The notes under the pieces are model-generated. The model was not told where the DNA came from. It ran no database searches and saw only the letters and a list, made by a program, of their open reading frames with translations. Positions 1-64,000 of a stretch of 64,000 bases of DNA are shown in pieces. The DNA lies in the NCBI RefSeq assembly GCF_900188275.1, contig NZ_FZNY01000003.1:434001-498000 (forward strand), read 5' to 3'. Position 1 is the first letter of the stretch; every line of letters starts with the position of its first letter. The translations under genes were made by a program, and so were the position numbers. This DNA comes from Dokdonia pacifica (GTDB lineage Bacteria; Bacteroidota; Bacteroidia; Flavobacteriales; Flavobacteriaceae).

Positions 1-1
1 T

Positions 2-2248
2 AACTTTGGTGCGGGAATGAGTAATTTCTTTATTTATAAAGGATTCGGAATATCTGCTTTTATTATTGCTGCATTACTCACCATATCTGGAGTATATTAT
101 TTCTTTGACTATGCAAAAGCTAGATTAAGACAATTTTGGTTTTGGGGTATTTTAGTGATGTTATGGCTTTCAGTGTTTTTTGGATTTTTCCATAAACAGA
201 ATGATATTCTTGGAGGACGCGTAGGATATGAGATTAACGATTACCTACAGGACTATTTAGGACTTATTGGAGCTGCTTTTATTTTAGCCTTTTTAGCAAT
301 AGCATATGCGGTAGTTCGACTTAAGATGACACCAGATAAGGTTGGTACCTTCTTTAAAAGTACCAAGGATCAATTATCTGATGAGTTTACAGAGACCCTA
401 ACAGCTACAGAAGAAACTATAGAAGACACTCAAGAATCTGAAGTGCAACCTATCGTAGAAAATACGACTTTACCGGTAGAAGAAGTGACCGAAAATGTTG
501 CATCTGATACTACCACTACAAAATCTACATTTGAAATGAATGTAGAAAATCTCCAACCTACTATTGGGAAAAAGAAAAAGGATGAGGTTGTAGACCCTCC
601 TATGGAAATCACAACGCCGGAACCAGAGCCGGAACTTATTATTACATCTGAAGATATTGATATAGAGGTAAAAGCTCCAGTAGAAGAAAAAGAAATAAAA
701 AAGAATCTTAGCGATACACTAGTAGAAGATTTTGGAGAATTTGATCCAACACTAGAGCTTGGAAACTATAAGTTTCCTCCTATAGATCTATTAAAAGATT
801 ATACGAATGGTCAAGGTATAACCATTAATCAAGAAGAGTTAGAGGAGAATAAAAATCGAATTGTTGAGACCTTAAACAATTATAAAATAGGCATCGCAAA
901 TATTAAGGCTACTGTTGGTCCTACTGTTACTTTATATGAAATTGTACCTGAAGCAGGCGTACGTATTTCTAAGATTAAAAACTTAGAAGATGATATTGCG
1001 TTATCTTTAAGTGCACTTGGGATTCGAATTATAGCACCTATTCCAGGAAAAGGAACTATTGGTATTGAAGTGCCAAATAAAAAACCTAGAATCGTATCCA
1101 TGCGATCTGCAGTTGCGTCTCCTAAATTTCAAGAAGCAGAAATGGAGTTGCCTTTAACATTAGGTAAAACTATTTCTAATGAAACCTTTGTCGTAGACCT
1201 AGCAAAAATGCCTCACTTATTAATGGCTGGGGCGACTGGACAAGGAAAGTCGGTAGGATTAAATGCTATCCTTGCTTCCCTACTATACAAAAAACACCCA
1301 GCAGAGGTAAAGTTTGTACTTGTAGATCCTAAAAAGGTAGAACTTACCCTATTTAATAAAATAGAAAGACATTATTTAGCAAAACTTCCAGATACAGAAG
1401 AAGCTATTATTACAGATAACTCAAAAGTAATCAATACACTTAATTCCTTATGTATTGAAATGGATGCGCGTTACGACCTTCTTAAAAATGCTATGTGTCG
1501 TAATATCAAAGAGTACAATGCTAAGTTTAAAGCGCGTAAACTTAATCCTAATAATGGTCATAAATTTTTACCATACATTGTATTGGTAGTAGATGAGTTT
1601 GCAGATTTGATCATGACCTCAGGTAAGGAAGTAGAAACTCCTATTGCACGTTTAGCACAATTAGCACGTGCTATTGGAATTCATCTTATTATAGCTACAC
1701 AACGACCTTCTGTAAATGTGATTACAGGTATTATTAAAGCAAACTTTCCGGCGCGTATTGCTTTTAGAGTAACGTCAAAAATAGATAGCCGTACTATTTT
1801 GGATACCTCTGGAGCAGATCAATTAATAGGACGTGGAGACATGTTATACACACAAGGGAATGATGTGGTTCGTATTCAATGTGCCTTTGTAGATACGCCA
1901 GAAGTAGAACGTATTGTAGATTATATTGGAGGACAAAAAGCTTATCCAGATGCACATCTCTTACCAGAATATGTAGGGGAAGAAAGTGGCACGAGTCTTG
2001 ATATAGATGCTAGTGATAGAGATAAACTCTTCCGCGAAGCCGCCGAAGTACTGGTAATAGCGCAACAAGGAAGTGCATCTTTATTACAACGAAAACTCAA
2101 ACTAGGATATAATAGAGCAGGACGTCTTATAGATCAGTTGGAAGCAGCAGGTATAGTAGGACCCTTTGAAGGTAGTAAAGCACGTCAAGTACTCGTACCT
2201 GATATTATGGCTCTAGACCAACTTTTAAATAATGAAGGAAATGAATAA
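2..2248 (+). CDS. ftsK: DNA translocase FtsK (5' end outside window)
   Basis: FtsK/SpoIIIE motor that pumps chromosomal DNA through the division septum and activates dif recombination. Visible: hydrophobic membrane segments in the first ~110 residues, an acidic low-complexity linker (~115-250), the alpha/beta motor with Walker A GATGQGKSVGLN (about residue 404, counted from the ATG at 17) and Walker B VLVVDEFADL, and a C-terminal winged-helix gamma domain (~665-735, ending near EGSKARQVLV). The frame is open to the left edge and reads NFGAG before the ATG at 17, and the protein lacks the usual first membrane helices, so the real start lies upstream of this window. Its stop overlaps the next gene, suggesting co-transcription. 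Confidence 0.95.
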   Translation, partial: NFGAGMSNFFIYKGFGISAFIIAALLTISGVYYFFDYAKARLRQFWFWGILVMLWLSVFFGFFHKQNDILGGRVGYEINDYLQDYLGLIGAAFILAFLAIAYAVVRLKMTPDKVGTFFKSTKDQLSDEFTETLTATEETIEDTQESEVQPIVENTTLPVEEVTENVASDTTTTKSTFEMNVENLQPTIGKKKKDEVVDPPMEITTPEPEPELIITSEDIDIEVKAPVEEKEIKKNLSDTLVEDFGEFDPTLELGNYKFPPIDLLKDYTNGQGITINQEELEENKNRIVETLNNYKIGIANIKATVGPTVTLYEIVPEAGVRISKIKNLEDDIALSLSALGIRIIAPIPGKGTIGIEVPNKKPRIVSMRSAVASPKFQEAEMELPLTLGKTISNETFVVDLAKMPHLLMAGATGQGKSVGLNAILASLLYKKHPAEVKFVLVDPKKVELTLFNKIERHYLAKLPDTEEAIITDNSKVINTLNSLCIEMDARYDLLKNAMCRNIKEYNAKFKARKLNPNNGHKFLPYIVLVVDEFADLIMTSGKEVETPIARLAQLARAIGIHLIIATQRPSVNVITGIIKANFPARIAFRVTSKIDSRTILDTSGADQLIGRGDMLYTQGNDVVRIQCAFVDTPEVERIVDYIGGQKAYPDAHLLPEYVGEESGTSLDIDASDRDKLFREAAEVLVIAQQGSASLLQRKLKLGYNRAGRLIDQLEAAGIVGPFEGSKARQVLVPDIMALDQLLNNEGNE

Positions 2249-2888
2249 AGTTAGTATGCGATTTTTAATGAGTATGATGTTAATTGTGGGTGGGTACGCT
2301 TTCGCGAAAGCGCAATCAGCACAATCACTACTCAAAGAAGTAGACAGTAAGGTAAAAAGCTATAAAAATATAGCCATCGACTTTAAATATGCATTGAGCA
2401 ATGAAGCACAAGGGGTAAATCAAGAGACAAAGGGAAATGTGGTCTTAAAAGGTGATTTATACGCACTTAATTTATTAGGAACAAAACAAATATTTGATGG
2501 TGCAAGTATTTATACAATAGTACCTGAAGATGAAGAGGTAACGATAAGTGCCGTAAGTGATCAGGATGAAAATGCCATTACTCCATCTAAAATGCTCTCC
2601 TTTTTTAATGATGGATATATCCAAAAAATGGATATTACTCAAAAAGTTAATGGACGTACTATACAGTACGTGAAGTTAACACCTATGGATTCTAATAGTG
2701 AAGTAAAACATACGCTATTAGGCATTGATACTACAACAAAGCATATCTATAGATTGATCATTGTACAGAAAAATGATACTAAAATCACAATAACTGTAAA
2801 CTCATTTAAGGCAAATCAACCTATGTCTGCAAACGCATTTGTGTTTGATGAAAGTAAGTATGCAGATTATTATATTAACAAAATATAA
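2232..2888 (+). CDS. LolA-like outer-membrane lipoprotein carrier
   Basis: Periplasmic LolA-family protein of 218 residues, expected to ferry lipoproteins from the inner to the outer membrane. It begins inside the ftsK end (17 nt overlap), the usual ftsK-lolA order in Bacteroidota. ATGs at 2241 and 2256 are alternative starts and would give a tidier signal peptide. The leader ends GGYAFAKA, with predicted SPI cleavage after A27. The last five residues (AFAKA) are encoded by a copy of the dispersed palindrome. The mature part has the beta-rich LolA pattern (residues ~35-215; KGNVVLKGDLYAL, KQIFDGASIYTIVP). Family assignment rests on this pattern plus gene order. Confidence 0.85.
   Translation: MKEMNKVSMRFLMSMMLIVGGYAFAKAQSAQSLLKEVDSKVKSYKNIAIDFKYALSNEAQGVNQETKGNVVLKGDLYALNLLGTKQIFDGASIYTIVPEDEEVTISAVSDQDENAITPSKMLSFFNDGYIQKMDITQKVNGRTIQYVKLTPMDSNSEVKHTLLGIDTTTKHIYRLIIVQKNDTKITITVNSFKANQPMSANAFVFDESKYADYYINKI
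2297..2312. repeat. Dispersed palindrome inside lolA-like gene
   Basis: Perfect 16-bp palindrome CGCTTTCGCGAAAGCG. It is read as AFAKA and forms the end of the signal peptide (A-K-A before Q28). Confidence 0.95.
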
Positions 2889-2922
2889 CAGCTGTAGTAC
2901 CATAGGAATGAAGAAGGTATTG

Positions 2923-2930
2923 TATTTTTG
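2923..2930 (+). promoter_or_regulatory. Candidate -7 box before lptF/G-like gene
   Basis: TATTTTTG matches the Bacteroidota -7 consensus TAnnTTTG and lies 18 nt before the ATG at 2949. I see no clear -33 TTTG, so this is tentative. Confidence 0.4.
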
Positions 2931-2948
2931 TTTTCGATTTCCTAATTA

Positions 2949-4952
2949 ATGAAAATACTAGATCGTTATATACTTTTCACATACGTGAAAACATTCTTGA
3001 GCATCTTTATCATATTGATGTTCATTTTTGTTTTACAAAGCGTCTGGCTATATATACAAGAACTTGCTGGGCGAGATCTTGATTTTAGTGTGATTCTTAA
3101 GTTCTTACTGTTTGTAACCCCTAGTCTTGTTACCCTTGTATTACCACTTTCTGTATTGCTTACAAGTATTATGACTTTTGGGAATTTTGCTGAAAATTAT
3201 GAGTTTGCAGCAATGAAGTCAACAGGTATTTCATTGCAAAGAGCTATGAAAAGTCTCATTGTATTTATTGTGTTTTTAGGAATCACCTCCTTCTTATTTG
3301 CAAATTATGTAATTCCAGCTTCTCAATTTGAGTTTAGAAACTTGCGTAATAATATCGGGAAATTAAAACCCGCCATGATTATACGCTCAGGACAGTTTAA
3401 TGCTATAGGGGACGACATTAATATTCGTGTAGCCAATAAATATGGAGATCGAGACCAATACCTTACCGATGTCATCATACATCAAAAAGAACCCGGACGT
3501 ATTGGAAATTATACAGTTATAAAAGCAAAAGAGGGAGAACTTATTAGCTCTTTAGACTCACCAATATTGTCTTTAAAACTTACTGATGGAAATTATTATA
3601 GTGAGGTAAAACAATCTGATTATAAAAAGCAAAAAAGAGAACCCTTTGCAAAGAGTTATTTTGAAACGTATACGCTTAATATTGACTTAGGAACGCTTAA
3701 TGGAGGTGTAGACCTTGACAAAAAAGGGATTGATAACTCATACCAAATGCTTAATGTACAAGAGTTGGACTCATCATTAACAGGACTTGCTGTAAAGTAT
3801 GATAAGAGTAGAACAGAATTTGGAGAGACATTTATAAGAAAAGCTAATTTCAGTCCTATAAAAGATTTTAAACTTCCTGTAATAGATACAATACAAGAAG
3901 TACTATTAGATAATTATAACCTTACAGATAAGGTAGCTATTTTACAATCATTAAAATCTAATATTGGTAATTCTCTTACTTCTATAGATAGAAGAAAAAA
4001 GATACATGCAGTAGATGTAAAGCGTCTTAATAAATTTGAGATTGCAATACATGAAAAGTATGTTCTTGGATTTAGCTGTATCGTATTATTTTTTGTGGGA
4101 GCACCCTTAGGAGCTATTATCCGTAAAGGAGGCCTAGGACTACCAATAGTAGTAGGAGTGGTGCTTTTTCTTACCTTTCACTTTATTGGAATTTTTGCAA
4201 AAAACAGTGCAGAAGACGGAACGATCTCTGCATTTACAGCGAGCTGGTTAAGTACGTTTATCACATTACCCATAGGCGTCTATCTCACCTATAGAGCTAC
4301 AACAGACCAAGGACTCATAGATTTAGATCCTGTACGTTTATTTCTTCAAAAAATATTCGGAAAGAAGAAAAAGGAAGAAGTTGTAGAAGAAGAAAAAATT
4401 GAATATACTCTAACCGCAGAAGAAGAAGCATTACTAGATGCACGTTCTATTAATCAACTAAAAGAAATTGTAAAAAACTATAAGCAATATGACTATAGTG
4501 ATGCATTGCGATATGGGGCATTAGACCGATTGGATACATTAGGGATTACAAAAGAGAATCTTAAAGTGCAAGGGTTTTATGAGAATACAACCTATAATAA
4601 AGCCGACAAGTATTATGCAGATTTTAAGAAATACAACAAATATGCACTCATCAATTATTTAGTTTATATAGTACTTTTTGCAGTCGCTCTTTTTGCACCA
4701 CAGGTTATAGGGAAAACCCCTTCTATTGTTCTTGCATATCAAATATCACAAATAGCTTTTCTTGTCATATTTTATGTATTATTAATACTCACGCTTATTT
4801 CTGTTTCTAGATATTATAAGACAATAGGAAAAAAGAAAGAACAAACAACATGGTTATTTATTTTTATACTTGTGTTTGGTATTCCTGCATATTTACTTAT
4901 TCACTTTTACTATAAGAAAATAATGAAAGAAAGTTTACAAATGATTAGATAA
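2949..4952 (+). CDS. LptF/LptG family permease (YjgP/YjgQ)
   Basis: Inner-membrane permease of the lipopolysaccharide export ABC complex LptB2FG. The N-terminus MKILDRYILFTYVKTF and membrane helices at ~15-120 are typical; a periplasmic beta-jellyroll-like region follows (~125-360), then helices at ~375-465. At 667 residues it is much longer than the ~360 of proteobacterial LptF/G: a charged segment (~470-550) and further hydrophobic helices (~570-660) are added at the C-terminus, which I recall as common in Flavobacteriia. Whether it plays the LptF or LptG role cannot be decided here. Confidence 0.88.
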   Translation: MKILDRYILFTYVKTFLSIFIILMFIFVLQSVWLYIQELAGRDLDFSVILKFLLFVTPSLVTLVLPLSVLLTSIMTFGNFAENYEFAAMKSTGISLQRAMKSLIVFIVFLGITSFLFANYVIPASQFEFRNLRNNIGKLKPAMIIRSGQFNAIGDDINIRVANKYGDRDQYLTDVIIHQKEPGRIGNYTVIKAKEGELISSLDSPILSLKLTDGNYYSEVKQSDYKKQKREPFAKSYFETYTLNIDLGTLNGGVDLDKKGIDNSYQMLNVQELDSSLTGLAVKYDKSRTEFGETFIRKANFSPIKDFKLPVIDTIQEVLLDNYNLTDKVAILQSLKSNIGNSLTSIDRRKKIHAVDVKRLNKFEIAIHEKYVLGFSCIVLFFVGAPLGAIIRKGGLGLPIVVGVVLFLTFHFIGIFAKNSAEDGTISAFTASWLSTFITLPIGVYLTYRATTDQGLIDLDPVRLFLQKIFGKKKKEEVVEEEKIEYTLTAEEEALLDARSINQLKEIVKNYKQYDYSDALRYGALDRLDTLGITKENLKVQGFYENTTYNKADKYYADFKKYNKYALINYLVYIVLFAVALFAPQVIGKTPSIVLAYQISQIAFLVIFYVLLILTLISVSRYYKTIGKKKEQTTWLFIFILVFGIPAYLLIHFYYKKIMKESLQMIR

Positions 4953-5044
4953 AATAGCTAGTAAAGATTTCTGGTTATTATATAATTGAGCTATGTAAAC
5001 CATCATTTTGAAACCTTCCAGTAAACTACATATTTCTTTAAAAT

Positions 5045-5112
5045 ATCATTCTGAGCTTATCTAAGTTTTGACTATTTAATAATCGAAACCTCTTTAACAA
5101 GCTCAGGATGAT
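5045..5112. repeat. Inverted repeat between convergent genes
   Basis: Arms ATCATTCTGAGCTT (5045-5058) and AAGCTCAGGATGAT (5099-5112) are complementary apart from one position, with a 40-nt loop. It sits between the lptF/G-like gene and the converging PI-PLC gene and may stop both transcripts. The arm resembles the CATCCTGAGCTTGTCGAAGG intergenic sequence I remember from many Bacteroidota genomes (unverified). Confidence 0.6.
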
Positions 5113-5127
5113 AATAAACTATTTGTA

Positions 5128-6081
5128 TTATTTTTTACTATAAAATATTTTCTCACATACCTCAAGTGCCCAAGAGTCTACATAATCAACACTTAAAATA
5201 TTAACGATATTTCCATGGCTATTAGGCTGCAGTAAATTTTTATTGGTAAACTCATCTGGCTGTATAATTTGGGGATTGATCCTATCGGCCTCTGATTTAT
5301 TATCCCAAGTCATACTCCCATTATTAGTGAGTGTCCAATTAAGACAGAATAACTCTTCAGGACTTTCTAATTCACTAAACTTAGCAATTTGATCAGCTCT
5401 CATTTTTTCAAACGTTGTTTTATTGGCATAATTATCATATAATGAGAAAAACTCTGATCGTCTGTACACGTTATTATTTTTAATTTTTTTATAGCTAAAT
5501 TCTTTTTCACCATCATCAATTATAGAGACAATTTTACCTCTTAATTCTTTTAATGGGATTGTATTTAGTTTTCTGCCATTAACGACGTCTCTGGAAAGTT
5601 GATAGTTTTTACCATATTCTTTCTTATTAATATAATCATCAAAAAACAGTTCAGTCCCTTTGTCTTTATTCATATAAAAGTGAGAATACATAATGACAAC
5701 GGTTTCATCTTGCCCTTCATTTTGAAGAAATTTCTTAATGTCTTCAAGCGCTTGATCTAGTTTTACAGAATTTACTTTTTTGAACCATGACTCTCCATGA
5801 TAAAATCTAAGTACATGTCCAAATGCCGTTAACTCCCAAAGACGTTCAACTCTAAAGTCAAAATATCTAACACCGAGTCTTAGTTGTTCTTTAATACTCT
5901 TACTTTGTGTTAAGCCTAATCGTGTTTCTAACGGAAATGCTATAAAAGGAGAAATTATCATTTTTCCATCAATATCTAATGCATACATTCCAGAATCATG
6001 AGATGCAGGCATACAAATATCTTTTAAGGTTAAGTTTCCATTTACTGTAGACATCCATTTACTTGGGTTACTAATATCCAT
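5128..6081 (-). CDS. PI-PLC X-domain protein
   Basis: Phosphatidylinositol-specific phospholipase C-like protein, 317 residues. The X-domain signatures are present: ASHDSGM with candidate catalytic His28, VRYFDFRVERL, and FYHGES with candidate second catalytic His95. Family enzymes cleave phosphoinositide or related glycerophospholipid head groups through a cyclic intermediate. No signal peptide or lipobox is visible at the N-terminus (MDISNPSKWMSTVNG), which is unusual for a bacterial secreted PI-PLC, so location is uncertain. It stands alone on the - strand after a 257-bp gap. Substrate cannot be inferred. Confidence 0.8.
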   Translation of the reverse strand: MDISNPSKWMSTVNGNLTLKDICMPASHDSGMYALDIDGKMIISPFIAFPLETRLGLTQSKSIKEQLRLGVRYFDFRVERLWELTAFGHVLRFYHGESWFKKVNSVKLDQALEDIKKFLQNEGQDETVVIMYSHFYMNKDKGTELFFDDYINKKEYGKNYQLSRDVVNGRKLNTIPLKELRGKIVSIIDDGEKEFSYKKIKNNNVYRRSEFFSLYDNYANKTTFEKMRADQIAKFSELESPEELFCLNWTLTNNGSMTWDNKSEADRINPQIIQPDEFTNKNLLQPNSHGNIVNILSVDYVDSWALEVCEKIFYSKK

Positions 6082-6270
6082 TACTATTTATTTTTTAATT
6101 GTTCCTTACTCTATTGTAGGTTTTTCAGGTTCCACCAATTTGATGGTGTAAATATCTCTATAGAAGCTAGATATAGACATAGGGAGATTCCCCTACTTAA
6201 AAAAATAGGGAATTCCCTAAGTATAGACAGTTACTTGATATGTGATAGATTATTAAATAAAAATAGAAGG

Positions 6271-6287
6271 CTACGCTTTCGCGAAAT
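6271..6287. repeat. Half-degenerate copy of dispersed palindrome
   Basis: CTACGCTTTCGCGAAAT keeps the left arm and core of the 20-bp palindrome but loses the right arm. It lies in the 257-bp gap between the regulator and PI-PLC genes. No other clear element was seen in that gap. Confidence 0.75.
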
Positions 6288-6338
6288 GACATACTAAACT
6301 CATCAAAGTAGTATGTGTAATGTTAGTTTATGAGTTCT

Positions 6339-7031
6339 TTAATTACCTAATAGTAGTAAGGAATCGGGGTTGATTAATTGATGTTGTATTGCATATATGA
6401 TAAGGCCTATAGAATTACGTGTACCTGTCTTAAGTAGTAAATTACTTTTATGCATCTCTACAGTTTTAGGAGATAAAAACATACGTTCTGCAATCTCTTT
6501 GGTAGTTAACTGTTGACTCAATAATCCTAAGACTTCAAGTTCTCGCTCAGACAACGCGTTTTTGGTTTGGATATGAAGTTTTGGACTTTTAGGAGAAATT
6601 TGTTTTCTGATATGATGTATTTGTTCTTCTGTAAAATACGATCCTTTTTGAGATACTGTATAAATAATATCAATGAGTTCGCTAGGATCAACTTCTTTAG
6701 GTAAAAAAGCATCACAACCTAGCTTGAGCATTTGCCCTATATAGTTGACATCATAATAGGTAGAGATCACAATGATTTTAAATGGTTTTTGCTCTTTAGA
6801 GATGGCATCAAGAACATCTAAACCAGTACCATTTTTCATCTGTAAATCTAATAAAATGACATCAGGCATGTCACTAGTAGTAGCCATGTGTTCTAAAAAC
6901 TGATGACCACTATTTGCAATCAAGATCGTATCTATAGCGCTATTTGACGTAAAATAATCCTTCAGTAAACTAGAGATGATTTTATCATCATCTACAATAG
7001 CTAGTTTTATGGGAGATATTGGGGTATTCAT
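6339..7031 (-). CDS. LuxR/NarL-type response regulator
   Basis: Two-component response regulator of 230 residues. Receiver domain ~8-125 with acidic pocket VDDD, phosphoacceptor Asp62 (LLDLQM) and Lys in the LPKEVDP segment. LuxR-type helix-turn-helix ~158-222 (LSERELEVLGLL, TTKEIAERMFLSPKTVEMHKSN). Its start overlaps the kinase stop by 4 nt (ATGA), so the kinase upstream is the evident partner. It is the last gene of the unit starting near 9112. Target genes are unknown. Confidence 0.93.
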   Translation of the reverse strand: MNTPISPIKLAIVDDDKIISSLLKDYFTSNSAIDTILIANSGHQFLEHMATTSDMPDVILLDLQMKNGTGLDVLDAISKEQKPFKIIVISTYYDVNYIGQMLKLGCDAFLPKEVDPSELIDIIYTVSQKGSYFTEEQIHHIRKQISPKSPKLHIQTKNALSERELEVLGLLSQQLTTKEIAERMFLSPKTVEMHKSNLLLKTGTRNSIGLIIYAIQHQLINPDSLLLLGN

Positions 7032-7789
7032 ATGGTTAATGTTATATCTAAAGGCATAGAAAACAGAAAGATACTCCCTTTTTTAGACATATTCTTAAAT
7101 TTATGTGATCCTTGTAATAATTGTACCCTAGCTGTAATGTTTTTTAGCCCTAACCCTTGTGATTGTGTAGGATCAAAACCTACACCGTTATCTTCTATTT
7201 TAATAGAAAGATGTTGTGTTGTACTACGTACTAAAAATCGAACCTGTGTGGCGTCTGCATACTTTAATACATTAGTCGTTACTTCTTGTATAATGCGTAT
7301 AACCTGTAATTTAGCATCTGGACTTAGTTTTTCAGGTATTGAAATGTTGTAATGAGTTTCAAGTGTTCTTGTATCATTGTCTAAAACAGTAACTACTTTA
7401 TGTAGTAAATCGTTTATAGGTGTTTCTTCAACCAATGGAGGAATTAAATCATGAGAGATCAAACGTACTGTTTTAATACAATCTGCAATTTGCGCATTGA
7501 CCTGTTTTTCTTCCTTTTTTGACAGTCGTATCACATTTAATTTAGAAACTAGGCCATCATGAATATCTTGCGCAATACGCTCCCGTTCTTTTTCTTGCGT
7601 TAAGATGGTAGTTTTTAGAAGTTCCTTTTGATGATCTAATTTACTATCATTTAATTTCTTTTCTTTTAATAAGATGTTTTTGTAGAATATTCTAGTAATA
7701 ATGATGATTAAGCCTATTAGGCCTATCACAAATAATAGGGTAAACCACATCCAAAAAGCTATAGATTCTATTTCTTGTCCAGCTTCCAT
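7028..7789 (-). CDS. HisKA_3-type sensor histidine kinase
   Basis: NarX/DesK-like histidine kinase, 253 residues. One membrane helix (~13-34), a short coiled linker, dimerisation/phosphoacceptor box RIAQDIHDGLVSKLN with His77, and a HATPase with N box IQEVTTNVLKYA and G box EDNGVGFD plus GLGLKNI. There is no periplasmic sensor domain, so the signal may come from the neighbouring membrane protein whose gene overlaps its start by 22 nt. The product phosphorylates the LuxR-type regulator downstream (inferred from overlap and family). Confidence 0.92.
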   Translation of the reverse strand: MEAGQEIESIAFWMWFTLLFVIGLIGLIIIITRIFYKNILLKEKKLNDSKLDHQKELLKTTILTQEKERERIAQDIHDGLVSKLNVIRLSKKEEKQVNAQIADCIKTVRLISHDLIPPLVEETPINDLLHKVVTVLDNDTRTLETHYNISIPEKLSPDAKLQVIRIIQEVTTNVLKYADATQVRFLVRSTTQHLSIKIEDNGVGFDPTQSQGLGLKNITARVQLLQGSHKFKNMSKKGSIFLFSMPLDITLTI

Positions 7790-8379
7790 CCAAAATAGAT
7801 TAAAGAAATATAAAATAATTGAATTAATATGTATCTAAAATAACTAATCAATATAAAACTGTTTAAATCATAATCTAGCAGGAACTTTATCATTACATAT
7901 AATATAATATCTAGAGAGAAAAAAAGTAAAATGATTGAGTTTAAAGTGAAATGCTTAATATTAAAATTAATTCTTTGTTGCATTAATTTTAAAAAGTAAA
8001 TTATAGGATAAATTAGTATTATAAGCTCCACAATAGCAACATAATGAAAAACAAAATTATTATGTTTTTGATGAATTATTAATAATCCAATCACTAATGT
8101 TATCAATATTAATATTAAGATTTTATGGTATAGTTTTTTATTTAAAAAATGATAAGAAATGGTTTTATATAGTGTATGTATAACAACAAAGTATAGAGGT
8201 CCAGAAAAATAATTAATCCATTTGTTATTTTCACCTTCTATGTATGCAATACATTCTAGTATAAGTAAACCGATGATTCCAAGCGAAATAGGATTTACTT
8301 TTTTGTGATAAAATAAAAAAGAAGCACCTATTAATAATAATATAATAGGTGCTAACCTTGCTATAACTTCTAAATTCAT
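7768..8379 (-). CDS. Unknown multi-pass membrane protein beside two-component system
   Basis: About 203 residues, six to seven hydrophobic helices and little else; I do not recognise the family. I start it at the ATG at 8379 (MNLEVIARLAPII); a longer version from 8421 would overlap the upstream gene. Its 3' end overlaps the kinase start by 22 nt, so the proteins are probably made together, and it is a plausible membrane sensor for the kinase, which lacks one. That role is inference from position only. Confidence 0.7.
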   Translation of the reverse strand: MNLEVIARLAPIILLLIGASFLFYHKKVNPISLGIIGLLILECIAYIEGENNKWINYFSGPLYFVVIHTLYKTISYHFLNKKLYHKILILILITLVIGLLIIHQKHNNFVFHYVAIVELIILIYPIIYFLKLMQQRINFNIKHFTLNSIILLFFSLDIILYVMIKFLLDYDLNSFILISYFRYILIQLFYISLIYFGWKLDKK

Positions 8380-8386
8380 TAATAAT

Positions 8387-9112
8387 TTATTCTTTTGGGA
8401 ATAATGAATGTTTCTTTTCATTGTGGATTGTTACCGCACAGCCTCCACCTATACATGAGTTATCATTTGCAGAATCATCTTCATTGTCCGTATTGTGTAT
8501 ACTTGTAACATTTGTAACTATTAGATCTATCATATAATTATCCATAGAGTTAATAGAATATTGATCATCATCATTATTAGTATTATTTTCTTTTAAGCCA
8601 AAAAAATGATATGCATATGATTCTGAGGTATTTTTAAAAATATTCTCAAGGTCTTTTATGGGGTTTATAATCAAAGGAATTGTATGGTCTTTATAATATT
8701 TTTTTTCTGACATGGCTTTTAACCAATTATAAGAAAAAAGATTCCATCGGAAGCTCCTATTTAATGCTTCTTCCATTGAGATAGTAACATCTTTACTACC
8801 CATTAAATTTAATGATAGGTCTTGTATTTCATTAGATAATGATTTTTCAAAGACATGAGTGTGATCTCCTGCTTCGTCAGCTTTATTATCAATAATTAAA
8901 ATTTTAAACTCTTTATCTTTAATTGCAAAATAATAATGTACATATTCAGGCTGATTAGCCTGGATTATGTTGTATTCTTTTCTTGTTATATAAAATGAAA
9001 ACCCTGAATTCATATATTTTATAATAGAATCAATATCCTTAGTTTCCGTTAATTTTTTCCATTCATTAGTATACGATAATAAGTTTTTCTTTATGTTTTT
9101 TTTTAGAGTCAT
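8387..9112 (-). CDS. Unknown protein with CIGGGC tail, first gene of two-component unit
   Basis: I place the start at 9112 (MTLKKNIKKNLLSY), giving 241 residues; the open frame goes on to 9250 but would then run over the start of ribBA. No signal peptide or membrane helix. The middle is a mixed alpha/beta soluble protein I do not recognise. The C-terminus is acidic and Asn-rich (~205-222) and then reads SCIGGGCAVTIHN before a basic end. Eight nucleotides separate it from the membrane gene, with kinase and regulator following, so it may be a regulated or signalling protein. Function unknown. Confidence 0.7.
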   Translation of the reverse strand: MTLKKNIKKNLLSYTNEWKKLTETKDIDSIIKYMNSGFSFYITRKEYNIIQANQPEYVHYYFAIKDKEFKILIIDNKADEAGDHTHVFEKSLSNEIQDLSLNLMGSKDVTISMEEALNRSFRWNLFSYNWLKAMSEKKYYKDHTIPLIINPIKDLENIFKNTSESYAYHFFGLKENNTNNDDDQYSINSMDNYMIDLIVTNVTSIHNTDNEDDSANDNSCIGGGCAVTIHNEKKHSLFPKE

Positions 9113-9198
9113 AATATATTTTTTGAAAACTAAAATAGAGCCTTTATGTAATATATTAAAACACAATAGTGTTTTAATTATTTTTAGAGCTAATGCTG

Positions 9199-9206
9199 TA
9201 TCTTTG
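9199..9206 (+). promoter_or_regulatory. Candidate -7 box for ribBA
   Basis: TATCTTTG fits TAnnTTTG and lies 18 nt before the ribBA ATG at 9225. The -33 element is not clear. Confidence 0.5.
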
Positions 9207-9224
9207 TAATCAAAATAATAAGCA

Positions 9225-10367
9225 ATGCAAGTGACTGCAGAACGTACCACCCAACTTCATACTATTGAAGAAGCAATAGAAGATATCAGACAAGGCAAAG
9301 TGATCATTGTTGTAGATGATGAAGATCGTGAAAATGAAGGAGATTTTGTAGCTGCTGCAGGTGCTGCCACACCAGAAATGATCAACTTTATGGCTACACA
9401 TGGTCGTGGGTTGATTTGTGCACCTATTACTGAAGATCGTTGTGATGATTTGCAATTAAATATGATGGTAACCAGTAATACAGATCCTATGGAAACGGCA
9501 TTTACAGTTTCTATAGACTTAAAAGGTCAAGGCGTAACCACAGGAATTTCTGCAAGTGATAGAGCAAAAACAGTCATCGCACTTACCGATCCAGCAACAA
9601 AACCACACGATTTAAGTAGACCAGGACATATCTTCCCACTAAAAGCAAAAGAAGGTGGTGTATTACGCCGTACGGGGCATACAGAAGCTGCTATAGACTT
9701 TGCAAGACTTGCTGGATTTGAACCAGCAGGTGTGATTGTAGAAATCATGAATGAAGACGGGACGATGGCACGATTGCCACAGCTCCTAGAAGTAGCAGAA
9801 AAATTTGACCTTAAAATTGTTTCTATAGAAGATCTTGTTGCCTATCGTATGGAACATGACAGTCTGATAGAGAAAAAAGAAGACTTTGATATACAAACAC
9901 GTTTTGGTAATTATAGATTACGCGCATACAAGCAAACAACCAATGACCAAGTGCACATCGCATTAACCAAGGGAAGTTGGACAAAAGATGAGCATGTATT
10001 AGTTCGTGTAAACTCTACACACATCAATAATGATATTCTTGGAACGCTCACTAATAATGCCGATAAGAAGCTAGATGATATGTTTAGAGCTATTGACCAA
10101 GCAGAAAAAGGTGCGATTGTATTTATTAATCAAGATAATAATGCCGCTAATCTCTTAGGAAGACTAAGCGAGCTTAAAAAGAACCAAAAAGAAGGCATTA
10201 TGAAAGCGCCTAACATTGTGATGGATGCTAAAGACTTTGGAATAGGAGCACAAATACTTCATGACCTTTCTATAACAAAAATCAAATTATTATCTAATAC
10301 CGATGGTACTAAGCGTGTGGGTATGATAGGATATGGCCTTGAAATTGTAGATCGCGTTCAGTATTAA
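9225..10367 (+). CDS. ribBA: 3,4-dihydroxy-2-butanone-4-phosphate synthase with degenerate GTP cyclohydrolase II domain
   Basis: Riboflavin biosynthesis bifunctional-type protein, 380 residues. The RibB half (~10-208) is complete: DDEDRENEGDF acidic motif, THGRGLICAP, and GHTEAAIDF; it converts ribulose 5-phosphate to dihydroxybutanone phosphate. The second half (~212-378) has the GCHII fold outline but not its zinc site: where active RibA has SEC and RCDCG cysteines this protein has RVNSTHINND and LTNNADKK. I therefore predict no GTP cyclohydrolase II activity; another RibA should be encoded elsewhere. Monocistronic, with a strong terminator following. Confidence 0.93.
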   Translation: MQVTAERTTQLHTIEEAIEDIRQGKVIIVVDDEDRENEGDFVAAAGAATPEMINFMATHGRGLICAPITEDRCDDLQLNMMVTSNTDPMETAFTVSIDLKGQGVTTGISASDRAKTVIALTDPATKPHDLSRPGHIFPLKAKEGGVLRRTGHTEAAIDFARLAGFEPAGVIVEIMNEDGTMARLPQLLEVAEKFDLKIVSIEDLVAYRMEHDSLIEKKEDFDIQTRFGNYRLRAYKQTTNDQVHIALTKGSWTKDEHVLVRVNSTHINNDILGTLTNNADKKLDDMFRAIDQAEKGAIVFINQDNNAANLLGRLSELKKNQKEGIMKAPNIVMDAKDFGIGAQILHDLSITKIKLLSNTDGTKRVGMIGYGLEIVDRVQY

Positions 10368-10385
10368 AATGTACATATAGTTTGG

Positions 10386-10430
10386 AAAAGCGTATGATTC
10401 TTAGGATAGAATGATACGCTTTTTGTTTTG
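10386..10430 (+). terminator. Rho-independent terminator after ribBA
   Basis: Stem AAAAGCGTAT / ATACGCTTTT with an inner ATTCT / AGAAT extension, followed by a T-rich tract. It starts 18 nt after the ribBA stop. Confidence 0.85.
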
Positions 10431-10536
10431 TATTTAGTTTTTCTATTTAAAACCAAAACTAGCTGTGTAGAATAATTAGGCATAGAAAAAGGAAGTAGAT
10501 CTACCTTTAAAAAATTAATAACTATGAATAGGATTG

Positions 10537-10605
10537 TATACGCTTTCAAGGAGCAGAGTGACGCAGAAGTTTATACAGAGCTCAGTCGAAGTACGAAAGC
10601 ATACA
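10537..10605. repeat. Type 1 composite repeat element (copy A)
   Basis: A 69-bp element beginning TATACGCTTTCAAGGAGCAG and ending GTACGAAAGCATAC, so its ends are an inverted repeat with the same sequence as the arms of the short palindrome. A near-identical copy in opposite orientation is at 29830-29898. It occupies the middle of the 320-bp gap between ribBA and lpdA; the rest of that gap holds the ribBA terminator and the lpdA promoter, and I see no gene in it. Confidence 0.9.
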
Positions 10606-10656
10606 CAGATATCAAAAACAATCTCACATAAACTTTTAAACTCAAGTAACGGTTCG

Positions 10657-10664
10657 TACCTTTG
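10657..10664 (+). promoter_or_regulatory. Candidate -7 box for lpdA
   Basis: TACCTTTG, a good TAnnTTTG match, 23 nt before the lpdA ATG. The -33 region is not clear. Confidence 0.55.
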
Positions 10665-10687
10665 TACGACTATATTAAAAAAAACTT

Positions 10688-12088
10688 ATGAGTTCATATG
10701 ATGTAGCCGTTATAGGCTCTGGACCTGGAGGATATGTAGCAGCGATACGTTGCGCACAACTAGGGATGAAAACTGCCATTATAGAAAAGTATAACACATT
10801 AGGAGGAACATGCTTAAATGTAGGCTGTATCCCTTCTAAAGCCTTACTAGATTCTTCACACCATTATGAAGATGCTATCAAGCATTTTGATGAACATGGT
10901 ATCGAAGTGGGAGATGTAAAGTTCAATCTTGAAAAAATGATTGCTCGTAAGCAAGGTGTTGTTGATATGACTACAAAAGGGATTGAATTCCTGATGGGTA
11001 AAAATAAGATTGACGTATACCAAGGTGTGGGATCTTTTATAGATGCGACACATATCCAAATAGATGGTGAGAAAAAGGAAACGATCGAAGCAAAAAATAC
11101 CATTGTTGCTACGGGATCAAAACCAAGTACACTTCCATTTATAACCTTAGATAAAGAACGTATCATCACTTCTACAGAAGCCTTAAAACTTAAAGAAGTT
11201 CCTAAGCATATGATTGTGATAGGAGGGGGAGTGATAGGCTTAGAACTTGGTCAAGTATATAAACGACTTGGTGCCGAAGTAACCGTTGTTGAATATATGG
11301 ATCGTCTTATCGCTGGGATGGATAGTGCACAAAGTAAAGAAATCCAAAAAGCACTTAAGAAACAAAAAATGAAGTTTGCATTATCTCACGCTGTAACAGC
11401 AGTAGAGCGTAATGGAGATGAGATTACTGTAAAAGCAACCAATAATAAGAAAAATGCAGAAGTAGAGTTTAAAGGAGACTATGTATTGGTTGCCGTAGGA
11501 CGTCATGCTTATACAGAAGGACTCAATCTTGAAGCTGTAGGTATTCCAACTGACAAACGAGGAAAAATAGAAGTAAACGAGCATTTACAAACCAATGTGT
11601 CTAATATCTATGCGATAGGAGATGTCATTAAAGGAGCAATGCTTGCTCATAAAGCCGAAGAGGAAGGTGTTTTTGTTGCAGAAACATTAGCAGGACAAAA
11701 ACCTCATATTAACTATAACTTAATCCCTGGTGTCGTATATACTTGGCCGGAAGTAGCTTCTGTTGGAAAAACAGAAGAACAGTTAAAAGAAGCAGGTGTC
11801 GTTTATAAATCTGGACAATTCCCAATGCGAGCATTAGGACGTAGTCGCGCGAGTGGTGATATAGATGGATTTGTAAAAATCCTAGCAGATAAGACTACAG
11901 ATGAGGTGTTAGGAGTTCATATGGTAGGTGCACGTGTTGCCGATCTTATTTCGGAAGGTGTTACCGCTATGGAGTTCCGTGCAAGTGCAGAAGATATTGC
12001 TAGAATGAGTCACGCACACCCTACTTATGCAGAAGCTGTAAAAGAAGCAGCACTAGCGGCTACAGAAGACAGACCTTTACATATTTAA
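10688..12088 (+). CDS. lpdA: Dihydrolipoyl dehydrogenase (E3)
   Basis: FAD-dependent E3 subunit of pyruvate/2-oxoglutarate/branched-chain dehydrogenase complexes, reoxidising dihydrolipoamide with NAD+. 466 residues, the normal family length. FAD-binding GSGPGGYVAA at ~10-19, redox disulfide GGTCLNVGCIPSK (Cys42, Cys47), NAD site IGGGVIGLELG (~180), second FAD segment IYAIGDV (~310), and the C-terminal His-Glu motif HAHPTYAEAVKEA. It is a single-gene unit between a -7 box and a terminator. Confidence 0.97.
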   Translation: MSSYDVAVIGSGPGGYVAAIRCAQLGMKTAIIEKYNTLGGTCLNVGCIPSKALLDSSHHYEDAIKHFDEHGIEVGDVKFNLEKMIARKQGVVDMTTKGIEFLMGKNKIDVYQGVGSFIDATHIQIDGEKKETIEAKNTIVATGSKPSTLPFITLDKERIITSTEALKLKEVPKHMIVIGGGVIGLELGQVYKRLGAEVTVVEYMDRLIAGMDSAQSKEIQKALKKQKMKFALSHAVTAVERNGDEITVKATNNKKNAEVEFKGDYVLVAVGRHAYTEGLNLEAVGIPTDKRGKIEVNEHLQTNVSNIYAIGDVIKGAMLAHKAEEEGVFVAETLAGQKPHINYNLIPGVVYTWPEVASVGKTEEQLKEAGVVYKSGQFPMRALGRSRASGDIDGFVKILADKTTDEVLGVHMVGARVADLISEGVTAMEFRASAEDIARMSHAHPTYAEAVKEAALAATEDRPLHI

Positions 12089-12095
12089 AGAAACT

Positions 12096-12127
12096 ATGTT
12101 TTAAGAAGTGTAGCGCACTTAAAACAT
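12096..12127 (+). terminator. Hairpin after lpdA
   Basis: ATGTTTT + AAGTG pair with CACTT + AAAACAT around a TAGCG loop, with a 3-nt bulge. It sits 8 nt after the stop and precedes the stronger terminator at 12140, so it may protect the 3' end rather than terminate. Confidence 0.5.
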
Positions 12128-12139
12128 AAAATTTCATAC

Positions 12140-12167
12140 ATCCCGCGCTTGTCGCGGGATTTTTTTT
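12140..12167 (+). terminator. Rho-independent terminator after lpdA
   Basis: ATCCCGCG / CGCGGGAT stem with loop CTTGT, then a run of eight T. Confidence 0.93.
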
Positions 12168-12197
12168 GAACCCTATTGTACTTTAATCTAACTACCT

Positions 12198-13295
12198 ATG
12201 TACAGAACAACCCTCAAAATTTCTATCATATTTTTATACCTAATTATCATTGCAGGAGCTGTTGTGAGAATGACAGGAAGTGGTATGGGATGCCCCGATT
12301 GGCCTAAATGTTTTGGATACTATATTCCCCCTACAGAAGAAACCCAATTACAATGGGAAGCTAATAGAGCCTATAAAGAAGGACAGATCATTATTGTAAA
12401 TGAATCATTGCGTATTGCTCCTAGTGATTTTATATCTGGAGATACTTATATAGAAAATAACTGGTCTACGTATGATAAGCATGATTATGCTGCTTTTAAT
12501 GTATGGCATACTTGGATTGAGTACATCAATAGACAAGTAACGGTGCTTGCAGGAATTCCTATTCTTTTGATGATTCTCTTTTCATTTTGGTATTGGAAAG
12601 AACGTGTATGGCTCATCTTTGGGTCGTTCTTTGTATTACCACTAATGGGGTTTGAAGCATGGTTAGGAAAACAAGTGGTAGATTCTAATTTATTACCTGT
12701 TAAGATTACCATACATATGATTGTTGCATTACTCATTGTTGCACTATTGTTATATCTATGGCATAAATCGCAAGAGAAGGAGCGTAGTATAAGTACGCTT
12801 TCGCGAAATCGAACTCCTGAGATTCACGACCATAGGGAGAGCGAAGCGTTAAAACTAAAGAAGTATGACCCACTTTTTAAGAACTTAGTATTACTAGCGG
12901 GTGTGCTCACCTTAGTACAAGTTGCATTTGGAACCCAAGTACGACAGTATGTAGATGAGCAAGTCATTGCACTAGGATATGAAGCAAAAGGACAATGGCT
13001 GAATCCACCGACAGTTATGTTTTATGTACACCGATCTTTTTCTATACTTGTTACCCTTCTTAACGTATACTTATTCTGGCGTAATAGAAAATACCTTTTG
13101 GGTCATGCCCATCTATTAGTTTGGGTACTTATCCTAATAGCTTTAGAAGTTATTACAGGTATTGCCATGTATTATATAGATTTCCCATTTGGAACACAAC
13201 CTTTGCATTTAGTTGTGGCTTCTTTATTATTTGGAATTCAGTTTTATATATTCTTAGAGAGCCTTAAAAGGAAGGAAGAAGTAATTGTAGGATAA
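12198..13295 (+). CDS. ctaA: Heme A synthase (Cox15/CtaA)
   Basis: Inner-membrane enzyme oxidising the heme O methyl group to make heme A for cytochrome oxidase. 365 residues, about eight helices. Conserved features: VRMTGSGMGCPDWPKC near the N-terminus, HTWIEYINR, and heme-ligand histidines in HMIVALLI, HRSFSILVTL and HLVVASLLFG. The cytoplasmic loop between the two halves (~200-220) contains a stretch STLSRNRTPEIHDHRESEAL encoded by a composite repeat element inserted in frame, so the protein is about 20 residues longer than it would otherwise be. Followed by a bidirectional terminator. Confidence 0.93.
   Translation: MYRTTLKISIIFLYLIIIAGAVVRMTGSGMGCPDWPKCFGYYIPPTEETQLQWEANRAYKEGQIIIVNESLRIAPSDFISGDTYIENNWSTYDKHDYAAFNVWHTWIEYINRQVTVLAGIPILLMILFSFWYWKERVWLIFGSFFVLPLMGFEAWLGKQVVDSNLLPVKITIHMIVALLIVALLLYLWHKSQEKERSISTLSRNRTPEIHDHRESEALKLKKYDPLFKNLVLLAGVLTLVQVAFGTQVRQYVDEQVIALGYEAKGQWLNPPTVMFYVHRSFSILVTLLNVYLFWRNRKYLLGHAHLLVWVLILIALEVITGIAMYYIDFPFGTQPLHLVVASLLFGIQFYIFLESLKRKEEVIVG
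12794..12855. repeat. Type 2 composite repeat element inside ctaA
   Basis: Begins TACGCTTTCGCGAAATCGAA and continues through GATTCACGACCATAGGGAGA, closely matching the intergenic copy at 48608-48674. The far end (TTAAAAC) is degraded relative to the intact terminus TTAAAGCGTATA. The insertion keeps the ctaA frame open. Confidence 0.9.
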
Positions 13296-13307
13296 AAATA
13301 ACGGTAT

Positions 13308-13341
13308 AAAAAAGCCCTCTATTTTTGATAGAGAGCTTTTT
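13308..13341. terminator. Bidirectional terminator between ctaA and subtilase
   Basis: AAAAAAGCCCTCTAT pairs with ATAGAGAGCTTTTT around TTTTG (one mismatch); A-run on one side and T-run on the other allow use by both converging genes. Confidence 0.85.
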
Positions 13342-13364
13342 ATGGTATTTATATAACCGTTTGC

Positions 13365-16300
13365 TTACATAACGATTAGTTTTTTGACTGTTCTTGAGTT
13401 ACCTGAATTTATAGTAACAAAGTAGATTCCAGCTGCATAATTTGACACATCCATTTGAATGTTTTCTCCGGCAGCACGATTTTTAATCGTATCTATTAAT
13501 TGCCCTTGATTATTTACTACGTTTATATCCACTTGATTTAGATTATTGCTAGGTAATGCAATCGTTACTTGAGAAGATGATGGATTAGGATATAAAGACA
13601 CACCATCTAATTGAGTAGCATCTTCTACAGCGAGTAAGGTATCAACATTAAAATCATCTATAAATGTTCCATTACCAAAGCCACCCACATTAATTACTCT
13701 AAAAATAGCTCCTACAGTACCTTGATATGCTGCTAAATTTATTTCCTCAGTTCGCCAATCATTTGATGAAGTTGGGAACCAACTAAATGTTGCAGGTGGG
13801 ACAGTTGCCAATTCAGAACCTTCTTTTTCGTAAATAGAAGTAAATGTAGCACCGCAATCTGTAGAAATTTCAACACGCAGTCCATCAATAAAATTAGTAT
13901 TGTTAAATTGTGCTTTTGCTAATTCAAACCTCAATACAGGGCTATTAATAGTAAGATCAAATACAATGGTTGTAAGAACATCTTCAGCTCCATTTGCATT
14001 GTATTGAAAATTATTTACATATCCCACAGTAGTAGGAGTTCCATCAACACCAATTACGTTAGTTGATTCTTCCCAAGTAAAACTATCATCAGGATTTGAA
14101 ATAGACCATCCTAATGCTGGAAAACCATTACTTTCAAAAGTTTCAACAAACGGTGTTGATTGTACTGTAGCTTGAATAACCATATCAAGACTAATAGTAT
14201 CATTAGCGATATATTCATCACCATCACTAGATGCAGTGACAGTTAGGGTATAGCTTCCTGAATCTGTAATAGTAAGTAGTGTAGTAAAATCATAGTCAAC
14301 ACTTTCTCCTGTTGCTAATGTGCCATTAAAAATTTCAGTTACAATATCTCCTCCGCTTAACTGGTATGATACCTCAAAATCAGTTTGTGCTACTTCTCCA
14401 TTATTTTGGATAGTGGCAGAAACAACACCATCAGGATCTCCACATGCGCCAGAAAAATTTTCTGAATCGCTATTGATTGCTGTAACCGTAAGGTCATTAT
14501 TAAGAACGCAATTCAATAATCCATTTGAATATAAAATAGCATTTGTTCTTCTGTTATTCCATCCTTCTGTTGCATTGCTAGCTGCTACTGCATACCAAGT
14601 ATCTGCTTCAGGATCTGTAATTGGAACAGTAATAGAAGTTCCAGAAGTAGAACCAGCGATTTCCATATAAGGACCGTCTAGTATATATAAATCATAACTC
14701 TCTGCTCCATCAAGAGCGTCCCATTCAAAAGTTGCTTCTGTAGGACACGCTTGAGTAATAGTAAGTCCTGAAACAAGATTTGCTATAGAAAAGTTTGCAT
14801 CACTTGTATCAGAAAAAGCACCACTAGTTACTCGTACTAAAGCTTCTCCAGTTACATCTTGTGGTACATTCCAGATAAAAAGGTTTGAATTATCCGTCAC
14901 TGTAGCAATTGTATTCCAAGTACCACCATTATTATTAGAGTATTCAACAACAAAATCTTCTGTAGTATTAACTGCATCCCAATGGATTACTTCTTGTTCT
15001 CCAGGAGTAAAACTTTCACCTTCATTAGGATATGTAACTGTTAATTCATCTTCAATAACTTCATAAACTATAAAGTATTCTTGTGATCCTACAGGAACAT
15101 TAAACCCAGAAATATCAAGCGTATAATCTCCAGCGCTTGGATTATTAATCAATACTTGCTCCATATTATTAAGATGATCTTCACCTGTAGTAGCTGGAGT
15201 ATTAAGATTAGTTGGATTAGGTGTTGAATCAAGAATCCATGGTAATAAACTTGTATTATCAGGTGAAGTAACCACAAGATCTAAGTCATTAACAAGTGCT
15301 GTTGAAGCACCTGGGCTTGCAGCAACATCTTTCCAATATAACATAAATCGCACTTGAGAAGTTCCATTAGGAATAGAAATAGTGTGCGTGTTAGATTCAC
15401 CTTGTGATACATTATCAGATAGATAACGCTCGTCTTCTAACAGTTTTGCAGCACGTAAACCGTTTACAATACCCCATCCAAATCTAAAATCAGGTCCTAC
15501 ATTACCTGCTTCATTTGCAGTATTTAAAAGAGTAGCTTTAATTAATGCAGAATTTGGAAGTTCTCCACCATTTAGTTCTCCGTAGGCTTGATATAATTGT
15601 GCTGAAATCCCTGCAATACCAGGAGCTGCTCCAGAAGTTCCTCCAAAAGAAAAATAAGAATTGTTTTCTCCTGTAGAGATTTGGTTTTGACCATTTGCAG
15701 CAATGTCTGGTTTAATACGCCCATCATGAGCAGGACCTCTACTACTAGAGTTCACTAATGAACCATCGAAAAATACATTAGCCGTAGCGATAACGTTTTT
15801 CCCTTGCTTATGTCCTCCTGTGATATTTCCCCATTGAGTACCAGCTCCATAACCACAATTATTATTATTTGAATTTCCTGCAGAAAATACGTGTAATAAA
15901 CTAGGAATATTATTAATTTGAGTATCTACCGTTTGTGTAACTGTAGTATAACCTGCATTACAACCATCTGAATATGATGAATTAGTGATTTGTACACTAC
16001 CATCATTGATAAGTGATGTCGTAGCAGCATCTAGATGGCTAGGTACATAAGTTGCCACAAAAACATTTGATCCAGCTGCCATTCCTCTATTTCTAGGATT
16101 TAAATTTCCAGCTCCAGCCATAATACCAGCAACACCATCTCCATGTGTTTGACCTGAACCAGCTGTCAAAGAGTTATCTATTCTATCTTGGAAATCAATA
16201 TGTGGTCCTACAATACCATCGTCACGTACCAAAACACCAATGCCTTCTCCAGTATAGTTTCTACCTGTTGGTGTTTGTGTATCTAAACCTGAAGCTCTGT

Positions 16301-16937
16301 GAAGAGATCTACCAAAAACATCTTCTTTTGTAGCAGGAGCATTAATAACTTCTACCCATTTTACATATGGTAATGCAGATAATTCCTCAAGACAATTATT
16401 TGGAATCTCAAGCTCAATATTTCTAGCACCTCTCCATTGTTGAGATACTGTAATCTGCTTATTTGCTAAGTCAGAAATAACATAATCAGCTGTTACAGCA
16501 TCATGGAATTGAAGTGTAACTAAAATACGATCACCTACAATAGCCCAATCGCCAATATTGCCGAATTTGAGATCTGGTGATAATTTATATTCTCCTAATA
16601 CAGGAGCAATACTTCTTACTCCTTGTGCGCCAAGAAATGAAGTGCTAGTAGTTTCAGGAATAAAAGCTAGGTATGTTCTGTTACCTATATATTCTAGTAA
16701 ATCTACTCTATTAGCCTTAATAAGATCTTGTACACTTTTTGTAGGAGTTTGATAAAATTGAATCCACGTATAAAAACCTTGCTGAATTCTAGTTGTAGGA
16801 TTTAATTGATCCCACTGAAAAGAATCGATGTTTTCAGTTAAATTAATGGATTCATTTTGAAAATTAATAGTGTACTCATTTTGAGCAAATGATTTTGTAA
16901 ATACAAAAATCAAAAATAGTAATGTAATTTTTTTCAT
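13365..16937 (-). CDS. T9SS-secreted subtilisin-like (S8) serine protease
   Basis: 1190-residue secreted protease. Signal peptide MKKITLLFLIFVFTKSFA. A divergent N-terminal region (~20-200), then an S8 catalytic domain: Asp in GVLVRDDGI (~239), His in THGDGVAGIMAG (~265), Ser in FGGTSGAAPGIAG (~431). Beta-sandwich domains follow: a subtilase-type C domain, fibronectin-like EGESFTPGEQEVIHWD, a CARDB-like segment (NNGEVAQTDFEVSYQL) and a MAM/jellyroll-like segment (~980-1110). The last ~75 residues, LYPNPSSSQVTIAL to TVKKLIVM, are a type A T9SS sorting domain, so it is exported across the outer membrane. Single gene, probably degrading extracellular protein. Confidence 0.95.
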   Translation of the reverse strand: MKKITLLFLIFVFTKSFAQNEYTINFQNESINLTENIDSFQWDQLNPTTRIQQGFYTWIQFYQTPTKSVQDLIKANRVDLLEYIGNRTYLAFIPETTSTSFLGAQGVRSIAPVLGEYKLSPDLKFGNIGDWAIVGDRILVTLQFHDAVTADYVISDLANKQITVSQQWRGARNIELEIPNNCLEELSALPYVKWVEVINAPATKEDVFGRSLHRASGLDTQTPTGRNYTGEGIGVLVRDDGIVGPHIDFQDRIDNSLTAGSGQTHGDGVAGIMAGAGNLNPRNRGMAAGSNVFVATYVPSHLDAATTSLINDGSVQITNSSYSDGCNAGYTTVTQTVDTQINNIPSLLHVFSAGNSNNNNCGYGAGTQWGNITGGHKQGKNVIATANVFFDGSLVNSSSRGPAHDGRIKPDIAANGQNQISTGENNSYFSFGGTSGAAPGIAGISAQLYQAYGELNGGELPNSALIKATLLNTANEAGNVGPDFRFGWGIVNGLRAAKLLEDERYLSDNVSQGESNTHTISIPNGTSQVRFMLYWKDVAASPGASTALVNDLDLVVTSPDNTSLLPWILDSTPNPTNLNTPATTGEDHLNNMEQVLINNPSAGDYTLDISGFNVPVGSQEYFIVYEVIEDELTVTYPNEGESFTPGEQEVIHWDAVNTTEDFVVEYSNNNGGTWNTIATVTDNSNLFIWNVPQDVTGEALVRVTSGAFSDTSDANFSIANLVSGLTITQACPTEATFEWDALDGAESYDLYILDGPYMEIAGSTSGTSITVPITDPEADTWYAVAASNATEGWNNRRTNAILYSNGLLNCVLNNDLTVTAINSDSENFSGACGDPDGVVSATIQNNGEVAQTDFEVSYQLSGGDIVTEIFNGTLATGESVDYDFTTLLTITDSGSYTLTVTASSDGDEYIANDTISLDMVIQATVQSTPFVETFESNGFPALGWSISNPDDSFTWEESTNVIGVDGTPTTVGYVNNFQYNANGAEDVLTTIVFDLTINSPVLRFELAKAQFNNTNFIDGLRVEISTDCGATFTSIYEKEGSELATVPPATFSWFPTSSNDWRTEEINLAAYQGTVGAIFRVINVGGFGNGTFIDDFNVDTLLAVEDATQLDGVSLYPNPSSSQVTIALPSNNLNQVDINVVNNQGQLIDTIKNRAAGENIQMDVSNYAAGIYFVTINSGNSRTVKKLIVM

Positions 16938-16972
16938 AGTAATTCATAAATTGATGATATCTCAAATGTAAT

Positions 16973-16980
16973 TAGTTAAA
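16973..16980 (-). promoter_or_regulatory. Candidate -7 box for the subtilase
   Basis: Minus-strand TACATTTG (TAnnTTTG), 35 nt before the start codon at 16937. No convincing -33 box. Confidence 0.4.
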
Positions 16981-17184
16981 TCGGAAAATCGTTAGTAATC
17001 AGTAATCGCCGATAATAATTTCCATATAAAATCTCATAGAATCAGCTTTTTAAAGCCAAAACCCCAAAAAAGATTGTAATTTACTTATATGGTATTGTGT
17101 ACATTCTAAATATTTGTTTGTTGTAAAAATAATAGTAATAATAGCTAATAAAATGATAATAATACCTAATTAAATGCTAATATG

Positions 17185-17970
17185 CTATTTTTTCCTACCA
17201 ACGATAAATAAATAATCGCCTAAATTATTTTTGTATGAAGAAATTATATTATCAATATATGTATGCCTAATATCCTTTTTAAGATTTTTGAGTCCTTGTA
17301 GTACTTCTTCTTTATTTGCTAAAGAAGAAAAAGATGAAATACCATTTCTTATATGTTGATTAAAATATAATGTAGGATCGTGTTTACCACAGTATAGAAA
17401 TTGATCTTGTAAATCTGGTTGAATAAAATATGGAGCTGTTGTTACTATTTCTATACCTGCATTTTTCATTGCCTTTGTAATGGAAGTTAAAGTGGGCATT
17501 TGTGTGATAGAGTCAGCAAGCATTTTAGGAAAATAATGGTGTAACCAATAGTTTTTCATCTGTAAAGGAGTAGAAGTAAAAATAACAATGCGTCCTTTTT
17601 TTTGTAATACTCTAGATAACTCTTTCATCCCTTGAGTAATATCTGTCCAATGATGTATCGTTAAAAAAGCGGTAACACCCTGTATACTCTCAGTAGGCAA
17701 TCCTGTGTTTTCTGCTGTTCCCATTCTCCAATCTATAGAAGCATTTTTTTGTTTTGCTTTTTCTAGCATTGTTGTAGATGGATCAATACCTATACAAGTA
17801 AAACCTCTTCTTTGAAGTTGATGCGTGTAATTTCCAGATCCGCATCCAATATCTAAGTATAGATTATGTACTTGAGGTTGTAAATGATATATGAGACGTT
17901 CAGTAAGGTAAGGATCTGCCTTCCTAGTGAGATTATATGTTGTTCCTATAGTATCATACGTTGCTTTCAT
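17185..17970 (-). CDS. SAM-dependent class I methyltransferase
   Basis: 261 residues, Methyltransf_11-like. SAM-binding motif LDIGCGSGNYTHQL (~38-51), then GIDPSTTMLEKA (motif II acidic residue) and IQGVTAFLTIHHW with RVLQKKGRIVIFTS (motif IV/post). Substrate unknown. It is the last gene of a - strand series; its start touches the stop of the acetyltransferase gene with no gap, so the two are probably co-transcribed. Confidence 0.88.
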   Translation of the reverse strand: MKATYDTIGTTYNLTRKADPYLTERLIYHLQPQVHNLYLDIGCGSGNYTHQLQRRGFTCIGIDPSTTMLEKAKQKNASIDWRMGTAENTGLPTESIQGVTAFLTIHHWTDITQGMKELSRVLQKKGRIVIFTSTPLQMKNYWLHHYFPKMLADSITQMPTLTSITKAMKNAGIEIVTTAPYFIQPDLQDQFLYCGKHDPTLYFNQHIRNGISSFSSLANKEEVLQGLKNLKKDIRHTYIDNIISSYKNNLGDYLFIVGRKK

Positions 17971-18510
17971 TTAAAACAACTTTCCATAATAATTTAAATC
18001 AATTAACCGTCCATCTGTAGTACGATAATCGCGCTTAATAGTACCCTCATATAGAAAACCACATGCAATTGCAACCTGAATACTTCGTTTGTTTTCTTTA
18101 GCAATTCTGCATAATAATTTTTTAAACCCATGTCTTTGTACAATAGTATCTATAAGATGAGTAAGGTGATGCGTAATGATACCCTTACCTTCATAGTTCT
18201 TATCTATGAAAGCACCTAATTCTGCTTTAGGAACTTCCCAATCTATATTCTTTATATCTATAAATCCAATGAGTTTTTGAGATGTTTTTTCTTTAATAAG
18301 ATATGGAAAGTATGTGCGCTCTTCTATGCGTATTTCTATTTGCTTGCAATAATGCTTTGTAGCTTCTAATGTTGTTGTTTTTGAAACTGTTCCAGCAAAA
18401 AAGTCTTTTAATCGCTCCTTATTTTCATTTATCAGTTTAAAAAAAGACGTGTCATCTTCTATGGACAAGAGTGTAAACTGATAATTATTAAAATCAAATG
18501 ACATACGCAT
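17971..18510 (-). CDS. RimJ/RimL-type GNAT N-acetyltransferase
   Basis: 179 residues with the GNAT fold: LIKEKTSQKLIGFIDI, AELGAFIDKNYEGKGI (acetyl-CoA pocket, R/Q-x-x-G-x-G variant) and GFKKLLCRIAKENKRSIQVA. RimJ/RimL relatives acetylate ribosomal protein N-termini, but many paralogs act on small molecules or antibiotics; no substrate can be assigned. Start may be at the second Met (18504). Directly abuts the methyltransferase gene. Confidence 0.85.
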   Translation of the reverse strand: MRMSFDFNNYQFTLLSIEDDTSFFKLINENKERLKDFFAGTVSKTTTLEATKHYCKQIEIRIEERTYFPYLIKEKTSQKLIGFIDIKNIDWEVPKAELGAFIDKNYEGKGIITHHLTHLIDTIVQRHGFKKLLCRIAKENKRSIQVAIACGFLYEGTIKRDYRTTDGRLIDLNYYGKLF

Positions 18511-18565
18511 GCTTCTTTATGATGACAATCTTACGACGAATTCTATTTAAAAAGCTTGATATAGA

Positions 18566-19108
18566 TTAAGATTTTTGAATTCTAGATAATGTTTCTGGTG
18601 TCATTCTTAAATAAGAAGCGATATATCTATGTGGGATTTCTTGAAATAATGTAGGGTACATTTCTAATGTTTGTTCATACCTTGCTTTAGAAGAATTAAG
18701 TAATAAGGTTTTTTCACGATCAACTCGCATTAATAACAATTGAAAAAGAACCTGTTGCCATAGAGATAATGTTTCTTTTTCCTTCTCAATAAATTGTAAA
18801 AACTGACTTTTAGAAATCACCTTAACTGTTGTTTTCTTGATGGTTTTAATGCATAATTTAGAAGGGGCATCCGTTAAAAAAGAATCTATAGCAGATAGTA
18901 ATGAGTTTTTATAGCCAAAATACATGATATGTTCTTTAGCTTCTTCAGTAATATAAACACGAGCGCTTCCATCTTCTAGGAAATAAAGATTTGTATCTAT
19001 GGTACCGGCTTCTTTAATACATGTATCTCTTTTAAATTCAAGTTCGTGCTCCCATAAACTGGCAGTTGCAATTTTATCTTTTAATATTTGAATAGCATTT
19101 TCTATCAA
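18566..19108 (-). CDS. Crp/Fnr-family cyclic nucleotide-binding protein
   Basis: 180 residues. N-terminal cyclic-nucleotide-binding beta-roll (~20-115; NLYFLEDGSARVYITEEAKEHIMYFGYKNS) and a short C-terminal segment RYIASYLRMTPETLSRIQKS that carries the helix-turn-helix recognition part. The protein ends right after the recognition helix, typical for the small Bacteroidota Crp-like regulators. It begins 11 nt after the SelO stop, so it is probably in the same transcript. Effector and targets are unknown. Confidence 0.88.
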   Translation of the reverse strand: MIENAIQILKDKIATASLWEHELEFKRDTCIKEAGTIDTNLYFLEDGSARVYITEEAKEHIMYFGYKNSLLSAIDSFLTDAPSKLCIKTIKKTTVKVISKSQFLQFIEKEKETLSLWQQVLFQLLLMRVDREKTLLLNSSKARYEQTLEMYPTLFQEIPHRYIASYLRMTPETLSRIQKS

Positions 19109-19119
19109 AACTATCTATT

Positions 19120-20694
19120 TTAAGAACTACAAGATAACATAGAGCATCCTACTTTATGACGCGCCCACTCTGGACGTTTAGCAAACCAACGTTCATACTT
19201 CGGTTGTTCATCATATGGATTTTTAAGAAGTGTATGGATCTCATCCAGAAGTTTATAATCCCCTTTGTCTGCGGCATCTATCACGAGTTGTGCTATATAA
19301 TTACGTAATACATATTTAGGATTGACTTTATTCATTTGTACTTTACGTTCAGCATCTGTTAGAGTCTCCCTAGAAAGTCTTTTTATATAGTTTTGAAACC
19401 ATGTTTCCCAATGGGAATAGATGGTTTTGGAAATCTCTTCTGGTTTATAGAAGGCCGCTTTCGCGAAAGCGTAAAAAGCATCTTCCCAACTAGTAGTTAT
19501 ATTTTTTGATACGAGTGACAAGTTCCTAAAGAATATAGTCATATCAGTTTCTGAAGCTTGAAGATTTTTCTCTAAATCTGCTATGAGTTGGATATCTGAT
19601 TCCTCAGCCATTTGTAAGCCTAATTTTTCTCGCATCATTGCGATATATTTTTTAGGATACTCCGTATGATAGCTTTGTAATATAGCTTCTAGTGGTTCGG
19701 TTTCACCTATTAATGGATATAATGCATTGGCCAATTGGAGCAGATTCCAAAGGGCAATCTGTGGTTGATTTCCAAATCGGTATCGTTTGTTTTGGCGGTC
19801 GGTAGTATTGGGTGTCCATCCAGGTTCATAAGCTTCTAACCATCCATAAGGGCCATAATCTATGGTAAGACCTAAAATAGACATATTATCGGTATTCATG
19901 ACACCATGTACAAATCCAACACGTTGCCAATGAATAATCATTTCTAATGTGTTTTGTACGATCTCATTAAAGAATCCAAGATAACCTTCTTTAGTTCCTC
20001 CTTCATATTGAGGATAAAAATGCTTAATCGTATAATCTGTGAGGGTTTTAAGTGTTTCTGTATCCTGACGACTGGCAAAGATTTCAAAATTTCCAAAGCG
20101 AATAAAACTTGGAGCAACACGACAAACAATAGCCCCTCTTTCATAAGCCGCATTACCATCATACATGACGTCTCTTAATACTTGATCACCTGACAACGAA
20201 AGTGATAATGATCGTGTAGTAGGCACGCCTAAATGATACATCGCTTCACTACATAAATGCTCTCGTATAGAAGACCTAAGTACTGCTAATCCATCTGCTG
20301 TACGAGAATAGGGTGTTTCTCCAGCTCCTTTAAGCTGTATTGCCCAACGTTTATTCTGATGTGTGATTTCTGCTAAGTTAATAGCTCTTCCATCACCTAA
20401 TTGACCAGCCCAATGTCCAAATTGGTGCCCGCCATAACACATCGCATATGGAGCAGTTCCTTCTTGTACATGGGCTCCAGTTACCATATCAAGAAAGGCT
20501 TTTGATTTTATATCTTCTTGAGATAACCCAAGAGTTTCTGCCATTTCATTAGAAACCTGAAGTAGGGAAGGAGCAGATGGTATTCTAGGGGTTACATAAG
20601 AAAAACAAGCTTTTTCTACCTGTCGTCTTGTATTTGCTGTACTAGGATCGGCAGGTAATTCTTGACTAAACGTGTTTTCTATAGATAATTGCAT
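19120..20694 (-). CDS. selO: SelO/YdiU protein AMPylase
   Basis: SelO pseudokinase-family enzyme that transfers AMP to protein hydroxyl groups (family knowledge; tied to redox stress). 524 residues. Signature GGHQFGHWAGQLGDGR (~84-99), KGAGETPYSRTADGLAVLRSS, the MNTDNMSILGLTIDYGPYG segment (catalytic loop and metal site, N and D residues) and the C-terminal GCSMLSCSS, where vertebrate SelO has selenocysteine and bacteria a Cys. A dispersed palindrome lies in the gene and is read as AFAKA in FYAFAKAAFYKPEE (~408). Followed by the Crp-like gene after 11 nt. Confidence 0.95.
   Translation of the reverse strand: MQLSIENTFSQELPADPSTANTRRQVEKACFSYVTPRIPSAPSLLQVSNEMAETLGLSQEDIKSKAFLDMVTGAHVQEGTAPYAMCYGGHQFGHWAGQLGDGRAINLAEITHQNKRWAIQLKGAGETPYSRTADGLAVLRSSIREHLCSEAMYHLGVPTTRSLSLSLSGDQVLRDVMYDGNAAYERGAIVCRVAPSFIRFGNFEIFASRQDTETLKTLTDYTIKHFYPQYEGGTKEGYLGFFNEIVQNTLEMIIHWQRVGFVHGVMNTDNMSILGLTIDYGPYGWLEAYEPGWTPNTTDRQNKRYRFGNQPQIALWNLLQLANALYPLIGETEPLEAILQSYHTEYPKKYIAMMREKLGLQMAEESDIQLIADLEKNLQASETDMTIFFRNLSLVSKNITTSWEDAFYAFAKAAFYKPEEISKTIYSHWETWFQNYIKRLSRETLTDAERKVQMNKVNPKYVLRNYIAQLVIDAADKGDYKLLDEIHTLLKNPYDEQPKYERWFAKRPEWARHKVGCSMLSCSS
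19456..19471. repeat. Dispersed palindrome inside selO
   Basis: CGCTTTCGCGAAAGCG, read as AFAKA in the protein. It falls in a helical part of a cytoplasmic enzyme, so here it is not linked to secretion. Confidence 0.95.
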
Positions 20695-20758
20695 AGCGCT
20701 TTTTTGAATAGGAAATATTCAAAGTTACGAAGACAAATGTGACTTATTACTATTTACC

Positions 20759-20818
20759 GAAACTACTGATCTGATCTTAAAAATAGACATTAATTGATAA
20801 TAACTTGATCTACTTTTG
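20759..20818 (+). promoter_or_regulatory. Repeated promoter cassette, copy 1
   Basis: Box GAAACTACTGATCTGATCTT at 20759-20778 and -7 box TACTTTTG at 20811-20818. From the A that opens ACTACTG (20762) to the -7 box is 49 bp, the same as in the other three copies. It drives the gene starting at 20889. Confidence 0.8.
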
Positions 20819-20888
20819 GCAAGCTAAATATAAAATGGGATGTCTTTACGATCTCTTTATATGTAATATAATAACAAGAATAAAAAGT

Positions 20889-21725
20889 ATGGGAATAACG
20901 CGAGTAAGATTAGAACAGTTAACAGGTATACCTAGTATAAGACCTCATTTAAGAGAAGTAATAGCAACAAGTAACTTACCAAATAACACTGCATTTTTTA
21001 CATTAAAAGGCTCTTACTTTACTCCAGATATGAGTATAGATTTTCGAGGGCAAACAGTTAATTCAATAGATTTTATAAGTGATAATGAGGTAAATGTTAG
21101 TGTTTCTACGGGTGCGACCGAAGGCCTTTTTGATATCATATTAAATAATGGAATAGAAGTCACTTTTAAAGAAGTATTATTGATCGCATTAGGTGAAGTG
21201 TTTATACCTACAGAAGAAACAATAACTATTGTCTCTGGGCAAATAGATACAAGCATAGACGGACAGATTAAAGTCTTGAATGATAATATAGCTGGAATAG
21301 GTGAGTTTTTTTCTATACCCATTGATAAAGATTTCAGATTAGAATGGAAATTTTCTGAATCACTTGTAAATACACAAGGAGGAGTAGGTTTAGGTAGTAG
21401 TAGAATAGATTTACTAACACAAGCTGGTAACAAAGTTCTCTTTAGAGGTGATGTGTATTTAAATAAACTCCCTTCTGAAATAGGAATGTTTTTAAATCAA
21501 TCTACATCTGGATTTGGTTTTGGTTCTAATGTGTATAATTCATTGAGACCTCCTGTGACTAATCATAACTATATGTTTGAGAGAATCAATGGTATTTTAC
21601 ATTTTAAAATTAATGGAGTAACAAAGCATACTTTTACAGATGTAGCTGATAGTGATGTTATGAAAATACAAATGTCTACTAGGTTTTTAGACATCATTAA
21701 TATTAGGTATATAGAACTAGTATAG
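20889..21725 (+). CDS. Unrecognised protein, IPT/TIG-like plus lectin-like regions
   Basis: I use the ATG at 20889 (MGITRVRLEQLTG), giving 278 residues; an upstream ATG at 20805 would start before the -7 box of the promoter cassette. No signal peptide or membrane helix. Residues ~28-95 (TLKGSYFTPDMSIDFRGQTV, NGIEVTF) look like an IPT/TIG beta-sandwich; ~115-278 are beta-rich with SIPIDKDFRLEWKFSE, INGILHFKINGVTKHTF and IRYIELV, reminiscent of a concanavalin-type sandwich. This suggests a binding or structural protein, possibly phage-tail-like. I do not recognise it, and no partner gene is adjacent apart from the gene at 22180. Confidence 0.7.
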   Translation: MGITRVRLEQLTGIPSIRPHLREVIATSNLPNNTAFFTLKGSYFTPDMSIDFRGQTVNSIDFISDNEVNVSVSTGATEGLFDIILNNGIEVTFKEVLLIALGEVFIPTEETITIVSGQIDTSIDGQIKVLNDNIAGIGEFFSIPIDKDFRLEWKFSESLVNTQGGVGLGSSRIDLLTQAGNKVLFRGDVYLNKLPSEIGMFLNQSTSGFGFGSNVYNSLRPPVTNHNYMFERINGILHFKINGVTKHTFTDVADSDVMKIQMSTRFLDIINIRYIELV

Positions 21726-21743
21726 ATTTACTAATAAAGAATT

Positions 21744-21803
21744 GAAACTACTGATTTGATCTTGAAAATAACCCATGTTTTACAACCTGAACCTATATTT
21801 TTG
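21744..21803 (+). promoter_or_regulatory. Repeated promoter cassette, copy 2
   Basis: GAAACTACTGATTTGATCTT box at 21744-21763 and TATTTTTG at 21796-21803; spacing 49 bp. No gene follows before copy 3. Confidence 0.75.
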
Positions 21804-21905
21804 AGGTGTACGTTGTAATGAAGGAAATCAAGATAACGGAGTGTCAATAATACGAGAAAGTAAGACATGAATACATCATTGAAATAGCATTTTAAAAGAA
21901 CCACT

Positions 21906-21965
21906 GAAGCTATTGATCTGATCTTGAAATAATAGTGTGATTCTTGATTTCCTCATTTACTTTTG
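21906..21965 (+). promoter_or_regulatory. Repeated promoter cassette, copy 3
   Basis: GAAGCTATTGATCTGATCTT box at 21906-21925 and TACTTTTG at 21958-21965; spacing 49 bp. No gene follows before copy 4. Confidence 0.75.
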
Positions 21966-22071
21966 ACACCAGTTAAGAAATAAAAGTTAACTGAATCTTT
22001 ATGAATGATATAAAAATGAATGTCATTATATCATTTTGAAATTGTAATAAAGTAGAATTTAAAGAAGAGCT

Positions 22072-22131
22072 GAAACTACTGATCTGATTGAGAAAAAGTA
22101 GTGAAATTTAAAAAATAGGATGCTACTTTTG
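22072..22131 (+). promoter_or_regulatory. Repeated promoter cassette, copy 4
   Basis: GAAACTACTGATCTGATTGA box at 22072-22091 and TACTTTTG at 22124-22131; spacing 49 bp. It precedes the gene at 22180 by 48 nt. Confidence 0.8.
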
Positions 22132-22179
22132 ACAAACATTTGAATAAGTAATTAGCTTAGGAAATGATAAAATAGAATT

Positions 22180-22902
22180 ATGAGAGAACAAAGAGAAGCC
22201 TTAAAAACATATTTTGAAAACGGAGATCGACCAACACAAACTCAGTTTGCACAGCTTATAGATTCTTATGTGCATTTAAATGAACTGAATTTCGGATTGA
22301 AATTGCGATCATCGGGAACTTTAAAAGCTAAGTTCTATCATTTTTATGATGCTAATGAACCTTTTTCTGCAGAGGCTCATAAAACTATAGAAGCTCCAGC
22401 TGGGAGTAAAGCGGAAGTAATTCCTGGTTATACACATCTTTTCAGTAGAATAATTCAATACAAAGAATTAGTGTGTGAAATAGAAGGAGCTGTTGATTTA
22501 GTGAAACATCAACCTAAAATTATTATAGAACGCTATAAACAAAAAAAGAAATTAGCCAGTGGTTATATAAAACCAGCAGGTTTTTATAAAGAGCTAACAT
22601 TTGATGCTGCTTTATGGAATAGGAAGTCAGAATATGATGTAACCTCTAGAGAAATGACCTTGGACCTTGGACCAGTTCATTATTTTAAACCAGGTGCTAG
22701 TTTTAGAGATTTCAGACCATCAGGAAGTATACGTAGATCAGGATCTTTTAAGTATTCTAGACATGGGAAATCATATGTTCCTATTCAAATGAAATTACAA
22801 ATAACCATAGATAATACAAATTATACCTCACATCCTATAGATTTAAAAATAGTTATGGGAAGTGGAGAAGAAACAGATGCTATAAATTTTGCTTTTGATT
22901 AA
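22180..22902 (+). CDS. Unrecognised protein with REALKTYFENGDRPTQ-type N-terminus
   Basis: 240 residues, no signal peptide or membrane helix. The first ~35 residues (LKTYFENGDRPTQTQFAQLI DSYVH) match an N-terminal motif I remember from Bacteroidota phage-tail-like or modular surface proteins, but this is recollection, not a search. The rest is basic and beta-rich (PIQMKLQITIDNTNY, IDLKIVMGSGEETDAINFAF). It shares its promoter cassette with the gene at 20889, so the two are probably switched on together. Function unknown. Confidence 0.65.
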   Translation: MREQREALKTYFENGDRPTQTQFAQLIDSYVHLNELNFGLKLRSSGTLKAKFYHFYDANEPFSAEAHKTIEAPAGSKAEVIPGYTHLFSRIIQYKELVCEIEGAVDLVKHQPKIIIERYKQKKKLASGYIKPAGFYKELTFDAALWNRKSEYDVTSREMTLDLGPVHYFKPGASFRDFRPSGSIRRSGSFKYSRHGKSYVPIQMKLQITIDNTNYTSHPIDLKIVMGSGEETDAINFAFD

Positions 22903-23297
22903 GCAATATGTTCATAAATAGAATGACCTTAACCGCGTAGGACGCTATATACAAGAAATACCTTTATTAAAATAGTCAGGCGACTAGTTTTTGAGATGTG
23001 TATAGCTTGCTCTGGCAATTTATAATTGCATTAGTGCAGAGGTTCTTTAGTAAAACGTATGTGTAACTTAGTGATGTAAAAATTGCTTTGATGTACTATG
23101 AACACTAATCCCTCATAAGACACTTTTGTGAAAGATGTATTTTGCCATTGTAAGTGAAGACAACCATTACTTTTCAAATGATTGTTGTAGGAACTTCGGT
23201 GGAGAAAGACTCTAATCAAAAAGAGGTACAAGTGCGTACCATCTTTTGAGACTTTTCAATGAGAGCGACCTTGAGGTTAACATTCTATTTTAAAATG
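22903..23297 (+). other. 395-bp non-coding stretch with hairpin potential
   Basis: No convincing gene on either strand. It lies between the gene at 22180 and a strong terminator, so it would be a long 3' UTR or a separate RNA. Short stem potential is visible, e.g. TCAAAAAGAGGTAC (23216-23229) against GTACCATCTTTTGA (23236-23249). No known RNA family was recognised. Confidence 0.5.
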
Positions 23298-23339
23298 AAA
23301 GCACGTTACTCTTTATGAGTGACGTGCTTTTTATTTTTT
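23298..23339 (+). terminator. Rho-independent terminator before malic enzyme 3' end
   Basis: AAAGCACGTTACTC pairs with GAGTGACGTGCTTT around TTTAT (one G-U pair), followed by a T-rich tract. Placed between convergent transcripts, it may act in both directions. Confidence 0.9.
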
Positions 23340-24951
23340 AATAATTTGGGTGATAAATATATTCTTCTATATATTTTTTAAGATTAGAAGGTTTTTCATC
23401 TCTTGCAATCTTCATTTTATATGCTTTTTCTGCAACCGCTATTGCTATTTCAATAGAGAGTCTTCTTATTTCGGTTAACCTAGGATATAATGCACCTTCT
23501 TGAAGGTTTTCATCGGTTACAAGTTGCGCTAATGTTTTTGCTGCTACTAGAAATAGTTCATCAGGAATGATGGATGCGTTTGCTATAATAGCTCCTAATC
23601 CCAAACCTGGAAATATATAAGCGTTATTTCCTTGCCCAGGACGAAATACCTTCCCATTATAATTCACGTTACCAAATGGACTTCCACTAGAGAAAATAGC
23701 TTTTCCATTACTCCATGTATATGCTTGTTCTGCGGTACATTCTGCTTTGGATGTAGGGTTTGATAAAGCAAAAATGACGGGGTGTTCATTTAACACAGAC
23801 ATACGTTCTATAACTTCTTGTGTAAATGTCCCTGGAGCTCCTGTAGCACCAATTAAAATATGCGGTTGTACACTGTCTATAGCATCTATAAAATTGCTTT
23901 GTATTGCTTCATGTGCATATGGTAAATTATGAGATCTTAAATCTGTACGACTTGCAACCACTAGCCCTTCAGAGTCTACAAACCATAAACGTTTACGAGC
24001 TTCTTCTAGAGATAACCCTTCATTTACAAATGCAGCAACCATTAAATCAGCAATTCCTGTTGCTGCAGATCCAGCACCTAAAAACATCACTTTTGAATCT
24101 ACAAAAGAACGTCCTGTGATTCTACTAGAGGCATATACGCCTGCTAATGCAACAGCTGCAGTTCCTTGTATATCATCATTAAAACTAAGAATACGATCTC
24201 TATAGGTATTTAATAGTCCATATGCATTTGGAGTTAAAAAATCTTCAAACTGAATCAGAGCTCTTGGATATTTTTTTTGAACTGCTTGTACAAATTCCTC
24301 AACGAGCTCAAGATATGCTTGACCTTCTAATCTTTTATGAGGGTATCCTAAGTATAAAGGATCGCTTAGTAACTCTTCATTATTCGTACCTACATCTAGC
24401 ATCACAGGTAATGCTTGATGCGGTGGTATACCAGCACATGCTGTATAAAGCGCTAATTTACCAATAGGAATTCCCATACCATTTGCACCTAAGTCTCCAA
24501 GACCAAGAATACGTTGCCCATCAGTGATTACAATAATTCTAATATCATTTTCTGGCCAGTTCTCTAAAATAGTCTCTATATCTCCTTTGTCATCAGGAGT
24601 AATATAAAATCCTTTTGGACTTCTAAAAATATGCGAAAATTCTTTACTTGCTTGCCCTACTGTAGGAGTATAAATTAACGGCATAATTTCTTCTATATGA
24701 TCTATAGCTACTTTATAAAAAAGGCGTTCATCTCTTTCTTGTAATGATGATAATAAAATATAACGTTCTATATCAAACCCTTTACGTCGTATGCCGTCCA
24801 TGACGCGTTGTACTTGTGTGTCCTGAGTTTCTACAGAGTAGGGAAGTAACCCTCTCAAACCTAGTTTCTCTCTTTCTTCTTTAGAAAAAGACACTGACTT
24901 ATTGAGTGTTCCGTCTTCTAATATGGCTAAACATCTTTTTTGCATTGACAT
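23338..24951 (-). CDS. NAD-dependent malic enzyme
   Basis: Oxidative decarboxylation of malate to pyruvate. 537 residues, the length of the large SfcA/MaeA class rather than the ~760-residue MaeB class. Seen: YTPTVGQA with catalytic Tyr (~93), ITDGQRILGLGDLGANGMGI, RALIQFEDF, FNDDIQGTAAVALAG (metal-binding acidic residues) and Rossmann FLGAGSAATGIA (~292). NAD versus NADP preference cannot be settled by eye. The start may be the Met at position 3. The epimerase gene lies 18 nt upstream in the same direction. Confidence 0.94.
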   Translation of the reverse strand: MSMQKRCLAILEDGTLNKSVSFSKEEREKLGLRGLLPYSVETQDTQVQRVMDGIRRKGFDIERYILLSSLQERDERLFYKVAIDHIEEIMPLIYTPTVGQASKEFSHIFRSPKGFYITPDDKGDIETILENWPENDIRIIVITDGQRILGLGDLGANGMGIPIGKLALYTACAGIPPHQALPVMLDVGTNNEELLSDPLYLGYPHKRLEGQAYLELVEEFVQAVQKKYPRALIQFEDFLTPNAYGLLNTYRDRILSFNDDIQGTAAVALAGVYASSRITGRSFVDSKVMFLGAGSAATGIADLMVAAFVNEGLSLEEARKRLWFVDSEGLVVASRTDLRSHNLPYAHEAIQSNFIDAIDSVQPHILIGATGAPGTFTQEVIERMSVLNEHPVIFALSNPTSKAECTAEQAYTWSNGKAIFSSGSPFGNVNYNGKVFRPGQGNNAYIFPGLGLGAIIANASIIPDELFLVAAKTLAQLVTDENLQEGALYPRLTEIRRLSIEIAIAVAEKAYKMKIARDEKPSNLKKYIEEYIYHPNY

Positions 24952-24969
24952 AAATCTTTATTTAGTATG

Positions 24970-25668
24970 TTATTTTCTTTGTAGTTGGATAAGGCCTCTT
25001 TGTTCAAATGGAAAATGATCTATATGAAATTTTTGATATACTGAAGCTGGTATCCCTAAATCTGCAATATATATAGTTGTTGAAGTGGGAAGATTATACA
25101 AGATTTTTTTGGGAGCAGCTAGTGTAACAATAGTATCTGCCTCAAAGAATAGAGAAGTAGTATCCCCTAAATACCCTGTAGGGATATCAAGTGCTATTTT
25201 ATAGGAATGACTTGTATTTGCCTCTTTAATCCTTTGTGCTAAATTCTCCCTTAAAGGTAGCTTTTGCGAAAAACCTAGATACGCATCTACCCATATATCT
25301 GGTGATAGTATATGATCGATAGATGCACCAAACTTTAAAGCTCTTTTTAACTGAAGACTAGGAAGTTTTTTTGTGATTTCAGTAAAGGGGTCAATATAGA
25401 CTTTATATCCCCATGCAGACAATCTTCGTGCTGCAACAAGGCCACCGCCACCATTATTTCCATTACCAACACCTATTTTAATGGTTTGCGCCTTTGTAGT
25501 CTTTTCTGCAATCATTAAAGCCAATTGTAATCCAGCATTTTCCATCATAAGTTCTATAGGGAGATGATACTGCTCGACGGCATAATAATCCATATCTCTA
25601 AAGGCTTGTAGCGTTAATGCTTTTTCTTTTGGATATTCAATTTCTGGGTAATGAACAGCAGCTGTCAT
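24970..25668 (-). CDS. NAD(P)H-hydrate epimerase (YjeF_N domain only)
   Basis: 232-residue YjeF N-terminal domain protein; epimerises damaged R-NAD(P)HX for repair by a dehydratase. Visible: LMENAGLQLALMI and VGNGNNGGGGLVAARRLSAWGY (nucleotide-binding loop) and LDIPTGYLGDT. The C-terminal dehydratase domain (NnrD), often fused, is absent, so that step must be elsewhere. First gene of a two-gene unit with malic enzyme. Confidence 0.85.
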   Translation of the reverse strand: MTAAVHYPEIEYPKEKALTLQAFRDMDYYAVEQYHLPIELMMENAGLQLALMIAEKTTKAQTIKIGVGNGNNGGGGLVAARRLSAWGYKVYIDPFTEITKKLPSLQLKRALKFGASIDHILSPDIWVDAYLGFSQKLPLRENLAQRIKEANTSHSYKIALDIPTGYLGDTTSLFFEADTIVTLAAPKKILYNLPTSTTIYIADLGIPASVYQKFHIDHFPFEQRGLIQLQRK

Positions 25669-25762
25669 GTACAGATATCAGTTTTGGTTGTTAGTATAAA
25701 TGATATGCTACTAGACGAAATTAATAAAAAGAACTTACGACAAAAAGTGTAGAATTGGCAAG

Positions 25763-25780
25763 ATGTCGCCTAGGCGACAT
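25763..25780. repeat. 18-bp perfect palindrome
   Basis: ATGTCGCCTAGGCGACAT in the gap between the epimerase gene and the gene ending at 25804. It could be an operator or a terminator-like hairpin (T-rich on the + side). Not related to the TACGCTTTCG family. Confidence 0.7.
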
Positions 25781-25803
25781 TTTAAACCCTATAAAATGTA
25801 AAT

Positions 25804-26394
25804 TTATTCTGACAGGTACTCATTAAATACCTTTTGGGGGATTTCTATTGTTTTTTCTTGCTTAGGCTCAAATGGAAATCCATATTCAGGATTGTCCATA
25901 AAATAGGCAGTAGATGTAGTACTAAAATCATAAATAGACCACGCATAAATAGATGAATTTCCTATTTTATTTTGATAATTAGGATTTTTATAATAGTTGG
26001 TTTCTGCTTTAATATCAAAAATACTATAGGTTATTTCTTTCTTAAACAATCCTTTTTCAACATCATTTTTCCACCAATAGGTAGTAAATTGTTTAGAGTG
26101 ATCTTTATCTAAATACCAAGTTTCATCTAGTAAAGGTAATCCAAGATTTTCTCTTTCTTGGTTGAAAATTATTCCATGCTCTTTATTAAAAGGGATGACA
26201 GCTTTGTAAAGGAAATTGATTCCTAGTGCTAGAAGAGAAAGAATTACCCAACGTAATAATTTTTTTAGATCTACTAGGTCTATTTTTAAAGATGATGAAA
26301 ACTGTTTAGGATTACTTTTATAATCATAATAGTAAGCGATTAAAATAGGAACTATTAAAATTCCTATTAAAGCAGCAATAATTATATAATTCAT
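25804..26394 (-). CDS. Unknown membrane-anchored protein
   Basis: 196 residues, not recognised. Two hydrophobic helices, ~3-21 and ~48-66, then a soluble part (~70-196) rich in aromatic residues (TTYWWKNDVEKG, YAWSIYDFSTTS). It follows the amidohydrolase gene after 3 nt, so they are probably co-transcribed. No functional motif. Confidence 0.65.
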   Translation of the reverse strand: MNYIIIAALIGILIVPILIAYYYDYKSNPKQFSSSLKIDLVDLKKLLRWVILSLLALGINFLYKAVIPFNKEHGIIFNQERENLGLPLLDETWYLDKDHSKQFTTYWWKNDVEKGLFKKEITYSIFDIKAETNYYKNPNYQNKIGNSSIYAWSIYDFSTTSTAYFMDNPEYGFPFEPKQEKTIEIPQKVFNEYLSE

Positions 26395-26397
26395 TGA

Positions 26398-27963
26398 TTA
26401 ATCTTTAACCCCTGGCTGTTTGATTTCAAATCCTCCTTCGGCTGCTTTTGCCTTGTCTACCATTGCTTTTACATCACGTAATAGCTGTTTTGCATCATAG
26501 ATAATCCCATCTTTAATGGTGTATTTTACACCACCAGCACGAATAACTTCATTGTCTTCAGTAAGTTTGATAGCACCAGTACCGTAGAGTACTTTCAAAT
26601 TTTGGAGCGGATTTTCATCTACAATTACAAAATCGGCTAGTTTTCCTACTTGTATAGACCCTATTTTATCATCCATACGTAATGCTTCGGCTCCATTCAG
26701 CGTAGCAGCTCTAATAACTTCCATAGGATGGAAACCAGCTTCTCTTAATAATTCTAATTCACGTATGTAAGCAAATCCATACAATTGAAAGATAAACCCA
26801 GAGTCAGATCCTGCGGTTACACGTCCTCCTCGGTTTTTATACTCATTGATAAAGGTCATCCATAAGCGGTAATTTTCGCGCCAAGCAACTTCTTCTTCTG
26901 TCCCCCAGAAATGCCAGTAGGATCCATGTGAGATTTTACTAGGTTGATAAAAACGCCATAAGGATGGAAGTGTATAATCTTCATGCCACTCTGCTCTTCG
27001 TGCTCTCATGAGATCACGGCTTGCTTCATAGATATTAAATGTAGGATCAAGTGTAAAATCTAAAGCTAGTAATTCTTCCATGACCGCATTCCAATGATCT
27101 GAGTATGGAGCTGCTGCTTGTTGCCATAATCTACCCGCTTCTCCAAAACGATGTTGCTCATTATTGTAGTTATAATCTAACGGATAGTCTTGTACAGTAC
27201 GATCTGTAAATAGCGCTTCTGGTAATCCATACCAATGCTCCATAGAGGTAAGTCCAGCTCTTGCCGAGTGTAATACATTCCATCTTGCTACACTTAATTG
27301 TGCGTGATGCATAGATGAGGTAAGGCCTAGTTTTTTATTCTCTTCAAGGGCTGCTTGCATGATATGTGGTTCTGCTCCAAAAAACTTAATTCCATCGGCT
27401 CCTTTTTTTGCATTATCACGTACCCATTGCCTTGCTTGTTCTGCTGTTGTAATTGGGGTTTTACTCCCTTGTCCAAACCCTGTATGGGCAACAATACGAG
27501 GTGCAATAATTTCATTTTTTGCCGATCTGCGTTTTAAATCTAAGGCATAATCTATACCTCTTCCTGAAGGTTCGCGTACTGTCGTTATTCCATGTGCCAT
27601 CCATAATTTAAATACATAATCCCAATCTGCACCTTGCGCAACGCCTCCTATATGACCATGCATATCTACAAAACCAGGAAGTAAATACATCCCATTAGCA
27701 TCTAGCTCTTTCCCTCCACTTTTAAGTTGAGGTCTTTTTGCATTATCAATTGGAACACCTGGATAGCCTACTACTTTAACTTCTTTAATTATATTGTTTT
27801 CTACAACAATATCTACAGGACCAATAGGCGGTGCACCATCACCATTTATAACGGTAACACCACGTATGATTAATTGATTAAATGGGCCTTGCTGTGTTTG
27901 CGCTTTCGCGAAAGCGTATACACTCAAAATAATAGCTAAAGTGAGAAGTAGTTGTTTTTTCAT
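26398..27963 (-). CDS. Secreted amidohydrolase-superfamily protein
   Basis: 521-residue metal-dependent hydrolase of the imidazolonepropionase-like/prolidase-like amidohydrolase group. Signal peptide ends VYAFAKA before Q22, with the AFAKA part encoded by a dispersed palindrome. Catalytic elements: metal-binding HxH in PGFVDMHGHIGG (~105), later SMHHAQLS and MEHW, and the conserved Asp in TAGSDSGFIFQ (~395); C-terminal beta strand KLADFVIVDENPL. Relatives act on peptides or imidazolones; substrate is not deducible. Confidence 0.88.
   Translation of the reverse strand: MKKQLLLTLAIILSVYAFAKAQTQQGPFNQLIIRGVTVINGDGAPPIGPVDIVVENNIIKEVKVVGYPGVPIDNAKRPQLKSGGKELDANGMYLLPGFVDMHGHIGGVAQGADWDYVFKLWMAHGITTVREPSGRGIDYALDLKRRSAKNEIIAPRIVAHTGFGQGSKTPITTAEQARQWVRDNAKKGADGIKFFGAEPHIMQAALEENKKLGLTSSMHHAQLSVARWNVLHSARAGLTSMEHWYGLPEALFTDRTVQDYPLDYNYNNEQHRFGEAGRLWQQAAAPYSDHWNAVMEELLALDFTLDPTFNIYEASRDLMRARRAEWHEDYTLPSLWRFYQPSKISHGSYWHFWGTEEEVAWRENYRLWMTFINEYKNRGGRVTAGSDSGFIFQLYGFAYIRELELLREAGFHPMEVIRAATLNGAEALRMDDKIGSIQVGKLADFVIVDENPLQNLKVLYGTGAIKLTEDNEVIRAGGVKYTIKDGIIYDAKQLLRDVKAMVDKAKAAEGGFEIKQPGVKD
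27901..27916. repeat. Dispersed palindrome in amidohydrolase signal peptide
   Basis: CGCTTTCGCGAAAGCG, read as AFAKA ending at the predicted signal-peptidase site (A-K-A before Q22). Confidence 0.95.
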
Positions 27964-27969
27964 GGATGG

Positions 27970-28455
27970 TTATTTAAGTAGAGTAAAACTTTGTGCAATT
28001 TTTTTTCCGCCTTCTACATCACCATCATAACAATATATGGTTGCTTCGTATATCAAATTTCGTTCTTTGTTATACATTACAACTGCGTATACAGGAATTT
28101 TTTTGCCTTCATCAATATCTGAACATCTTACATAATATCCATTGACAACATTGGGTAGTTTTTGAGCAGTTTGCACCTCTTTTAAACTAAGCATACTCGC
28201 TACTTGTTCTGTGGTACGTGCAAGATCATTGAGATAGTTTTTTGATACTTCGTTAGGAAAGAAAATCTCTGTATCTACAGCTTTATCATCACTTTCATAC
28301 CCTATAACACGTTTTGATTCGGTATCATATACTTCCAAATCTGACGATGCTTGAAATGAGAAATAATATTTTTCTGTAGTATGTGTTACTTGAGAAAATC
28401 CTATATGAGAGAGGCTTAAAAAGATAATAAGTGTATAAATAATCTTTGTATTCAT
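27970..28455 (-). CDS. Small secreted protein of unknown function
   Basis: 161 residues starting at the ATG at 28455 (MNTKIIYTLIIFLSLSHIGFS, clear signal peptide). A longer frame up to 28617 exists, but its first part is only the repeat element at 28554-28640 read as protein, so I reject it. Mature protein ~140 residues, beta-rich (YYFSFQASSDLEVYDTES, NVVNGYYVRCSDIDEG). Ends 6 nt before the amidohydrolase start, so probably the first gene of that unit. Confidence 0.75.
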   Translation of the reverse strand: MNTKIIYTLIIFLSLSHIGFSQVTHTTEKYYFSFQASSDLEVYDTESKRVIGYESDDKAVDTEIFFPNEVSKNYLNDLARTTEQVASMLSLKEVQTAQKLPNVVNGYYVRCSDIDEGKKIPVYAVVMYNKERNLIYEATIYCYDGDVEGGKKIAQSFTLLK

Positions 28456-28553
28456 GGGTTGTTGATTATAAAGGTGTTTTATGAAAATTGAATGTTCACT
28501 GCTAAAGATACGTATTGTGAGGGAAATGTAGGTATTAGATTTTATAGTGGCTT

Positions 28554-28640
28554 TATACGCTTTAACGCTTCGCTCTCTTGATTGTCGTGAACCTGCCTGC
28601 CGGTAGATAGGTCTCACAAGCTCGATTTCGCGAAAGCGTA
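28554..28640. repeat. Type 2 composite repeat with nested palindrome
   Basis: 87-bp element from TATACGCTTTAACGCTTCGC to TTTCGCGAAAGCGTA, i.e. inverted relative to the copy in ctaA. Between GTCGTGAA and TCTCACAAG it contains the 20-bp imperfect palindrome CCTGCCTGCCGGTAGATAGG (28592-28611), which other copies lack. It lies in the gap upstream of the 28455 gene. Confidence 0.9.
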
Positions 28641-28674
28641 GACCCTTTTCAAAATATCAGAGAACAAATGATTC

Positions 28675-29742
28675 TTATTTCCATGGACCATTAATAGAAA
28701 CACTTACAAAAGTATTTTTTTCCTTTCTGAAGAGTCCTTGCCAACCTCCAGCCCAAATCTTTCCTTGACGATCTTGAAATACAGATTGTACTCCATTGGT
28801 TGTAAGACCTTGATCTTTATAAAAGTTTGTAAATGTAGTACCGTCATAGCGATATACACCGTAATGCTCTGCTGGAAACCAAATATGTCCGTTTTGATCT
28901 TCATATAGACTCCAAACTTCATCACCAGCAATCACACCGTCTTTTGTATAGTTTGTAAAAGTGGTTCCATCATATTTACTAATTCCTTTAAAGTGAGTAG
29001 CCAACCAAAAATTCCCTTGTGTATCTTCTAAGATATCATTGACCGAATTATCACTTAATCCATCTTTTTCAGAAAGATTAGTCAATGTCTTTCCATCATA
29101 TATATAGGCCCCTCCATTGGTGCCAAACCACATACGGTTTTTACTATCCTGCATAATACTATGCACAATTTTTTTACTAGTCACACCTCTTCTGTGATCT
29201 TCTTCTGTTTCAGGAAGTAGAAAGGACTTAAATGAAGCACCATCAAAAGTATTTATTCCTTGTAAAGTGCCTATCCATAGCATCCCATCTTTATCTATCG
29301 TCATACTCCATACATTGTTATCTGCTAATCCTTCTTTTTCTGTATAGTTTGTAAATGTAGTACCATCATATTTTGTGACGCCTCCATTAGTTCCAAACCA
29401 GATGTTTTTATCACGATCTTCTAAAATACTTCGTACGGCTGCTCCTCCAAATCCCTCTTTAAATGTAAAATATTCTAAAAATTTTCCATTATAACGTGCC
29501 ACACCATCTCCATTTGTACCAAGCCATAAATTTCCATTAGAATCTTGGAATATTCTACGTACAAAATCACTTATAGGCGGTGCAGTAAGTTGTATGGTAG
29601 GGTATTCAACGAGCTGAGGAGTGGTCTGTTTTTTTTGAGAATTTACATTTTTTGCTATTGTAATTTCTTCTTGCACGTTTGTACCATCTTGATCAATACA
29701 AGAAGTTATGCAGATTGAAACTAATAGAATGTAATATTTCAT
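28675..29742 (-). CDS. Lipoprotein with two-component-regulator-propeller repeats
   Basis: About 355 residues from the ATG at 29742 (earlier ATGs at 29769 and 29802 are possible). SPII leader MKYYILLVSICITSC with Cys15, so outer- or inner-membrane lipoprotein. The rest is a run of about seven Reg_prop blades, e.g. DSNGNLWLGTNGDGVARYNG and KDGMLWIGTLQGINTFDG, each ~40 residues and separated by TTFTNYT-type links. In hybrid sensors such propellers form the periplasmic sensor; here there is no kinase or DNA-binding part, so it may be a free ligand-binding propeller. Confidence 0.88.
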   Translation of the reverse strand: MKYYILLVSICITSCIDQDGTNVQEEITIAKNVNSQKKQTTPQLVEYPTIQLTAPPISDFVRRIFQDSNGNLWLGTNGDGVARYNGKFLEYFTFKEGFGGAAVRSILEDRDKNIWFGTNGGVTKYDGTTFTNYTEKEGLADNNVWSMTIDKDGMLWIGTLQGINTFDGASFKSFLLPETEEDHRRGVTSKKIVHSIMQDSKNRMWFGTNGGAYIYDGKTLTNLSEKDGLSDNSVNDILEDTQGNFWLATHFKGISKYDGTTFTNYTKDGVIAGDEVWSLYEDQNGHIWFPAEHYGVYRYDGTTFTNFYKDQGLTTNGVQSVFQDRQGKIWAGGWQGLFRKEKNTFVSVSINGPWK

Positions 29743-29829
29743 CCTATGTAAGAGGACGTTATTTTTCATAAATGATATGTTATGCTCATTAAAGATAAAC
29801 ATATAATCCTTTAAAAATAAAAGATGTTA

Positions 29830-29898
29830 TATACGCTTTCGTACTTCGACTGAGCTCAGCATAAACTTCTACGTCACTCTGCTCCTTGAAAGCGTATA
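29830..29898. repeat. Type 1 composite repeat element (copy B, inverted)
   Basis: 69-bp element TATACGCTTTCGTACTTCGA ... CCTTGAAAGCGTATA, the reverse complement of the copy at 10537-10605 with only a few differences. It lies between the propeller lipoprotein and the transglutaminase-like gene. Confidence 0.92.
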
Positions 29899-29912
29899 CT
29901 CATTCATATCTG

Positions 29913-30593
29913 TTATAATTTTTGAGGGAGTAATGTCCATGCTTCATCTTCTGGTTGATGGGTCTTTATAAATACCGATGGATCCATGAGGAAATATGAA
30001 TTGTCATAATCAAATTCAAATAGTTCTGTCGTTACATCTGTAAAACCACTAGACCAAGTTGCATCGCAGACATACCATTTTCCATTAAGTTTAATGACAT
30101 TCCAGGAGTGGTTAGGCATTTCTAAGTTTTTTGATTTCAAACTCCCGTCTAAACCATATCCATTAATAATTTTACATTCTAAACCAGCCAATCTAGATAA
30201 CTCCTTAATTAAATAGGCATATCCAGTACAGAGTGTTTCTTTATCGTTGATTAATTTTTTAAAGACTTTTCTTTTAAACTCATGATTCCAAGCATGTAAT
30301 GCTTCAGGATTGTCTTTCAGTTTTTGACGTTTGCGATTATTCTTTAGCATCATGCCATACTCGCCTTTAATGTTATGGCATACCCAATAATAAATAGCTC
30401 TAAAACGCTCTACATCGGTATCTAAGGTATATGTTAGATGATGTGCAAGTATGGGTAAATTAGTAAGTTCTTCACCTTTATATCGCTCTGCATTGTTTTC
30501 AGCTTTTGTAAAATCGATGTTTTTAAAATCGCTTTGTTGCGCTTGCAAGAACTGTATAAAAGTGAAGAACACTAAAAGAAGGTACCTTCTCAT
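29913..30593 (-). CDS. Secreted transglutaminase-like protein
   Basis: 226 residues; signal peptide MRRYLLLVFFTFIQFLQA. Core transglutaminase-like (papain-fold) triad visible: Cys in ETLCTGYAYLIK (~123), His in PNHSWNVIKLNGKWY (~163), Asp in VCDATWSSGF (~178). Family members cleave or crosslink peptides; bacterial secreted ones often process peptidoglycan or protein linkages. Neighbour 10 nt upstream encodes a carboxypeptidase-regulatory-like domain, so they may be co-expressed. Confidence 0.88.
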   Translation of the reverse strand: MRRYLLLVFFTFIQFLQAQQSDFKNIDFTKAENNAERYKGEELTNLPILAHHLTYTLDTDVERFRAIYYWVCHNIKGEYGMMLKNNRKRQKLKDNPEALHAWNHEFKRKVFKKLINDKETLCTGYAYLIKELSRLAGLECKIINGYGLDGSLKSKNLEMPNHSWNVIKLNGKWYVCDATWSSGFTDVTTELFEFDYDNSYFLMDPSVFIKTHQPEDEAWTLLPQKL

Positions 30594-30603
30594 AGTAATA
30601 TTA

Positions 30604-31014
30604 TTAATTCTTTTCTATATCAGATGGAGGTACAGTAGCTTTGGTACGTAAAGCTGCTATAATAACAAGCGGGATATCATCTAGAAATGGCTCGATATAC
30701 GTCATATTCCCTGTGATTTTAATCTCTCTATCCTTATATCCTAAGGATGTGACTACCAATACATCATTTTCTTTAAGTTTTTGAGGAAATGTAAACTTCC
30801 CATCATCATCACATACCACACCGATATAGGTGCCTTTTAAAAGTACAGTAGCAGCAGGTACAACACCATCTGTAGAAGTTACTTGTCCCGTTACGGTTCG
30901 TTCAGTTTCTTGTGCATTTACGGTGGTTGTAACTAATGAAAGAATTAGAACCATCCCGAATGCCATACACGTTTTTAATACGTTTTGTTGTTTTGGAATA
31001 CATAGTGTTTTCAT
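30604..31014 (-). CDS. Secreted CarboxypepD_reg-like beta-sandwich protein
   Basis: 136 residues; signal peptide with TCMAFGMVLILSLVTTTVNA, then a single CarboxypepD_reg-like domain: TVTGQVTSTDGVVPAATVLLKG, GVVCDDDGKFTF, LVVTSLGYKDREI. This is the N-terminal domain normally found on SusC-like TonB receptors; here it is alone and ends soon after (PLVIIAALRTKATVPPSDIEKN). It may be a remnant or a stand-alone binding domain. Adjacent to the transglutaminase-like gene. Confidence 0.82.
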   Translation of the reverse strand: MKTLCIPKQQNVLKTCMAFGMVLILSLVTTTVNAQETERTVTGQVTSTDGVVPAATVLLKGTYIGVVCDDDGKFTFPQKLKENDVLVVTSLGYKDREIKITGNMTYIEPFLDDIPLVIIAALRTKATVPPSDIEKN

Positions 31015-31131
31015 AATATATTTGTTTTGTTTCTATCAAACTTAGAGATACATCGTATGTATAAAAAGCTATAATGAGGTAACCCTACCAATGCTTGAGT
31101 AAAACAGCTATATTGACGAGTATTCTAATAG

Positions 31132-32361
31132 TTAGTTAACAATCTGATCAAACGTATAGGATTGTTTTCCATTGGTGACTACCATGCTGTAGGTGCCTTT
31201 TTTTAAACCAAGATAACAGCTATCAGCACTCGTTTTGACTTCAGTAATATCAATAGGAACAGCGGTCATAATGTCTTCTCCTTTTACATAGGCTAGTACC
31301 ATAACGGGATATTCAATTGTGAGATCATCTAACGGTACAGCTGTAGGTTGATTACCATGCTCAAATAACCAATTGGGTCTACCATTCACATAGGTTGTGT
31401 TGGGATGAAATACAGCAATGTCAGACCAAGCTTCTCCTCGTTTGTATCTTAAAGGGTTTTGAACTGTATCTATGACCACAGAAGTTTCTTTTATATCCAA
31501 TGCTTTTAATAACGGATGATTATACGCTGTATTCCCCTTTTCACTATATACCACTTGATTAATCGTAAGCGGGTTGATACCTGTGTATTCTGTTAATCTT
31601 CCAGCCATGGCTTTTTCCCAAGATGAATGCGTTCCTTCTAAAGCATGATCAAAGCCACAATGAATTAGAAATTTTTCATTGGGTTTGCTTTGAAGTACTT
31701 TTTGGATATTTTTTGCTTGCTCAATTTCTCTTAGTTTTCCATTAACATTAGTTGTTTGTTCATATGGAAAAACGGTATATCCAATTTGTAGAGCAGTTCT
31801 AATTAAATCACCAAACAGAGGATCTTTAGTATAATATCCCGTTTTTTGAATAGGATATCCGCGTTCATTTAATAAAGAGTCTACTTTCTCTCCATTTTCT
31901 ATGGCTTCAAGACCTAAATTTCTATACCCTAGTTCATATAAATCTTCAAGAAGGGATTTTGTAAATACCCGATGTAATGAATTATGATGCGCCTCATTTA
32001 TAATCACTACTTGTGTACGTTTTGCTTGTTCAATGATATACTTAGAAGCGTTTACTTTGGTATATTTTTTATGAATAGAATCTATTTGAGTAGGAGTATA
32101 GTTTTGTTCTCTTCCGCCCATTGCTAAATCCCAATCGGTGAGGGCATTTTTATAAGAACCTTTTGTGGCATAATCTGAAGCCGAGATTTGATATTTCCAA
32201 GGTACAGTATCTTGATCTACCTTTTGTTGGATGTGTTTATTAAACTTATAATCTGAAGTAAACACTATTTTTTCTATGACTCTTTTATCTTCCTTACAGC
32301 TAAAAATAATTACTAGCAGCATTAAAGAAAAGAATACATTAAGACTATTTTTGGAAGACAT
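31132..32361 (-). CDS. ChaN/EreA-like lipoprotein
   Basis: 409 residues; lipobox IIFSC (Cys22) after MSSKNSLNVFFSLMLLV. Central fold resembles the ChaN/erythromycin-esterase/TraB group: VVIINEAHHNSLHRVF (~121-136), YRNLGLEAIENGE, and LIHCGFDHALEG. ChaN binds heme and EreA hydrolyses macrolides; the shared fold does not settle the role here. A final ~70-residue domain is beta-rich (DLTIEYPVMVLAYVKGEDIM). A perfect inverted repeat lies 32 nt upstream of the start. Confidence 0.65.
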   Translation of the reverse strand: MSSKNSLNVFFSLMLLVIIFSCKEDKRVIEKIVFTSDYKFNKHIQQKVDQDTVPWKYQISASDYATKGSYKNALTDWDLAMGGREQNYTPTQIDSIHKKYTKVNASKYIIEQAKRTQVVIINEAHHNSLHRVFTKSLLEDLYELGYRNLGLEAIENGEKVDSLLNERGYPIQKTGYYTKDPLFGDLIRTALQIGYTVFPYEQTTNVNGKLREIEQAKNIQKVLQSKPNEKFLIHCGFDHALEGTHSSWEKAMAGRLTEYTGINPLTINQVVYSEKGNTAYNHPLLKALDIKETSVVIDTVQNPLRYKRGEAWSDIAVFHPNTTYVNGRPNWLFEHGNQPTAVPLDDLTIEYPVMVLAYVKGEDIMTAVPIDITEVKTSADSCYLGLKKGTYSMVVTNGKQSYTFDQIVN

Positions 32362-32392
32362 AACTTTCTAAATTAATTGCAGTTGTAAATAT

Positions 32393-32425
32393 AACTAAAT
32401 AATTAGTTTAACTAATTATTTAGTT
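32393..32425. promoter_or_regulatory. Perfect 14-bp inverted repeat, candidate operator
   Basis: AACTAAATAATTAG (32393-32406), loop TTTAA, CTAATTATTTAGTT (32412-32425). It lies 32-64 nt before the start of the ChaN/EreA-like lipoprotein gene. No T-run follows on the transcribed strand, so it fits a repressor or activator site better than a terminator. Confidence 0.6.
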
Positions 32426-32473
32426 TAAAAGAAAGTTTTTGAATAAAATGTAAGTAATACTAGGGCAGGAGTA

Positions 32474-32860
32474 TTATGCTTTGCGCAATATCTTTTCCAT
32501 CTTTCTTCCTCTAGCAAGTTCTTCTATAAGTTTGTCTAAATAGCGACACTGTTTTGTTAAGGGCGTTTCAATTTCTTCTATTCTATAGCCACATACAACT
32601 CCCTTAATTAATGATGCATTTGGATGTAATTTGGCTCTTTCAAAGAAGGTCGCAAAAGTTACTTTTTCATCTATGAGTTTTTGGAGATCACTTTCATTAA
32701 AACCTGTAAGCCATTCTATTACTTGATGTAATTCTTCTTTAGTTCTCCCTTTTTTTTCTACTTTACTTACATAGTGTGGGTAAACAGAAAAAAACTTCAT
32801 ATTGGCCACACGTTCATCGTGTTCTGGAGTTGTTGCCATGATTTTGGTTTTGTTGGACAT
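32474..32860 (-). CDS. DUF2200 family protein
   Basis: 128 residues, small soluble protein. Characteristic conserved stretch NMKFFSVYPHYVSKVEKKGR (first 20), then HQVIEWLTGF, VTFATFFERAKLHPNASLIK, GVVCGYRIEEIETPLTKQCR and a Lys/Arg-rich end. Function of the family is unknown to me. The start could also be the second Met at 32839. Not obviously linked to neighbours. Confidence 0.82.
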   Translation of the reverse strand: MSNKTKIMATTPEHDERVANMKFFSVYPHYVSKVEKKGRTKEELHQVIEWLTGFNESDLQKLIDEKVTFATFFERAKLHPNASLIKGVVCGYRIEEIETPLTKQCRYLDKLIEELARGRKMEKILRKA

Positions 32861-32878
32861 ACAATATATAAAAATAAT

Positions 32879-32945
32879 TACGCTTTACCATTTCATTCTC
32901 CCTCCGGTTGTGAACCTCGTAAGTTCGCTTTCGCGAAAGCGTATA
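32879..32945. repeat. Type 2 composite repeat without nested insert
   Basis: TACGCTTTACCATTTCATTC ... GCTTTCGCGAAAGCGTA, 67 bp, lying just before the DUF2200 gene. It carries a full GCTTTCGCGAAAGC palindrome (32927-32940) and no nested CCTGCCTGCC insert. Its first half matches the copy at 55055. Confidence 0.88.
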
Positions 32946-33027
32946 CAGCATCATATATATTAAAATTGTGATATTTATAGTCTATAAACTTTCAAATATG
33001 AGTACCATCAAATGGCATTTCTAATGA

Positions 33028-33675
33028 CTATTTAGTAGTAGAACAGATGATATCTTTCCATAATAGATATCCCTGTCTATTCATATGTAAGCTATCTTCA
33101 ATAAAAATCTTTGATATGGGACGTCCATTTGGTGCGAGCATTGGGTTCCATACATCTATGTAAGAAAGTTGTTGGTTACTATCGCAATAGGCTTTTAGTA
33201 ACGAATTAAATGCTAGGTATTGCTCTTTATATTGCCAACGAGAGGGGCTGGGTTTAGCGCTAATAAAATAGATCTTTGTTTTTGAATTTGATGCTAGAAT
33301 TTTAGCAGTAATTTGCTTAGCAGTTTTTAGGATATTTTCTGGTTTTTTTTCTGAAGCAATGTCATTATCTCCTTCATATATATACACTGTTTCTGGTTGA
33401 AATCGTATTACTGTCTGGTCTATAAAATAGAGTAAGTCAGACATATGCGATCCTCCAAAGGCTGTATTGATGGCTACTACTTCATTACAATCATCACTTA
33501 GGTTTTCCCAAAAACGTATACTAGAACTTCCTGTAAAAATAGTAAGGCCTTTCTCTTTAGGAATAGGCATCTCAGCAAATTTCGCCATATCTTCATCAAA
33601 ACGATGTGGGTCTTGCGCAATTAAGTTTGCTGTAGAAATGATTAAAAAAAGTGAAGTCAATACTATTTGCTGCAT
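33028..33675 (-). CDS. Secreted SGNH/GDSL hydrolase
   Basis: 215 residues; signal peptide MQQIVLTSLFLIISTANLIA. SGNH blocks: Ser in FTGSSSIRFW (~50), Gly in NTAFGGSHMSD, Asn in EGDNDIAS (~105), and the Asp-x-x-His in EDSLHMNRQG (~197). Esterase or lipase; deacetylation of polysaccharide is a common role but substrate is unassigned. Its start lies 21 nt before the end of the DUF6090 gene. Confidence 0.9.
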   Translation of the reverse strand: MQQIVLTSLFLIISTANLIAQDPHRFDEDMAKFAEMPIPKEKGLTIFTGSSSIRFWENLSDDCNEVVAINTAFGGSHMSDLLYFIDQTVIRFQPETVYIYEGDNDIASEKKPENILKTAKQITAKILASNSKTKIYFISAKPSPSRWQYKEQYLAFNSLLKAYCDSNQQLSYIDVWNPMLAPNGRPISKIFIEDSLHMNRQGYLLWKDIICSTTK

Positions 33676-33696
33676 ATCTGGTCCTATTTAAAAGTG

Positions 33697-34461
33697 TTAT
33701 CTGATTTCTAATTCTAAAGTGTATAAAATTAAGTTTAGTTGTTTCATTAGCGGAATATAATGCGATTGCTCTGTTGCTTGACTTGTTAAGTAAAACATTA
33801 AAATATTATTTTCAAATTCTAATGATTCAAGTAAGTTTAAATTGCTAACGCTTTGCTCTCTTTTAGAGAGAGAGATTCCAGAATTAAGGCTGGTTTGTTC
33901 CAAAATAGTTCGGATGCTATTCTTATCGGTTCTGAACATATCAAGGACCTTAGCTCTTTGAATTCCAAGTTCTTTTTCTTGTCCAGAAATGTCCTCAATC
34001 GTAGAAACCCAATTTGTTAAATATATCCTTAGTTGATCGTTTGAAATATCTTTTAGACTTCCAGAATTAATCATTTCGTTTAAAAGTGAATTATTTGCAT
34101 TAAAAGAAATATCAAAAGAGAAAGATTTAAAAAGTAATTCAGAAAATTCTTTTTCAGTGAGTGTCGTGCTTGGGTTTGAAATATCTTCCAATATCTTTTT
34201 AGCGCCTAAATAGTTTTGCTTATTGACGTCTATCAGTTCAGCAAGTTTTAATCTACTAGTCACAAACTCACTTTTTAAACCTTTGAGGTAGGTCTGCTCT
34301 TTTTTTTGTAAAACCTTATTTTGCTGACTATTATTTATTGCTACAGCAATTAATATTCCAATGACAACTAGAATAATTTCCCCAAGTGCATAGATTAGAT
34401 ATTTGCCTACTTTGTTGTCTGCAACCAATTTGTGTCTTACTTTTCTTAAAAAACGGATCAT
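33697..34461 (-). CDS. DUF6090 family membrane protein
   Basis: 254 residues, N-terminal anchor KYLIYALGEIILVVIGILIA (~20-41), then an alpha-helical domain (~45-250; KGLKSEFVTSRLKLAELID). Matches what I know as DUF6090, a flavobacterial family of unknown function usually preceded by the MIRFLRKVRHKLV start. No motif suggesting an activity. Confidence 0.8.
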   Translation of the reverse strand: MIRFLRKVRHKLVADNKVGKYLIYALGEIILVVIGILIAVAINNSQQNKVLQKKEQTYLKGLKSEFVTSRLKLAELIDVNKQNYLGAKKILEDISNPSTTLTEKEFSELLFKSFSFDISFNANNSLLNEMINSGSLKDISNDQLRIYLTNWVSTIEDISGQEKELGIQRAKVLDMFRTDKNSIRTILEQTSLNSGISLSKREQSVSNLNLLESLEFENNILMFYLTSQATEQSHYIPLMKQLNLILYTLELEIR

Positions 34462-34587
34462 TGTTTTGTAGTATCTTTTAAATATACGCAGTTCTTTAGA
34501 AAATTAAGTAGGAGCACTAAGAATTAGCGAAAGGAACTTTTCCTTACTCACATATTCTGGTTGGTTATTGCTTTTATTTACACGCTT

Positions 34588-35112
34588 TCAACCCAATACT
34601 TTATTCATTACTAAGTTTTCATACGTATTAAATTCCATTGGAAAATCTACATTACCTATTGAAGTATATCCTTGCCTTTCATAAAAAGATATAGCTCTTG
34701 TATTCTTTATATATACTTCAAGATTGAATTCTGTAAACCCATTATGAAGCACTTCTTTTTCTGCTTCCTGTATAAGTCCAAACCCAATTCCTTTCCCGTA
34801 AAATCTTTCTAAAACATACAATTTACTTAATTCTGGAACAGCTATTTCTCTAATTGGACAGTTGCTATTATAAATTATTTCGGCAACTCCAACGGGGTTT
34901 TCATTTTGAGATGCAACTATTAATTGACTAGGGTTTTCTTTTATAATATTCTCAATATTTTGAGTTGAAAATCTCTTCGTTATAAAGTTTGCAAATTCAA
35001 AGGTTATTCCATCTATAGCGTATGTTTGAATATAAACTGTTTTTAGTAAAATAGAAATTCTAAGAGCGTCAGATAGCTTTGCTTTTTCATATGAAATATC
35101 GTTCATTGCCAA
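34588..35112 (-). CDS. GNAT acetyltransferase
   Basis: 174 residues. GNAT features: PVGVAEIIYNSNCP, ELSKLYVLERFYGKGIGFGL (acetyl-CoA pyrophosphate loop), and NTRAISFYERQGYTSIG. Start at M1 or M3. Substrate unknown. Confidence 0.85.
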   Translation of the reverse strand: MAMNDISYEKAKLSDALRISILLKTVYIQTYAIDGITFEFANFITKRFSTQNIENIIKENPSQLIVASQNENPVGVAEIIYNSNCPIREIAVPELSKLYVLERFYGKGIGFGLIQEAEKEVLHNGFTEFNLEVYIKNTRAISFYERQGYTSIGNVDFPMEFNTYENLVMNKVLG

Positions 35113-35191
35113 CTATAGTTTTAGTAAGTTTCTATAAATCTTTTTCTATTATCTAAATTGAAAGTTAATAGAATCCATATTAAAATCATAA

Positions 35192-35824
35192 CTATTTTCT
35201 TGGATATCTGTAATCAATCATAATTTCATCTTCCTGTTTTACCAATCTTTTTTTTGCAGGCATTGGAAACCCATTTTCATCTAATTCAGCTCCAAAAGAA
35301 TCTTCTTCAAATTCTATAAGTTGTATATCTGTATAAGGAATTATATAGACTTCAGGAAAATTAGTATCTATATTTAAAACAGCAAAGCGTTTTGATTTTT
35401 CAAAATATATCGTGAATTCCTTCATTCCAGTATTACGATCAAAAGAAATTAATTCATAAGTTTTTGTTTTTACGGGATAGCAAAAAGATCGCTGATAAGA
35501 ATATGTTTTAGAAGGTGTTTTTGCTTCAATAATTTGAGAACTATCTTTAGATATAATTTTAATTTTATCTGCTAATCCGTAATATAATATTTGAACTACT
35601 TGAGAAGTATCATTCTTAATTCTACTTTTCTTTTTAGCAATATAATTTCGAGCTTTTATTTTTTTTCTCTCCGTAAAGAGATTCCAATGCGCTATGTCTA
35701 GAGTATCAAGTGAAATTGGATGTTCAGTATGGGATTCAATGTTTTTAATTTCAGCATATTCAATTTCCTGACAATAGGTCTTTGAAAAGATTAAAGTCAA
35801 TATGATGAAAATGAGTTGACGCAT
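35192..35824 (-). CDS. Unknown secreted protein
   Basis: 210 residues; signal peptide MRQLIFIILTLIFSKTYC. Mature protein is charged and beta-rich (SQVVQILYYGLADKIKI, RFAVLNIDTNFPEVYI) with a very basic end. I do not recognise a domain. Neighbours are other small secreted proteins. Confidence 0.6.
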   Translation of the reverse strand: MRQLIFIILTLIFSKTYCQEIEYAEIKNIESHTEHPISLDTLDIAHWNLFTERKKIKARNYIAKKKSRIKNDTSQVVQILYYGLADKIKIISKDSSQIIEAKTPSKTYSYQRSFCYPVKTKTYELISFDRNTGMKEFTIYFEKSKRFAVLNIDTNFPEVYIIPYTDIQLIEFEEDSFGAELDENGFPMPAKKRLVKQEDEIMIDYRYPRK

Positions 35825-35869
35825 TGCTTGTAAATTGTTGAGAGCAGTTGAGGTTGATATTTTATGATG

Positions 35870-36541
35870 TTATTTCTGCTTTTTTTTCTCAAATTCTGCT
35901 GTTCGTTTTATTTGCTCTTCTAGATTCCATTCAAAATCAAATCTATTTTTTAGGAATATTGCTATTGAATCAAGTCCTATGGCAGTTCTTCGTTTATCTA
36001 TGTTTTTTGGATCTAATACGGGCCATAGGTTGAAGCTTTTCGTCTCCGGATAATACTTCATTTGTCCGCCATAAATTTGCAGTTCTCCTTTTTCGGTAGC
36101 AATTCTATCTTCGGCCCTGACTAAAAATCGGGGTTCTAGTTTTTTTTCTTCCACAGCTTTTCTCATCATGGGAAGGTATTTTATTCGAACCTCATTATCG
36201 GAGTGTTGAATCACATTGCAAATTGTGAAATTCCCTTGTTCACCAGCCATTTCTTTTGTAGGCCAGCCATATTTATCGAGTATAGCAATTACTTTTTGTT
36301 CATTAATGATATGATTTCTTTTGTAGATGGCTTGCTGTTCTTTTACTAAGTCTGATTCATCTCCATGTATTTTCATTAAGGAGTCTCTTAATGTAATAGG
36401 ACGTTGTTCTGTTCTCCAAATAGTATCAAGAATTGCTATTAGATTTTCAGGCTTCTTATCTGCTTGTACTACTTCTTTTGATTTGGTGTTATTAGAACAA
36501 CTTATGGCAAATAGAAAACTAATAAGAAGGATATATTTCAT
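35870..36541 (-). CDS. DUF6624-like lipoprotein
   Basis: 223 residues from the ATG at 36541 (an ATG at 36556 adds five residues). Lipobox LFAISC. The core fits DUF6624: PITLRDSLMKIHG, LDKYGWPTKEMAGEQGNFTI, NVIQHSD, LPMMRKAVEEK and RTAIGLDSIA. Function unknown. Typical of Bacteroidota. Confidence 0.75.
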   Translation of the reverse strand: MKYILLISFLFAISCSNNTKSKEVVQADKKPENLIAILDTIWRTEQRPITLRDSLMKIHGDESDLVKEQQAIYKRNHIINEQKVIAILDKYGWPTKEMAGEQGNFTICNVIQHSDNEVRIKYLPMMRKAVEEKKLEPRFLVRAEDRIATEKGELQIYGGQMKYYPETKSFNLWPVLDPKNIDKRRTAIGLDSIAIFLKNRFDFEWNLEEQIKRTAEFEKKKQK

Positions 36542-36564
36542 TTGGTGATATGTCATATGTAGTT

Positions 36565-37503
36565 TTATTTATCAAATGTATCAGTTAGAATATATAAGCC
36601 ATGTATAGCTTCTTTTCCATAAATCGCAATTGCTGTTTTGGATGAAAAATAATAGTAATCTTTATTTTTGAGACTACAACTACTTTTCTTTCCCGCTCTT
36701 GCTTTGATAAAATCTTTGTATTTAATTTTTATACCGTTGTCTATTACAATGGGATGGCTTTTTTCTGAGTAAAATCCAATCCCACCAAGATATAGCACTT
36801 CAGGCCTCGCTTTTATAACATATTCAGAATTAATTTCTTGTTTGGATAAAATATAATCAGTGGTTTCATAACCAAAAGGAATATCTTTTTTATGCGCAAT
36901 ATGTTCATATGATACCCTGATAACATTATCGTTATCTATTAATTCAACGGGTAATTCAATTAAGAAAGTTCCATCTTTTTGACTATAAACGCTCACTATT
37001 TTTTGAATTGTAACAAAAGTAATTTTAGCGTTTTCAATAGGCTTTCCATTTTTTATAGAAATGATACGTCCTCTAAAAGATGTAGTGGCTTTACTTTCTT
37101 TATGTTTTGAACTTGTTTGGGGTTTATTGTTTTCTGATTTCAGTCCTGAATCAGTTTGTTGAACATATTCAGTTTCAAATTGTATAGTTTCAGCCTGTGC
37201 TTTTTGAGACATTGTTAATGTAGTAGCTATCATCACTCCAGCAGCTACATTAGAAAATGGAAAGCTATATTCTTTAGCAAATTTTTCATCAATGAGTGGC
37301 TCATTTAGTTGATTTTGAGAGAAACGAGCGCATATAGACCCTTTAGTCTCTTTTACGATATTTGAAATCTCATTTGAATTTAACTGGGCGAAATCTATTA
37401 CATTTTTTGAACATGAATCACAAAAACTACCCTTTGCGTTAGGCTTCATGTTTTCCCACTTTTCCTGACAAGGATTCGTAAGTTTTAAATAGTTACTTTT
37501 CAT
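36565..37503 (-). CDS. Cys-motif N-terminus plus CarboxypepD_reg/plug-like protein
   Basis: 312 residues. N-terminal ~75 residues hold a conserved-looking cysteine pattern: NPCQEKW, GSFCDSCSKNVIDF and GSICARFSQ, plausible for metal binding. One hydrophobic stretch follows (NVAAGVMIATTLTMS, ~85-100). Then a CarboxypepD_reg-like domain (FRGRIISIKNGKPIENAKIT) and a plug-like end (SKTAIAIYGKEAIHGLYILT). I know this arrangement from Bacteroidota but not its function. Confidence 0.7.
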   Translation of the reverse strand: MKSNYLKLTNPCQEKWENMKPNAKGSFCDSCSKNVIDFAQLNSNEISNIVKETKGSICARFSQNQLNEPLIDEKFAKEYSFPFSNVAAGVMIATTLTMSQKAQAETIQFETEYVQQTDSGLKSENNKPQTSSKHKESKATTSFRGRIISIKNGKPIENAKITFVTIQKIVSVYSQKDGTFLIELPVELIDNDNVIRVSYEHIAHKKDIPFGYETTDYILSKQEINSEYVIKARPEVLYLGGIGFYSEKSHPIVIDNGIKIKYKDFIKARAGKKSSCSLKNKDYYYFSSKTAIAIYGKEAIHGLYILTDTFDK

Positions 37504-37588
37504 AAGTAGTACCTATCAAAATGAATGCCAATAGTCTCAAATAACGATGCGTAATGATTTATTACTATCAATTCATTTGAATCCATTT

Positions 37589-38365
37589 TTATTCACACAA
37601 TGTTATTCCAAGTTTTTCAATACCATTTCTGTATTTGTCATTGACTCGTACTTCGCCTAGTTTATTATTCCCGATTGGTGTACTACTTCCTGAAATGTTT
37701 ATATGATGTTTTTTGAGGAATTGCTCTAAGCTATCAATATTTTTTGTACAAATAATCATTTCAGTTTTACGCTGAAATTCCAGCGTTCCGTTTGCTTGAT
37801 AAAATTCAAATTCGTTTCTGAAAGTTTCCAAGTAGTCTTTATTTACTTCACTCAACCATTCAATTTTTAATGCTTCATTTATCCTATCAACAGCTTTTTC
37901 TTTATATCCAGCATAGGTTTCAATCATAGCATATCCAACAAGTGGATTTAAATCAAACTCATTTTTAATTTCAATAACATCACTTAATTCATAAGCTTTG
38001 ATATAATTTTCTTTTGATTTTTCCATTTTGCCTTCTAATGCATAAATTTCTGCTTTTGCCGTATAATAATAAACGGCTTTCTTTTGTTCTTTAGATAGTT
38101 TATTTACATGCTCTAAAGCTTTGTCTACTTGTTTTCTTTGTTTATAAATGCCAAGTAAATCATAATGAATATTTAGATTGGTCTTGTCAATTTCAAATGC
38201 CTGTTTGTAAAGTTTTTCTGCTTCATCTAATTCCCCACGTATCATAAACTCTAATGCTTGATTATTTAATTCCAACGCTTCTTTCTTATCTAAGTCAGAT
38301 ACCGTATTATTCTGGCAACTTGCCAATATAAAAAGTTTTACTATTTTTATTGTAATGTCCTTCAT
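37589..38365 (-). CDS. TPR lipoprotein
   Basis: 258 residues; leader with lipobox ILASC. TPR repeats from ~28 to 160: ALELNNQALEFMIRGELDEA, AEKLYKQAFEIDKTNLNIH, AEIYALEGKMEKSKENYIKA. Probably a binding or scaffold protein at the cell envelope. A C-terminal ~60 residues (LEQFLKKHHINIS) is non-repetitive. Confidence 0.8.
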   Translation of the reverse strand: MKDITIKIVKLFILASCQNNTVSDLDKKEALELNNQALEFMIRGELDEAEKLYKQAFEIDKTNLNIHYDLLGIYKQRKQVDKALEHVNKLSKEQKKAVYYYTAKAEIYALEGKMEKSKENYIKAYELSDVIEIKNEFDLNPLVGYAMIETYAGYKEKAVDRINEALKIEWLSEVNKDYLETFRNEFEFYQANGTLEFQRKTEMIICTKNIDSLEQFLKKHHINISGSSTPIGNNKLGEVRVNDKYRNGIEKLGITLCE

Positions 38366-38469
38366 CTAAAATATAGCTTATTGTTTAGTATACGTATTGT
38401 AATTGGGTGAAACGTTACTTTTTATTTTCTCTAAACCTTAAGAGCTAATCTATTTTTGCCCAAAGTAGA

Positions 38470-40056
38470 TTATCTAGACATTGTATTTTGAATATGAACG
38501 GTTTGCATAGCTCGTGGTGCAATTTCTGTTCTATACGTATTTTCTTCAAGAGAAAATGATATCTCGTATGGTTCTTCATTTTTATTAAAAATGATTACAG
38601 CTAAAGAGCCATCTATATTTTTTGCGGCGGTATAGATAACACCTTTAACTTTATCTCCTTCTAATCCGATTCTAACTGCTTGTGGGCGAATAAATTTACT
38701 AAAATGACTTAATAGATAATAAAGAGGCGTATAAGTTACTTCATCTGTTTTTGGGTTTATTAAGACAGGGGCACTATTAAAATTATCATATGGATTTGGT
38801 TGTCCTTGGTTATTGAGAATCATACACCATTCTATATATCCTTGAGTTCCATGATTTAAATCTTTAATAATGTCATAAGCATACGTATCAAATGGTACAA
38901 ATGTACCAGCATAATCTGTACTCTCTCTCCAATATTGACCAATAGGGTCTTTGGAATCAATATCAATACTTGATTCAGAATGGATCAGTCCTTTTCCAGG
39001 CCAAGAGCTTCTATGCGTATCTAAATCTTTAGTAAACCAATTGTTTTCATCAAGTTCAGAATTTGCATACCAATGAAATGCAGTTCCCCATGCATATTTG
39101 GCTGCCTCAGGGTCGTTATAGGTAGGAGTTACATAGTTGTTCATGGTAGATTTATTATGATCATAAATTAGTACTTTCAATCCAGCTTCCAAATCATCAA
39201 CATTTAAATGACCATCTTTTACAAGTTGAGGTCCAAGATGATCTCTTAAAAAGTCACGCCCCTGTTCAGGTGTAAACCCGTTACTATCCCATCGAGCGTC
39301 ATGTGCATGCAATGGCTCATTTTGTGGTGTAATTCCCCATAAATTAATTCCTTGCGCTTTATAATCACTTACGTATTTTGATAAGTATTCTGCCCAAATT
39401 CCATAATATTCTGGAAGTAAGGAACCATTCGTCATTTCAGCAGTTTCACCAGCTTTCATCCAAGATGGCGGACTCCACGGTGAAGCGATAATTTTAAAAT
39501 CTGAATCAGGTACTTCAGAAGCTTCCAAAATCATAGGAATGATATCATATTTGGAATCTACTAATTCAATATCACGAACTTGATCATTCTCGTCACCAGT
39601 AAACCCTTTCATATCTTCATATACACTAAATGTTGAGAGGGTTTTATCTCCTTTTTCAACATAGGTATAATGATTGTTAGAATAGTCACTACTATTGATG
39701 TGTGTTCGAGTAAGGGAAAATCCTGCGCCTTTAGAAGGACTGAATAAGTTCGTTAGGACTTCTTCACGTAACTCAATAGGAATGGTAGCAAGATTCCATG
39801 CAGACGATTCGGTAAAAGAAGCTCCAAAACCAATATACTCCTGAAATTCCTGATCAGGCAAAAGTTGAAGATGGATTTTTTTTGCGTTTGTATGTACCTC
39901 TTTCTGAGAAATTAATTTTAAGTTATCGCCAGTTTGTGATGTTTGATAAACATTAATGCTATAATCATGAGATGGTGCTTTTTGATTGCAGCTCCAGATG
40001 GAAAAACATAACACAATAATTGATAAATAATTACGGTTCGTATGTAGTAGTCGCAT
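38470..40056 (-). CDS. GH30 lipoprotein glucanase (outside the PUL)
   Basis: 528 residues; lipoprotein leader (FSIWSC). GH30 (glucosylceramidase/beta-1,6-glucanase clan): EYIGFGASFTESSAW, ASPWSPPSWMK, acid/base Glu in GITPQNEPLHA (~242), nucleophile Glu in GLIHSESSIDI (~360). Closely resembles in plan the PUL enzyme at 55188-56696 and probably also attacks beta-1,6 bonds of laminarin-type glucan, but it is ~15 kb away and has no PUL neighbours. Confidence 0.9.
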   Translation of the reverse strand: MRLLHTNRNYLSIIVLCFSIWSCNQKAPSHDYSINVYQTSQTGDNLKLISQKEVHTNAKKIHLQLLPDQEFQEYIGFGASFTESSAWNLATIPIELREEVLTNLFSPSKGAGFSLTRTHINSSDYSNNHYTYVEKGDKTLSTFSVYEDMKGFTGDENDQVRDIELVDSKYDIIPMILEASEVPDSDFKIIASPWSPPSWMKAGETAEMTNGSLLPEYYGIWAEYLSKYVSDYKAQGINLWGITPQNEPLHAHDARWDSNGFTPEQGRDFLRDHLGPQLVKDGHLNVDDLEAGLKVLIYDHNKSTMNNYVTPTYNDPEAAKYAWGTAFHWYANSELDENNWFTKDLDTHRSSWPGKGLIHSESSIDIDSKDPIGQYWRESTDYAGTFVPFDTYAYDIIKDLNHGTQGYIEWCMILNNQGQPNPYDNFNSAPVLINPKTDEVTYTPLYYLLSHFSKFIRPQAVRIGLEGDKVKGVIYTAAKNIDGSLAVIIFNKNEEPYEISFSLEENTYRTEIAPRAMQTVHIQNTMSR

Positions 40057-40195
40057 AATGTATTCGTTTTTGATTGAAAATAGCAGTGATAATAGATATA
40101 TGGTTAATATAGTGGTATTCTGTAAAAGGATATGTGTTTTTGTTCTTACTCTTTAATAGTCTTTAATTTATGGGTAGCGTTTTCATTTTTAGGAT

Positions 40196-40855
40196 TTAAT
40201 TCAAGAGATTTTCCATTCTATTTTTTATAATCTTTAGCAACTCCTCTTTAGTCATTAGTGTATTTAGAAAAATATTTAATGGCCCTTCATTTTCAATTTC
40301 ACAAAAATAACAGTCTTCATTTGTAGTATAAACTGTTGGGTTTTCATGATTTTTATCTGATGTGCATATATAGTAGTAAACAGCTTCAAAACGACCATTT
40401 CTTAAAAACTGACACGTATAAAATAATTCAACAAATTCAGGTTTAGAATTTTGAACTTCTAGCATTAATTCTTTCAAACATTCTTTATTAAAACTATATG
40501 AATCAAGTGTTGTTTTATAATCTTCGGTACCATACTTTAGAGGAGTATATAGCGTAGCATCGCACTTGTATTGTCCTATACAGCCCTTCTGATAAGATGT
40601 ATATTTATCAATTATTTTTTTGTCTAATTCTGTTACATTGGTTTTTAATAAACTTTTATTTTCCTTTATAAAACTATCCAAATCAAAGAGAGGTTCTTTA
40701 AATCTATTAGTTGTAGTTGGGATATATTCAGGATTTTGATAAAGCGGATTATTAAATTTTAAAGAAAGAAAAAAATCTTCTAATGAAGTAGGATTGGAGT
40801 TGGATACCTCTCCACCCAAAGCCTCAATTCTTTTCAAAATATTTTTATGTAACAT
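40196..40855 (-). CDS. Unknown cytoplasmic protein
   Basis: 219 residues, no signal peptide. Six cysteines (CIGQYKCD, CQF, CTSD, CYFCE) and an opening MLHKNILKRIEALGGEV that resembles SMI1/immunity-like proteins in feel only. No family recognised. Ends 33 nt from the neighbour at 40889. Confidence 0.5.
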   Translation of the reverse strand: MLHKNILKRIEALGGEVSNSNPTSLEDFFLSLKFNNPLYQNPEYIPTTTNRFKEPLFDLDSFIKENKSLLKTNVTELDKKIIDKYTSYQKGCIGQYKCDATLYTPLKYGTEDYKTTLDSYSFNKECLKELMLEVQNSKPEFVELFYTCQFLRNGRFEAVYYYICTSDKNHENPTVYTTNEDCYFCEIENEGPLNIFLNTLMTKEELLKIIKNRMENLLN

Positions 40856-40888
40856 TTCAATATTATTACCTATTTATCACTACTATTT

Positions 40889-41731
40889 TTAATCAAGATC
40901 TAACTCCATTTCTAATTGTTCAAGATTCGTTTTAAGTCCTATACTATGTAGAAATGCATTTATGGGTTTCGAACTTTTGTCAACATTAATTATTGAAATA
41001 GTATTACCAAACGTATTGATCAATTCTAAAACTAATGTAGAGGCTATTTTCTTTTGCCTAAAACCTTTCTTTACGGCAATTTGTTGAATTCGTTTATTCG
41101 TTGGATTATAAATAATATAACCCACCAATTGATTTTCAAAATAGGCACCTAATGATACATTGTTATATATTAATTTATTGATAACGTTCTTTGAGTTTTG
41201 CCAAGTAGGTTGAATATCGCCAAAAGATTCCATTAATTCCCAGTTATAGTCCTGTAATTTCTCAATTTTTATAGTACTGTTAGTGTTTGTTATGACAACC
41301 TCTCCTTTATAGCACAAGAGATTTCTATTGATCTTATAACCAGACTTCTCATAAGATTTAATAGCTTGAATATTTTCAATAATTACTTCAAGCATTAGCT
41401 TGCTTATTCCTTTTTCTATTAATATTGGTAAAATGAAAAAATACATTTGTTTTGTTAATCCAAAACCTCTTTTTTTAGGAATAACGCCAGTTCCTCCGTT
41501 GTATATTACTTTCTGATTGTTAATTGTATCAAAACCATGTAAAATGAAAGCGATTAATTTTTCGTTTTCAAAAACACCTACAGATACGCTAAGATCTGTT
41601 TTATCAGCTAGCATTTTTGATGCTAATTGTTCTTCTGTTAATTTAAATGGGATGAAATAGTCAGCAAAAGAATCATTAAAAACGTTTAAGATTTCTTTTT
41701 TACTGATTCCCTCTAAAGTTTTTATTTCCAT
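40889..41731 (-). CDS. Two-domain GNAT acetyltransferase
   Basis: 280 residues, two acetyltransferase-like halves: an N-terminal GNAT (IYNGGTGVIPKKRGFGLTKQ, NIQAIKSYEKSGY) and a C-terminal one (NKRIQQIAVKKGFRQKKIAS). Each half has a recognisable acetyl-CoA loop. Substrate unknown. Confidence 0.82.
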   Translation of the reverse strand: MEIKTLEGISKKEILNVFNDSFADYFIPFKLTEEQLASKMLADKTDLSVSVGVFENEKLIAFILHGFDTINNQKVIYNGGTGVIPKKRGFGLTKQMYFFILPILIEKGISKLMLEVIIENIQAIKSYEKSGYKINRNLLCYKGEVVITNTNSTIKIEKLQDYNWELMESFGDIQPTWQNSKNVINKLIYNNVSLGAYFENQLVGYIIYNPTNKRIQQIAVKKGFRQKKIASTLVLELINTFGNTISIINVDKSSKPINAFLHSIGLKTNLEQLEMELDLD

Positions 41732-41801
41732 TTGATTTTCTCAATTATAACTAGCACCCTCTTCTATAAAACATAAATATGAGCTTACATATTTTTATGT
41801 T

Positions 41802-42323
41802 TTATCTAACTTTACTCCTTAATAGTTCAACTAGTTCAGTTAAGTTATCATTAATTTCTTCATTAACATTCCAGTCCATTTTTTTATTGTTAATTTCAAA
41901 CTGGCAAAATAGCCCATCAAGAACGATCCCTCCCCAATTTGTAAGATCAAGTTTAGTATTTAATAATCTATTAATCCTTTCTAGCTCTTGTCCTGTTAAT
42001 TCAACTTTTTTGTCAGTTATTGCCAATCTATCTAGATTAAAAATCCTTTTACTAAATCTCTTGTTATCATATGCAGCATCCCAAACTTTTACTATAAGTT
42101 GTGTGGAGTTTCTTTTTGTTTGTGCTATTGAAAAACCATGGGACAAAAGTTGTCCCATTTCGAGATATTGAAATCGAAAATCTTTAGAATCATATCCATT
42201 CAGTAGCTCTTTTTGAATCTGATTCCAGTAAGCTTCAGTACTATTTGAAAACCTTTCCATTTTTTTACTTACAGGTAACGGAAAGTACGTTCTTTTTTGT
42301 GCTCCGCATGTTACAAAAAACAA
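41802..42323 (-). CDS. Unknown protein, start uncertain (possible frameshift)
   Basis: Frame begins without an ATG near 42323 (TTG) and the first in-frame ATG is at 42260 (MERFSNSTEAYW). The segment before that reads FFVTCGAQKR, which looks like a lipobox, but no hydrophobic leader precedes it in this frame. In another frame an ATG at 42340 reads MLLVVRC up to a run of six T; one extra T would join the two. So it may be a damaged or slip-regulated lipoprotein. Mature part has no recognised domain (about 150 residues). Confidence 0.5.
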   Translation of the reverse strand: MFFVTCGAQKRTYFPLPVSKKMERFSNSTEAYWNQIQKELLNGYDSKDFRFQYLEMGQLLSHGFSIAQTKRNSTQLIVKVWDAAYDNKRFSKRIFNLDRLAITDKKVELTGQELERINRLLNTKLDLTNWGGIVLDGLFCQFEINNKKMDWNVNEEINDNLTELVELLRSKVR

Positions 42324-42361
42324 CGTACAACCAGCAACATTCCGTTGGCATATCGTATTAT

Positions 42362-44875
42362 TTAGTTGATTAAACTCCCAAAAAATAATGCATTTAAAAA
42401 CAACTTATTTGTACCATACCAACTCCCTCTAAAGTTAGGATTATCAGCAAAAAGAACAACGCGACCATTCCCTTGCGGACTCACAACTAGTGAAGCCGAT
42501 GGTTTTAAATTATCTTCTAGATTTTCTTCAGAAATAAAACCATCTATATGTGGGTTTTTAGTATACTTAGCTACGGTGTTATATTCACTTTTGCTAGGTG
42601 CTAACCACACATTATTATTTTTATAAACAGGCAAATCGCGATAACGATACCCAAATCCAAGCGGATGTGTAAGATCTAAGTCTACTTCAAAAATAGCACC
42701 TCCCAAACGTTGTTTCCCACGATTAGCACGTGCATCTACATAATTTTTACGCTCTGTGACCTTACTAGTATCCTTTTTCTTTTCAGTTAGTTTTCCAGTA
42801 GCCACTTTTCTATTAATCGCCCAAGAAGTAGCCCTTCCGATAGTAATAAGTGTATTCCCTTGTGATACCCACGTTTTAAGCTTTTGAACATCCCCATCTG
42901 AGAGTCTGCTATAATTTCCAGAAACCATGACTAAAGTATTGTACTTGCTGAGATCTGCAAATCGGAAGTTATTCATTAGGATTTTAGTGATGGGCATATG
43001 CACACGTGTATCTAATAAATGCCATACCTCTCCAGCTTCATACGAGCTTGTACCATCACCAATAAGCATAGCCGCTTTAGGTGTATCTACTTTTACATAA
43101 TTTCGGCTACCTAGGTCAATTCCATTGACACTAAAACCAGTATTTGTGGCATAAATAGGCACCTGATAACGCTGTTGCGCTTCCGAGACAATAGTGTGTA
43201 CCTTTGTTGCATCCATAGATTGTCTACTTACAGGCACTAGAAGCGCTCCATAATTAAAATCTATGGTACCACGCTGCGTTTTTGCAGTAAACGGCTTAAA
43301 AGCTGTCGAAACGATAATTCCTTTCTGTTGTAAATGATATAGTAATGCAGTTGCATTATAATCATCATAATTAATCAAGTATGCATACTTTGTTTTTGAA
43401 ACTGGAGTAACAGTAGCAATCGTTTCGGTACTAGTAATTTCATCTCGTAGGTTAGGTACACTATTTAACCCTTTGTAACGCATATTATAAAAATTGGCAA
43501 CACTCCATGCACTCGCATCATAATAGACGCTATCTCTGTATGTACTATACGTTTCAAAGAAAGATTGCACCATACGTTTTTGTGGTTGTGCCATCGGTAC
43601 TACATATCGGCCATCTCCTTTTTTGTAGGTTTTAATGCGGTGTAATAAGAGTTTGTCTATAAATGCTTTGGTACGATTACGGTCATTAGGATCTCCAAAC
43701 TCGTAGGCTGCAGCCTGATCTGTTTTTGCTTTCGCGAAAGCGGATACAAAAAAATCTTGCTGGTATTTGCGTAAGGTTGCTTTATTTTCGACAGCAGCTT
43801 TTACGGTAGCAAAACTAGAAGTGTATTGATTACGAATGGTAAATGGAAAAGAAATGGTTCCAAAGTCGGTGTCTTGTAAATGCCCTCTACTACTGGCTTG
43901 CTCAAAAAGTAAAGCTAAAGCACCTTGTAAATCGGGATACGAACTTCCATAGCCAGGATAGGTGCCATCAAAGGCTTCTTTAGTAAAATAGAAAGACCCG
44001 ATTTGATCTAAGGCATCTGCAAAATAGGGTGCAAATAGGTTGTTGAGGTCTTCATAATTTTCCTTTGGCATGATAGGATCTAAACTTCCTATTGGGAGCA
44101 TCGGTTCAAAAAAGTGTGTGCTATTGGTGCCCATTTCGTGAAAATCGGTTACCACATTTGGATACCACTCATGATACCAGTTTAATTTTCCGCGACTTTC
44201 AGGATTGATTCCTAATAACCAATCACGATTTAAATCAAACCAATAATGATTGGTACGACCTCGTGGCCACATTTCGGTATGTTCTGCATCTATATTATCA
44301 GAGACAAGCGGCGATCCTTTAAAGCTGTTAGCCCATTGTGTATGGCGATCACGTCCATCAGGATTAATAGTAGGGTCTATAAAAATAATAGCATTTTTAC
44401 GGTAGTTAACGATATCAGCATGCTGAGAAGCAACTAGAGTATAGGCTGTTAGTAAAGCCGCTTCCGAACTAGATGGTTCATTACCATGTACATTATAACC
44501 TAGTTGTATAAAAACAGGAACCTGATCATAATTTGTAGCTTTTTGTGAAGTATCTGTAAAAGCAAGATGTTGTGTTTTAATACGTTCTAGATTGGTATGG
44601 TTTTCTGGAGTGGTCACAGTAAGCATTACTAATTTTCTGCCTTCATGTGTTCGTCCATATTCAGCTATCGTAGCACGGTCTGATACTTCGGCTAGTTTTT
44701 CTAAATAAGATACAATCTGATCATGACGTGTATGTTGATCTCCAATACCATAACCTAGAAACTGCTCTGGTGTCGGGATGTTTTGTTGAAAAGGAGCATA
44801 TGCTGCAAAGTAATAATCTTGCGCTTTCGCGAAAGCGGATAAAAAAAGAATAATAATGAGTAACGAACGTTTCAT
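42362..44875 (-). CDS. M14-family zinc carboxypeptidase, secreted
   Basis: 837 residues; signal peptide MKRSLLIIILFLSAFAKA before Q19, the AFAKA being encoded by a dispersed palindrome. Peptidase M14 motif: zinc ligands His and Glu in NVHGNEPSSSEA (~127-130), later zinc His in TDFHEMG (~245) and general-base Glu in ALLFEQASSRG (~327). A second palindrome gives VSAFAKAKTDQ (~383). C-terminal half has a glutamine-amidotransferase-like/Rossmann-like layout (LMVSGNYSRLSDGDVQK, GRVVLFADNPNF). An inner alternative start two codons earlier exists (44881). Probably degrades extracellular or periplasmic peptides. Confidence 0.9.
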   Translation of the reverse strand: MKRSLLIIILFLSAFAKAQDYYFAAYAPFQQNIPTPEQFLGYGIGDQHTRHDQIVSYLEKLAEVSDRATIAEYGRTHEGRKLVMLTVTTPENHTNLERIKTQHLAFTDTSQKATNYDQVPVFIQLGYNVHGNEPSSSEAALLTAYTLVASQHADIVNYRKNAIIFIDPTINPDGRDRHTQWANSFKGSPLVSDNIDAEHTEMWPRGRTNHYWFDLNRDWLLGINPESRGKLNWYHEWYPNVVTDFHEMGTNSTHFFEPMLPIGSLDPIMPKENYEDLNNLFAPYFADALDQIGSFYFTKEAFDGTYPGYGSSYPDLQGALALLFEQASSRGHLQDTDFGTISFPFTIRNQYTSSFATVKAAVENKATLRKYQQDFFVSAFAKAKTDQAAAYEFGDPNDRNRTKAFIDKLLLHRIKTYKKGDGRYVVPMAQPQKRMVQSFFETYSTYRDSVYYDASAWSVANFYNMRYKGLNSVPNLRDEITSTETIATVTPVSKTKYAYLINYDDYNATALLYHLQQKGIIVSTAFKPFTAKTQRGTIDFNYGALLVPVSRQSMDATKVHTIVSEAQQRYQVPIYATNTGFSVNGIDLGSRNYVKVDTPKAAMLIGDGTSSYEAGEVWHLLDTRVHMPITKILMNNFRFADLSKYNTLVMVSGNYSRLSDGDVQKLKTWVSQGNTLITIGRATSWAINRKVATGKLTEKKKDTSKVTERKNYVDARANRGKQRLGGAIFEVDLDLTHPLGFGYRYRDLPVYKNNNVWLAPSKSEYNTVAKYTKNPHIDGFISEENLEDNLKPSASLVVSPQGNGRVVLFADNPNFRGSWYGTNKLFLNALFFGSLIN
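43728..43742. repeat. Dispersed palindrome inside M14 peptidase gene
   Basis: GCTTTCGCGAAAGCG, read as AFAKA in VSAFAKAKTDQ. Confidence 0.95.
44822..44837. repeat. Dispersed palindrome in M14 peptidase signal peptide
   Basis: CGCTTTCGCGAAAGCG, read as AFAKA at the signal-peptidase site (A-K-A before Q19). Confidence 0.95.
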
Positions 44876-45007
44876 ACACAAAGTTTTAGTAGACTAAAAA
44901 TAGGCAAAAAATAATAGGGGATGAGTGGATATAAGTTCATTTATTTTTTTATTAAAGTATTTCTTGCACGATATTTGATATAAATTGTTGAAAATTTAAA
45001 ATAGTAT

Positions 45008-46384
45008 ATGCGTTATATAGTACTCCTTCTCTTCGTGACCCTTCCTGCTTTAAGTCAAGACATTGTTCCAGGCACCATTATTTCTCAAATAGCCTTGGAT
45101 GATACTAAAAATGAAACGTACGCATTATACCTTCCCAGAGCTTACGATGAAAATGGAAATTATCCTGTTGTTTTTGTTTTTGATGAAACCAACCAAGGAG
45201 ATCGAGCAGTACAGCAATTTACCATTGGAGCAGAACTCACAAATAGTATTATAATAGGGGCAAATTTTGCCATAAAAGATTCTTTGCAAACTGGATTAAA
45301 ACGTACAGAAAAACTAATTAATACGCTATATCAACGCTATGCAATAGACGCTACAAAAATTATTCTAGCCGGGAGAGGAGACGGTGCATTAATAGCTACT
45401 GCAGGCGCTTATAAAACACAAAAAATTAAAGGAGTTATAGCCATAAATGATATCTATTTAGACAATACGATATTTCGTAAAAACTCAAGGATTAAGCTTA
45501 CCCTCATCTCTGGAGATGAAAACCCTAATTATTATAAGTTAAGAGCTTATCAGGGCGTATTACGAAGTAGTTCTAGTTTTGCGGGCTATTATGAATATAA
45601 TGGTGGTAGTGATTGGCCAGAAGCAGGATTCTTATCGGCAGCGATGGTTGATATTTTAATGACAAGAGCCACTCCCGTAGAAGATGTACAACGTTATTAT
45701 GAAAGTGATTTAGCTTTTGGAGAATTGTTATACAGACAGCAAAAACACCTCCCTGCTTTTAGTTTTGTTCAAGATTTAAAAAAACAATATAAGGATCGGG
45801 TAGAGATAGATGCACAGAAGAAATTATTAAAAACAATACGCGGTAATGCTACTTTTAAAGCAAAACGATCTAGAAGAACATCCGTAAAATATGCAGAGAT
45901 TTTATTGGCAGAAGACTTTCAGTATTACCTTAACGAAGATGCAAAGAATTCTTACTTTGATAATCTGGGCTGGTGGAATTTTCAAATGAATGATTTGGAT
46001 GCAAAAATAGATAGTACGGCTTCCAATAATCAAGAACGTAAAGCTTCTATTCGTTTAAAGGGATTTGCAAAAACACTTGTAGAAGATAAATACAAAGAGA
46101 TTTTAACGAAAAATCCTAAGATTGAGCAATTACTTTTTATGAATGTATTGCGCACCCTTGTAGATCCTAATAATCAGCAAGCATTTGTAAATGCAATCTC
46201 TTTAAGTGCCAAAGATGGAGATGTAAATGCATCTTTATTTTACTTAGAAGAGTTACTTAAGAGTGGTTTTAAAGATTATGAACTTCTATATACTATAGAT
46301 GGAACTACAGCATTGCGTATAGGTGAAGAATGGAATGCTATTGTAAAAGCTTACCTAGGGAAATCTAAGTTTTTTGATGATTAA
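45008..46384 (+). CDS. Alpha/beta-hydrolase-fold protein, likely without a catalytic serine
   Basis: 458 residues; signal peptide MRYIVLLLFVTLPALS. N-terminal esterase-like half: LYLPRAYDENGNYPVVFVFDE and IDATKIILAGRGDGALIAT (~114-132). Active relatives have G-x-S-x-G at this elbow; here the position of the Ser is Gly (GRGDG), so I predict no ordinary esterase activity. C-terminal half (~240-455) is helical. The following gene is also transcribed on the + strand. Confidence 0.75.
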   Translation: MRYIVLLLFVTLPALSQDIVPGTIISQIALDDTKNETYALYLPRAYDENGNYPVVFVFDETNQGDRAVQQFTIGAELTNSIIIGANFAIKDSLQTGLKRTEKLINTLYQRYAIDATKIILAGRGDGALIATAGAYKTQKIKGVIAINDIYLDNTIFRKNSRIKLTLISGDENPNYYKLRAYQGVLRSSSSFAGYYEYNGGSDWPEAGFLSAAMVDILMTRATPVEDVQRYYESDLAFGELLYRQQKHLPAFSFVQDLKKQYKDRVEIDAQKKLLKTIRGNATFKAKRSRRTSVKYAEILLAEDFQYYLNEDAKNSYFDNLGWWNFQMNDLDAKIDSTASNNQERKASIRLKGFAKTLVEDKYKEILTKNPKIEQLLFMNVLRTLVDPNNQQAFVNAISLSAKDGDVNASLFYLEELLKSGFKDYELLYTIDGTTALRIGEEWNAIVKAYLGKSKFFDD

Positions 46385-46487
46385 TTATCGTTGAGAATTT
46401 ATCTATTTCGCACTCATAAATAGGTGTATATACGCATAAATATCACTGTATCTTCTTTTATATTCGTATTTCTAAACTTTTGGAAAT

Positions 46488-47405
46488 ATGGAAGTTATCG
46501 ATATACATGCTATCACACAAGTTGATTCAAGTGGATCCTCTTATGTAGATGGGCGTCCTTGTTTTAGTCCCGATGGAAGAACAGTACTTTTTGAACGAAG
46601 TGGAAGTGGTATCTCTCTTAATGAATTTTGGTCTGTACCTATAGATAATCCAGGTTCAGAAAAAGTGTATTATACATCAAGTACCTATAATTGTCTTCGT
46701 GCTGCTTGGTCATGGAATCCTAATCAAAAGAATAATCAAATTGCTTTTACTGCAAACTCTAACGGCATTTCTAAAATAATGCTTCTTGATGCTGGTGGTG
46801 CTCCTAATAGTGCTCAGGAACTTACTATACAAGGATATCAAGCAAATATAAAACTTTCGTATCCTGCTTGGTACTCATCATCAAATGCTGATGAAGAAGC
46901 ATTGTTGATTACAGATTATAATGCTTTAAACCTTATAAAAGCAACGACCCATGGCGAGTTTTTAGGAGTTGTATCCTCTGCTACGAAATGGACAGGAATG
47001 GGTACTGTATCTGCCGTAAATAAAAATGTGATTGCCTATGCTGGGCAGTCAATGAGTGCAAATGGATATAACCAAAATGTAAATCAAATATGGATACAAA
47101 CCCCTGGTCGTGCCCCTGCTTTATTTTCGAGTAAAGATAAAGGCACTATTGGAAGAGCCCCATGGATAAGCCCAGATGGAAAGATGATGGCTTTTGAAGC
47201 ATTATCAAACGGAACATCTGGAAATATGCAAATATTTCTTAAGCAAATAACAAATGCTCCTTATGATCAACCTATTGTCTCAGTAAGTAATGCCAATAAT
47301 CCCTCACAACATGCTAAGTTTTCGCCTGATGGTACAAAATTAGTATGGATGCAAACTACCGCACCAGGTAAAACACAAATTTTTTTGGGAACAATACATA
47401 TGTAA
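46488..47405 (+). CDS. PD40/TolB-like beta-propeller protein
   Basis: 305 residues, no signal peptide. PD40-type repeats: GRPCFSPDGRTVLFERSGSG, GRAPWISPDGKMMAFEAL, HAKFSPDGTKLVWMQT. Such propellers bind partners or sit on proteases (TolB, tricorn). Isolated here; role unknown. Confidence 0.82.
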   Translation: MEVIDIHAITQVDSSGSSYVDGRPCFSPDGRTVLFERSGSGISLNEFWSVPIDNPGSEKVYYTSSTYNCLRAAWSWNPNQKNNQIAFTANSNGISKIMLLDAGGAPNSAQELTIQGYQANIKLSYPAWYSSSNADEEALLITDYNALNLIKATTHGEFLGVVSSATKWTGMGTVSAVNKNVIAYAGQSMSANGYNQNVNQIWIQTPGRAPALFSSKDKGTIGRAPWISPDGKMMAFEALSNGTSGNMQIFLKQITNAPYDQPIVSVSNANNPSQHAKFSPDGTKLVWMQTTAPGKTQIFLGTIHM

Positions 47406-47446
47406 CTTTATACCAATTCTAACCATTATTTAAAATTAACCATCCT

Positions 47447-48589
47447 ATGAACCGTATTATGTGGAGTAGCTTTTTAGCACTCATTTTAGTAAGTAGTTGT
47501 AAAAACAACACAGAAACAACTCAAACAACAAGCAAAGAAGAAGTCAAAGAAACTGTAGTTAAAGATTCTATTTTATTTAGTTTTTCTTTTATGGGATGTA
47601 ACCGTGTGAATAGAGGAGATACAACAAGCTCGGTTCCTTCTACTGCCAATAAATATGCATTACAACGTATTTTTAGCGAGCTCACTCATAAAAAAGATCA
47701 ACCAGAATTGTTTTTCTTTTTAGGAGATTTAGTACTTGCTGAGAGTACGCTTCCTAATTTAGATTCGCAATTAAAAGCATGGGATTCACTATATAAAAGT
47801 GATGCATTTAGTTCTTCAAATATTGAATTGGTAGCAGTGCCAGGAAATCATGAAATGCTGTATTCTAAGGAAGTAAAGCCTAATAAATGGAAAGAGTTTC
47901 CGTTAAAAGGAAGTACAGATATCTGGCTTACTCATATGAAGTCTTATATGCCTGTAGGACGTAAGACAGCACCAAGTTCTGATATACTGGACAATAGACT
48001 TACATTCTCATTTAAACGTCATAATGTTGGGTTTGTCGTCATGAATTCTGATAGCTATAATCCTGATAGACCAAGTAATCCTTATGGATTAGGATTGGAA
48101 GGTCAAGTTCCTGTTACTTGGGTAAATGATCAGGTAAAAGCTTTTAAAGCTGATACAGAAGTAGACCATATTTTTGTATTAGCGCATCGTCCATACTATG
48201 TAGATGGGAATATAGAAACTGGGCATGCCGGATTACCGCAAGGAGGAGAGTTATGGCCTGTATTTCAAGAAAATAAAGTGGTAGCATTATTATCGGCGCA
48301 TGTACATGATTATCAGCGTTGGCAACCTATAAATGATAGTTTAGGAGGAGGTACCTATCAGATTATTGCAGGAAATGGTGGTAGTGAAGGCGCGGCTCCT
48401 TTTTTTGGATATAGTACTATCTCTGTGATGAGTAGTGGAAAATTAGCGTTTGACTCTGTAGGCTTTTGTATTGGAAATCCCTATACAAGTGCTGTTCCAG
48501 ATCATCCAACAACCTCAAGAGATAAGATTACCCTCACATGGCAAGAAAATCCTAAGAAGTTTCCGCAACCATATACTGGGTGTCAATAA
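47447..48589 (+). CDS. Calcineurin-like metallophosphoesterase lipoprotein
   Basis: 380 residues; SPII lipobox LVSSC. Metal-binding blocks: FSFMGCNRVNRGD, FFFLGDLVLAES, VPGNHEMLYS, AHRPYYVDG and SAHVHDYQRW, in the right order. Active as a phosphatase or phosphodiesterase; substrate not deducible. Followed by a composite repeat and a terminator. Confidence 0.9.
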   Translation: MNRIMWSSFLALILVSSCKNNTETTQTTSKEEVKETVVKDSILFSFSFMGCNRVNRGDTTSSVPSTANKYALQRIFSELTHKKDQPELFFFLGDLVLAESTLPNLDSQLKAWDSLYKSDAFSSSNIELVAVPGNHEMLYSKEVKPNKWKEFPLKGSTDIWLTHMKSYMPVGRKTAPSSDILDNRLTFSFKRHNVGFVVMNSDSYNPDRPSNPYGLGLEGQVPVTWVNDQVKAFKADTEVDHIFVLAHRPYYVDGNIETGHAGLPQGGELWPVFQENKVVALLSAHVHDYQRWQPINDSLGGGTYQIIAGNGGSEGAAPFFGYSTISVMSSGKLAFDSVGFCIGNPYTSAVPDHPTTSRDKITLTWQENPKKFPQPYTGCQ

Positions 48590-48607
48590 TATTTAAAAGA
48601 TACTACA

Positions 48608-48674
48608 TACGCTTTCGCGAAATCGAACTTGTGAGATTCACGACCATAGAGAGAGCAAAGTGATAAAGTGTATA
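48608..48674. repeat. Type 2 composite repeat between converging genes
   Basis: TACGCTTTCGCGAAATCGAA ... GATTCACGACCATAGAGAGA ... GTGTATA, 67 bp. The best intergenic match for the copy inside ctaA. Confidence 0.9.
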
Positions 48675-48677
48675 AAG

Positions 48678-48715
48678 AACCCCTATCCTTTACAAAGTGA
48701 TAGGGGTTTTTATTA
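48678..48715. terminator. Terminator between metallophosphoesterase and DJ-1-like genes
   Basis: AACCCCTATC pairs with GATAGGGGTT around CTTTACAAAGT, followed by a T-rich tract; convergent genes on both sides. Confidence 0.85.
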
Positions 48716-48718
48716 TTT

Positions 48719-49495
48719 TTAGTCTACAATCAAATGAGGAACTTCCTCCAATTTCCAATCTATAACAAGTCCTCCAGCAAGAGAACGAGCAATTGCTGCT
48801 CCATATAAATGTTCTGCCAGATAGAGCGCTGCCTCAAAACTTTTGGCACCACCCGCTGAGGTAATGTACTTTCCATCGTGTACAAATAATACTTCTTTAC
48901 GGATATCTAATTGCGGAAATGTTTCGCGCATTTTATCAATATCACTTGGGAATGTAGTAGAAACACTACCATCCAATAATCCTGCTTTTGCCAATACAAA
49001 AGCACCATCACAATGTGAGGTGATAAACTGTGCATTTTGATCTACCTTTTTTACAAAATTGATCATTACTTCATCATCCAAATCGGTATCTAGATGATGT
49101 TCTGCACTAGGTACTACCAGAATATCAATGTTGGGGAGATCTGATGCCGTATAATCAAAATCGGGTAGGAGGTACATCCCCTCAAACGTACGGATAGGAT
49201 CTAGTGTATTTGCTACTGTAAATACATTCATCTGTTTGATATTTTCTCGATACTGTGTATGCTGGAAAATATCAAAAGGAGCCGTAAGCTCGGTATTATA
49301 AACACCATCCATTATCAGGAATGCTACATTATAGCGACCTTCTTTTAATGTTGGTTTTGCTTTCGCGAAAGCAGAACCAGTATCTTTACCATTTTTTAGA
49401 GTGTCTACAGTATTCTTATCAGTTTTCACATCCATAGTAGCATCTCCACAAGAGATAACACAACAGATGATGAATAGGAGTGTTATGTATTTCAT
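48719..49495 (-). CDS. DJ-1/PfpI-family lipoprotein
   Basis: 258 residues; lipobox CVISC (Cys16). A flexible linker includes NGKDTGSAFAKAKP, where AFAKA is a dispersed palindrome. Then a DJ-1/PfpI (class I amidotransferase-like) domain: VAFLIMDGVYNTELTAPFDI, candidate nucleophile Cys in FITSHCDGAFVLA (~161), TSAGGAKSFEAALYL. Resembles the ThiJ/AraC-associated subgroup without a DNA-binding part. Its start overlaps the MFS stop by 4 nt, so they are co-transcribed. Confidence 0.88.
   Translation of the reverse strand: MKYITLLFIICCVISCGDATMDVKTDKNTVDTLKNGKDTGSAFAKAKPTLKEGRYNVAFLIMDGVYNTELTAPFDIFQHTQYRENIKQMNVFTVANTLDPIRTFEGMYLLPDFDYTASDLPNIDILVVPSAEHHLDTDLDDEVMINFVKKVDQNAQFITSHCDGAFVLAKAGLLDGSVSTTFPSDIDKMRETFPQLDIRKEVLFVHDGKYITSAGGAKSFEAALYLAEHLYGAAIARSLAGGLVIDWKLEEVPHLIVD
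49359..49372. repeat. Dispersed palindrome inside DJ-1-like gene
   Basis: GCTTTCGCGAAAGC, read as AFAKA in a disordered linker just after the lipid anchor. Confidence 0.93.
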
Positions 49496-50736
49496 TTGTC
49501 TAAATTAGATTTTAAAGATAGTTGTTTTGTCGTTGTTTCTTCCATTACTTTTCGTCTAGATAAGTACATAAAAAAACAAGCAATAACTGTGAGTCCAAAT
49601 ATAAATAACCAAACTACCTTAAACCCATATTTTGCAGTTATTTGCATACCCGCATTATGAGAAAAAATATTGGCTATAGCAAAAGCCATAGAATACAATC
49701 CCATAAAAGCACCTTGCTTCCCTATTTTGGAACGATCTAATGCAAATTTATTACTAAATGGAAACCCTATCATTTCTCCAAAAGTCATAAGTACAATAGA
49801 AATAAATAAAACACCTATCCACGCTTCCCATACAAGCACAATATAACTAAGTCCTGTAAACGCAATTCCTATAATAGTGAGTTGTATATTATCATACTTC
49901 TTTTTTAGTAGCCAAGCGACCAATGGCATTTCTAATAGCACGATCATTATTGGGTTGATTCCCATAAGTAATCCAATGTTTGGTTCACTTATTTCATAAA
50001 CAGATCGATAATAAACGGGTACTACCGTAAATAATGGAAGAAAAGCCATAGCAAATAACATGAGTCCTATAAGAAAATAAACATAGGTGATATCCTTTTC
50101 TGGTGCTACAGGGTTTTCTACAATCACTTCTTTATCTACTTCTTTTACCGTTTTTGGATTTAAAACATACATCATTAATAAGCCTGCTAACAAACAGGTA
50201 AACCCATCGGCATAAAAGAGCGCATGATAGCCTACAGTACCAATTAAAAGACCACCTATCATTGGTCCAGCTCCCATTCCTAAGTTAATGGCAAGTCGTA
50301 ACAATGTAAGAGATCGTGTTTTATTTTCTGGTTTTGAATAGGCGCTAAGTGCTACAAAAAATGCAGGACGTCCCATATCAGCAAGTGTGATCAAAATAAA
50401 AAAGGAAAAACATAATCCCCAGAAGTCAGCAACATGCATGACCCATAAGAAGTTAATTCCTGTAAAAAAGAGACTTAAAAGGATTACTTTATAATACCCT
50501 ATGAGATCTGTTAGTTTCCCCCCAATATAGGACCCTACTACAGATCCTAAACCATAAGCAGACATAATCCATCCAACATCGCCTAAGGTAATCCCGATAC
50601 TTTCATTAAGGTAAATAGACAGAAATGGAATTACCATCGCTCCAAAGCGGTTTACAAAAGTAATGAGTGACAGCCACCATACTTCTTTAGAGAGGCCTTC
50701 AAATGTTTTTATATAATTGCGTAGTATGAGTTTCAT
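49492..50736 (-). CDS. MFS transporter
   Basis: 414 residues, about 12 hydrophobic helices. MFS loop-2/3 signature GSYIGGKLTDLIGYY (~70-84) and NLGMGAGPMIGGLLIG in the first half; a central charged cytoplasmic linker (NPKTVKEVDKEVIVE). Drug-efflux-like in layout, but no substrate is indicated. Overlaps the DJ-1-like gene by 4 nt. Confidence 0.88.
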   Translation of the reverse strand: MKLILRNYIKTFEGLSKEVWWLSLITFVNRFGAMVIPFLSIYLNESIGITLGDVGWIMSAYGLGSVVGSYIGGKLTDLIGYYKVILLSLFFTGINFLWVMHVADFWGLCFSFFILITLADMGRPAFFVALSAYSKPENKTRSLTLLRLAINLGMGAGPMIGGLLIGTVGYHALFYADGFTCLLAGLLMMYVLNPKTVKEVDKEVIVENPVAPEKDITYVYFLIGLMLFAMAFLPLFTVVPVYYRSVYEISEPNIGLLMGINPIMIVLLEMPLVAWLLKKKYDNIQLTIIGIAFTGLSYIVLVWEAWIGVLFISIVLMTFGEMIGFPFSNKFALDRSKIGKQGAFMGLYSMAFAIANIFSHNAGMQITAKYGFKVVWLFIFGLTVIACFFMYLSRRKVMEETTTKQLSLKSNLDK

Positions 50737-50773
50737 AACACAGGTGTTTTAGTGAGTTTATATAGATACCCTG

Positions 50774-50888
50774 TGCCGACTTTATAAAAGCAAAAAGTCC
50801 GACACAGTGGGTCGGACTTTCGTAATTGTTACTTTATAAATTTATTATTTAGAGACAATACATAGCGTCCGACAGTGGAAATTCCACT
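50774..50888. promoter_or_regulatory. Clustered GTCCGAC/GTCGGAC repeats between divergent genes
   Basis: In the 255-bp gap between the MFS gene and DUF1684: TGCCGAC (50774), hairpin AAAGTCCGAC (50794-50803) / GTCGGACTTT (50811-50820), a direct copy GTCCGACAGTGG (50867-50878), and palindrome AGTGGAAATTCCACT (50874-50888). Looks like a shared regulatory region or a leader hairpin; the binding protein is unknown. Confidence 0.5.
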
Positions 50889-50991
50889 TCTGAGATCGGT
50901 AACATGTATTGACTTGCTTCATTTTTTCTTTATTTGATACTTCAAAACTAAATAAAAAATGTGTTACTTGTATGCTTTTAAAACAAGAAAA

Positions 50992-51633
50992 ATGAAAATT
51001 TATATTTTTTTAGTTGTTTTTGCTTTTGCAAAAGTTGCTATTTCTCAATCAGATACTTCTATAAATACTGATGATGGGATACTTGTAGCACAAGCTCAAG
51101 AATATCAGAAATCACTTTCTGAGGATTATAAAAATCCAGAGACTTCTATTCTGAGCAAAAAACAATTAAAAGATTTTAATGGGTTAGAATTTTATCCAAT
51201 CGATTTAAAATTTCGCGTAAGCGCAACGTTTACTAAAACACCAGATGCAACGCCATTTGAGATGTCTCTATCATCTGGACGTACAAGAGAATATGTGATG
51301 TTTGGTATTGCAAAATTTGAAATAGAAGATGAGATTTTTACGTTACCGATCTATCAAAACACGTATTATATAGATCATCCTGAGGATGAATATGGGCAAA
51401 GTCTCTTTCTACCTTTTACAGATTATACGAGTGGCGATGGTTCTTATGGTGGTGGTCGTTATATAGATTTAGAACAATCTGATATTGTAGATAATACATT
51501 AATTATAGATTTTAATAAGAGCTATAATCCTTACTGTGCTTATACCACTGGCTATAGTTGTCCTATTCCTCCTGAGTATAATGATTTAACGATTCGGATA
51601 GAAGCAGGAGTGAAGGATTTTGGAATGCATTAA
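50992..51633 (+). CDS. DUF1684 family secreted protein
   Basis: 213 residues from the ATG at 50992 (upstream ATG at 50959 is possible but less fitting). Signal peptide reads VVFAFAKVAIS; this segment is a TTTTGCAAAA variant of the TTTCGCGAAA palindrome. DUF1684 signature: SILSKKQLKDFNGLEFYPID, YVMFGIAKFEI, LFLPFTDYTSGDGSYGGGRY, and SYNPYCAYTTGYSCPIPPEY. Some relatives are linked to CoA/thiol chemistry, but no activity is inferred here. Confidence 0.82.
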   Translation: MKIYIFLVVFAFAKVAISQSDTSINTDDGILVAQAQEYQKSLSEDYKNPETSILSKKQLKDFNGLEFYPIDLKFRVSATFTKTPDATPFEMSLSSGRTREYVMFGIAKFEIEDEIFTLPIYQNTYYIDHPEDEYGQSLFLPFTDYTSGDGSYGGGRYIDLEQSDIVDNTLIIDFNKSYNPYCAYTTGYSCPIPPEYNDLTIRIEAGVKDFGMH

Positions 51634-51650
51634 ATCGCATCTAAAATATG

Positions 51651-51690
51651 AAACACCCTCATTTTAAAACCTAAAATGAGGGTGTTTTGT
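51651..51690 (+). terminator. Strong rho-independent terminator after DUF1684
   Basis: AAACACCCTCATTTTA pairs perfectly with TAAAATGAGGGTGTTT (16 bp) around AAACC, with a short T-rich tail. Confidence 0.92.
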
Positions 51691-51757
51691 TTAAAAGGGG
51701 TTCAAGCTACTTAATAAACTCTTTATACTGAGATTAATTAGTTTGTATTAACCATCT

Positions 51758-52666
51758 TTAAAATTTTAATTTTTCGCGTTTATCCCATAATCCCCAATAC
51801 GCACCTACATCACCTTCAGGGCCTACTTTCCATGATTCATCAAATGATGAGAAATAAAACAATTCTATGTTCTCTTTAGCAGACCAAGCTTGTGCATTAA
51901 TAAAGTATTTCATTGCATTTTCACGAGATGGGAAAGCACCTTTTAGATTGGTTCCGTGACTCGGCCATCCTGTTTCTGTAATAATTACTTTTTTACCATT
52001 TGCAGCATGGGTAGCTTGTCCAAACATTTGCTGCATGTGATTTAAAGAGTTTTCTAAATCACATCCTTCCCAATAGGGATAACAATTAGATAAGATCACA
52101 TCGCATGCTTCTGTGATTTTTGGTCTATGTGAAAATTCATAATAAGCATCTACATATCCAACAGTAATATCAGGTAAGGCTTCTTTAACAAGGTAGATAT
52201 AGTCTAATAATTGTTCTTCTGTAAGATCACCACGATACATAACTTCATTACCTACAGCAGCAATATCTACACAACCTTCTTTTGCTAGTGCAATAAGTGC
52301 TTCAATCTCATCTTCGTTTTTTTGCAAATCATCCCCTAACCATGCACCTACCATAGTTTTCATTCCATGTTTATGTGCTATACGAGGAATGTATTCATTG
52401 CCTTCAATACAAGAGAAGGAACGCACCCATTTTGTATAAGGTTTTATAATATTTATTCTTCGTTCTACTTGTGCTTCTGTAATCACATCACCAGGTTCTT
52501 GCCCATCTTCATACATACTAAAGCACAGTCCGTGCATTCCAGCTTTTAATGTTTTTCTCCAAAGTTTTTCTAATTCTTTGGTGGTGTACTTGCTAAAATC
52601 AACACCTTTATGGTGTGTGAAATCTGTGTTTTCAAGTAGAAAATTATGATCTCCTCTATATGACAT
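51758..52666 (-). CDS. Cytoplasmic GH17 beta-1,3-glucanase-like protein
   Basis: 302 residues, no signal peptide, so cytoplasmic. GH17: acid/base Glu in AAVGNEVMYRGD (~142), nucleophile Glu in VIITETGWPSHG (~230), and the WVRSFSCIEGNEYIPRIAHK segment. Very similar to the GH17 part of the gene just upstream (TKWVRSFSC, KTMVGAW, SFDESWKVGPEGDVGAYW shared), from which it starts 5 nt away; evidently a tandem duplication. Last gene of the glucan PUL; may finish imported beta-1,3-oligosaccharides. Confidence 0.88.
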   Translation of the reverse strand: MSYRGDHNFLLENTDFTHHKGVDFSKYTTKELEKLWRKTLKAGMHGLCFSMYEDGQEPGDVITEAQVERRINIIKPYTKWVRSFSCIEGNEYIPRIAHKHGMKTMVGAWLGDDLQKNEDEIEALIALAKEGCVDIAAVGNEVMYRGDLTEEQLLDYIYLVKEALPDITVGYVDAYYEFSHRPKITEACDVILSNCYPYWEGCDLENSLNHMQQMFGQATHAANGKKVIITETGWPSHGTNLKGAFPSRENAMKYFINAQAWSAKENIELFYFSSFDESWKVGPEGDVGAYWGLWDKREKLKF

Positions 52667-52671
52667 ATGAA

Positions 52672-54999
52672 TTAATATTTTAATTTTTCACTAGTATCCC
52701 ATAATCCCCATCGCGCGCCTACATCACCTTCTTGATGTACTTTCCATGACTCATCAAAAGATGAGAAGTAGAATAGGGGTATAGAACTCTTTTTAGACAT
52801 ATTACTGGCAGAAATGAAGTATTTCATAGCATTTTCTGTAGTAGGCATAGCACCTGCTACACTATCTCCTTGATTTGGCCATCCAGTTTCTGTAATGATT
52901 ACTGGTTTTCCTTTAGAAATATCTTTTGTCACCGTATACATTTGTCTTAAGTAACGCGTAGCCTCTTCTATATTACTTCCTTCCCAGAAAGGATAACAGT
53001 TTACTAAAATGACATCACATACTTCTATAAGTTCTGGATGCTCATGAAATTGATAATAAGCATCTACATATCCTACAGGAATGCCTGGTAATTCTTTTTT
53101 AACTTTATTGATATGTACTATGATTTCTTGTACACTTAAATCACCTCTCATTAATACTTCGTTACCTACTACAGCAATATCTACAAGCTTGTTTTTTGCA
53201 AGTTGAATAAGCGCATCAATCTCTTTGTTATTTTGAGCTTTATCATTCCCAATCCATGCACCTACCATGGTTTTTAGGCCTTTATTATGTGCTGCTTGAG
53301 GAATGAATTCATTTCCATTTGTACAAGAGAATGAACGCACCCATTTGGTGTATGGAGCAATAACATCCATACGGCGTTGTATTTGCGCTTCAGATAGTTG
53401 ATCACCAATATCCTGTCCTTCTGTATATGGACTAAAGCATATCCCGTGTAAACCACCATTTAGTGACTTGGAGAATAGTGATTTGATTTCATCGGTTGAC
53501 ATCTCGCTAAAATCTATATCGTATTTTGAATCGGTAGGTACTGAAGCACCCATGAGTGTTGCGAGCTTACCAGTTTGGTAAAAAGAAGTTGGTTTTTTGC
53601 GTTTTTCTAGTTCTGCACGAATTTCATTAGCTCTGGCTTCATCAATGGCATAATCTTTCATAATATACATAGCAGCGATTGTACCTAATACTGGGAAGGC
53701 ACAAAAGAAAGCGTGTAATCCATCTACAGCACCTTGCTGATCTATCGTAGCTAAATCTGAATTAAAACCAACTAACCAAATTATTAATCCGCTAAAAGCT
53801 CCAGCAATAGCAAAACCTACTTTAACCATCCACCAATAAATGGCCCCAAAAATTCCTTCTCTACGTTTGCCAGAGTTTAGCTCATCTACATCAATAACAT
53901 CTGCTGTCATAGACATCATAATGGTAAATAAACTTCCGATACCAAATGAGAAGAATGGAAGTGCAATAATATATAACCAAGGTTTTCCTGGAACAAATAA
54001 GAAGTATAGCATAATGTACCCAACTATAGAAATACTTTGAGAAATCATAAATGCTTTTTTCTTACCTATCTTTTTTGCAAGAGTCGCTACAATAGGGATT
54101 ACAATAAATGTTGTTCCTAAAGCACCTAAACATCCAAATAAAGAAACCCATATACCAGATGCCCCGGCGTCTCCATTAAATAGTTTATATACAATGACAA
54201 AAAATGTTAGTGATGATACCGCCATAAAAGCGTTGTATATAAAGAATGTAGCTCCGCATAATTTTCTAAATTCTTTAATTTTAAAAGCTTCTACAAAACT
54301 TCGAAGTATTTTTTTAACACTTCCTCCTATGTTAGCAAAATTTAATGGTTCATAATCTTTATCTACTGTAGATTCGCCTTTTATAAAAAGTGCAGGAACC
54401 ATGGCGCAGAATGCACATGGAATAGCGACCCATATGGCCAGTTCTCTAACGGCTACTTCGGCAGAGGGGAACCACTCAGGATCGTACATAATGATCCAAA
54501 ATAATGGGGCTATTACCCAAGCCCATTGTCCAATCCACTGAGCAATGGCCATAATGCTTGTACGTTCATGGAAATCATCACTCATTTCATATCCCATCGC
54601 CACATAGGGTACACTAAAAAATGTAAGACCTAAATAAAATACAACCGACCAAAGAAAGAAGTACCAAAAATTATATTGAACTGTGTTTTCTTTAAAGAGT
54701 TGCCACATAAAGATATAAGAAACTCCCATGATGAATCCTCCTATAAGAACATATATTCTACGTCTTCCCCATTTTGATTTTGTATTATCAGAAATGAAGC
54801 CCATGATAGGATCTGTAATTGCATCAAATAGCCTAGGAAATAAATAAATCATGGCCCACATTAATCCAGTAAATTTTAAATCTTCTACTAGTACCACCAT
54901 GAATATTCCTAGTATAGCAGGAAACATTTGATTGGCAAACATTCCGACACCAAAGGCAATTTTTTGACCGAGTGGAACTTTTTGGGTAGTTGTGGACAT
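52672..54999 (-). CDS. GPH/MFS sugar transporter fused to a GH17 domain
   Basis: 775 residues. N-terminal ~1-460 is a GPH-type (melibiose carrier-like) transporter: about 12 helices, LFPRLFDAITDPIMG, SKWGRRR and PYVAMGYEMS. It carries on through a linker (~460-490) into a complete GH17 domain (~490-775) with acid/base Glu in AVVGNEVLMRGD (~616) and nucleophile Glu in VIITETGWPNQG (~705). The hydrolase half has no export signal, so it is on the cytoplasmic side of the inner membrane, positioned to cut oligoglucan as it enters. Fusion is real: one uninterrupted frame, no stop between domains. Central gene of the PUL. Confidence 0.93.
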   Translation of the reverse strand: MSTTTQKVPLGQKIAFGVGMFANQMFPAILGIFMVVLVEDLKFTGLMWAMIYLFPRLFDAITDPIMGFISDNTKSKWGRRRIYVLIGGFIMGVSYIFMWQLFKENTVQYNFWYFFLWSVVFYLGLTFFSVPYVAMGYEMSDDFHERTSIMAIAQWIGQWAWVIAPLFWIIMYDPEWFPSAEVAVRELAIWVAIPCAFCAMVPALFIKGESTVDKDYEPLNFANIGGSVKKILRSFVEAFKIKEFRKLCGATFFIYNAFMAVSSLTFFVIVYKLFNGDAGASGIWVSLFGCLGALGTTFIVIPIVATLAKKIGKKKAFMISQSISIVGYIMLYFLFVPGKPWLYIIALPFFSFGIGSLFTIMMSMTADVIDVDELNSGKRREGIFGAIYWWMVKVGFAIAGAFSGLIIWLVGFNSDLATIDQQGAVDGLHAFFCAFPVLGTIAAMYIMKDYAIDEARANEIRAELEKRKKPTSFYQTGKLATLMGASVPTDSKYDIDFSEMSTDEIKSLFSKSLNGGLHGICFSPYTEGQDIGDQLSEAQIQRRMDVIAPYTKWVRSFSCTNGNEFIPQAAHNKGLKTMVGAWIGNDKAQNNKEIDALIQLAKNKLVDIAVVGNEVLMRGDLSVQEIIVHINKVKKELPGIPVGYVDAYYQFHEHPELIEVCDVILVNCYPFWEGSNIEEATRYLRQMYTVTKDISKGKPVIITETGWPNQGDSVAGAMPTTENAMKYFISASNMSKKSSIPLFYFSSFDESWKVHQEGDVGARWGLWDTSEKLKY

Positions 55000-55054
55000 A
55001 ATTTTTAGAGTTTTAATTAGTAATTAGTTCATAGAAAGTGATGATAGTTCTGGG

Positions 55055-55140
55055 TACGCTTTACCATTTCATTCTCCCTCTAGTCGTGAACCTGCCTGCC
55101 GGCAGACAGGTCTCACGAGTTCGATTTCGCGAAAGCGTAT
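55055..55140. repeat. Type 2 composite repeat with nested palindrome, within the PUL
   Basis: TACGCTTTACCATTTCATTC ... TTTCGCGAAAGCGTAT with the nested near-palindrome CCTGCCTGCCGGCAGACAGG (55091-55110). It lies between the transporter-GH17 and GH30 genes, so the operon transcript passes through it. Confidence 0.9.
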
Positions 55141-55187
55141 TCATTCTTTACCATATTACGATCTATGTTATTCATTATGTATATGTT

Positions 55188-56696
55188 TTATTTACGACTT
55201 GGGATCATAATAGTTTGTAATGCTTGTCCTTCAATATGAAGGTTTACAGTTTCTTCTTTAAGTGTTAAGCTAAAATCTCTTGCTTGTGGTTCTTCATTAA
55301 AAACAACAACAGCAATAGAGCCATCAGGGTTTTTGGCAGCAGTGACCATAAATTTCTTATCTGCTGTACTCTCAAGAGCAATTACTTTTGCTCCAGGGCG
55401 TATGTATTTACTAAAATGCGCCATGGTGTAGTATAGCGGTGTAAAGTATACTTCATCTTTTTCTGGATCTACAATAACGGGTGCTGCACACCAGTTTTTA
55501 AACCAGTTTGGACCTCCTTGGGTGTCTAACACCATATTCCAATCTACCCATCCGTCTACCCAATTGTTAAGGCAACCTATGATGTCTCTTGCATATCTGT
55601 TTACAGGAGCATATTTAGGGTGTAAGTATTTTTTTTCTTCTTCACGCCAATCATATCCCCAATCTGTAGATTTTTTACTCCAGTACCACATATCGTCTTT
55701 CCAAGCGGGAACTTCAGAATCGATACAACCTTCGGTTTCTATTAGTAATTTATTGGGAGCTTTATTGTGTGCGTATTGTAATTCTTCGGGAAATACTTCA
55801 TAAGTACTTTCATACCAGTGTATCGCAGTGCCATCAAAATATTTTGAAGTTTCTTCGGTAGCATACATAGAGTCTACCCATTCTTTTAAACCTGCTCTAT
55901 TTTGGTCATATCCTAAAATGATTTTGTCACCATGCCCATCTGTTTCTAGTTTTGGGCCTAAATGGTTTTGTACAAAATTGGTCATCTCATCAGGGGTGTA
56001 GTGCATACTTTCCCAATTGTTACCATTTCCATGCGGCTCATTTTCTACTGTGAAGCCCCATATGTCAATACCTTCGGCTTTATATGCGTCTACATATTTT
56101 GAAAAGAATAAAGCCCATGTATCGTAATATTTAGGTAATAATTTTCCTCCTACCCACTCGTTGTTATCTTTCATCCATGGGGAAGCTGTCCATGGTGATG
56201 CAAAGATTTTAAATCCATCTTCAGATGCAGCCATGGCATCTTTAATCATAGGAATAAGATCCTCTTTGTCTTCTTGAATTGTAAAATGCTCCAGTTCCAT
56301 ATCATCTTCAACTGGAGCGTATGAGTATTGTGATAATGAAAAATCACAAGAGTTCATATGGGTTCTCGTAAGTGAATAATTAGCCCCTTCTTTACTAAAG
56401 TAGGCTTGTATAATGGTATCTCTATTTTTCTTGCTTAAACGGTTTAGTAAATAGGCAGAAGATTCTGTAAAAGCTCCTCCAAATCCAGTAATAGTTTGTA
56501 ATTCTTTTTCTGGAAACAGCGTGATTTTTTCTAAAGTATCAGCTTCAGAAATTGTTTGCACAGCCGTTAATTTATTTCCACTTGCTGAGGTCTCATAGAC
56601 GTCTACTTGAAGTGTTTTTGATTGTTCTTTTTCTTTAGTGCATGCCATTACGGTAATAACAAGTATAAATAGCGGATATGTTTTAAATAGTTTCAT
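55188..56696 (-). CDS. GH30 lipoprotein (PUL)
   Basis: 502 residues; lipobox VMAC. GH30 blocks: TGFGGAFTESSAYLLN, ASPWTASPWMKDN, acid/base Glu in TVENEPHGNG (~217), nucleophile Glu in LLIETEGCIDSE (~319). In laminarin PULs such enzymes act on beta-1,6 branches or beta-1,3/1,6 glucan (family knowledge). Ends 6 nt into the spacing before the GH17 lipoprotein, which precedes it in the operon. Confidence 0.92.
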   Translation of the reverse strand: MKLFKTYPLFILVITVMACTKEKEQSKTLQVDVYETSASGNKLTAVQTISEADTLEKITLFPEKELQTITGFGGAFTESSAYLLNRLSKKNRDTIIQAYFSKEGANYSLTRTHMNSCDFSLSQYSYAPVEDDMELEHFTIQEDKEDLIPMIKDAMAASEDGFKIFASPWTASPWMKDNNEWVGGKLLPKYYDTWALFFSKYVDAYKAEGIDIWGFTVENEPHGNGNNWESMHYTPDEMTNFVQNHLGPKLETDGHGDKIILGYDQNRAGLKEWVDSMYATEETSKYFDGTAIHWYESTYEVFPEELQYAHNKAPNKLLIETEGCIDSEVPAWKDDMWYWSKKSTDWGYDWREEEKKYLHPKYAPVNRYARDIIGCLNNWVDGWVDWNMVLDTQGGPNWFKNWCAAPVIVDPEKDEVYFTPLYYTMAHFSKYIRPGAKVIALESTADKKFMVTAAKNPDGSIAVVVFNEEPQARDFSLTLKEETVNLHIEGQALQTIMIPSRK

Positions 56697-56701
56697 AAGT
56701 A

Positions 56702-57991
56702 TTAATTCACTAGTACCTTTCCTTTTTCAGGAGGAGATAACACATCGGTTAGTAATGCTTCTTTATCTCCGTTATAGGTTTTGGTTATTGGATTTCCATT
56801 ACGTGTTAACCCTTTAAATACCTGTTGATCTACAAGTTTCCAAAGTGCATATTTTGCTTTTCCATCTACTGTAAAAAGACCAAAATGATTTTCTGATCCT
56901 CCGCTGTTATGTGCATCTTTCCATGGCTCATCAAAGGCTTCAAAATAGAAGCATGACATTCCATTTTCATTGGTCCAATCACGCATATGCTCATAGTATA
57001 GTGCCTCTTTATATTCATCTGTTGCCTTAGATCCATTAGGACCGTATAAGCCATTAGATGCGCTTGCCCATCCGGTTTCGCCAATATGAATAGGCTTATC
57101 TATTCCTAAGCTTTTCATATAACTAGCCACGCTATCTGTTTGAGCCATGGCATATTTTTTAGCACGTAACATAGCCACATCAATTTTTTCTAGATGTGTT
57201 CGTTCATTTTCATGTCCAAATACACCCCAAAATGCTGGGTTGTAATGTGTGTCATGCATAGGGTAGGTGTGTACAGATAGGTAATCTACTGCTTGTATAA
57301 GATCTTCTAATGCTTTGACGTGGTATTGATTTTCTCCACCTCCCCAAGAAGCAAAATTATCTGAACTCGTAATCCACAAGTCTTTTGAAAGTGTCCCTGT
57401 TGCTTTAAGATTTTGTAAATGATTTACCCATTTTAAAATAACATCTGGCTGTACATAATAGGAGGTAGCCCATTTGACCATAGCTTCATTACCTACAGCG
57501 ATTATTTTTACAATATCTGGGTATTGTTGTGCTAATTTTACTGCTCTATCAATTTCGGCAGCATTATCTGGACTTTCTACATTGTGATTTGGTTCCAGTT
57601 CAGTCCATGCATTTAGACAATCTATCCAGGCGCCTAACATTACATACATTTCAAAACTAGCGTCTTCTTCTTTAAGCTCTTTAATAGCTTTTAGGATATT
57701 AGATGCCTGTGCTAACTGAACATTATAAGTTCTTAATACTTTAATATCCATTGCATGCAGCAATTTCATATCTTCCTTTAACTGTGGTATTGTGGGCTGA
57801 CTGTCACGAGAAGTCATACGGTATCCACCATAAGAGATGGCTAAATAGTCTGGATTTCCTAATATATCTTTAGCAGTCACTTTTTTTATTGTTTGTTCTT
57901 TTGGTGTTTCAGGGGCTTTCATATCTTCTTTACAAGACCATCCACAAAAAGATAGAAGCAATCCAACTATGATGTGTTTTATATTTTTCAT
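56702..57991 (-). CDS. GH17 lipoprotein (PUL)
   Basis: 429 residues; lipobox CGWSC, so envelope-anchored, unlike the two cytoplasmic GH17s. Catalytic Glu in IIAVGNEAMVKW (~167) and Glu in PIHIGETGWAS (~304). Longer than the other GH17s, with an extended C-terminal part (DEPWKDAHNSGGSENHFGLF). Likely an exo- or endo-beta-1,3-glucanase on extracellular glucan. Separated from the GH30 gene by 6 nt. Confidence 0.9.
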   Translation of the reverse strand: MKNIKHIIVGLLLSFCGWSCKEDMKAPETPKEQTIKKVTAKDILGNPDYLAISYGGYRMTSRDSQPTIPQLKEDMKLLHAMDIKVLRTYNVQLAQASNILKAIKELKEEDASFEMYVMLGAWIDCLNAWTELEPNHNVESPDNAAEIDRAVKLAQQYPDIVKIIAVGNEAMVKWATSYYVQPDVILKWVNHLQNLKATGTLSKDLWITSSDNFASWGGGENQYHVKALEDLIQAVDYLSVHTYPMHDTHYNPAFWGVFGHENERTHLEKIDVAMLRAKKYAMAQTDSVASYMKSLGIDKPIHIGETGWASASNGLYGPNGSKATDEYKEALYYEHMRDWTNENGMSCFYFEAFDEPWKDAHNSGGSENHFGLFTVDGKAKYALWKLVDQQVFKGLTRNGNPITKTYNGDKEALLTDVLSPPEKGKVLVN

Positions 57992-58037
57992 GGGTTCTTG
58001 TATTATTTTATATTTCTTATTAAAAGTATGTTGCTTT

Positions 58038-58061
58038 TATACGCTTTCGCGAAAGCGTATA
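58038..58061. repeat. Perfect 24-bp copy of the dispersed palindrome
   Basis: TATA + CGCTTTCGCGAAAGCG + TATA, the longest perfect copy here, in the short gap between the GH17 and phosphorylase genes. Confidence 0.95.
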
Positions 58062-58065
58062 CATG

Positions 58066-61000
58066 CTATTTTAAATAGTTGTTAGTTACCGATACGTGTA
58101 TTTGAACAATATCTCCTGTACGGCTAAATACTTGCTTACTTATGTTGTTATCTAAATGCAATGCATCAAAAGTTTGAGAAGTCCCTTCTTTTGAGCGTAC
58201 TTCTATACATGCTTTTTCTGAAATGGTATAGATCACTGGTATTTGACAATAGGTAAAGCAAATAGCGTCTTTAGGGATATGAATCGTTTGTTTTTTAAGG
58301 TTTATATCTATATAATCAAATGATTGGGATGTATTTAAAAATTCTGATTTACGAAGCATATATGGACTAAATTGAAGTTTTCCATCATTCACAAAAACAC
58401 CTAATTCTCCAAAACGACTTAGAATATCTTCTTTTACTTGCCCAGTCATTCCTGGTTGTTGTGCTCCTTTACCTGCGGGTGTATGGGAATAAGGATCTGT
58501 TGGGAAAGCTCCATATAGTTTTGGCGATTTATGTACACCAATACCTTCATTTATTTCATAGTAATGCTCTAATAATCTACCAATAGTTTCATCGCTTTCC
58601 TGCTCTCTAATAGCTTTTAAACAACATTCTTGCGCAGCTAGTAGTAATTTGGAAACCATATGCCAGTAGATAGAACCTAAGCCTTCATACCCAAAGAAGG
58701 TTCCTGATCTTCCAGTAAATGCTTTGTGGTTAAACACAAGCTCATAAGTATCTAATAAGAACTGACGTTCTTTAGCGACGAGTCCTTGATAGCTTGCGTC
58801 TAAGGTATCTAATGCTTCATTTAATCTCTTTGCATTATTAAAATTACCATTGAAGTGATACGTACCTTTGATGTCTTTCTGCACTATCTGAACATTATCA
58901 TGATCAAGAAGTTGTTGCAAAAGCTTTGATTCGCTTATTGCTTTTTCAGGAATTTGATTTTTATCTAAAAACTTCGCTAATTCTTTGTTAGGGTAGAGGA
59001 GATAGCTGTATTGATCTTCTCTGAATAGTGCACTACTTTTTAAAGCGTCTAGTACCTCTAGATTTTCTTTTGAACTAAGGTATCCAGAACTTAATACGCT
59101 TACTTGACCTTCTAACATTTCTTCTAAATAACTCACCGCAATTTCATGATCTCCCTTTACAGTCATCAAATTATATGCGTGGTATAAGTTATCTTCTCGT
59201 TTATTTGCATCTATGGTATGTTCTATATACGATAGACTTGTTGTGATAAAATCAGAAATATTTTGTAATGAAATAGTTTCTTTTTTACCAGAAAATGTGT
59301 TTTTATATATCTGTGTTCTATAGGTGCTAGCAGCAGTACCTAAACCATCCAGAATAGTCTTACGATTTGTATCAGAAATAGTTTCGTTTAATAAATCTCT
59401 ATGTGTACTAAGTGTGTAGGTTATACCTGTATAAAACTCGTGTAACTCTTTAGATATTTTAGTTTCTTCGATATCTGCATTTGCTATGATATTCCCAAAA
59501 AAGTGAAGGAATCTTCTTAGGTAATATAAGGTTACCATAGAAACCCCATTTCCTACAAGTGCATTATTAGCATCGTTCCATTCTGGACGTTGTGTATTTA
59601 ACCAAATACCAGCTTCTGGAATGAAATTGGATATTTTAGCCAATACTGTTGCCAATATTTTCTCGATAAGATTCACATTGTAGATTTCATTATCTGTGGT
59701 ATGTAATAGGGCACCATCTACACCTACAATAGCTCTTCTTTTGTTGATCTTATCATCAAGATCAAAATCAAAATCAATAGTATCTTTTGGGTTTTTTAGT
59801 ATTTCTGTATACTCTTTTATGATATATGGGACATTTGCATATACAAAGAGATCTTTATCAAAATAACTAGCAAGCTTCCCCGGATGATGGTCTTCTATAA
59901 TCTCTAAAAACTTTTGTAAGTAAATGATCTGATGGTCACCCCAATATCCAATATAAGCCCAAGGATTATCTTCTTCTATAGTTTCCCAATCAAAACCACC
60001 TTTTGTAACACGGTACGGATTGTATCCATCAAAGGTAGTCGCATTCAGAAACTTATGAATCATACTCTCAATAAAATCAGGGTAAGCGAGTGATAATGCT
60101 TCCCAGTTTTGAAAAATATCTCTCCAGTTTCCTTCGTAATCTAGTATTTTAGAACCATCTACTTCACTACGTGTGTTAATTGAAAACTTATTCCAAGGTC
60201 TACTTGGATCTCCATGCCTTCTACTAAATTTTAATGGCATGTATTCTAAGCATAATCTTTTAAAATGTGGATCATCACTTTGAGCAGCTATATCTTTTAA
60301 GAAGCCAAGTGAGAATTGATCAGGTAAAGCTTCTATTGTTGTTTTTTCTTTTTCAAAAACAGTGATGTTTGCTTTTGTGATATAGGTTTTAAAATCCCAC
60401 TTTTCTATTTGATAATTATGATCAAAAATACCTCCTCTCATGATATTGAAGAGTGTATTTGAAAAATGACGTGTATTTCTGAGTTTATTGTCACTGAGTT
60501 GCATTCCATCTGATGCACCCGCTAATTCTAAAAGGTGTGTTGTTCCTTGATCAATATCTTTTTGTACTAACTCCATAAGGTTAGGAGTTGTTTTTATTTT
60601 TTCAGAAATCTCAGTGATAGAGCTTATGGTATGGTTTACATCGGCAATGAGTATCCATTCTTTTTTTCCTTTATTCTGAAGTTCAATATCTGTAGATACA
60701 AAATAGGCACCTCTTTCTGCTTTTACATCTGTTTCTTGATGAATAGTTTCTCCTCGTCTAAATGATTCTAATTGGAGAGAAGATACAAGGTAGGTAGGGT
60801 TGTCTATACCTAAAGACCAAATAATATTACTTTTTAATGCTTCGCTTGGCTCTGCTTTATCAACAATAATGGCACTAAGAGCATATAAACCAACACCAGA
60901 ATCTTCTATGAGCTCGTTACGCTTATAGGCATCTACTAGGTTACTACTTGCTTTTTGTAAATCTTCACCTACACCATATGGAACAATGTTTTGTAAACCA

Positions 61001-61536
61001 TCTAACAGTGTTACTTTTACAGATGTTTCCTGATTGTTTATGAGTGTAGATTTTTTGACAAAGCCATAGGTATCGCTAGAACTCCATTGGTATCTATAGG
61101 TAAGTCCTAAATCTGTATTATGTTCTTCAAAAATAACTTTGTTTCCATACGTGTTTTTATATAGGTTTCTAGTAATATCATACACCCCTTTGTATTTATT
61201 AGAAAAGGGTTCCCATAAAAACACCTTGTCATCCTTTTGTACTTTAAGCAACGTTTTGCTGCCAGTTACATCTGCAGATTCGGTAATTTTATCATCTGTA
61301 TAATAGGGAAATAATGAATTATCTGAATCCTTCCTACCAGCAGATAAACCTCCATTACTAGCTATGAACATCCAATGATTTGAATTGCTAATGATACTCA
61401 TAAAAAAGGGTCTCATTTGATCACTGTTTGATATCTTATAATATACTTCGTTATCAAATTTGAGTAGCTCTCCTTTAATTTCATGATCATTAAAAGCGGC
61501 TTGTTTATTTCCTATATAAATAGATTGTTTTGTCAT
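58066..61536 (-). CDS. GH94-related beta-1,3-glucan phosphorylase (probably GH149)
   Basis: 1156 residues, no signal peptide, so cytoplasmic. Belongs to the GH94/GH149/GH161 phosphorylase clan: N-terminal NGGLSAGRKDSDNSLFPYYT beta-sandwich (start), then a large (alpha/alpha)6 part with AYIGYWGDHQIIYLQ (~530, possible catalytic-acid region) and WNDANNALVGNGVSM (~655), and FFGYEGLGSIYWHMVSKLL near the end. Length and context (GH16, GH17, GH30) point to GH149, which phosphorolyses beta-1,3-oligoglucans to glucose 1-phosphate; GH161 is the alternative. The exact family needs a profile search. Confidence 0.8.
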   Translation of the reverse strand: MTKQSIYIGNKQAAFNDHEIKGELLKFDNEVYYKISNSDQMRPFFMSIISNSNHWMFIASNGGLSAGRKDSDNSLFPYYTDDKITESADVTGSKTLLKVQKDDKVFLWEPFSNKYKGVYDITRNLYKNTYGNKVIFEEHNTDLGLTYRYQWSSSDTYGFVKKSTLINNQETSVKVTLLDGLQNIVPYGVGEDLQKASSNLVDAYKRNELIEDSGVGLYALSAIIVDKAEPSEALKSNIIWSLGIDNPTYLVSSLQLESFRRGETIHQETDVKAERGAYFVSTDIELQNKGKKEWILIADVNHTISSITEISEKIKTTPNLMELVQKDIDQGTTHLLELAGASDGMQLSDNKLRNTRHFSNTLFNIMRGGIFDHNYQIEKWDFKTYITKANITVFEKEKTTIEALPDQFSLGFLKDIAAQSDDPHFKRLCLEYMPLKFSRRHGDPSRPWNKFSINTRSEVDGSKILDYEGNWRDIFQNWEALSLAYPDFIESMIHKFLNATTFDGYNPYRVTKGGFDWETIEEDNPWAYIGYWGDHQIIYLQKFLEIIEDHHPGKLASYFDKDLFVYANVPYIIKEYTEILKNPKDTIDFDFDLDDKINKRRAIVGVDGALLHTTDNEIYNVNLIEKILATVLAKISNFIPEAGIWLNTQRPEWNDANNALVGNGVSMVTLYYLRRFLHFFGNIIANADIEETKISKELHEFYTGITYTLSTHRDLLNETISDTNRKTILDGLGTAASTYRTQIYKNTFSGKKETISLQNISDFITTSLSYIEHTIDANKREDNLYHAYNLMTVKGDHEIAVSYLEEMLEGQVSVLSSGYLSSKENLEVLDALKSSALFREDQYSYLLYPNKELAKFLDKNQIPEKAISESKLLQQLLDHDNVQIVQKDIKGTYHFNGNFNNAKRLNEALDTLDASYQGLVAKERQFLLDTYELVFNHKAFTGRSGTFFGYEGLGSIYWHMVSKLLLAAQECCLKAIREQESDETIGRLLEHYYEINEGIGVHKSPKLYGAFPTDPYSHTPAGKGAQQPGMTGQVKEDILSRFGELGVFVNDGKLQFSPYMLRKSEFLNTSQSFDYIDINLKKQTIHIPKDAICFTYCQIPVIYTISEKACIEVRSKEGTSQTFDALHLDNNISKQVFSRTGDIVQIHVSVTNNYLK

Positions 61537-61648
61537 CTGTGATTTTCACGTTAATGGCTCTTATAGAGAGCTCATTATTATTAACAAATAGTATTGTATC
61601 TGAAACACTAGATATAATAGTATTTTATTTTAGGGATGTCACCGTATT

Positions 61649-61696
61649 TTCTATAGCATCAAACTACTTGATAGTTTTTTGTTTGATGCTATAGAA
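61649..61696. repeat. Perfect 16-bp inverted repeat between GH16 and phosphorylase genes
   Basis: TTCTATAGCATCAAAC (61649-61664) and GTTTGATGCTATAGAA (61681-61696), with an inner AAACTA / TAGTTT stem. On the transcribed (-) strand no T-run follows, so it more likely protects or processes the polycistronic RNA than terminates it. Confidence 0.8.
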
Positions 61697-61729
61697 CCTA
61701 CTATGTTGTTATTTTGTTATAAATCTTGA

Positions 61730-62596
61730 TTAGTTTGCTATCTCGTATATACGCACATAGTCTACAATCATTTGTTGAGGTAAAGGAGTAGAGTCTACTG
61801 GAAAGCCTACAAAAGTTCCACCTACTGCAACATTTAATAGAATAAAGAATGGTTGATCATCAAAAACCCAGTCGGCACCATTAGGAATATCATCCTTAGT
61901 GATTCTATTAAAACGAATACCATCAATAAAGTAGTCTATAAAATCAGGACTCCATTCGATAGCAAATTCATGAAATTCTGTATCAAAACGCTCATCTTCT
62001 AGATCTAACTCACCAGAGATAGCACCTCCTCCAGAATATCCTGGCCCGTGTATACTTCCGATAGTTCTGAAAGGCTCTTGACCTCTCATTTCAGTAACAT
62101 CTATTTCACCAACAAATGGCCATGCAATGGTAGCTGGGTCATCATCTGGTTCTGTTTCTATATTACTTCCTAGCATCCAGAAAGCTGGCCAAACACCACG
62201 CCCTCCTGGCATTTGAATTCTTGCTTCAAAACGACCATATTGTTGTTCTACTTTATCTCTAGTGTTTATTCTAGCAGATGTAAAAGCTGATCCTTGAAAA
62301 TTTTCTCTACGCGCCGTAATAACCATATTTCCTTGACCATCTAAGGATACATTTTCTGGACGATCTGTATAATATTGAAGCTCTTGATTTCCCCAACCGT
62401 TTTGTCCAGTACCTATATCAAAATTCCAAAATTCTGAATTAATAGCTGCTCCTGCTTCTCCATTAAAGTCATCTTCAAATACGAGATTAAGATTTGTGAG
62501 ACCAATAGAGCTTCCTTCATCGTCATTACAACTTAGCATAGCTATAGCTATAAAAGCGAAGGCAATACTTTTTGAGATTACATTTTTTATTTTCAT
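61730..62596 (-). CDS. GH16 laminarinase-like lipoprotein
   Basis: 288 residues from the ATG at 62596 (MKIKNVISKS; an upstream ATG at 62635 is less likely). Lipobox AMLSC, so surface or periplasmic lipoprotein. GH16 jellyroll with catalytic GEIDVTEMRGQ (~165, Glu nucleophile and Glu acid/base around the Asp), WPAFWMLG, and SIHGPGYSGGGA. GH16_3-type laminarinases cleave internal beta-1,3 bonds. First enzyme gene after the surface-binding protein in the operon. Confidence 0.93.
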   Translation of the reverse strand: MKIKNVISKSIAFAFIAIAMLSCNDDEGSSIGLTNLNLVFEDDFNGEAGAAINSEFWNFDIGTGQNGWGNQELQYYTDRPENVSLDGQGNMVITARRENFQGSAFTSARINTRDKVEQQYGRFEARIQMPGGRGVWPAFWMLGSNIETEPDDDPATIAWPFVGEIDVTEMRGQEPFRTIGSIHGPGYSGGGAISGELDLEDERFDTEFHEFAIEWSPDFIDYFIDGIRFNRITKDDIPNGADWVFDDQPFFILLNVAVGGTFVGFPVDSTPLPQQMIVDYVRIYEIAN

Positions 62597-62660
62597 TTTT
62601 CTTTTTTTAGTGAGTAACAAAAGATATAGGATCATATAGTACAGTTAGGTGTTGCCTAAG

Positions 62661-62680
62661 TACGCTTTCGCGAAAGCGTA
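62661..62680. repeat. Perfect 20-bp copy of the dispersed palindrome
   Basis: TACGCTTTCGCGAAAGCGTA in the gap before the GH16 gene. Confidence 0.95.
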
Positions 62681-62726
62681 TCATGAAGCTATATCTTCTA
62701 TCACTTTATTAAATAATTTTATGTCT

Positions 62727-64000
62727 TTAATTTTGTACTAGTGATACATTATCAATTACTAGTACACCAGTATCTGCTCCCATGTCAAATAATACACGTC
62801 CATCTGTAGTGGTAAAATCAGCTGTAAGCTCAAGGGTAAATGTTTGAGTGGTTTCGGTTACGGTGACTTCCATACTTTGGTTTGTAAATGGTGCGACAAA
62901 GAGTCCTATACCTGCAATCATGGTTCGACTACCAGTAGCTGCATCTGTAGAAGCATCAAAAGTTAATGTAAAGGTCTCTCCAGAATTAATTATCAATCCT
63001 CTTTGGCTAAGATTCACAGCAAAAGGATCACCAGCTGTAGCAACATCTACAAAGTTAAAGCTGTTACCTCCATCGGTTTGTACATTAAATCCATTTCCTT
63101 CCCATACAGTCATTCCTTGTTCGAAGTCTCCATTAGTCAATTCGTTATCACCTCCGCCGCCTCCGCCGCCGTCATTTAATTCTAGAATAACATTATCAAT
63201 AACTAAAACACCAGTATCTGCTCCCATGTCAAATAGCACGCGACTATCTGTAGAAGTGAAATTTGCTGTAAGTTCTATAGTAAATGTTTGTGTTACATCT
63301 GTCACAGTAACTTCCATCGCTTGATTTGTGAAAGGAGCTTCAAAAAGACCTATTCCTGCAATCATAGTACGACTACCAGTTGCAGCATCTGTAGAAGCAT
63401 CAAAAGTTAATGTAAAGGTGTCACCATCTGAAATATCTAACCCTCTTTGACTTAAGTTTACAGCAAATGGATCACCAGCTGTAGCAACATCTACAAAGTT
63501 AAAGCTGTTACCTCCATCGGTTTGTACGTTAAATCCATTTCCTTCCCATACAGTCATTCCTTGTTCGAAGTCTCCATTGATCAGCAAATTGTCGCCACCG
63601 CCACCTCCGCCGCCATCGCCGTCGGTTAATTGAATGTCATCCATAAAGTATACAGAATCATCTCCTGGAGTTCCGTTATTATATATAAGCACCATTCTAT
63701 TATAACTTGTAGCAGGGTTTGTTGTTCCTGTATAATCAAAAGTAAGTTCTTGCCATTGGTTAGAAACCGTAGTAGTAGCCGTAGCTGAAACTTGAGATGC
63801 TTGCCCAATAGCTCCATCTTCAAACCCTAACAATACTGTAGTACCTGCTTCTGGAGCAAATACTAATGCAGTGACTTGCTCTGATCCTGAGAAATCTACT
63901 GAAACATCTAAATCCATAATCATTCCAGCAAAAGTTTCTGATCCTGTTACTTTTTGTGTACGTAAGACATTGTTACTGTTATTTAAACCTCCTACTTGAG
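62727..64000 (-). CDS. Surface glycan-binding protein with tandem CBM-like modules (5' end outside window)
   Basis: The frame is open past 63923 and reads GGLNNSNNVLRTQKVTGSET before the first Met, so this is the C-terminal portion. Seen: a first jellyroll module (~1-105 from 63923; VYFMDDIQLTDG), then two nearly identical ~120-residue modules, each starting NGDFEQGMTVWEGNGFNVQ and ending LVIDNV, joined by Gly-rich links (DGGGGGGGD). They look like CBM4/9-type carbohydrate-binding folds. No T9SS sorting domain at the end, so a lipoprotein at the outer surface is likely. Expected to bind the PUL glucan. Confidence 0.82.
   Translation of the reverse strand, partial: QVGGLNNSNNVLRTQKVTGSETFAGMIMDLDVSVDFSGSEQVTALVFAPEAGTTVLLGFEDGAIGQASQVSATATTTVSNQWQELTFDYTGTTNPATSYNRMVLIYNNGTPGDDSVYFMDDIQLTDGDGGGGGGGDNLLINGDFEQGMTVWEGNGFNVQTDGGNSFNFVDVATAGDPFAVNLSQRGLDISDGDTFTLTFDASTDAATGSRTMIAGIGLFEAPFTNQAMEVTVTDVTQTFTIELTANFTSTDSRVLFDMGADTGVLVIDNVILELNDGGGGGGGDNELTNGDFEQGMTVWEGNGFNVQTDGGNSFNFVDVATAGDPFAVNLSQRGLIINSGETFTLTFDASTDAATGSRTMIAGIGLFVAPFTNQSMEVTVTETTQTFTLELTADFTTTDGRVLFDMGADTGVLVIDNVSLVQN

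Follow-up and report, generated by a model that had tools for sequence, protein, structure and literature searches.

Why does one short palindrome recur throughout a bacterial genome and, inside genes, so often spell the same five amino acids? The question arises from a 64-kb stretch of Dokdonia pacifica DNA, here called the window, in which the 14-mer GCTTTCGCGAAAGC lies both within and between genes. A preliminary description of the window reported six coding copies, all read as AFAKA, three of them forming signal-peptidase sites. It proposed that a mobile repeat had been recruited as a ready-made cleavage site, or that insertion elsewhere in these genes is selected against.

Copies in the window and across genomes

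The palindromes and associated elements of the window are as follows, with strand for coding copies and with a hyphen before Q marking the cleavage point of signal peptides.

2298..2311, plus strand: copy in a LolA-family gene (2232-2888), AFAKA frame, signal-peptide end AKA-Q
6275..6287: half palindrome GCTTTCGCGAAAT, between listed ORFs
10539..10603: palindrome halves flanking an element of the second type; exact copy at the same place in G014
12794..12853, plus strand: seventh coding copy (12794-12808) in a COX15/CtaA gene (12198-13295), LSRK frame, split by an in-frame type 1 element
19457..19470, minus strand: copy in a SelO gene (19120-20694), AFAKA frame, internal (residue 409); common to G014
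27902..27915, minus strand: copy in an amidohydrolase gene (26398-27963), AFAKA frame, signal-peptide end AKA-Q
28556..28640: palindrome halves flanking a type 1 element; exact copy at the same place in G014
29832..29896: another element of the second type between palindrome halves
32927..32940: exact intergenic copy that ends a type 1 element (32879-32943)
43728..43741, minus strand: copy in an M14 peptidase gene (42362-44881), AFAKA frame, internal (residue 379)
44823..44836, minus strand: second copy in the same M14 gene, AFAKA frame, signal-peptide end AKA-Q
48608..48667: type 1 element adjoining a palindrome half
49359..49372, minus strand: copy in a DJ-1/PfpI gene (48719-49495), AFAKA frame, near the N terminus (residue 22 of the called gene)
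55055..55139: palindrome halves flanking a type 1 element; exact copy at the same place in G014
58043..58056: exact intergenic copy, full 20-mer TACGCTTTCGCGAAAGCGTA
62664..62677: the full 20-mer again, exact and intergenic

Several of these copies are present in related genomes. Of the 17 LolA loci found within the genus, 15 carry the LolA copy in exact form, and the internal M14 copy is common to G014, G006 and G008 but missing without a gap in G016. The COX15/CtaA copy is broken by a small in-frame type 1 element and reads ..STLSRN..., compared to an exact copy reading STLSRKR at that site in the G017 ortholog.

The exact 14-mer occurs 903 times in the 5.52-Mb genome, and a reversed control sequence does not occur at all. 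Its commonest intergenic form is the 20-mer TACGCTTTCGCGAAAGCGTA. An 852-kb sample holds 139 copies, 71 in genes and 68 outside them; codon usage alone predicts approximately 0.001 coding copies in this sample. Each of the 17 other same-genus genomes carries 369-905 copies. A full or high load was found in three genera among 397 sampled genomes of the family, and no high load was found outside the family among 296 sampled genomes of the order. Occurring far above chance, in genes and between them, with its load limited to a clade, the sequence belongs to the class of highly iterated palindromes (HIPs). HIP1 of cyanobacteria, GCGATCGC, is likewise described in parts of PMC4390886 as an over-represented, clade-limited palindrome of unknown function. 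HIP1 is 8 bp long, compared to 14-20 bp for the Dokdonia palindrome, which is not HIP1 itself, and the cyanobacterial densities given there are approximately 500-2500 per Mb, compared to approximately 125-275 sites per Mb in our full-load genomes.

Sampled genomes other than those of the three full-load genera have few copies, often within metal-efflux islands where these were examined, and palindrome-dense islands are present in genera without a full load. Low copy numbers could be read as remnants of a lost load, but the 16 copies of G116 are all confined to 78 kb of a single contig, which makes a transferred island more likely there. In an FtsK tree, the carrier rows g1, g11 and g210 together with G116 and G118, both without the load, formed one supported clade (99/95). 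A tree with the carriers forced into one clade was not rejected (p-AU 0.253), a result that bears on a single origin of the full load. No other 12- or 14-mer palindrome was seen at least three times in 40 kb from each of six genera without the load, so there are no “dialects” in those samples. Window positions 28550-28650 had no match in plasmid and phage collections. A literature search with the palindrome string returned only an unrelated match, and the repeat was not found described in work on HIPs in Flavobacteriaceae, Dokdonia palindromes or flavobacterial uptake sequences, a search lying mostly outside subscription papers.

Reading frame and signal peptides

The palindrome is stop-free in all three frames, as had been stated, and each of the six intact coding copies in the window is indeed read GCT TTC GCG AAA GC. 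Also confirmed were the three signal-peptide ends in the LolA, amidohydrolase and M14 proteins (GGYAFAKA-QSAQ, SVYAFAKA-QTQQ and LSAFAKA-QDYY); the DJ-1/PfpI copy was not among the signal-peptide matches. The claim that all copies are AFAKA holds for the six intact window copies but not beyond them, since the seventh is read as LSR and 26 of the 71 sample copies use other frames. Six of six is unremarkable alone (P 0.065 at the sample rate of 45/71).

The bias is nevertheless present in larger samples. Coding copies in the 852-kb sample comprise 45 in the AFAKA frame, 18 in LSRK and 8 in FRES (chi-square P 2e-7), and merging orthologs across eight genomes left 110 sites distributed 67, 27 and 16. 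Composition predicts AFAKA least, with 0.23 expected peptides compared to 0.70 and 0.30 for the other frames. Signal-peptide ends held 9 of 74 coding copies, all AFAKA, compared to 1.03 expected (P 1.5e-6). When the palindrome was masked and the predictor was run without the A-x-A or Gln rule, the count was 8 of 71 compared to 1.00 expected (P 1e-5). Even use of the three frames without enrichment in signal peptides, which would have spoken against the preliminary description, was thus not what we found in these 139 of the 903 copies. Gene calls and signal-peptide calls came from simple custom scripts.

Sections of PMC5837995 describe a Q-rule for signal peptides of Bacteroidetes, in which A-x-A is followed by Gln. 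Six of the nine signal-peptide copies in the G000 sample end as AKA-Q, and the other three are called as cut 2-5 residues later, also before Q; this Q count is partly built in because the predictor itself prefers A at position -1 and Q at position +1. In genomes without the genome-wide load, 10 of 10 LolA orthologs end in A or S before Q at that place (judged by eye). On this comparison of sequences, the LolA cleavage site appears to be older than the palindrome.

Constraint on the DNA word

Conservation of the peptide is usually accompanied by conservation of the exact DNA. In a strict count, which required AFAKA to be identical in both orthologs and took each pair once, the exact 14-mer was kept in 55 of 68 ortholog pairs, which are not independent of one another as the sampled genomes are related. 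By identity, it was kept in 6/9 pairs at 50-70%, 29/35 at 70-85% and 20/24 at 85% or more. Control windows, consisting of identical pentapeptides in the same genes, kept their DNA in 316/4853, 1789/19581 and 5461/23423 cases, or 6-23% compared to 67-83% for the palindrome. A looser count over all frames, taking kept pairs in both directions and, for the LSRK and FRES frames, requiring a match of just four residues, gave 54/57, 74/82 and 66/72 kept (90-95%). Turnover was also seen: 68 of 262 aligned pairs lacked the exact copy, in a tally weighted towards kept pairs.

The sites are also sharp, with 139 exact copies compared to 28 one-mismatch forms in the 852-kb sample, and they are spaced evenly. 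The coefficient of variation (CV) of spacing was below the null mean in all 11 contigs carrying 12 or more copies, again from related genomes and not independent, with P 0.03 or less in nine of them; evenness by CV was not significant in G014 (P 0.16) and G006 (P 0.27). Gaps under 1.5 kb were depleted in 11 of 11 contigs. For HIP1, a 2018 study by Xu, Lawrence and Durand reportedly found both conservation and non-random spacing of the sites.

What could maintain the palindrome

The main rival to the reading we favour, a role in chromosome organisation, is a DNA uptake signal of the USS or DUS type, which competent cells would prefer and which uptake and recombination would build up and preserve. 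The constraint described above could equally stem from such uptake-biased recombination, and we regard this account as unlikely but serious. An uptake signal would fit a sequence that is abundant, clade-limited, genic and intergenic, and biased in frame, with intergenic copies flanked by T-rich and A-rich stretches. Like uptake sequences, the palindrome is found in transferred DNA, its dense islands having reached genera without the full load. However, uptake drive is expected to leave many one-mismatch sites beside exact ones, and the 852-kb sample has only 28 one-mismatch forms compared to 139 exact copies, 21 of the 28 being the letter change of the element-interrupted form. The USS of Pasteurellaceae and the DUS of Neisseria, as treated in parts of PMC2346458, share with the palindrome hundreds to thousands of exact copies and a location bias within genes, but the motifs printed there are non-palindromic. 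PMC7965970 reports competent species in Flavobacteriaceae and a preference of Riemerella columbina for its own DNA, whereas Flavobacterium johnsoniae is reported there as not competent.

An orphan methyltransferase that modifies the centre of the palindrome (TCGCGA or CGCG), with sites kept for methylation-dependent repair or regulation, seems improbable. The CpG-rich centre would suit such an enzyme, and HIP1 is discussed in parts of PMC4390886 alongside methyltransferases acting inside the motif. However, C5 methyltransferases (PF00145) were found in 4 of 12 carriers compared to 6 of 12 other genomes, and PF01555 exceeded the cut-off in 2 of 12 carriers, so that neither family is consistently present in carriers. 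Outside the palindrome, TCGCGA shows no avoidance either (observed/expected 1.0-1.5 in nine carrier samples). The palindrome differs from HIP1 in lacking a consistent methyltransferase of these two families, and also in having small elements inserted in it.

A hairpin acting in RNA, as a transcription terminator or mRNA stabiliser, is highly improbable. The inverted repeat is perfect, and more than half of the copies located between same-strand genes (28 of 50) are found no further than 61 nt past the upstream stop codon. Against this, 71 of the 139 copies are genic and in three frames, the 8 nt past the 20-mer are A-rich instead of forming a T-run (A 45%, T 27%), and convergent gaps are poorer in copies (5 in 22.4 kb) than tandem (50 in 99.4 kb) or divergent ones (12 in 23.4 kb). 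On these flanks and gene contexts we reject it.

Substitution or insertion

Copies beyond residue 45 were gap-free within 5 residues in 204 of 214 ortholog pairs, including orthologs without the palindrome, which indicates that these copies arose by substitution. For N-terminal copies, 30 of 64 pairs were gap-free, 26 had a gap nearby (no more than 5 residues away) and 8 were gapped at the copy itself, so the alignments point only in part, and less strongly, to substitution at N termini and in signal peptides. Small elements do insert at the palindrome. Eleven syntenic intergenic regions carry a copy in at least one of G000 and G014; in 8 of them the copy is common to both, and in the other 3 G000 has an element at that place. 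The small type 1 inserts alone behave like in-frame elements.

The proposal that a mobile palindromic repeat entered genes in a single frame and came to serve as a signal-peptidase site, which could draw on the high copy number, the N-terminal gaps and the mobile-looking inserts, is scarcely credible, given that body copies are gap-free even against orthologs that lack them (on which insertion is rejected beyond residue 45), exact DNA is mostly kept where the peptide is kept, intergenic positions are common to genomes and the LolA cleavage site probably came first. Its companion, selection against other placements, comes close to our conclusion, although such selection would act on tolerated sites of a constrained DNA word and not on insertions. 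Rickettsia palindromic elements are short palindromes that are translated in frame as part of proteins, but they are insertions, whereas the Dokdonia coding copies beyond residue 45 arose by substitution. REP and MITE repeats are short high-copy palindromes between genes; in contrast, half of the copies here are genic, their positions are common to genomes and nothing suggests that the palindrome itself is mobile.

A proposed chromosome-organising palindrome

We favour the interpretation that GCTTTCGCGAAAGC is a clade-limited HIP with a role at the level of DNA, bound by a putative dimeric chromosome-organising protein, and give it a probability of roughly 0.48. Under this interpretation, the DNA sequence of the approximately 900 sites would itself be functional, and purifying selection would keep the sites at roughly even spacing. 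Palindromic symmetry suits a dimer, and a putative sequence-specific dimeric protein would bind the palindrome and organise the chromosome or nucleoid. A ParB-like factor as carrier-specific binder was rejected on counts across 24 genomes, in which ParB_N (PF02195) was not commoner in carriers (one match in 23 genomes, two in G000).

Genic sites would arise by base substitution, as the alignments show beyond residue 45 and partly for signal-peptide copies, and would persist only at places where the protein accepts the peptide they encode, AFAKA being the one presumably accepted most often. A signal-peptide end of the form A-x-A before Q accepts AFAKA almost free, so signal peptides would collect sites, and we infer that tolerance is the cause of their enrichment. 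Tolerance on the protein side is the best reading of the frame bias and the signal-peptide bias together. Somewhat more tentatively still, we suggest an undescribed chromosome-organising system in three genera: approximately 400-900 evenly spaced 14-bp palindromic sites with a putative dedicated dimeric reader. Such a system would be so stringent that synonymous positions become fixed and one pentapeptide recurs in dozens of unrelated proteins, most of all where signal peptides end.

The palindrome offers a clear case in which selection at the DNA level limits protein-coding freedom, in that the conserved pentapeptide usually comes with its exact 14-mer, whereas the DNA of ordinary conserved pentapeptides has mostly changed. 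A peptide that keeps turning up where signal peptides end, as AFAKA does, can be the by-product of a DNA word. With their large number, sharp sequence, even spacing and occasional gain or loss between relatives, the sites make HIP function directly testable outside cyanobacteria.

Distribution of the palindrome

The source genome, G000, holds 903 exact copies of the 14-letter palindrome GCTTTCGCGAAAGC (0 for the reversed control), and 17 of 17 other genomes of its genus hold 369-905 each. One or more copies occur in 80 of the 397 family genomes sampled, and the full load is confined to three genera: that of G000 (g1), g11 (578, 609 and 664 copies) and g210 (408 copies). Copy-bearing family genomes outside these genera have 1-19 copies each. 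In the order, 29 of 296 sampled genomes have a copy, with a maximum of 2 outside the family. The closest known class is the highly iterated palindromes; the Dokdonia palindrome is set apart from them by its sequence, its length and its host group. Literature searches on such palindromes in Flavobacteriaceae, Dokdonia with palindrome, flavobacterial uptake sequences and the repeat string, with most subscription papers outside their coverage, found nothing on this palindrome.

We examined 14 stretches around low-number copies in 10 genomes (9 genera) lacking the full load. Long similar segments are common to nine stretches, and in four (G127, G118, G254 and G141) a single gene has two copies with a spacing of exactly 933 bp, suggesting transfer from dense carriers. 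Proteins from two stretches belong to the outer membrane efflux, ACR_tran, heavy-metal P-type ATPase and Fur families.

Palindrome-bearing islands (fetched stretches)
L336-L340, L342-L344, L346, L347, L355: metal-efflux-type islands in genera without genome-wide load

Two or three copies occur in some low-GC viral contig stretches (among L187, L221, L242, L170 and L248), as though the palindrome were shared by phages that infect carriers. The 67 of 120 viral stretches above 50% GC are probably chance matches.

Copies and inserted elements in the window

The window contains nine exact copies, six genic and three intergenic, and the inner TTTCGCGAAA alone at five additional sites. As the preliminary description held, all six intact coding copies are read as AFAKA, and in three of them AKA|Q (a cut before Gln) terminates the signal peptide. 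A COX15/CtaA gene contains a seventh coding copy, which reads LSR and is interrupted in frame by the small element at 12794-12853. Small elements in the window are flanked by additional palindrome halves, whose spacing gives type 1 a net size of 45 bp, or 65 bp with a palindromic CCTGCCTGCCGGCAGGCAGG-like insert; the second insert type at 29832 is also net 45 bp.

Inserted elements in the window
28556-28640, 55055-55139, 12794-12853, 48608-48667, 32879-32943: small element (type 1) inside or beside the palindrome
10539-10603, 29832-29896: second insert type, unrelated to the first, between palindrome halves

The G000 sample contains 29 type 1 motifs and that of G014 contains 6; the six other sampled genomes have none. 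We compared 68 syntenic intergenic regions between G000 and G014; in 11 of them one or both genomes have the palindrome. Eight of the 11 have it in both genomes (one with an extra G000 copy), and in the remaining three an exact copy in G014 corresponds to a small element in G000. Together, these counts indicate that small elements target the palindrome, while palindrome positions are stable. Separately, a 300-nt direct repeat (62730-63029 and 63174-63473; 78% alike, 444 bp apart) adjoins a GC-rich CACCTCCGCCGCC repeat.

Origin by substitution

The preliminary description proposed a mobile repeat, either recruited as a ready-made signal-peptidase site or selected against elsewhere in genes. Insertion does not account for the gene-body copies, which originated by substitution: in ortholog pairs of at least 50% identity, the alignment around copies beyond residue 45 is gapless in 204 of 214 pairs (30 of 64 for copies within the first 45 residues), and orthologs without a copy have ordinary peptides of the same length there. 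Of 262 aligned pairs, 194 retain the exact 14-mer and 68 do not, 23 of the latter differing by a single base; pairs were counted both ways, a bias towards those that retain it.

The LolA cleavage site is older than the palindrome. LolA is present in 17 of 18 same-genus genomes searched, with the palindrome exact in 15, with one mismatch in G016 and absent in G005. It is also present in 30 of 30 additional family genomes, of which 12 were inspected: the g210 carrier has the palindrome and the inspected g11 carrier lacks it. The ten inspected LolA proteins from genomes without full load lack the palindrome, yet by eye all ten have [A/S]|Q at the equivalent place.

Reading frame and signal peptides

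Sampled coding copies are neither evenly spread over the frames nor free of signal-peptide enrichment. In 852,546 bp of G000 (15%), with genes called by a simple codon-score script, 71 of 139 copies lie within called genes and 68 outside. Frames named by the peptide read are AFAKA 45, LSRK 18 and FRES 8; use of AFAKA is a preference rather than a rule. When orthologous copies from eight genomes are treated as one site, 110 sites remain (67, 27 and 16). From amino-acid composition alone, LSRK would be the commonest frame (expectation 0.70; FRES 0.30, AFAKA 0.23).

With a crude predictor (positive for 282 of 686 genes) and ORFs extended upstream, which raised the coding copies from 71 to 74, nine lie at signal-peptide ends in G000 (1.03 expected, P 1.5e-6), all AFAKA. 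Across eight related genomes, which are not independent, the count is 18 of 174 (2.26 expected). Because AFAKA itself satisfies the predictor's cleavage rule, we masked the palindrome in a second run and scored the hydrophobic stretch alone, obtaining 8 of 71 in G000 (1.00 expected, P 1e-5) and 17 of 171 in eight genomes (2.23 expected). Six of the nine G000 copies are cut at AKA|Q; in the other three the called cut, of a kind the predictor prefers, falls 2-5 residues downstream, again before Q. Gln at +1 is the known Bacteroidetes Q-rule (PMC5837995).

DNA-level constraint and proposed role

Besides this protein-side bias, the palindrome is conserved as DNA, sharply defined and evenly spaced. 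With each pair counted once and only the AFAKA frame considered, pairs that conserve AFAKA also retain the exact 14-mer in 6 of 9 cases at 50-70% identity, 29 of 35 at 70-85% and 20 of 24 at ≥85%, compared to 6.5%, 9.1% and 23.3% for control windows of identical pentapeptides in the same genes. A looser all-frame count gives 54/57, 74/82 and 66/72. Exact forms number 139 and one-mismatch forms 28; in 21 of the 28 the altered letter is the one also changed where an element interrupts the palindrome. Against a null preserving the coding/intergenic split, copies are spaced more evenly than random: all 11 contigs holding at least 12 copies have a spacing CV lower than the mean of the null (P ≤0.03 in nine; 0.16 in G014, 0.27 in G006) and a deficit of gaps shorter than 1.5 kb (P <0.05 in every contig).

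A role as a DNA uptake signal is the main rival, somewhat less likely than the role favored below: the Flavobacteriaceae include competent species, one of which takes up its own DNA preferentially (PMC7965970). Neither C5 and PF01555 methyltransferases nor ParB_N follow carrier status. A second ParB_N match, a 616-aa open frame at G000:C21:474723-475001, occurs only in G000 among 24 genomes. We favor a role in which a dimeric protein would bind the palindrome and its sites may serve chromosome organisation.
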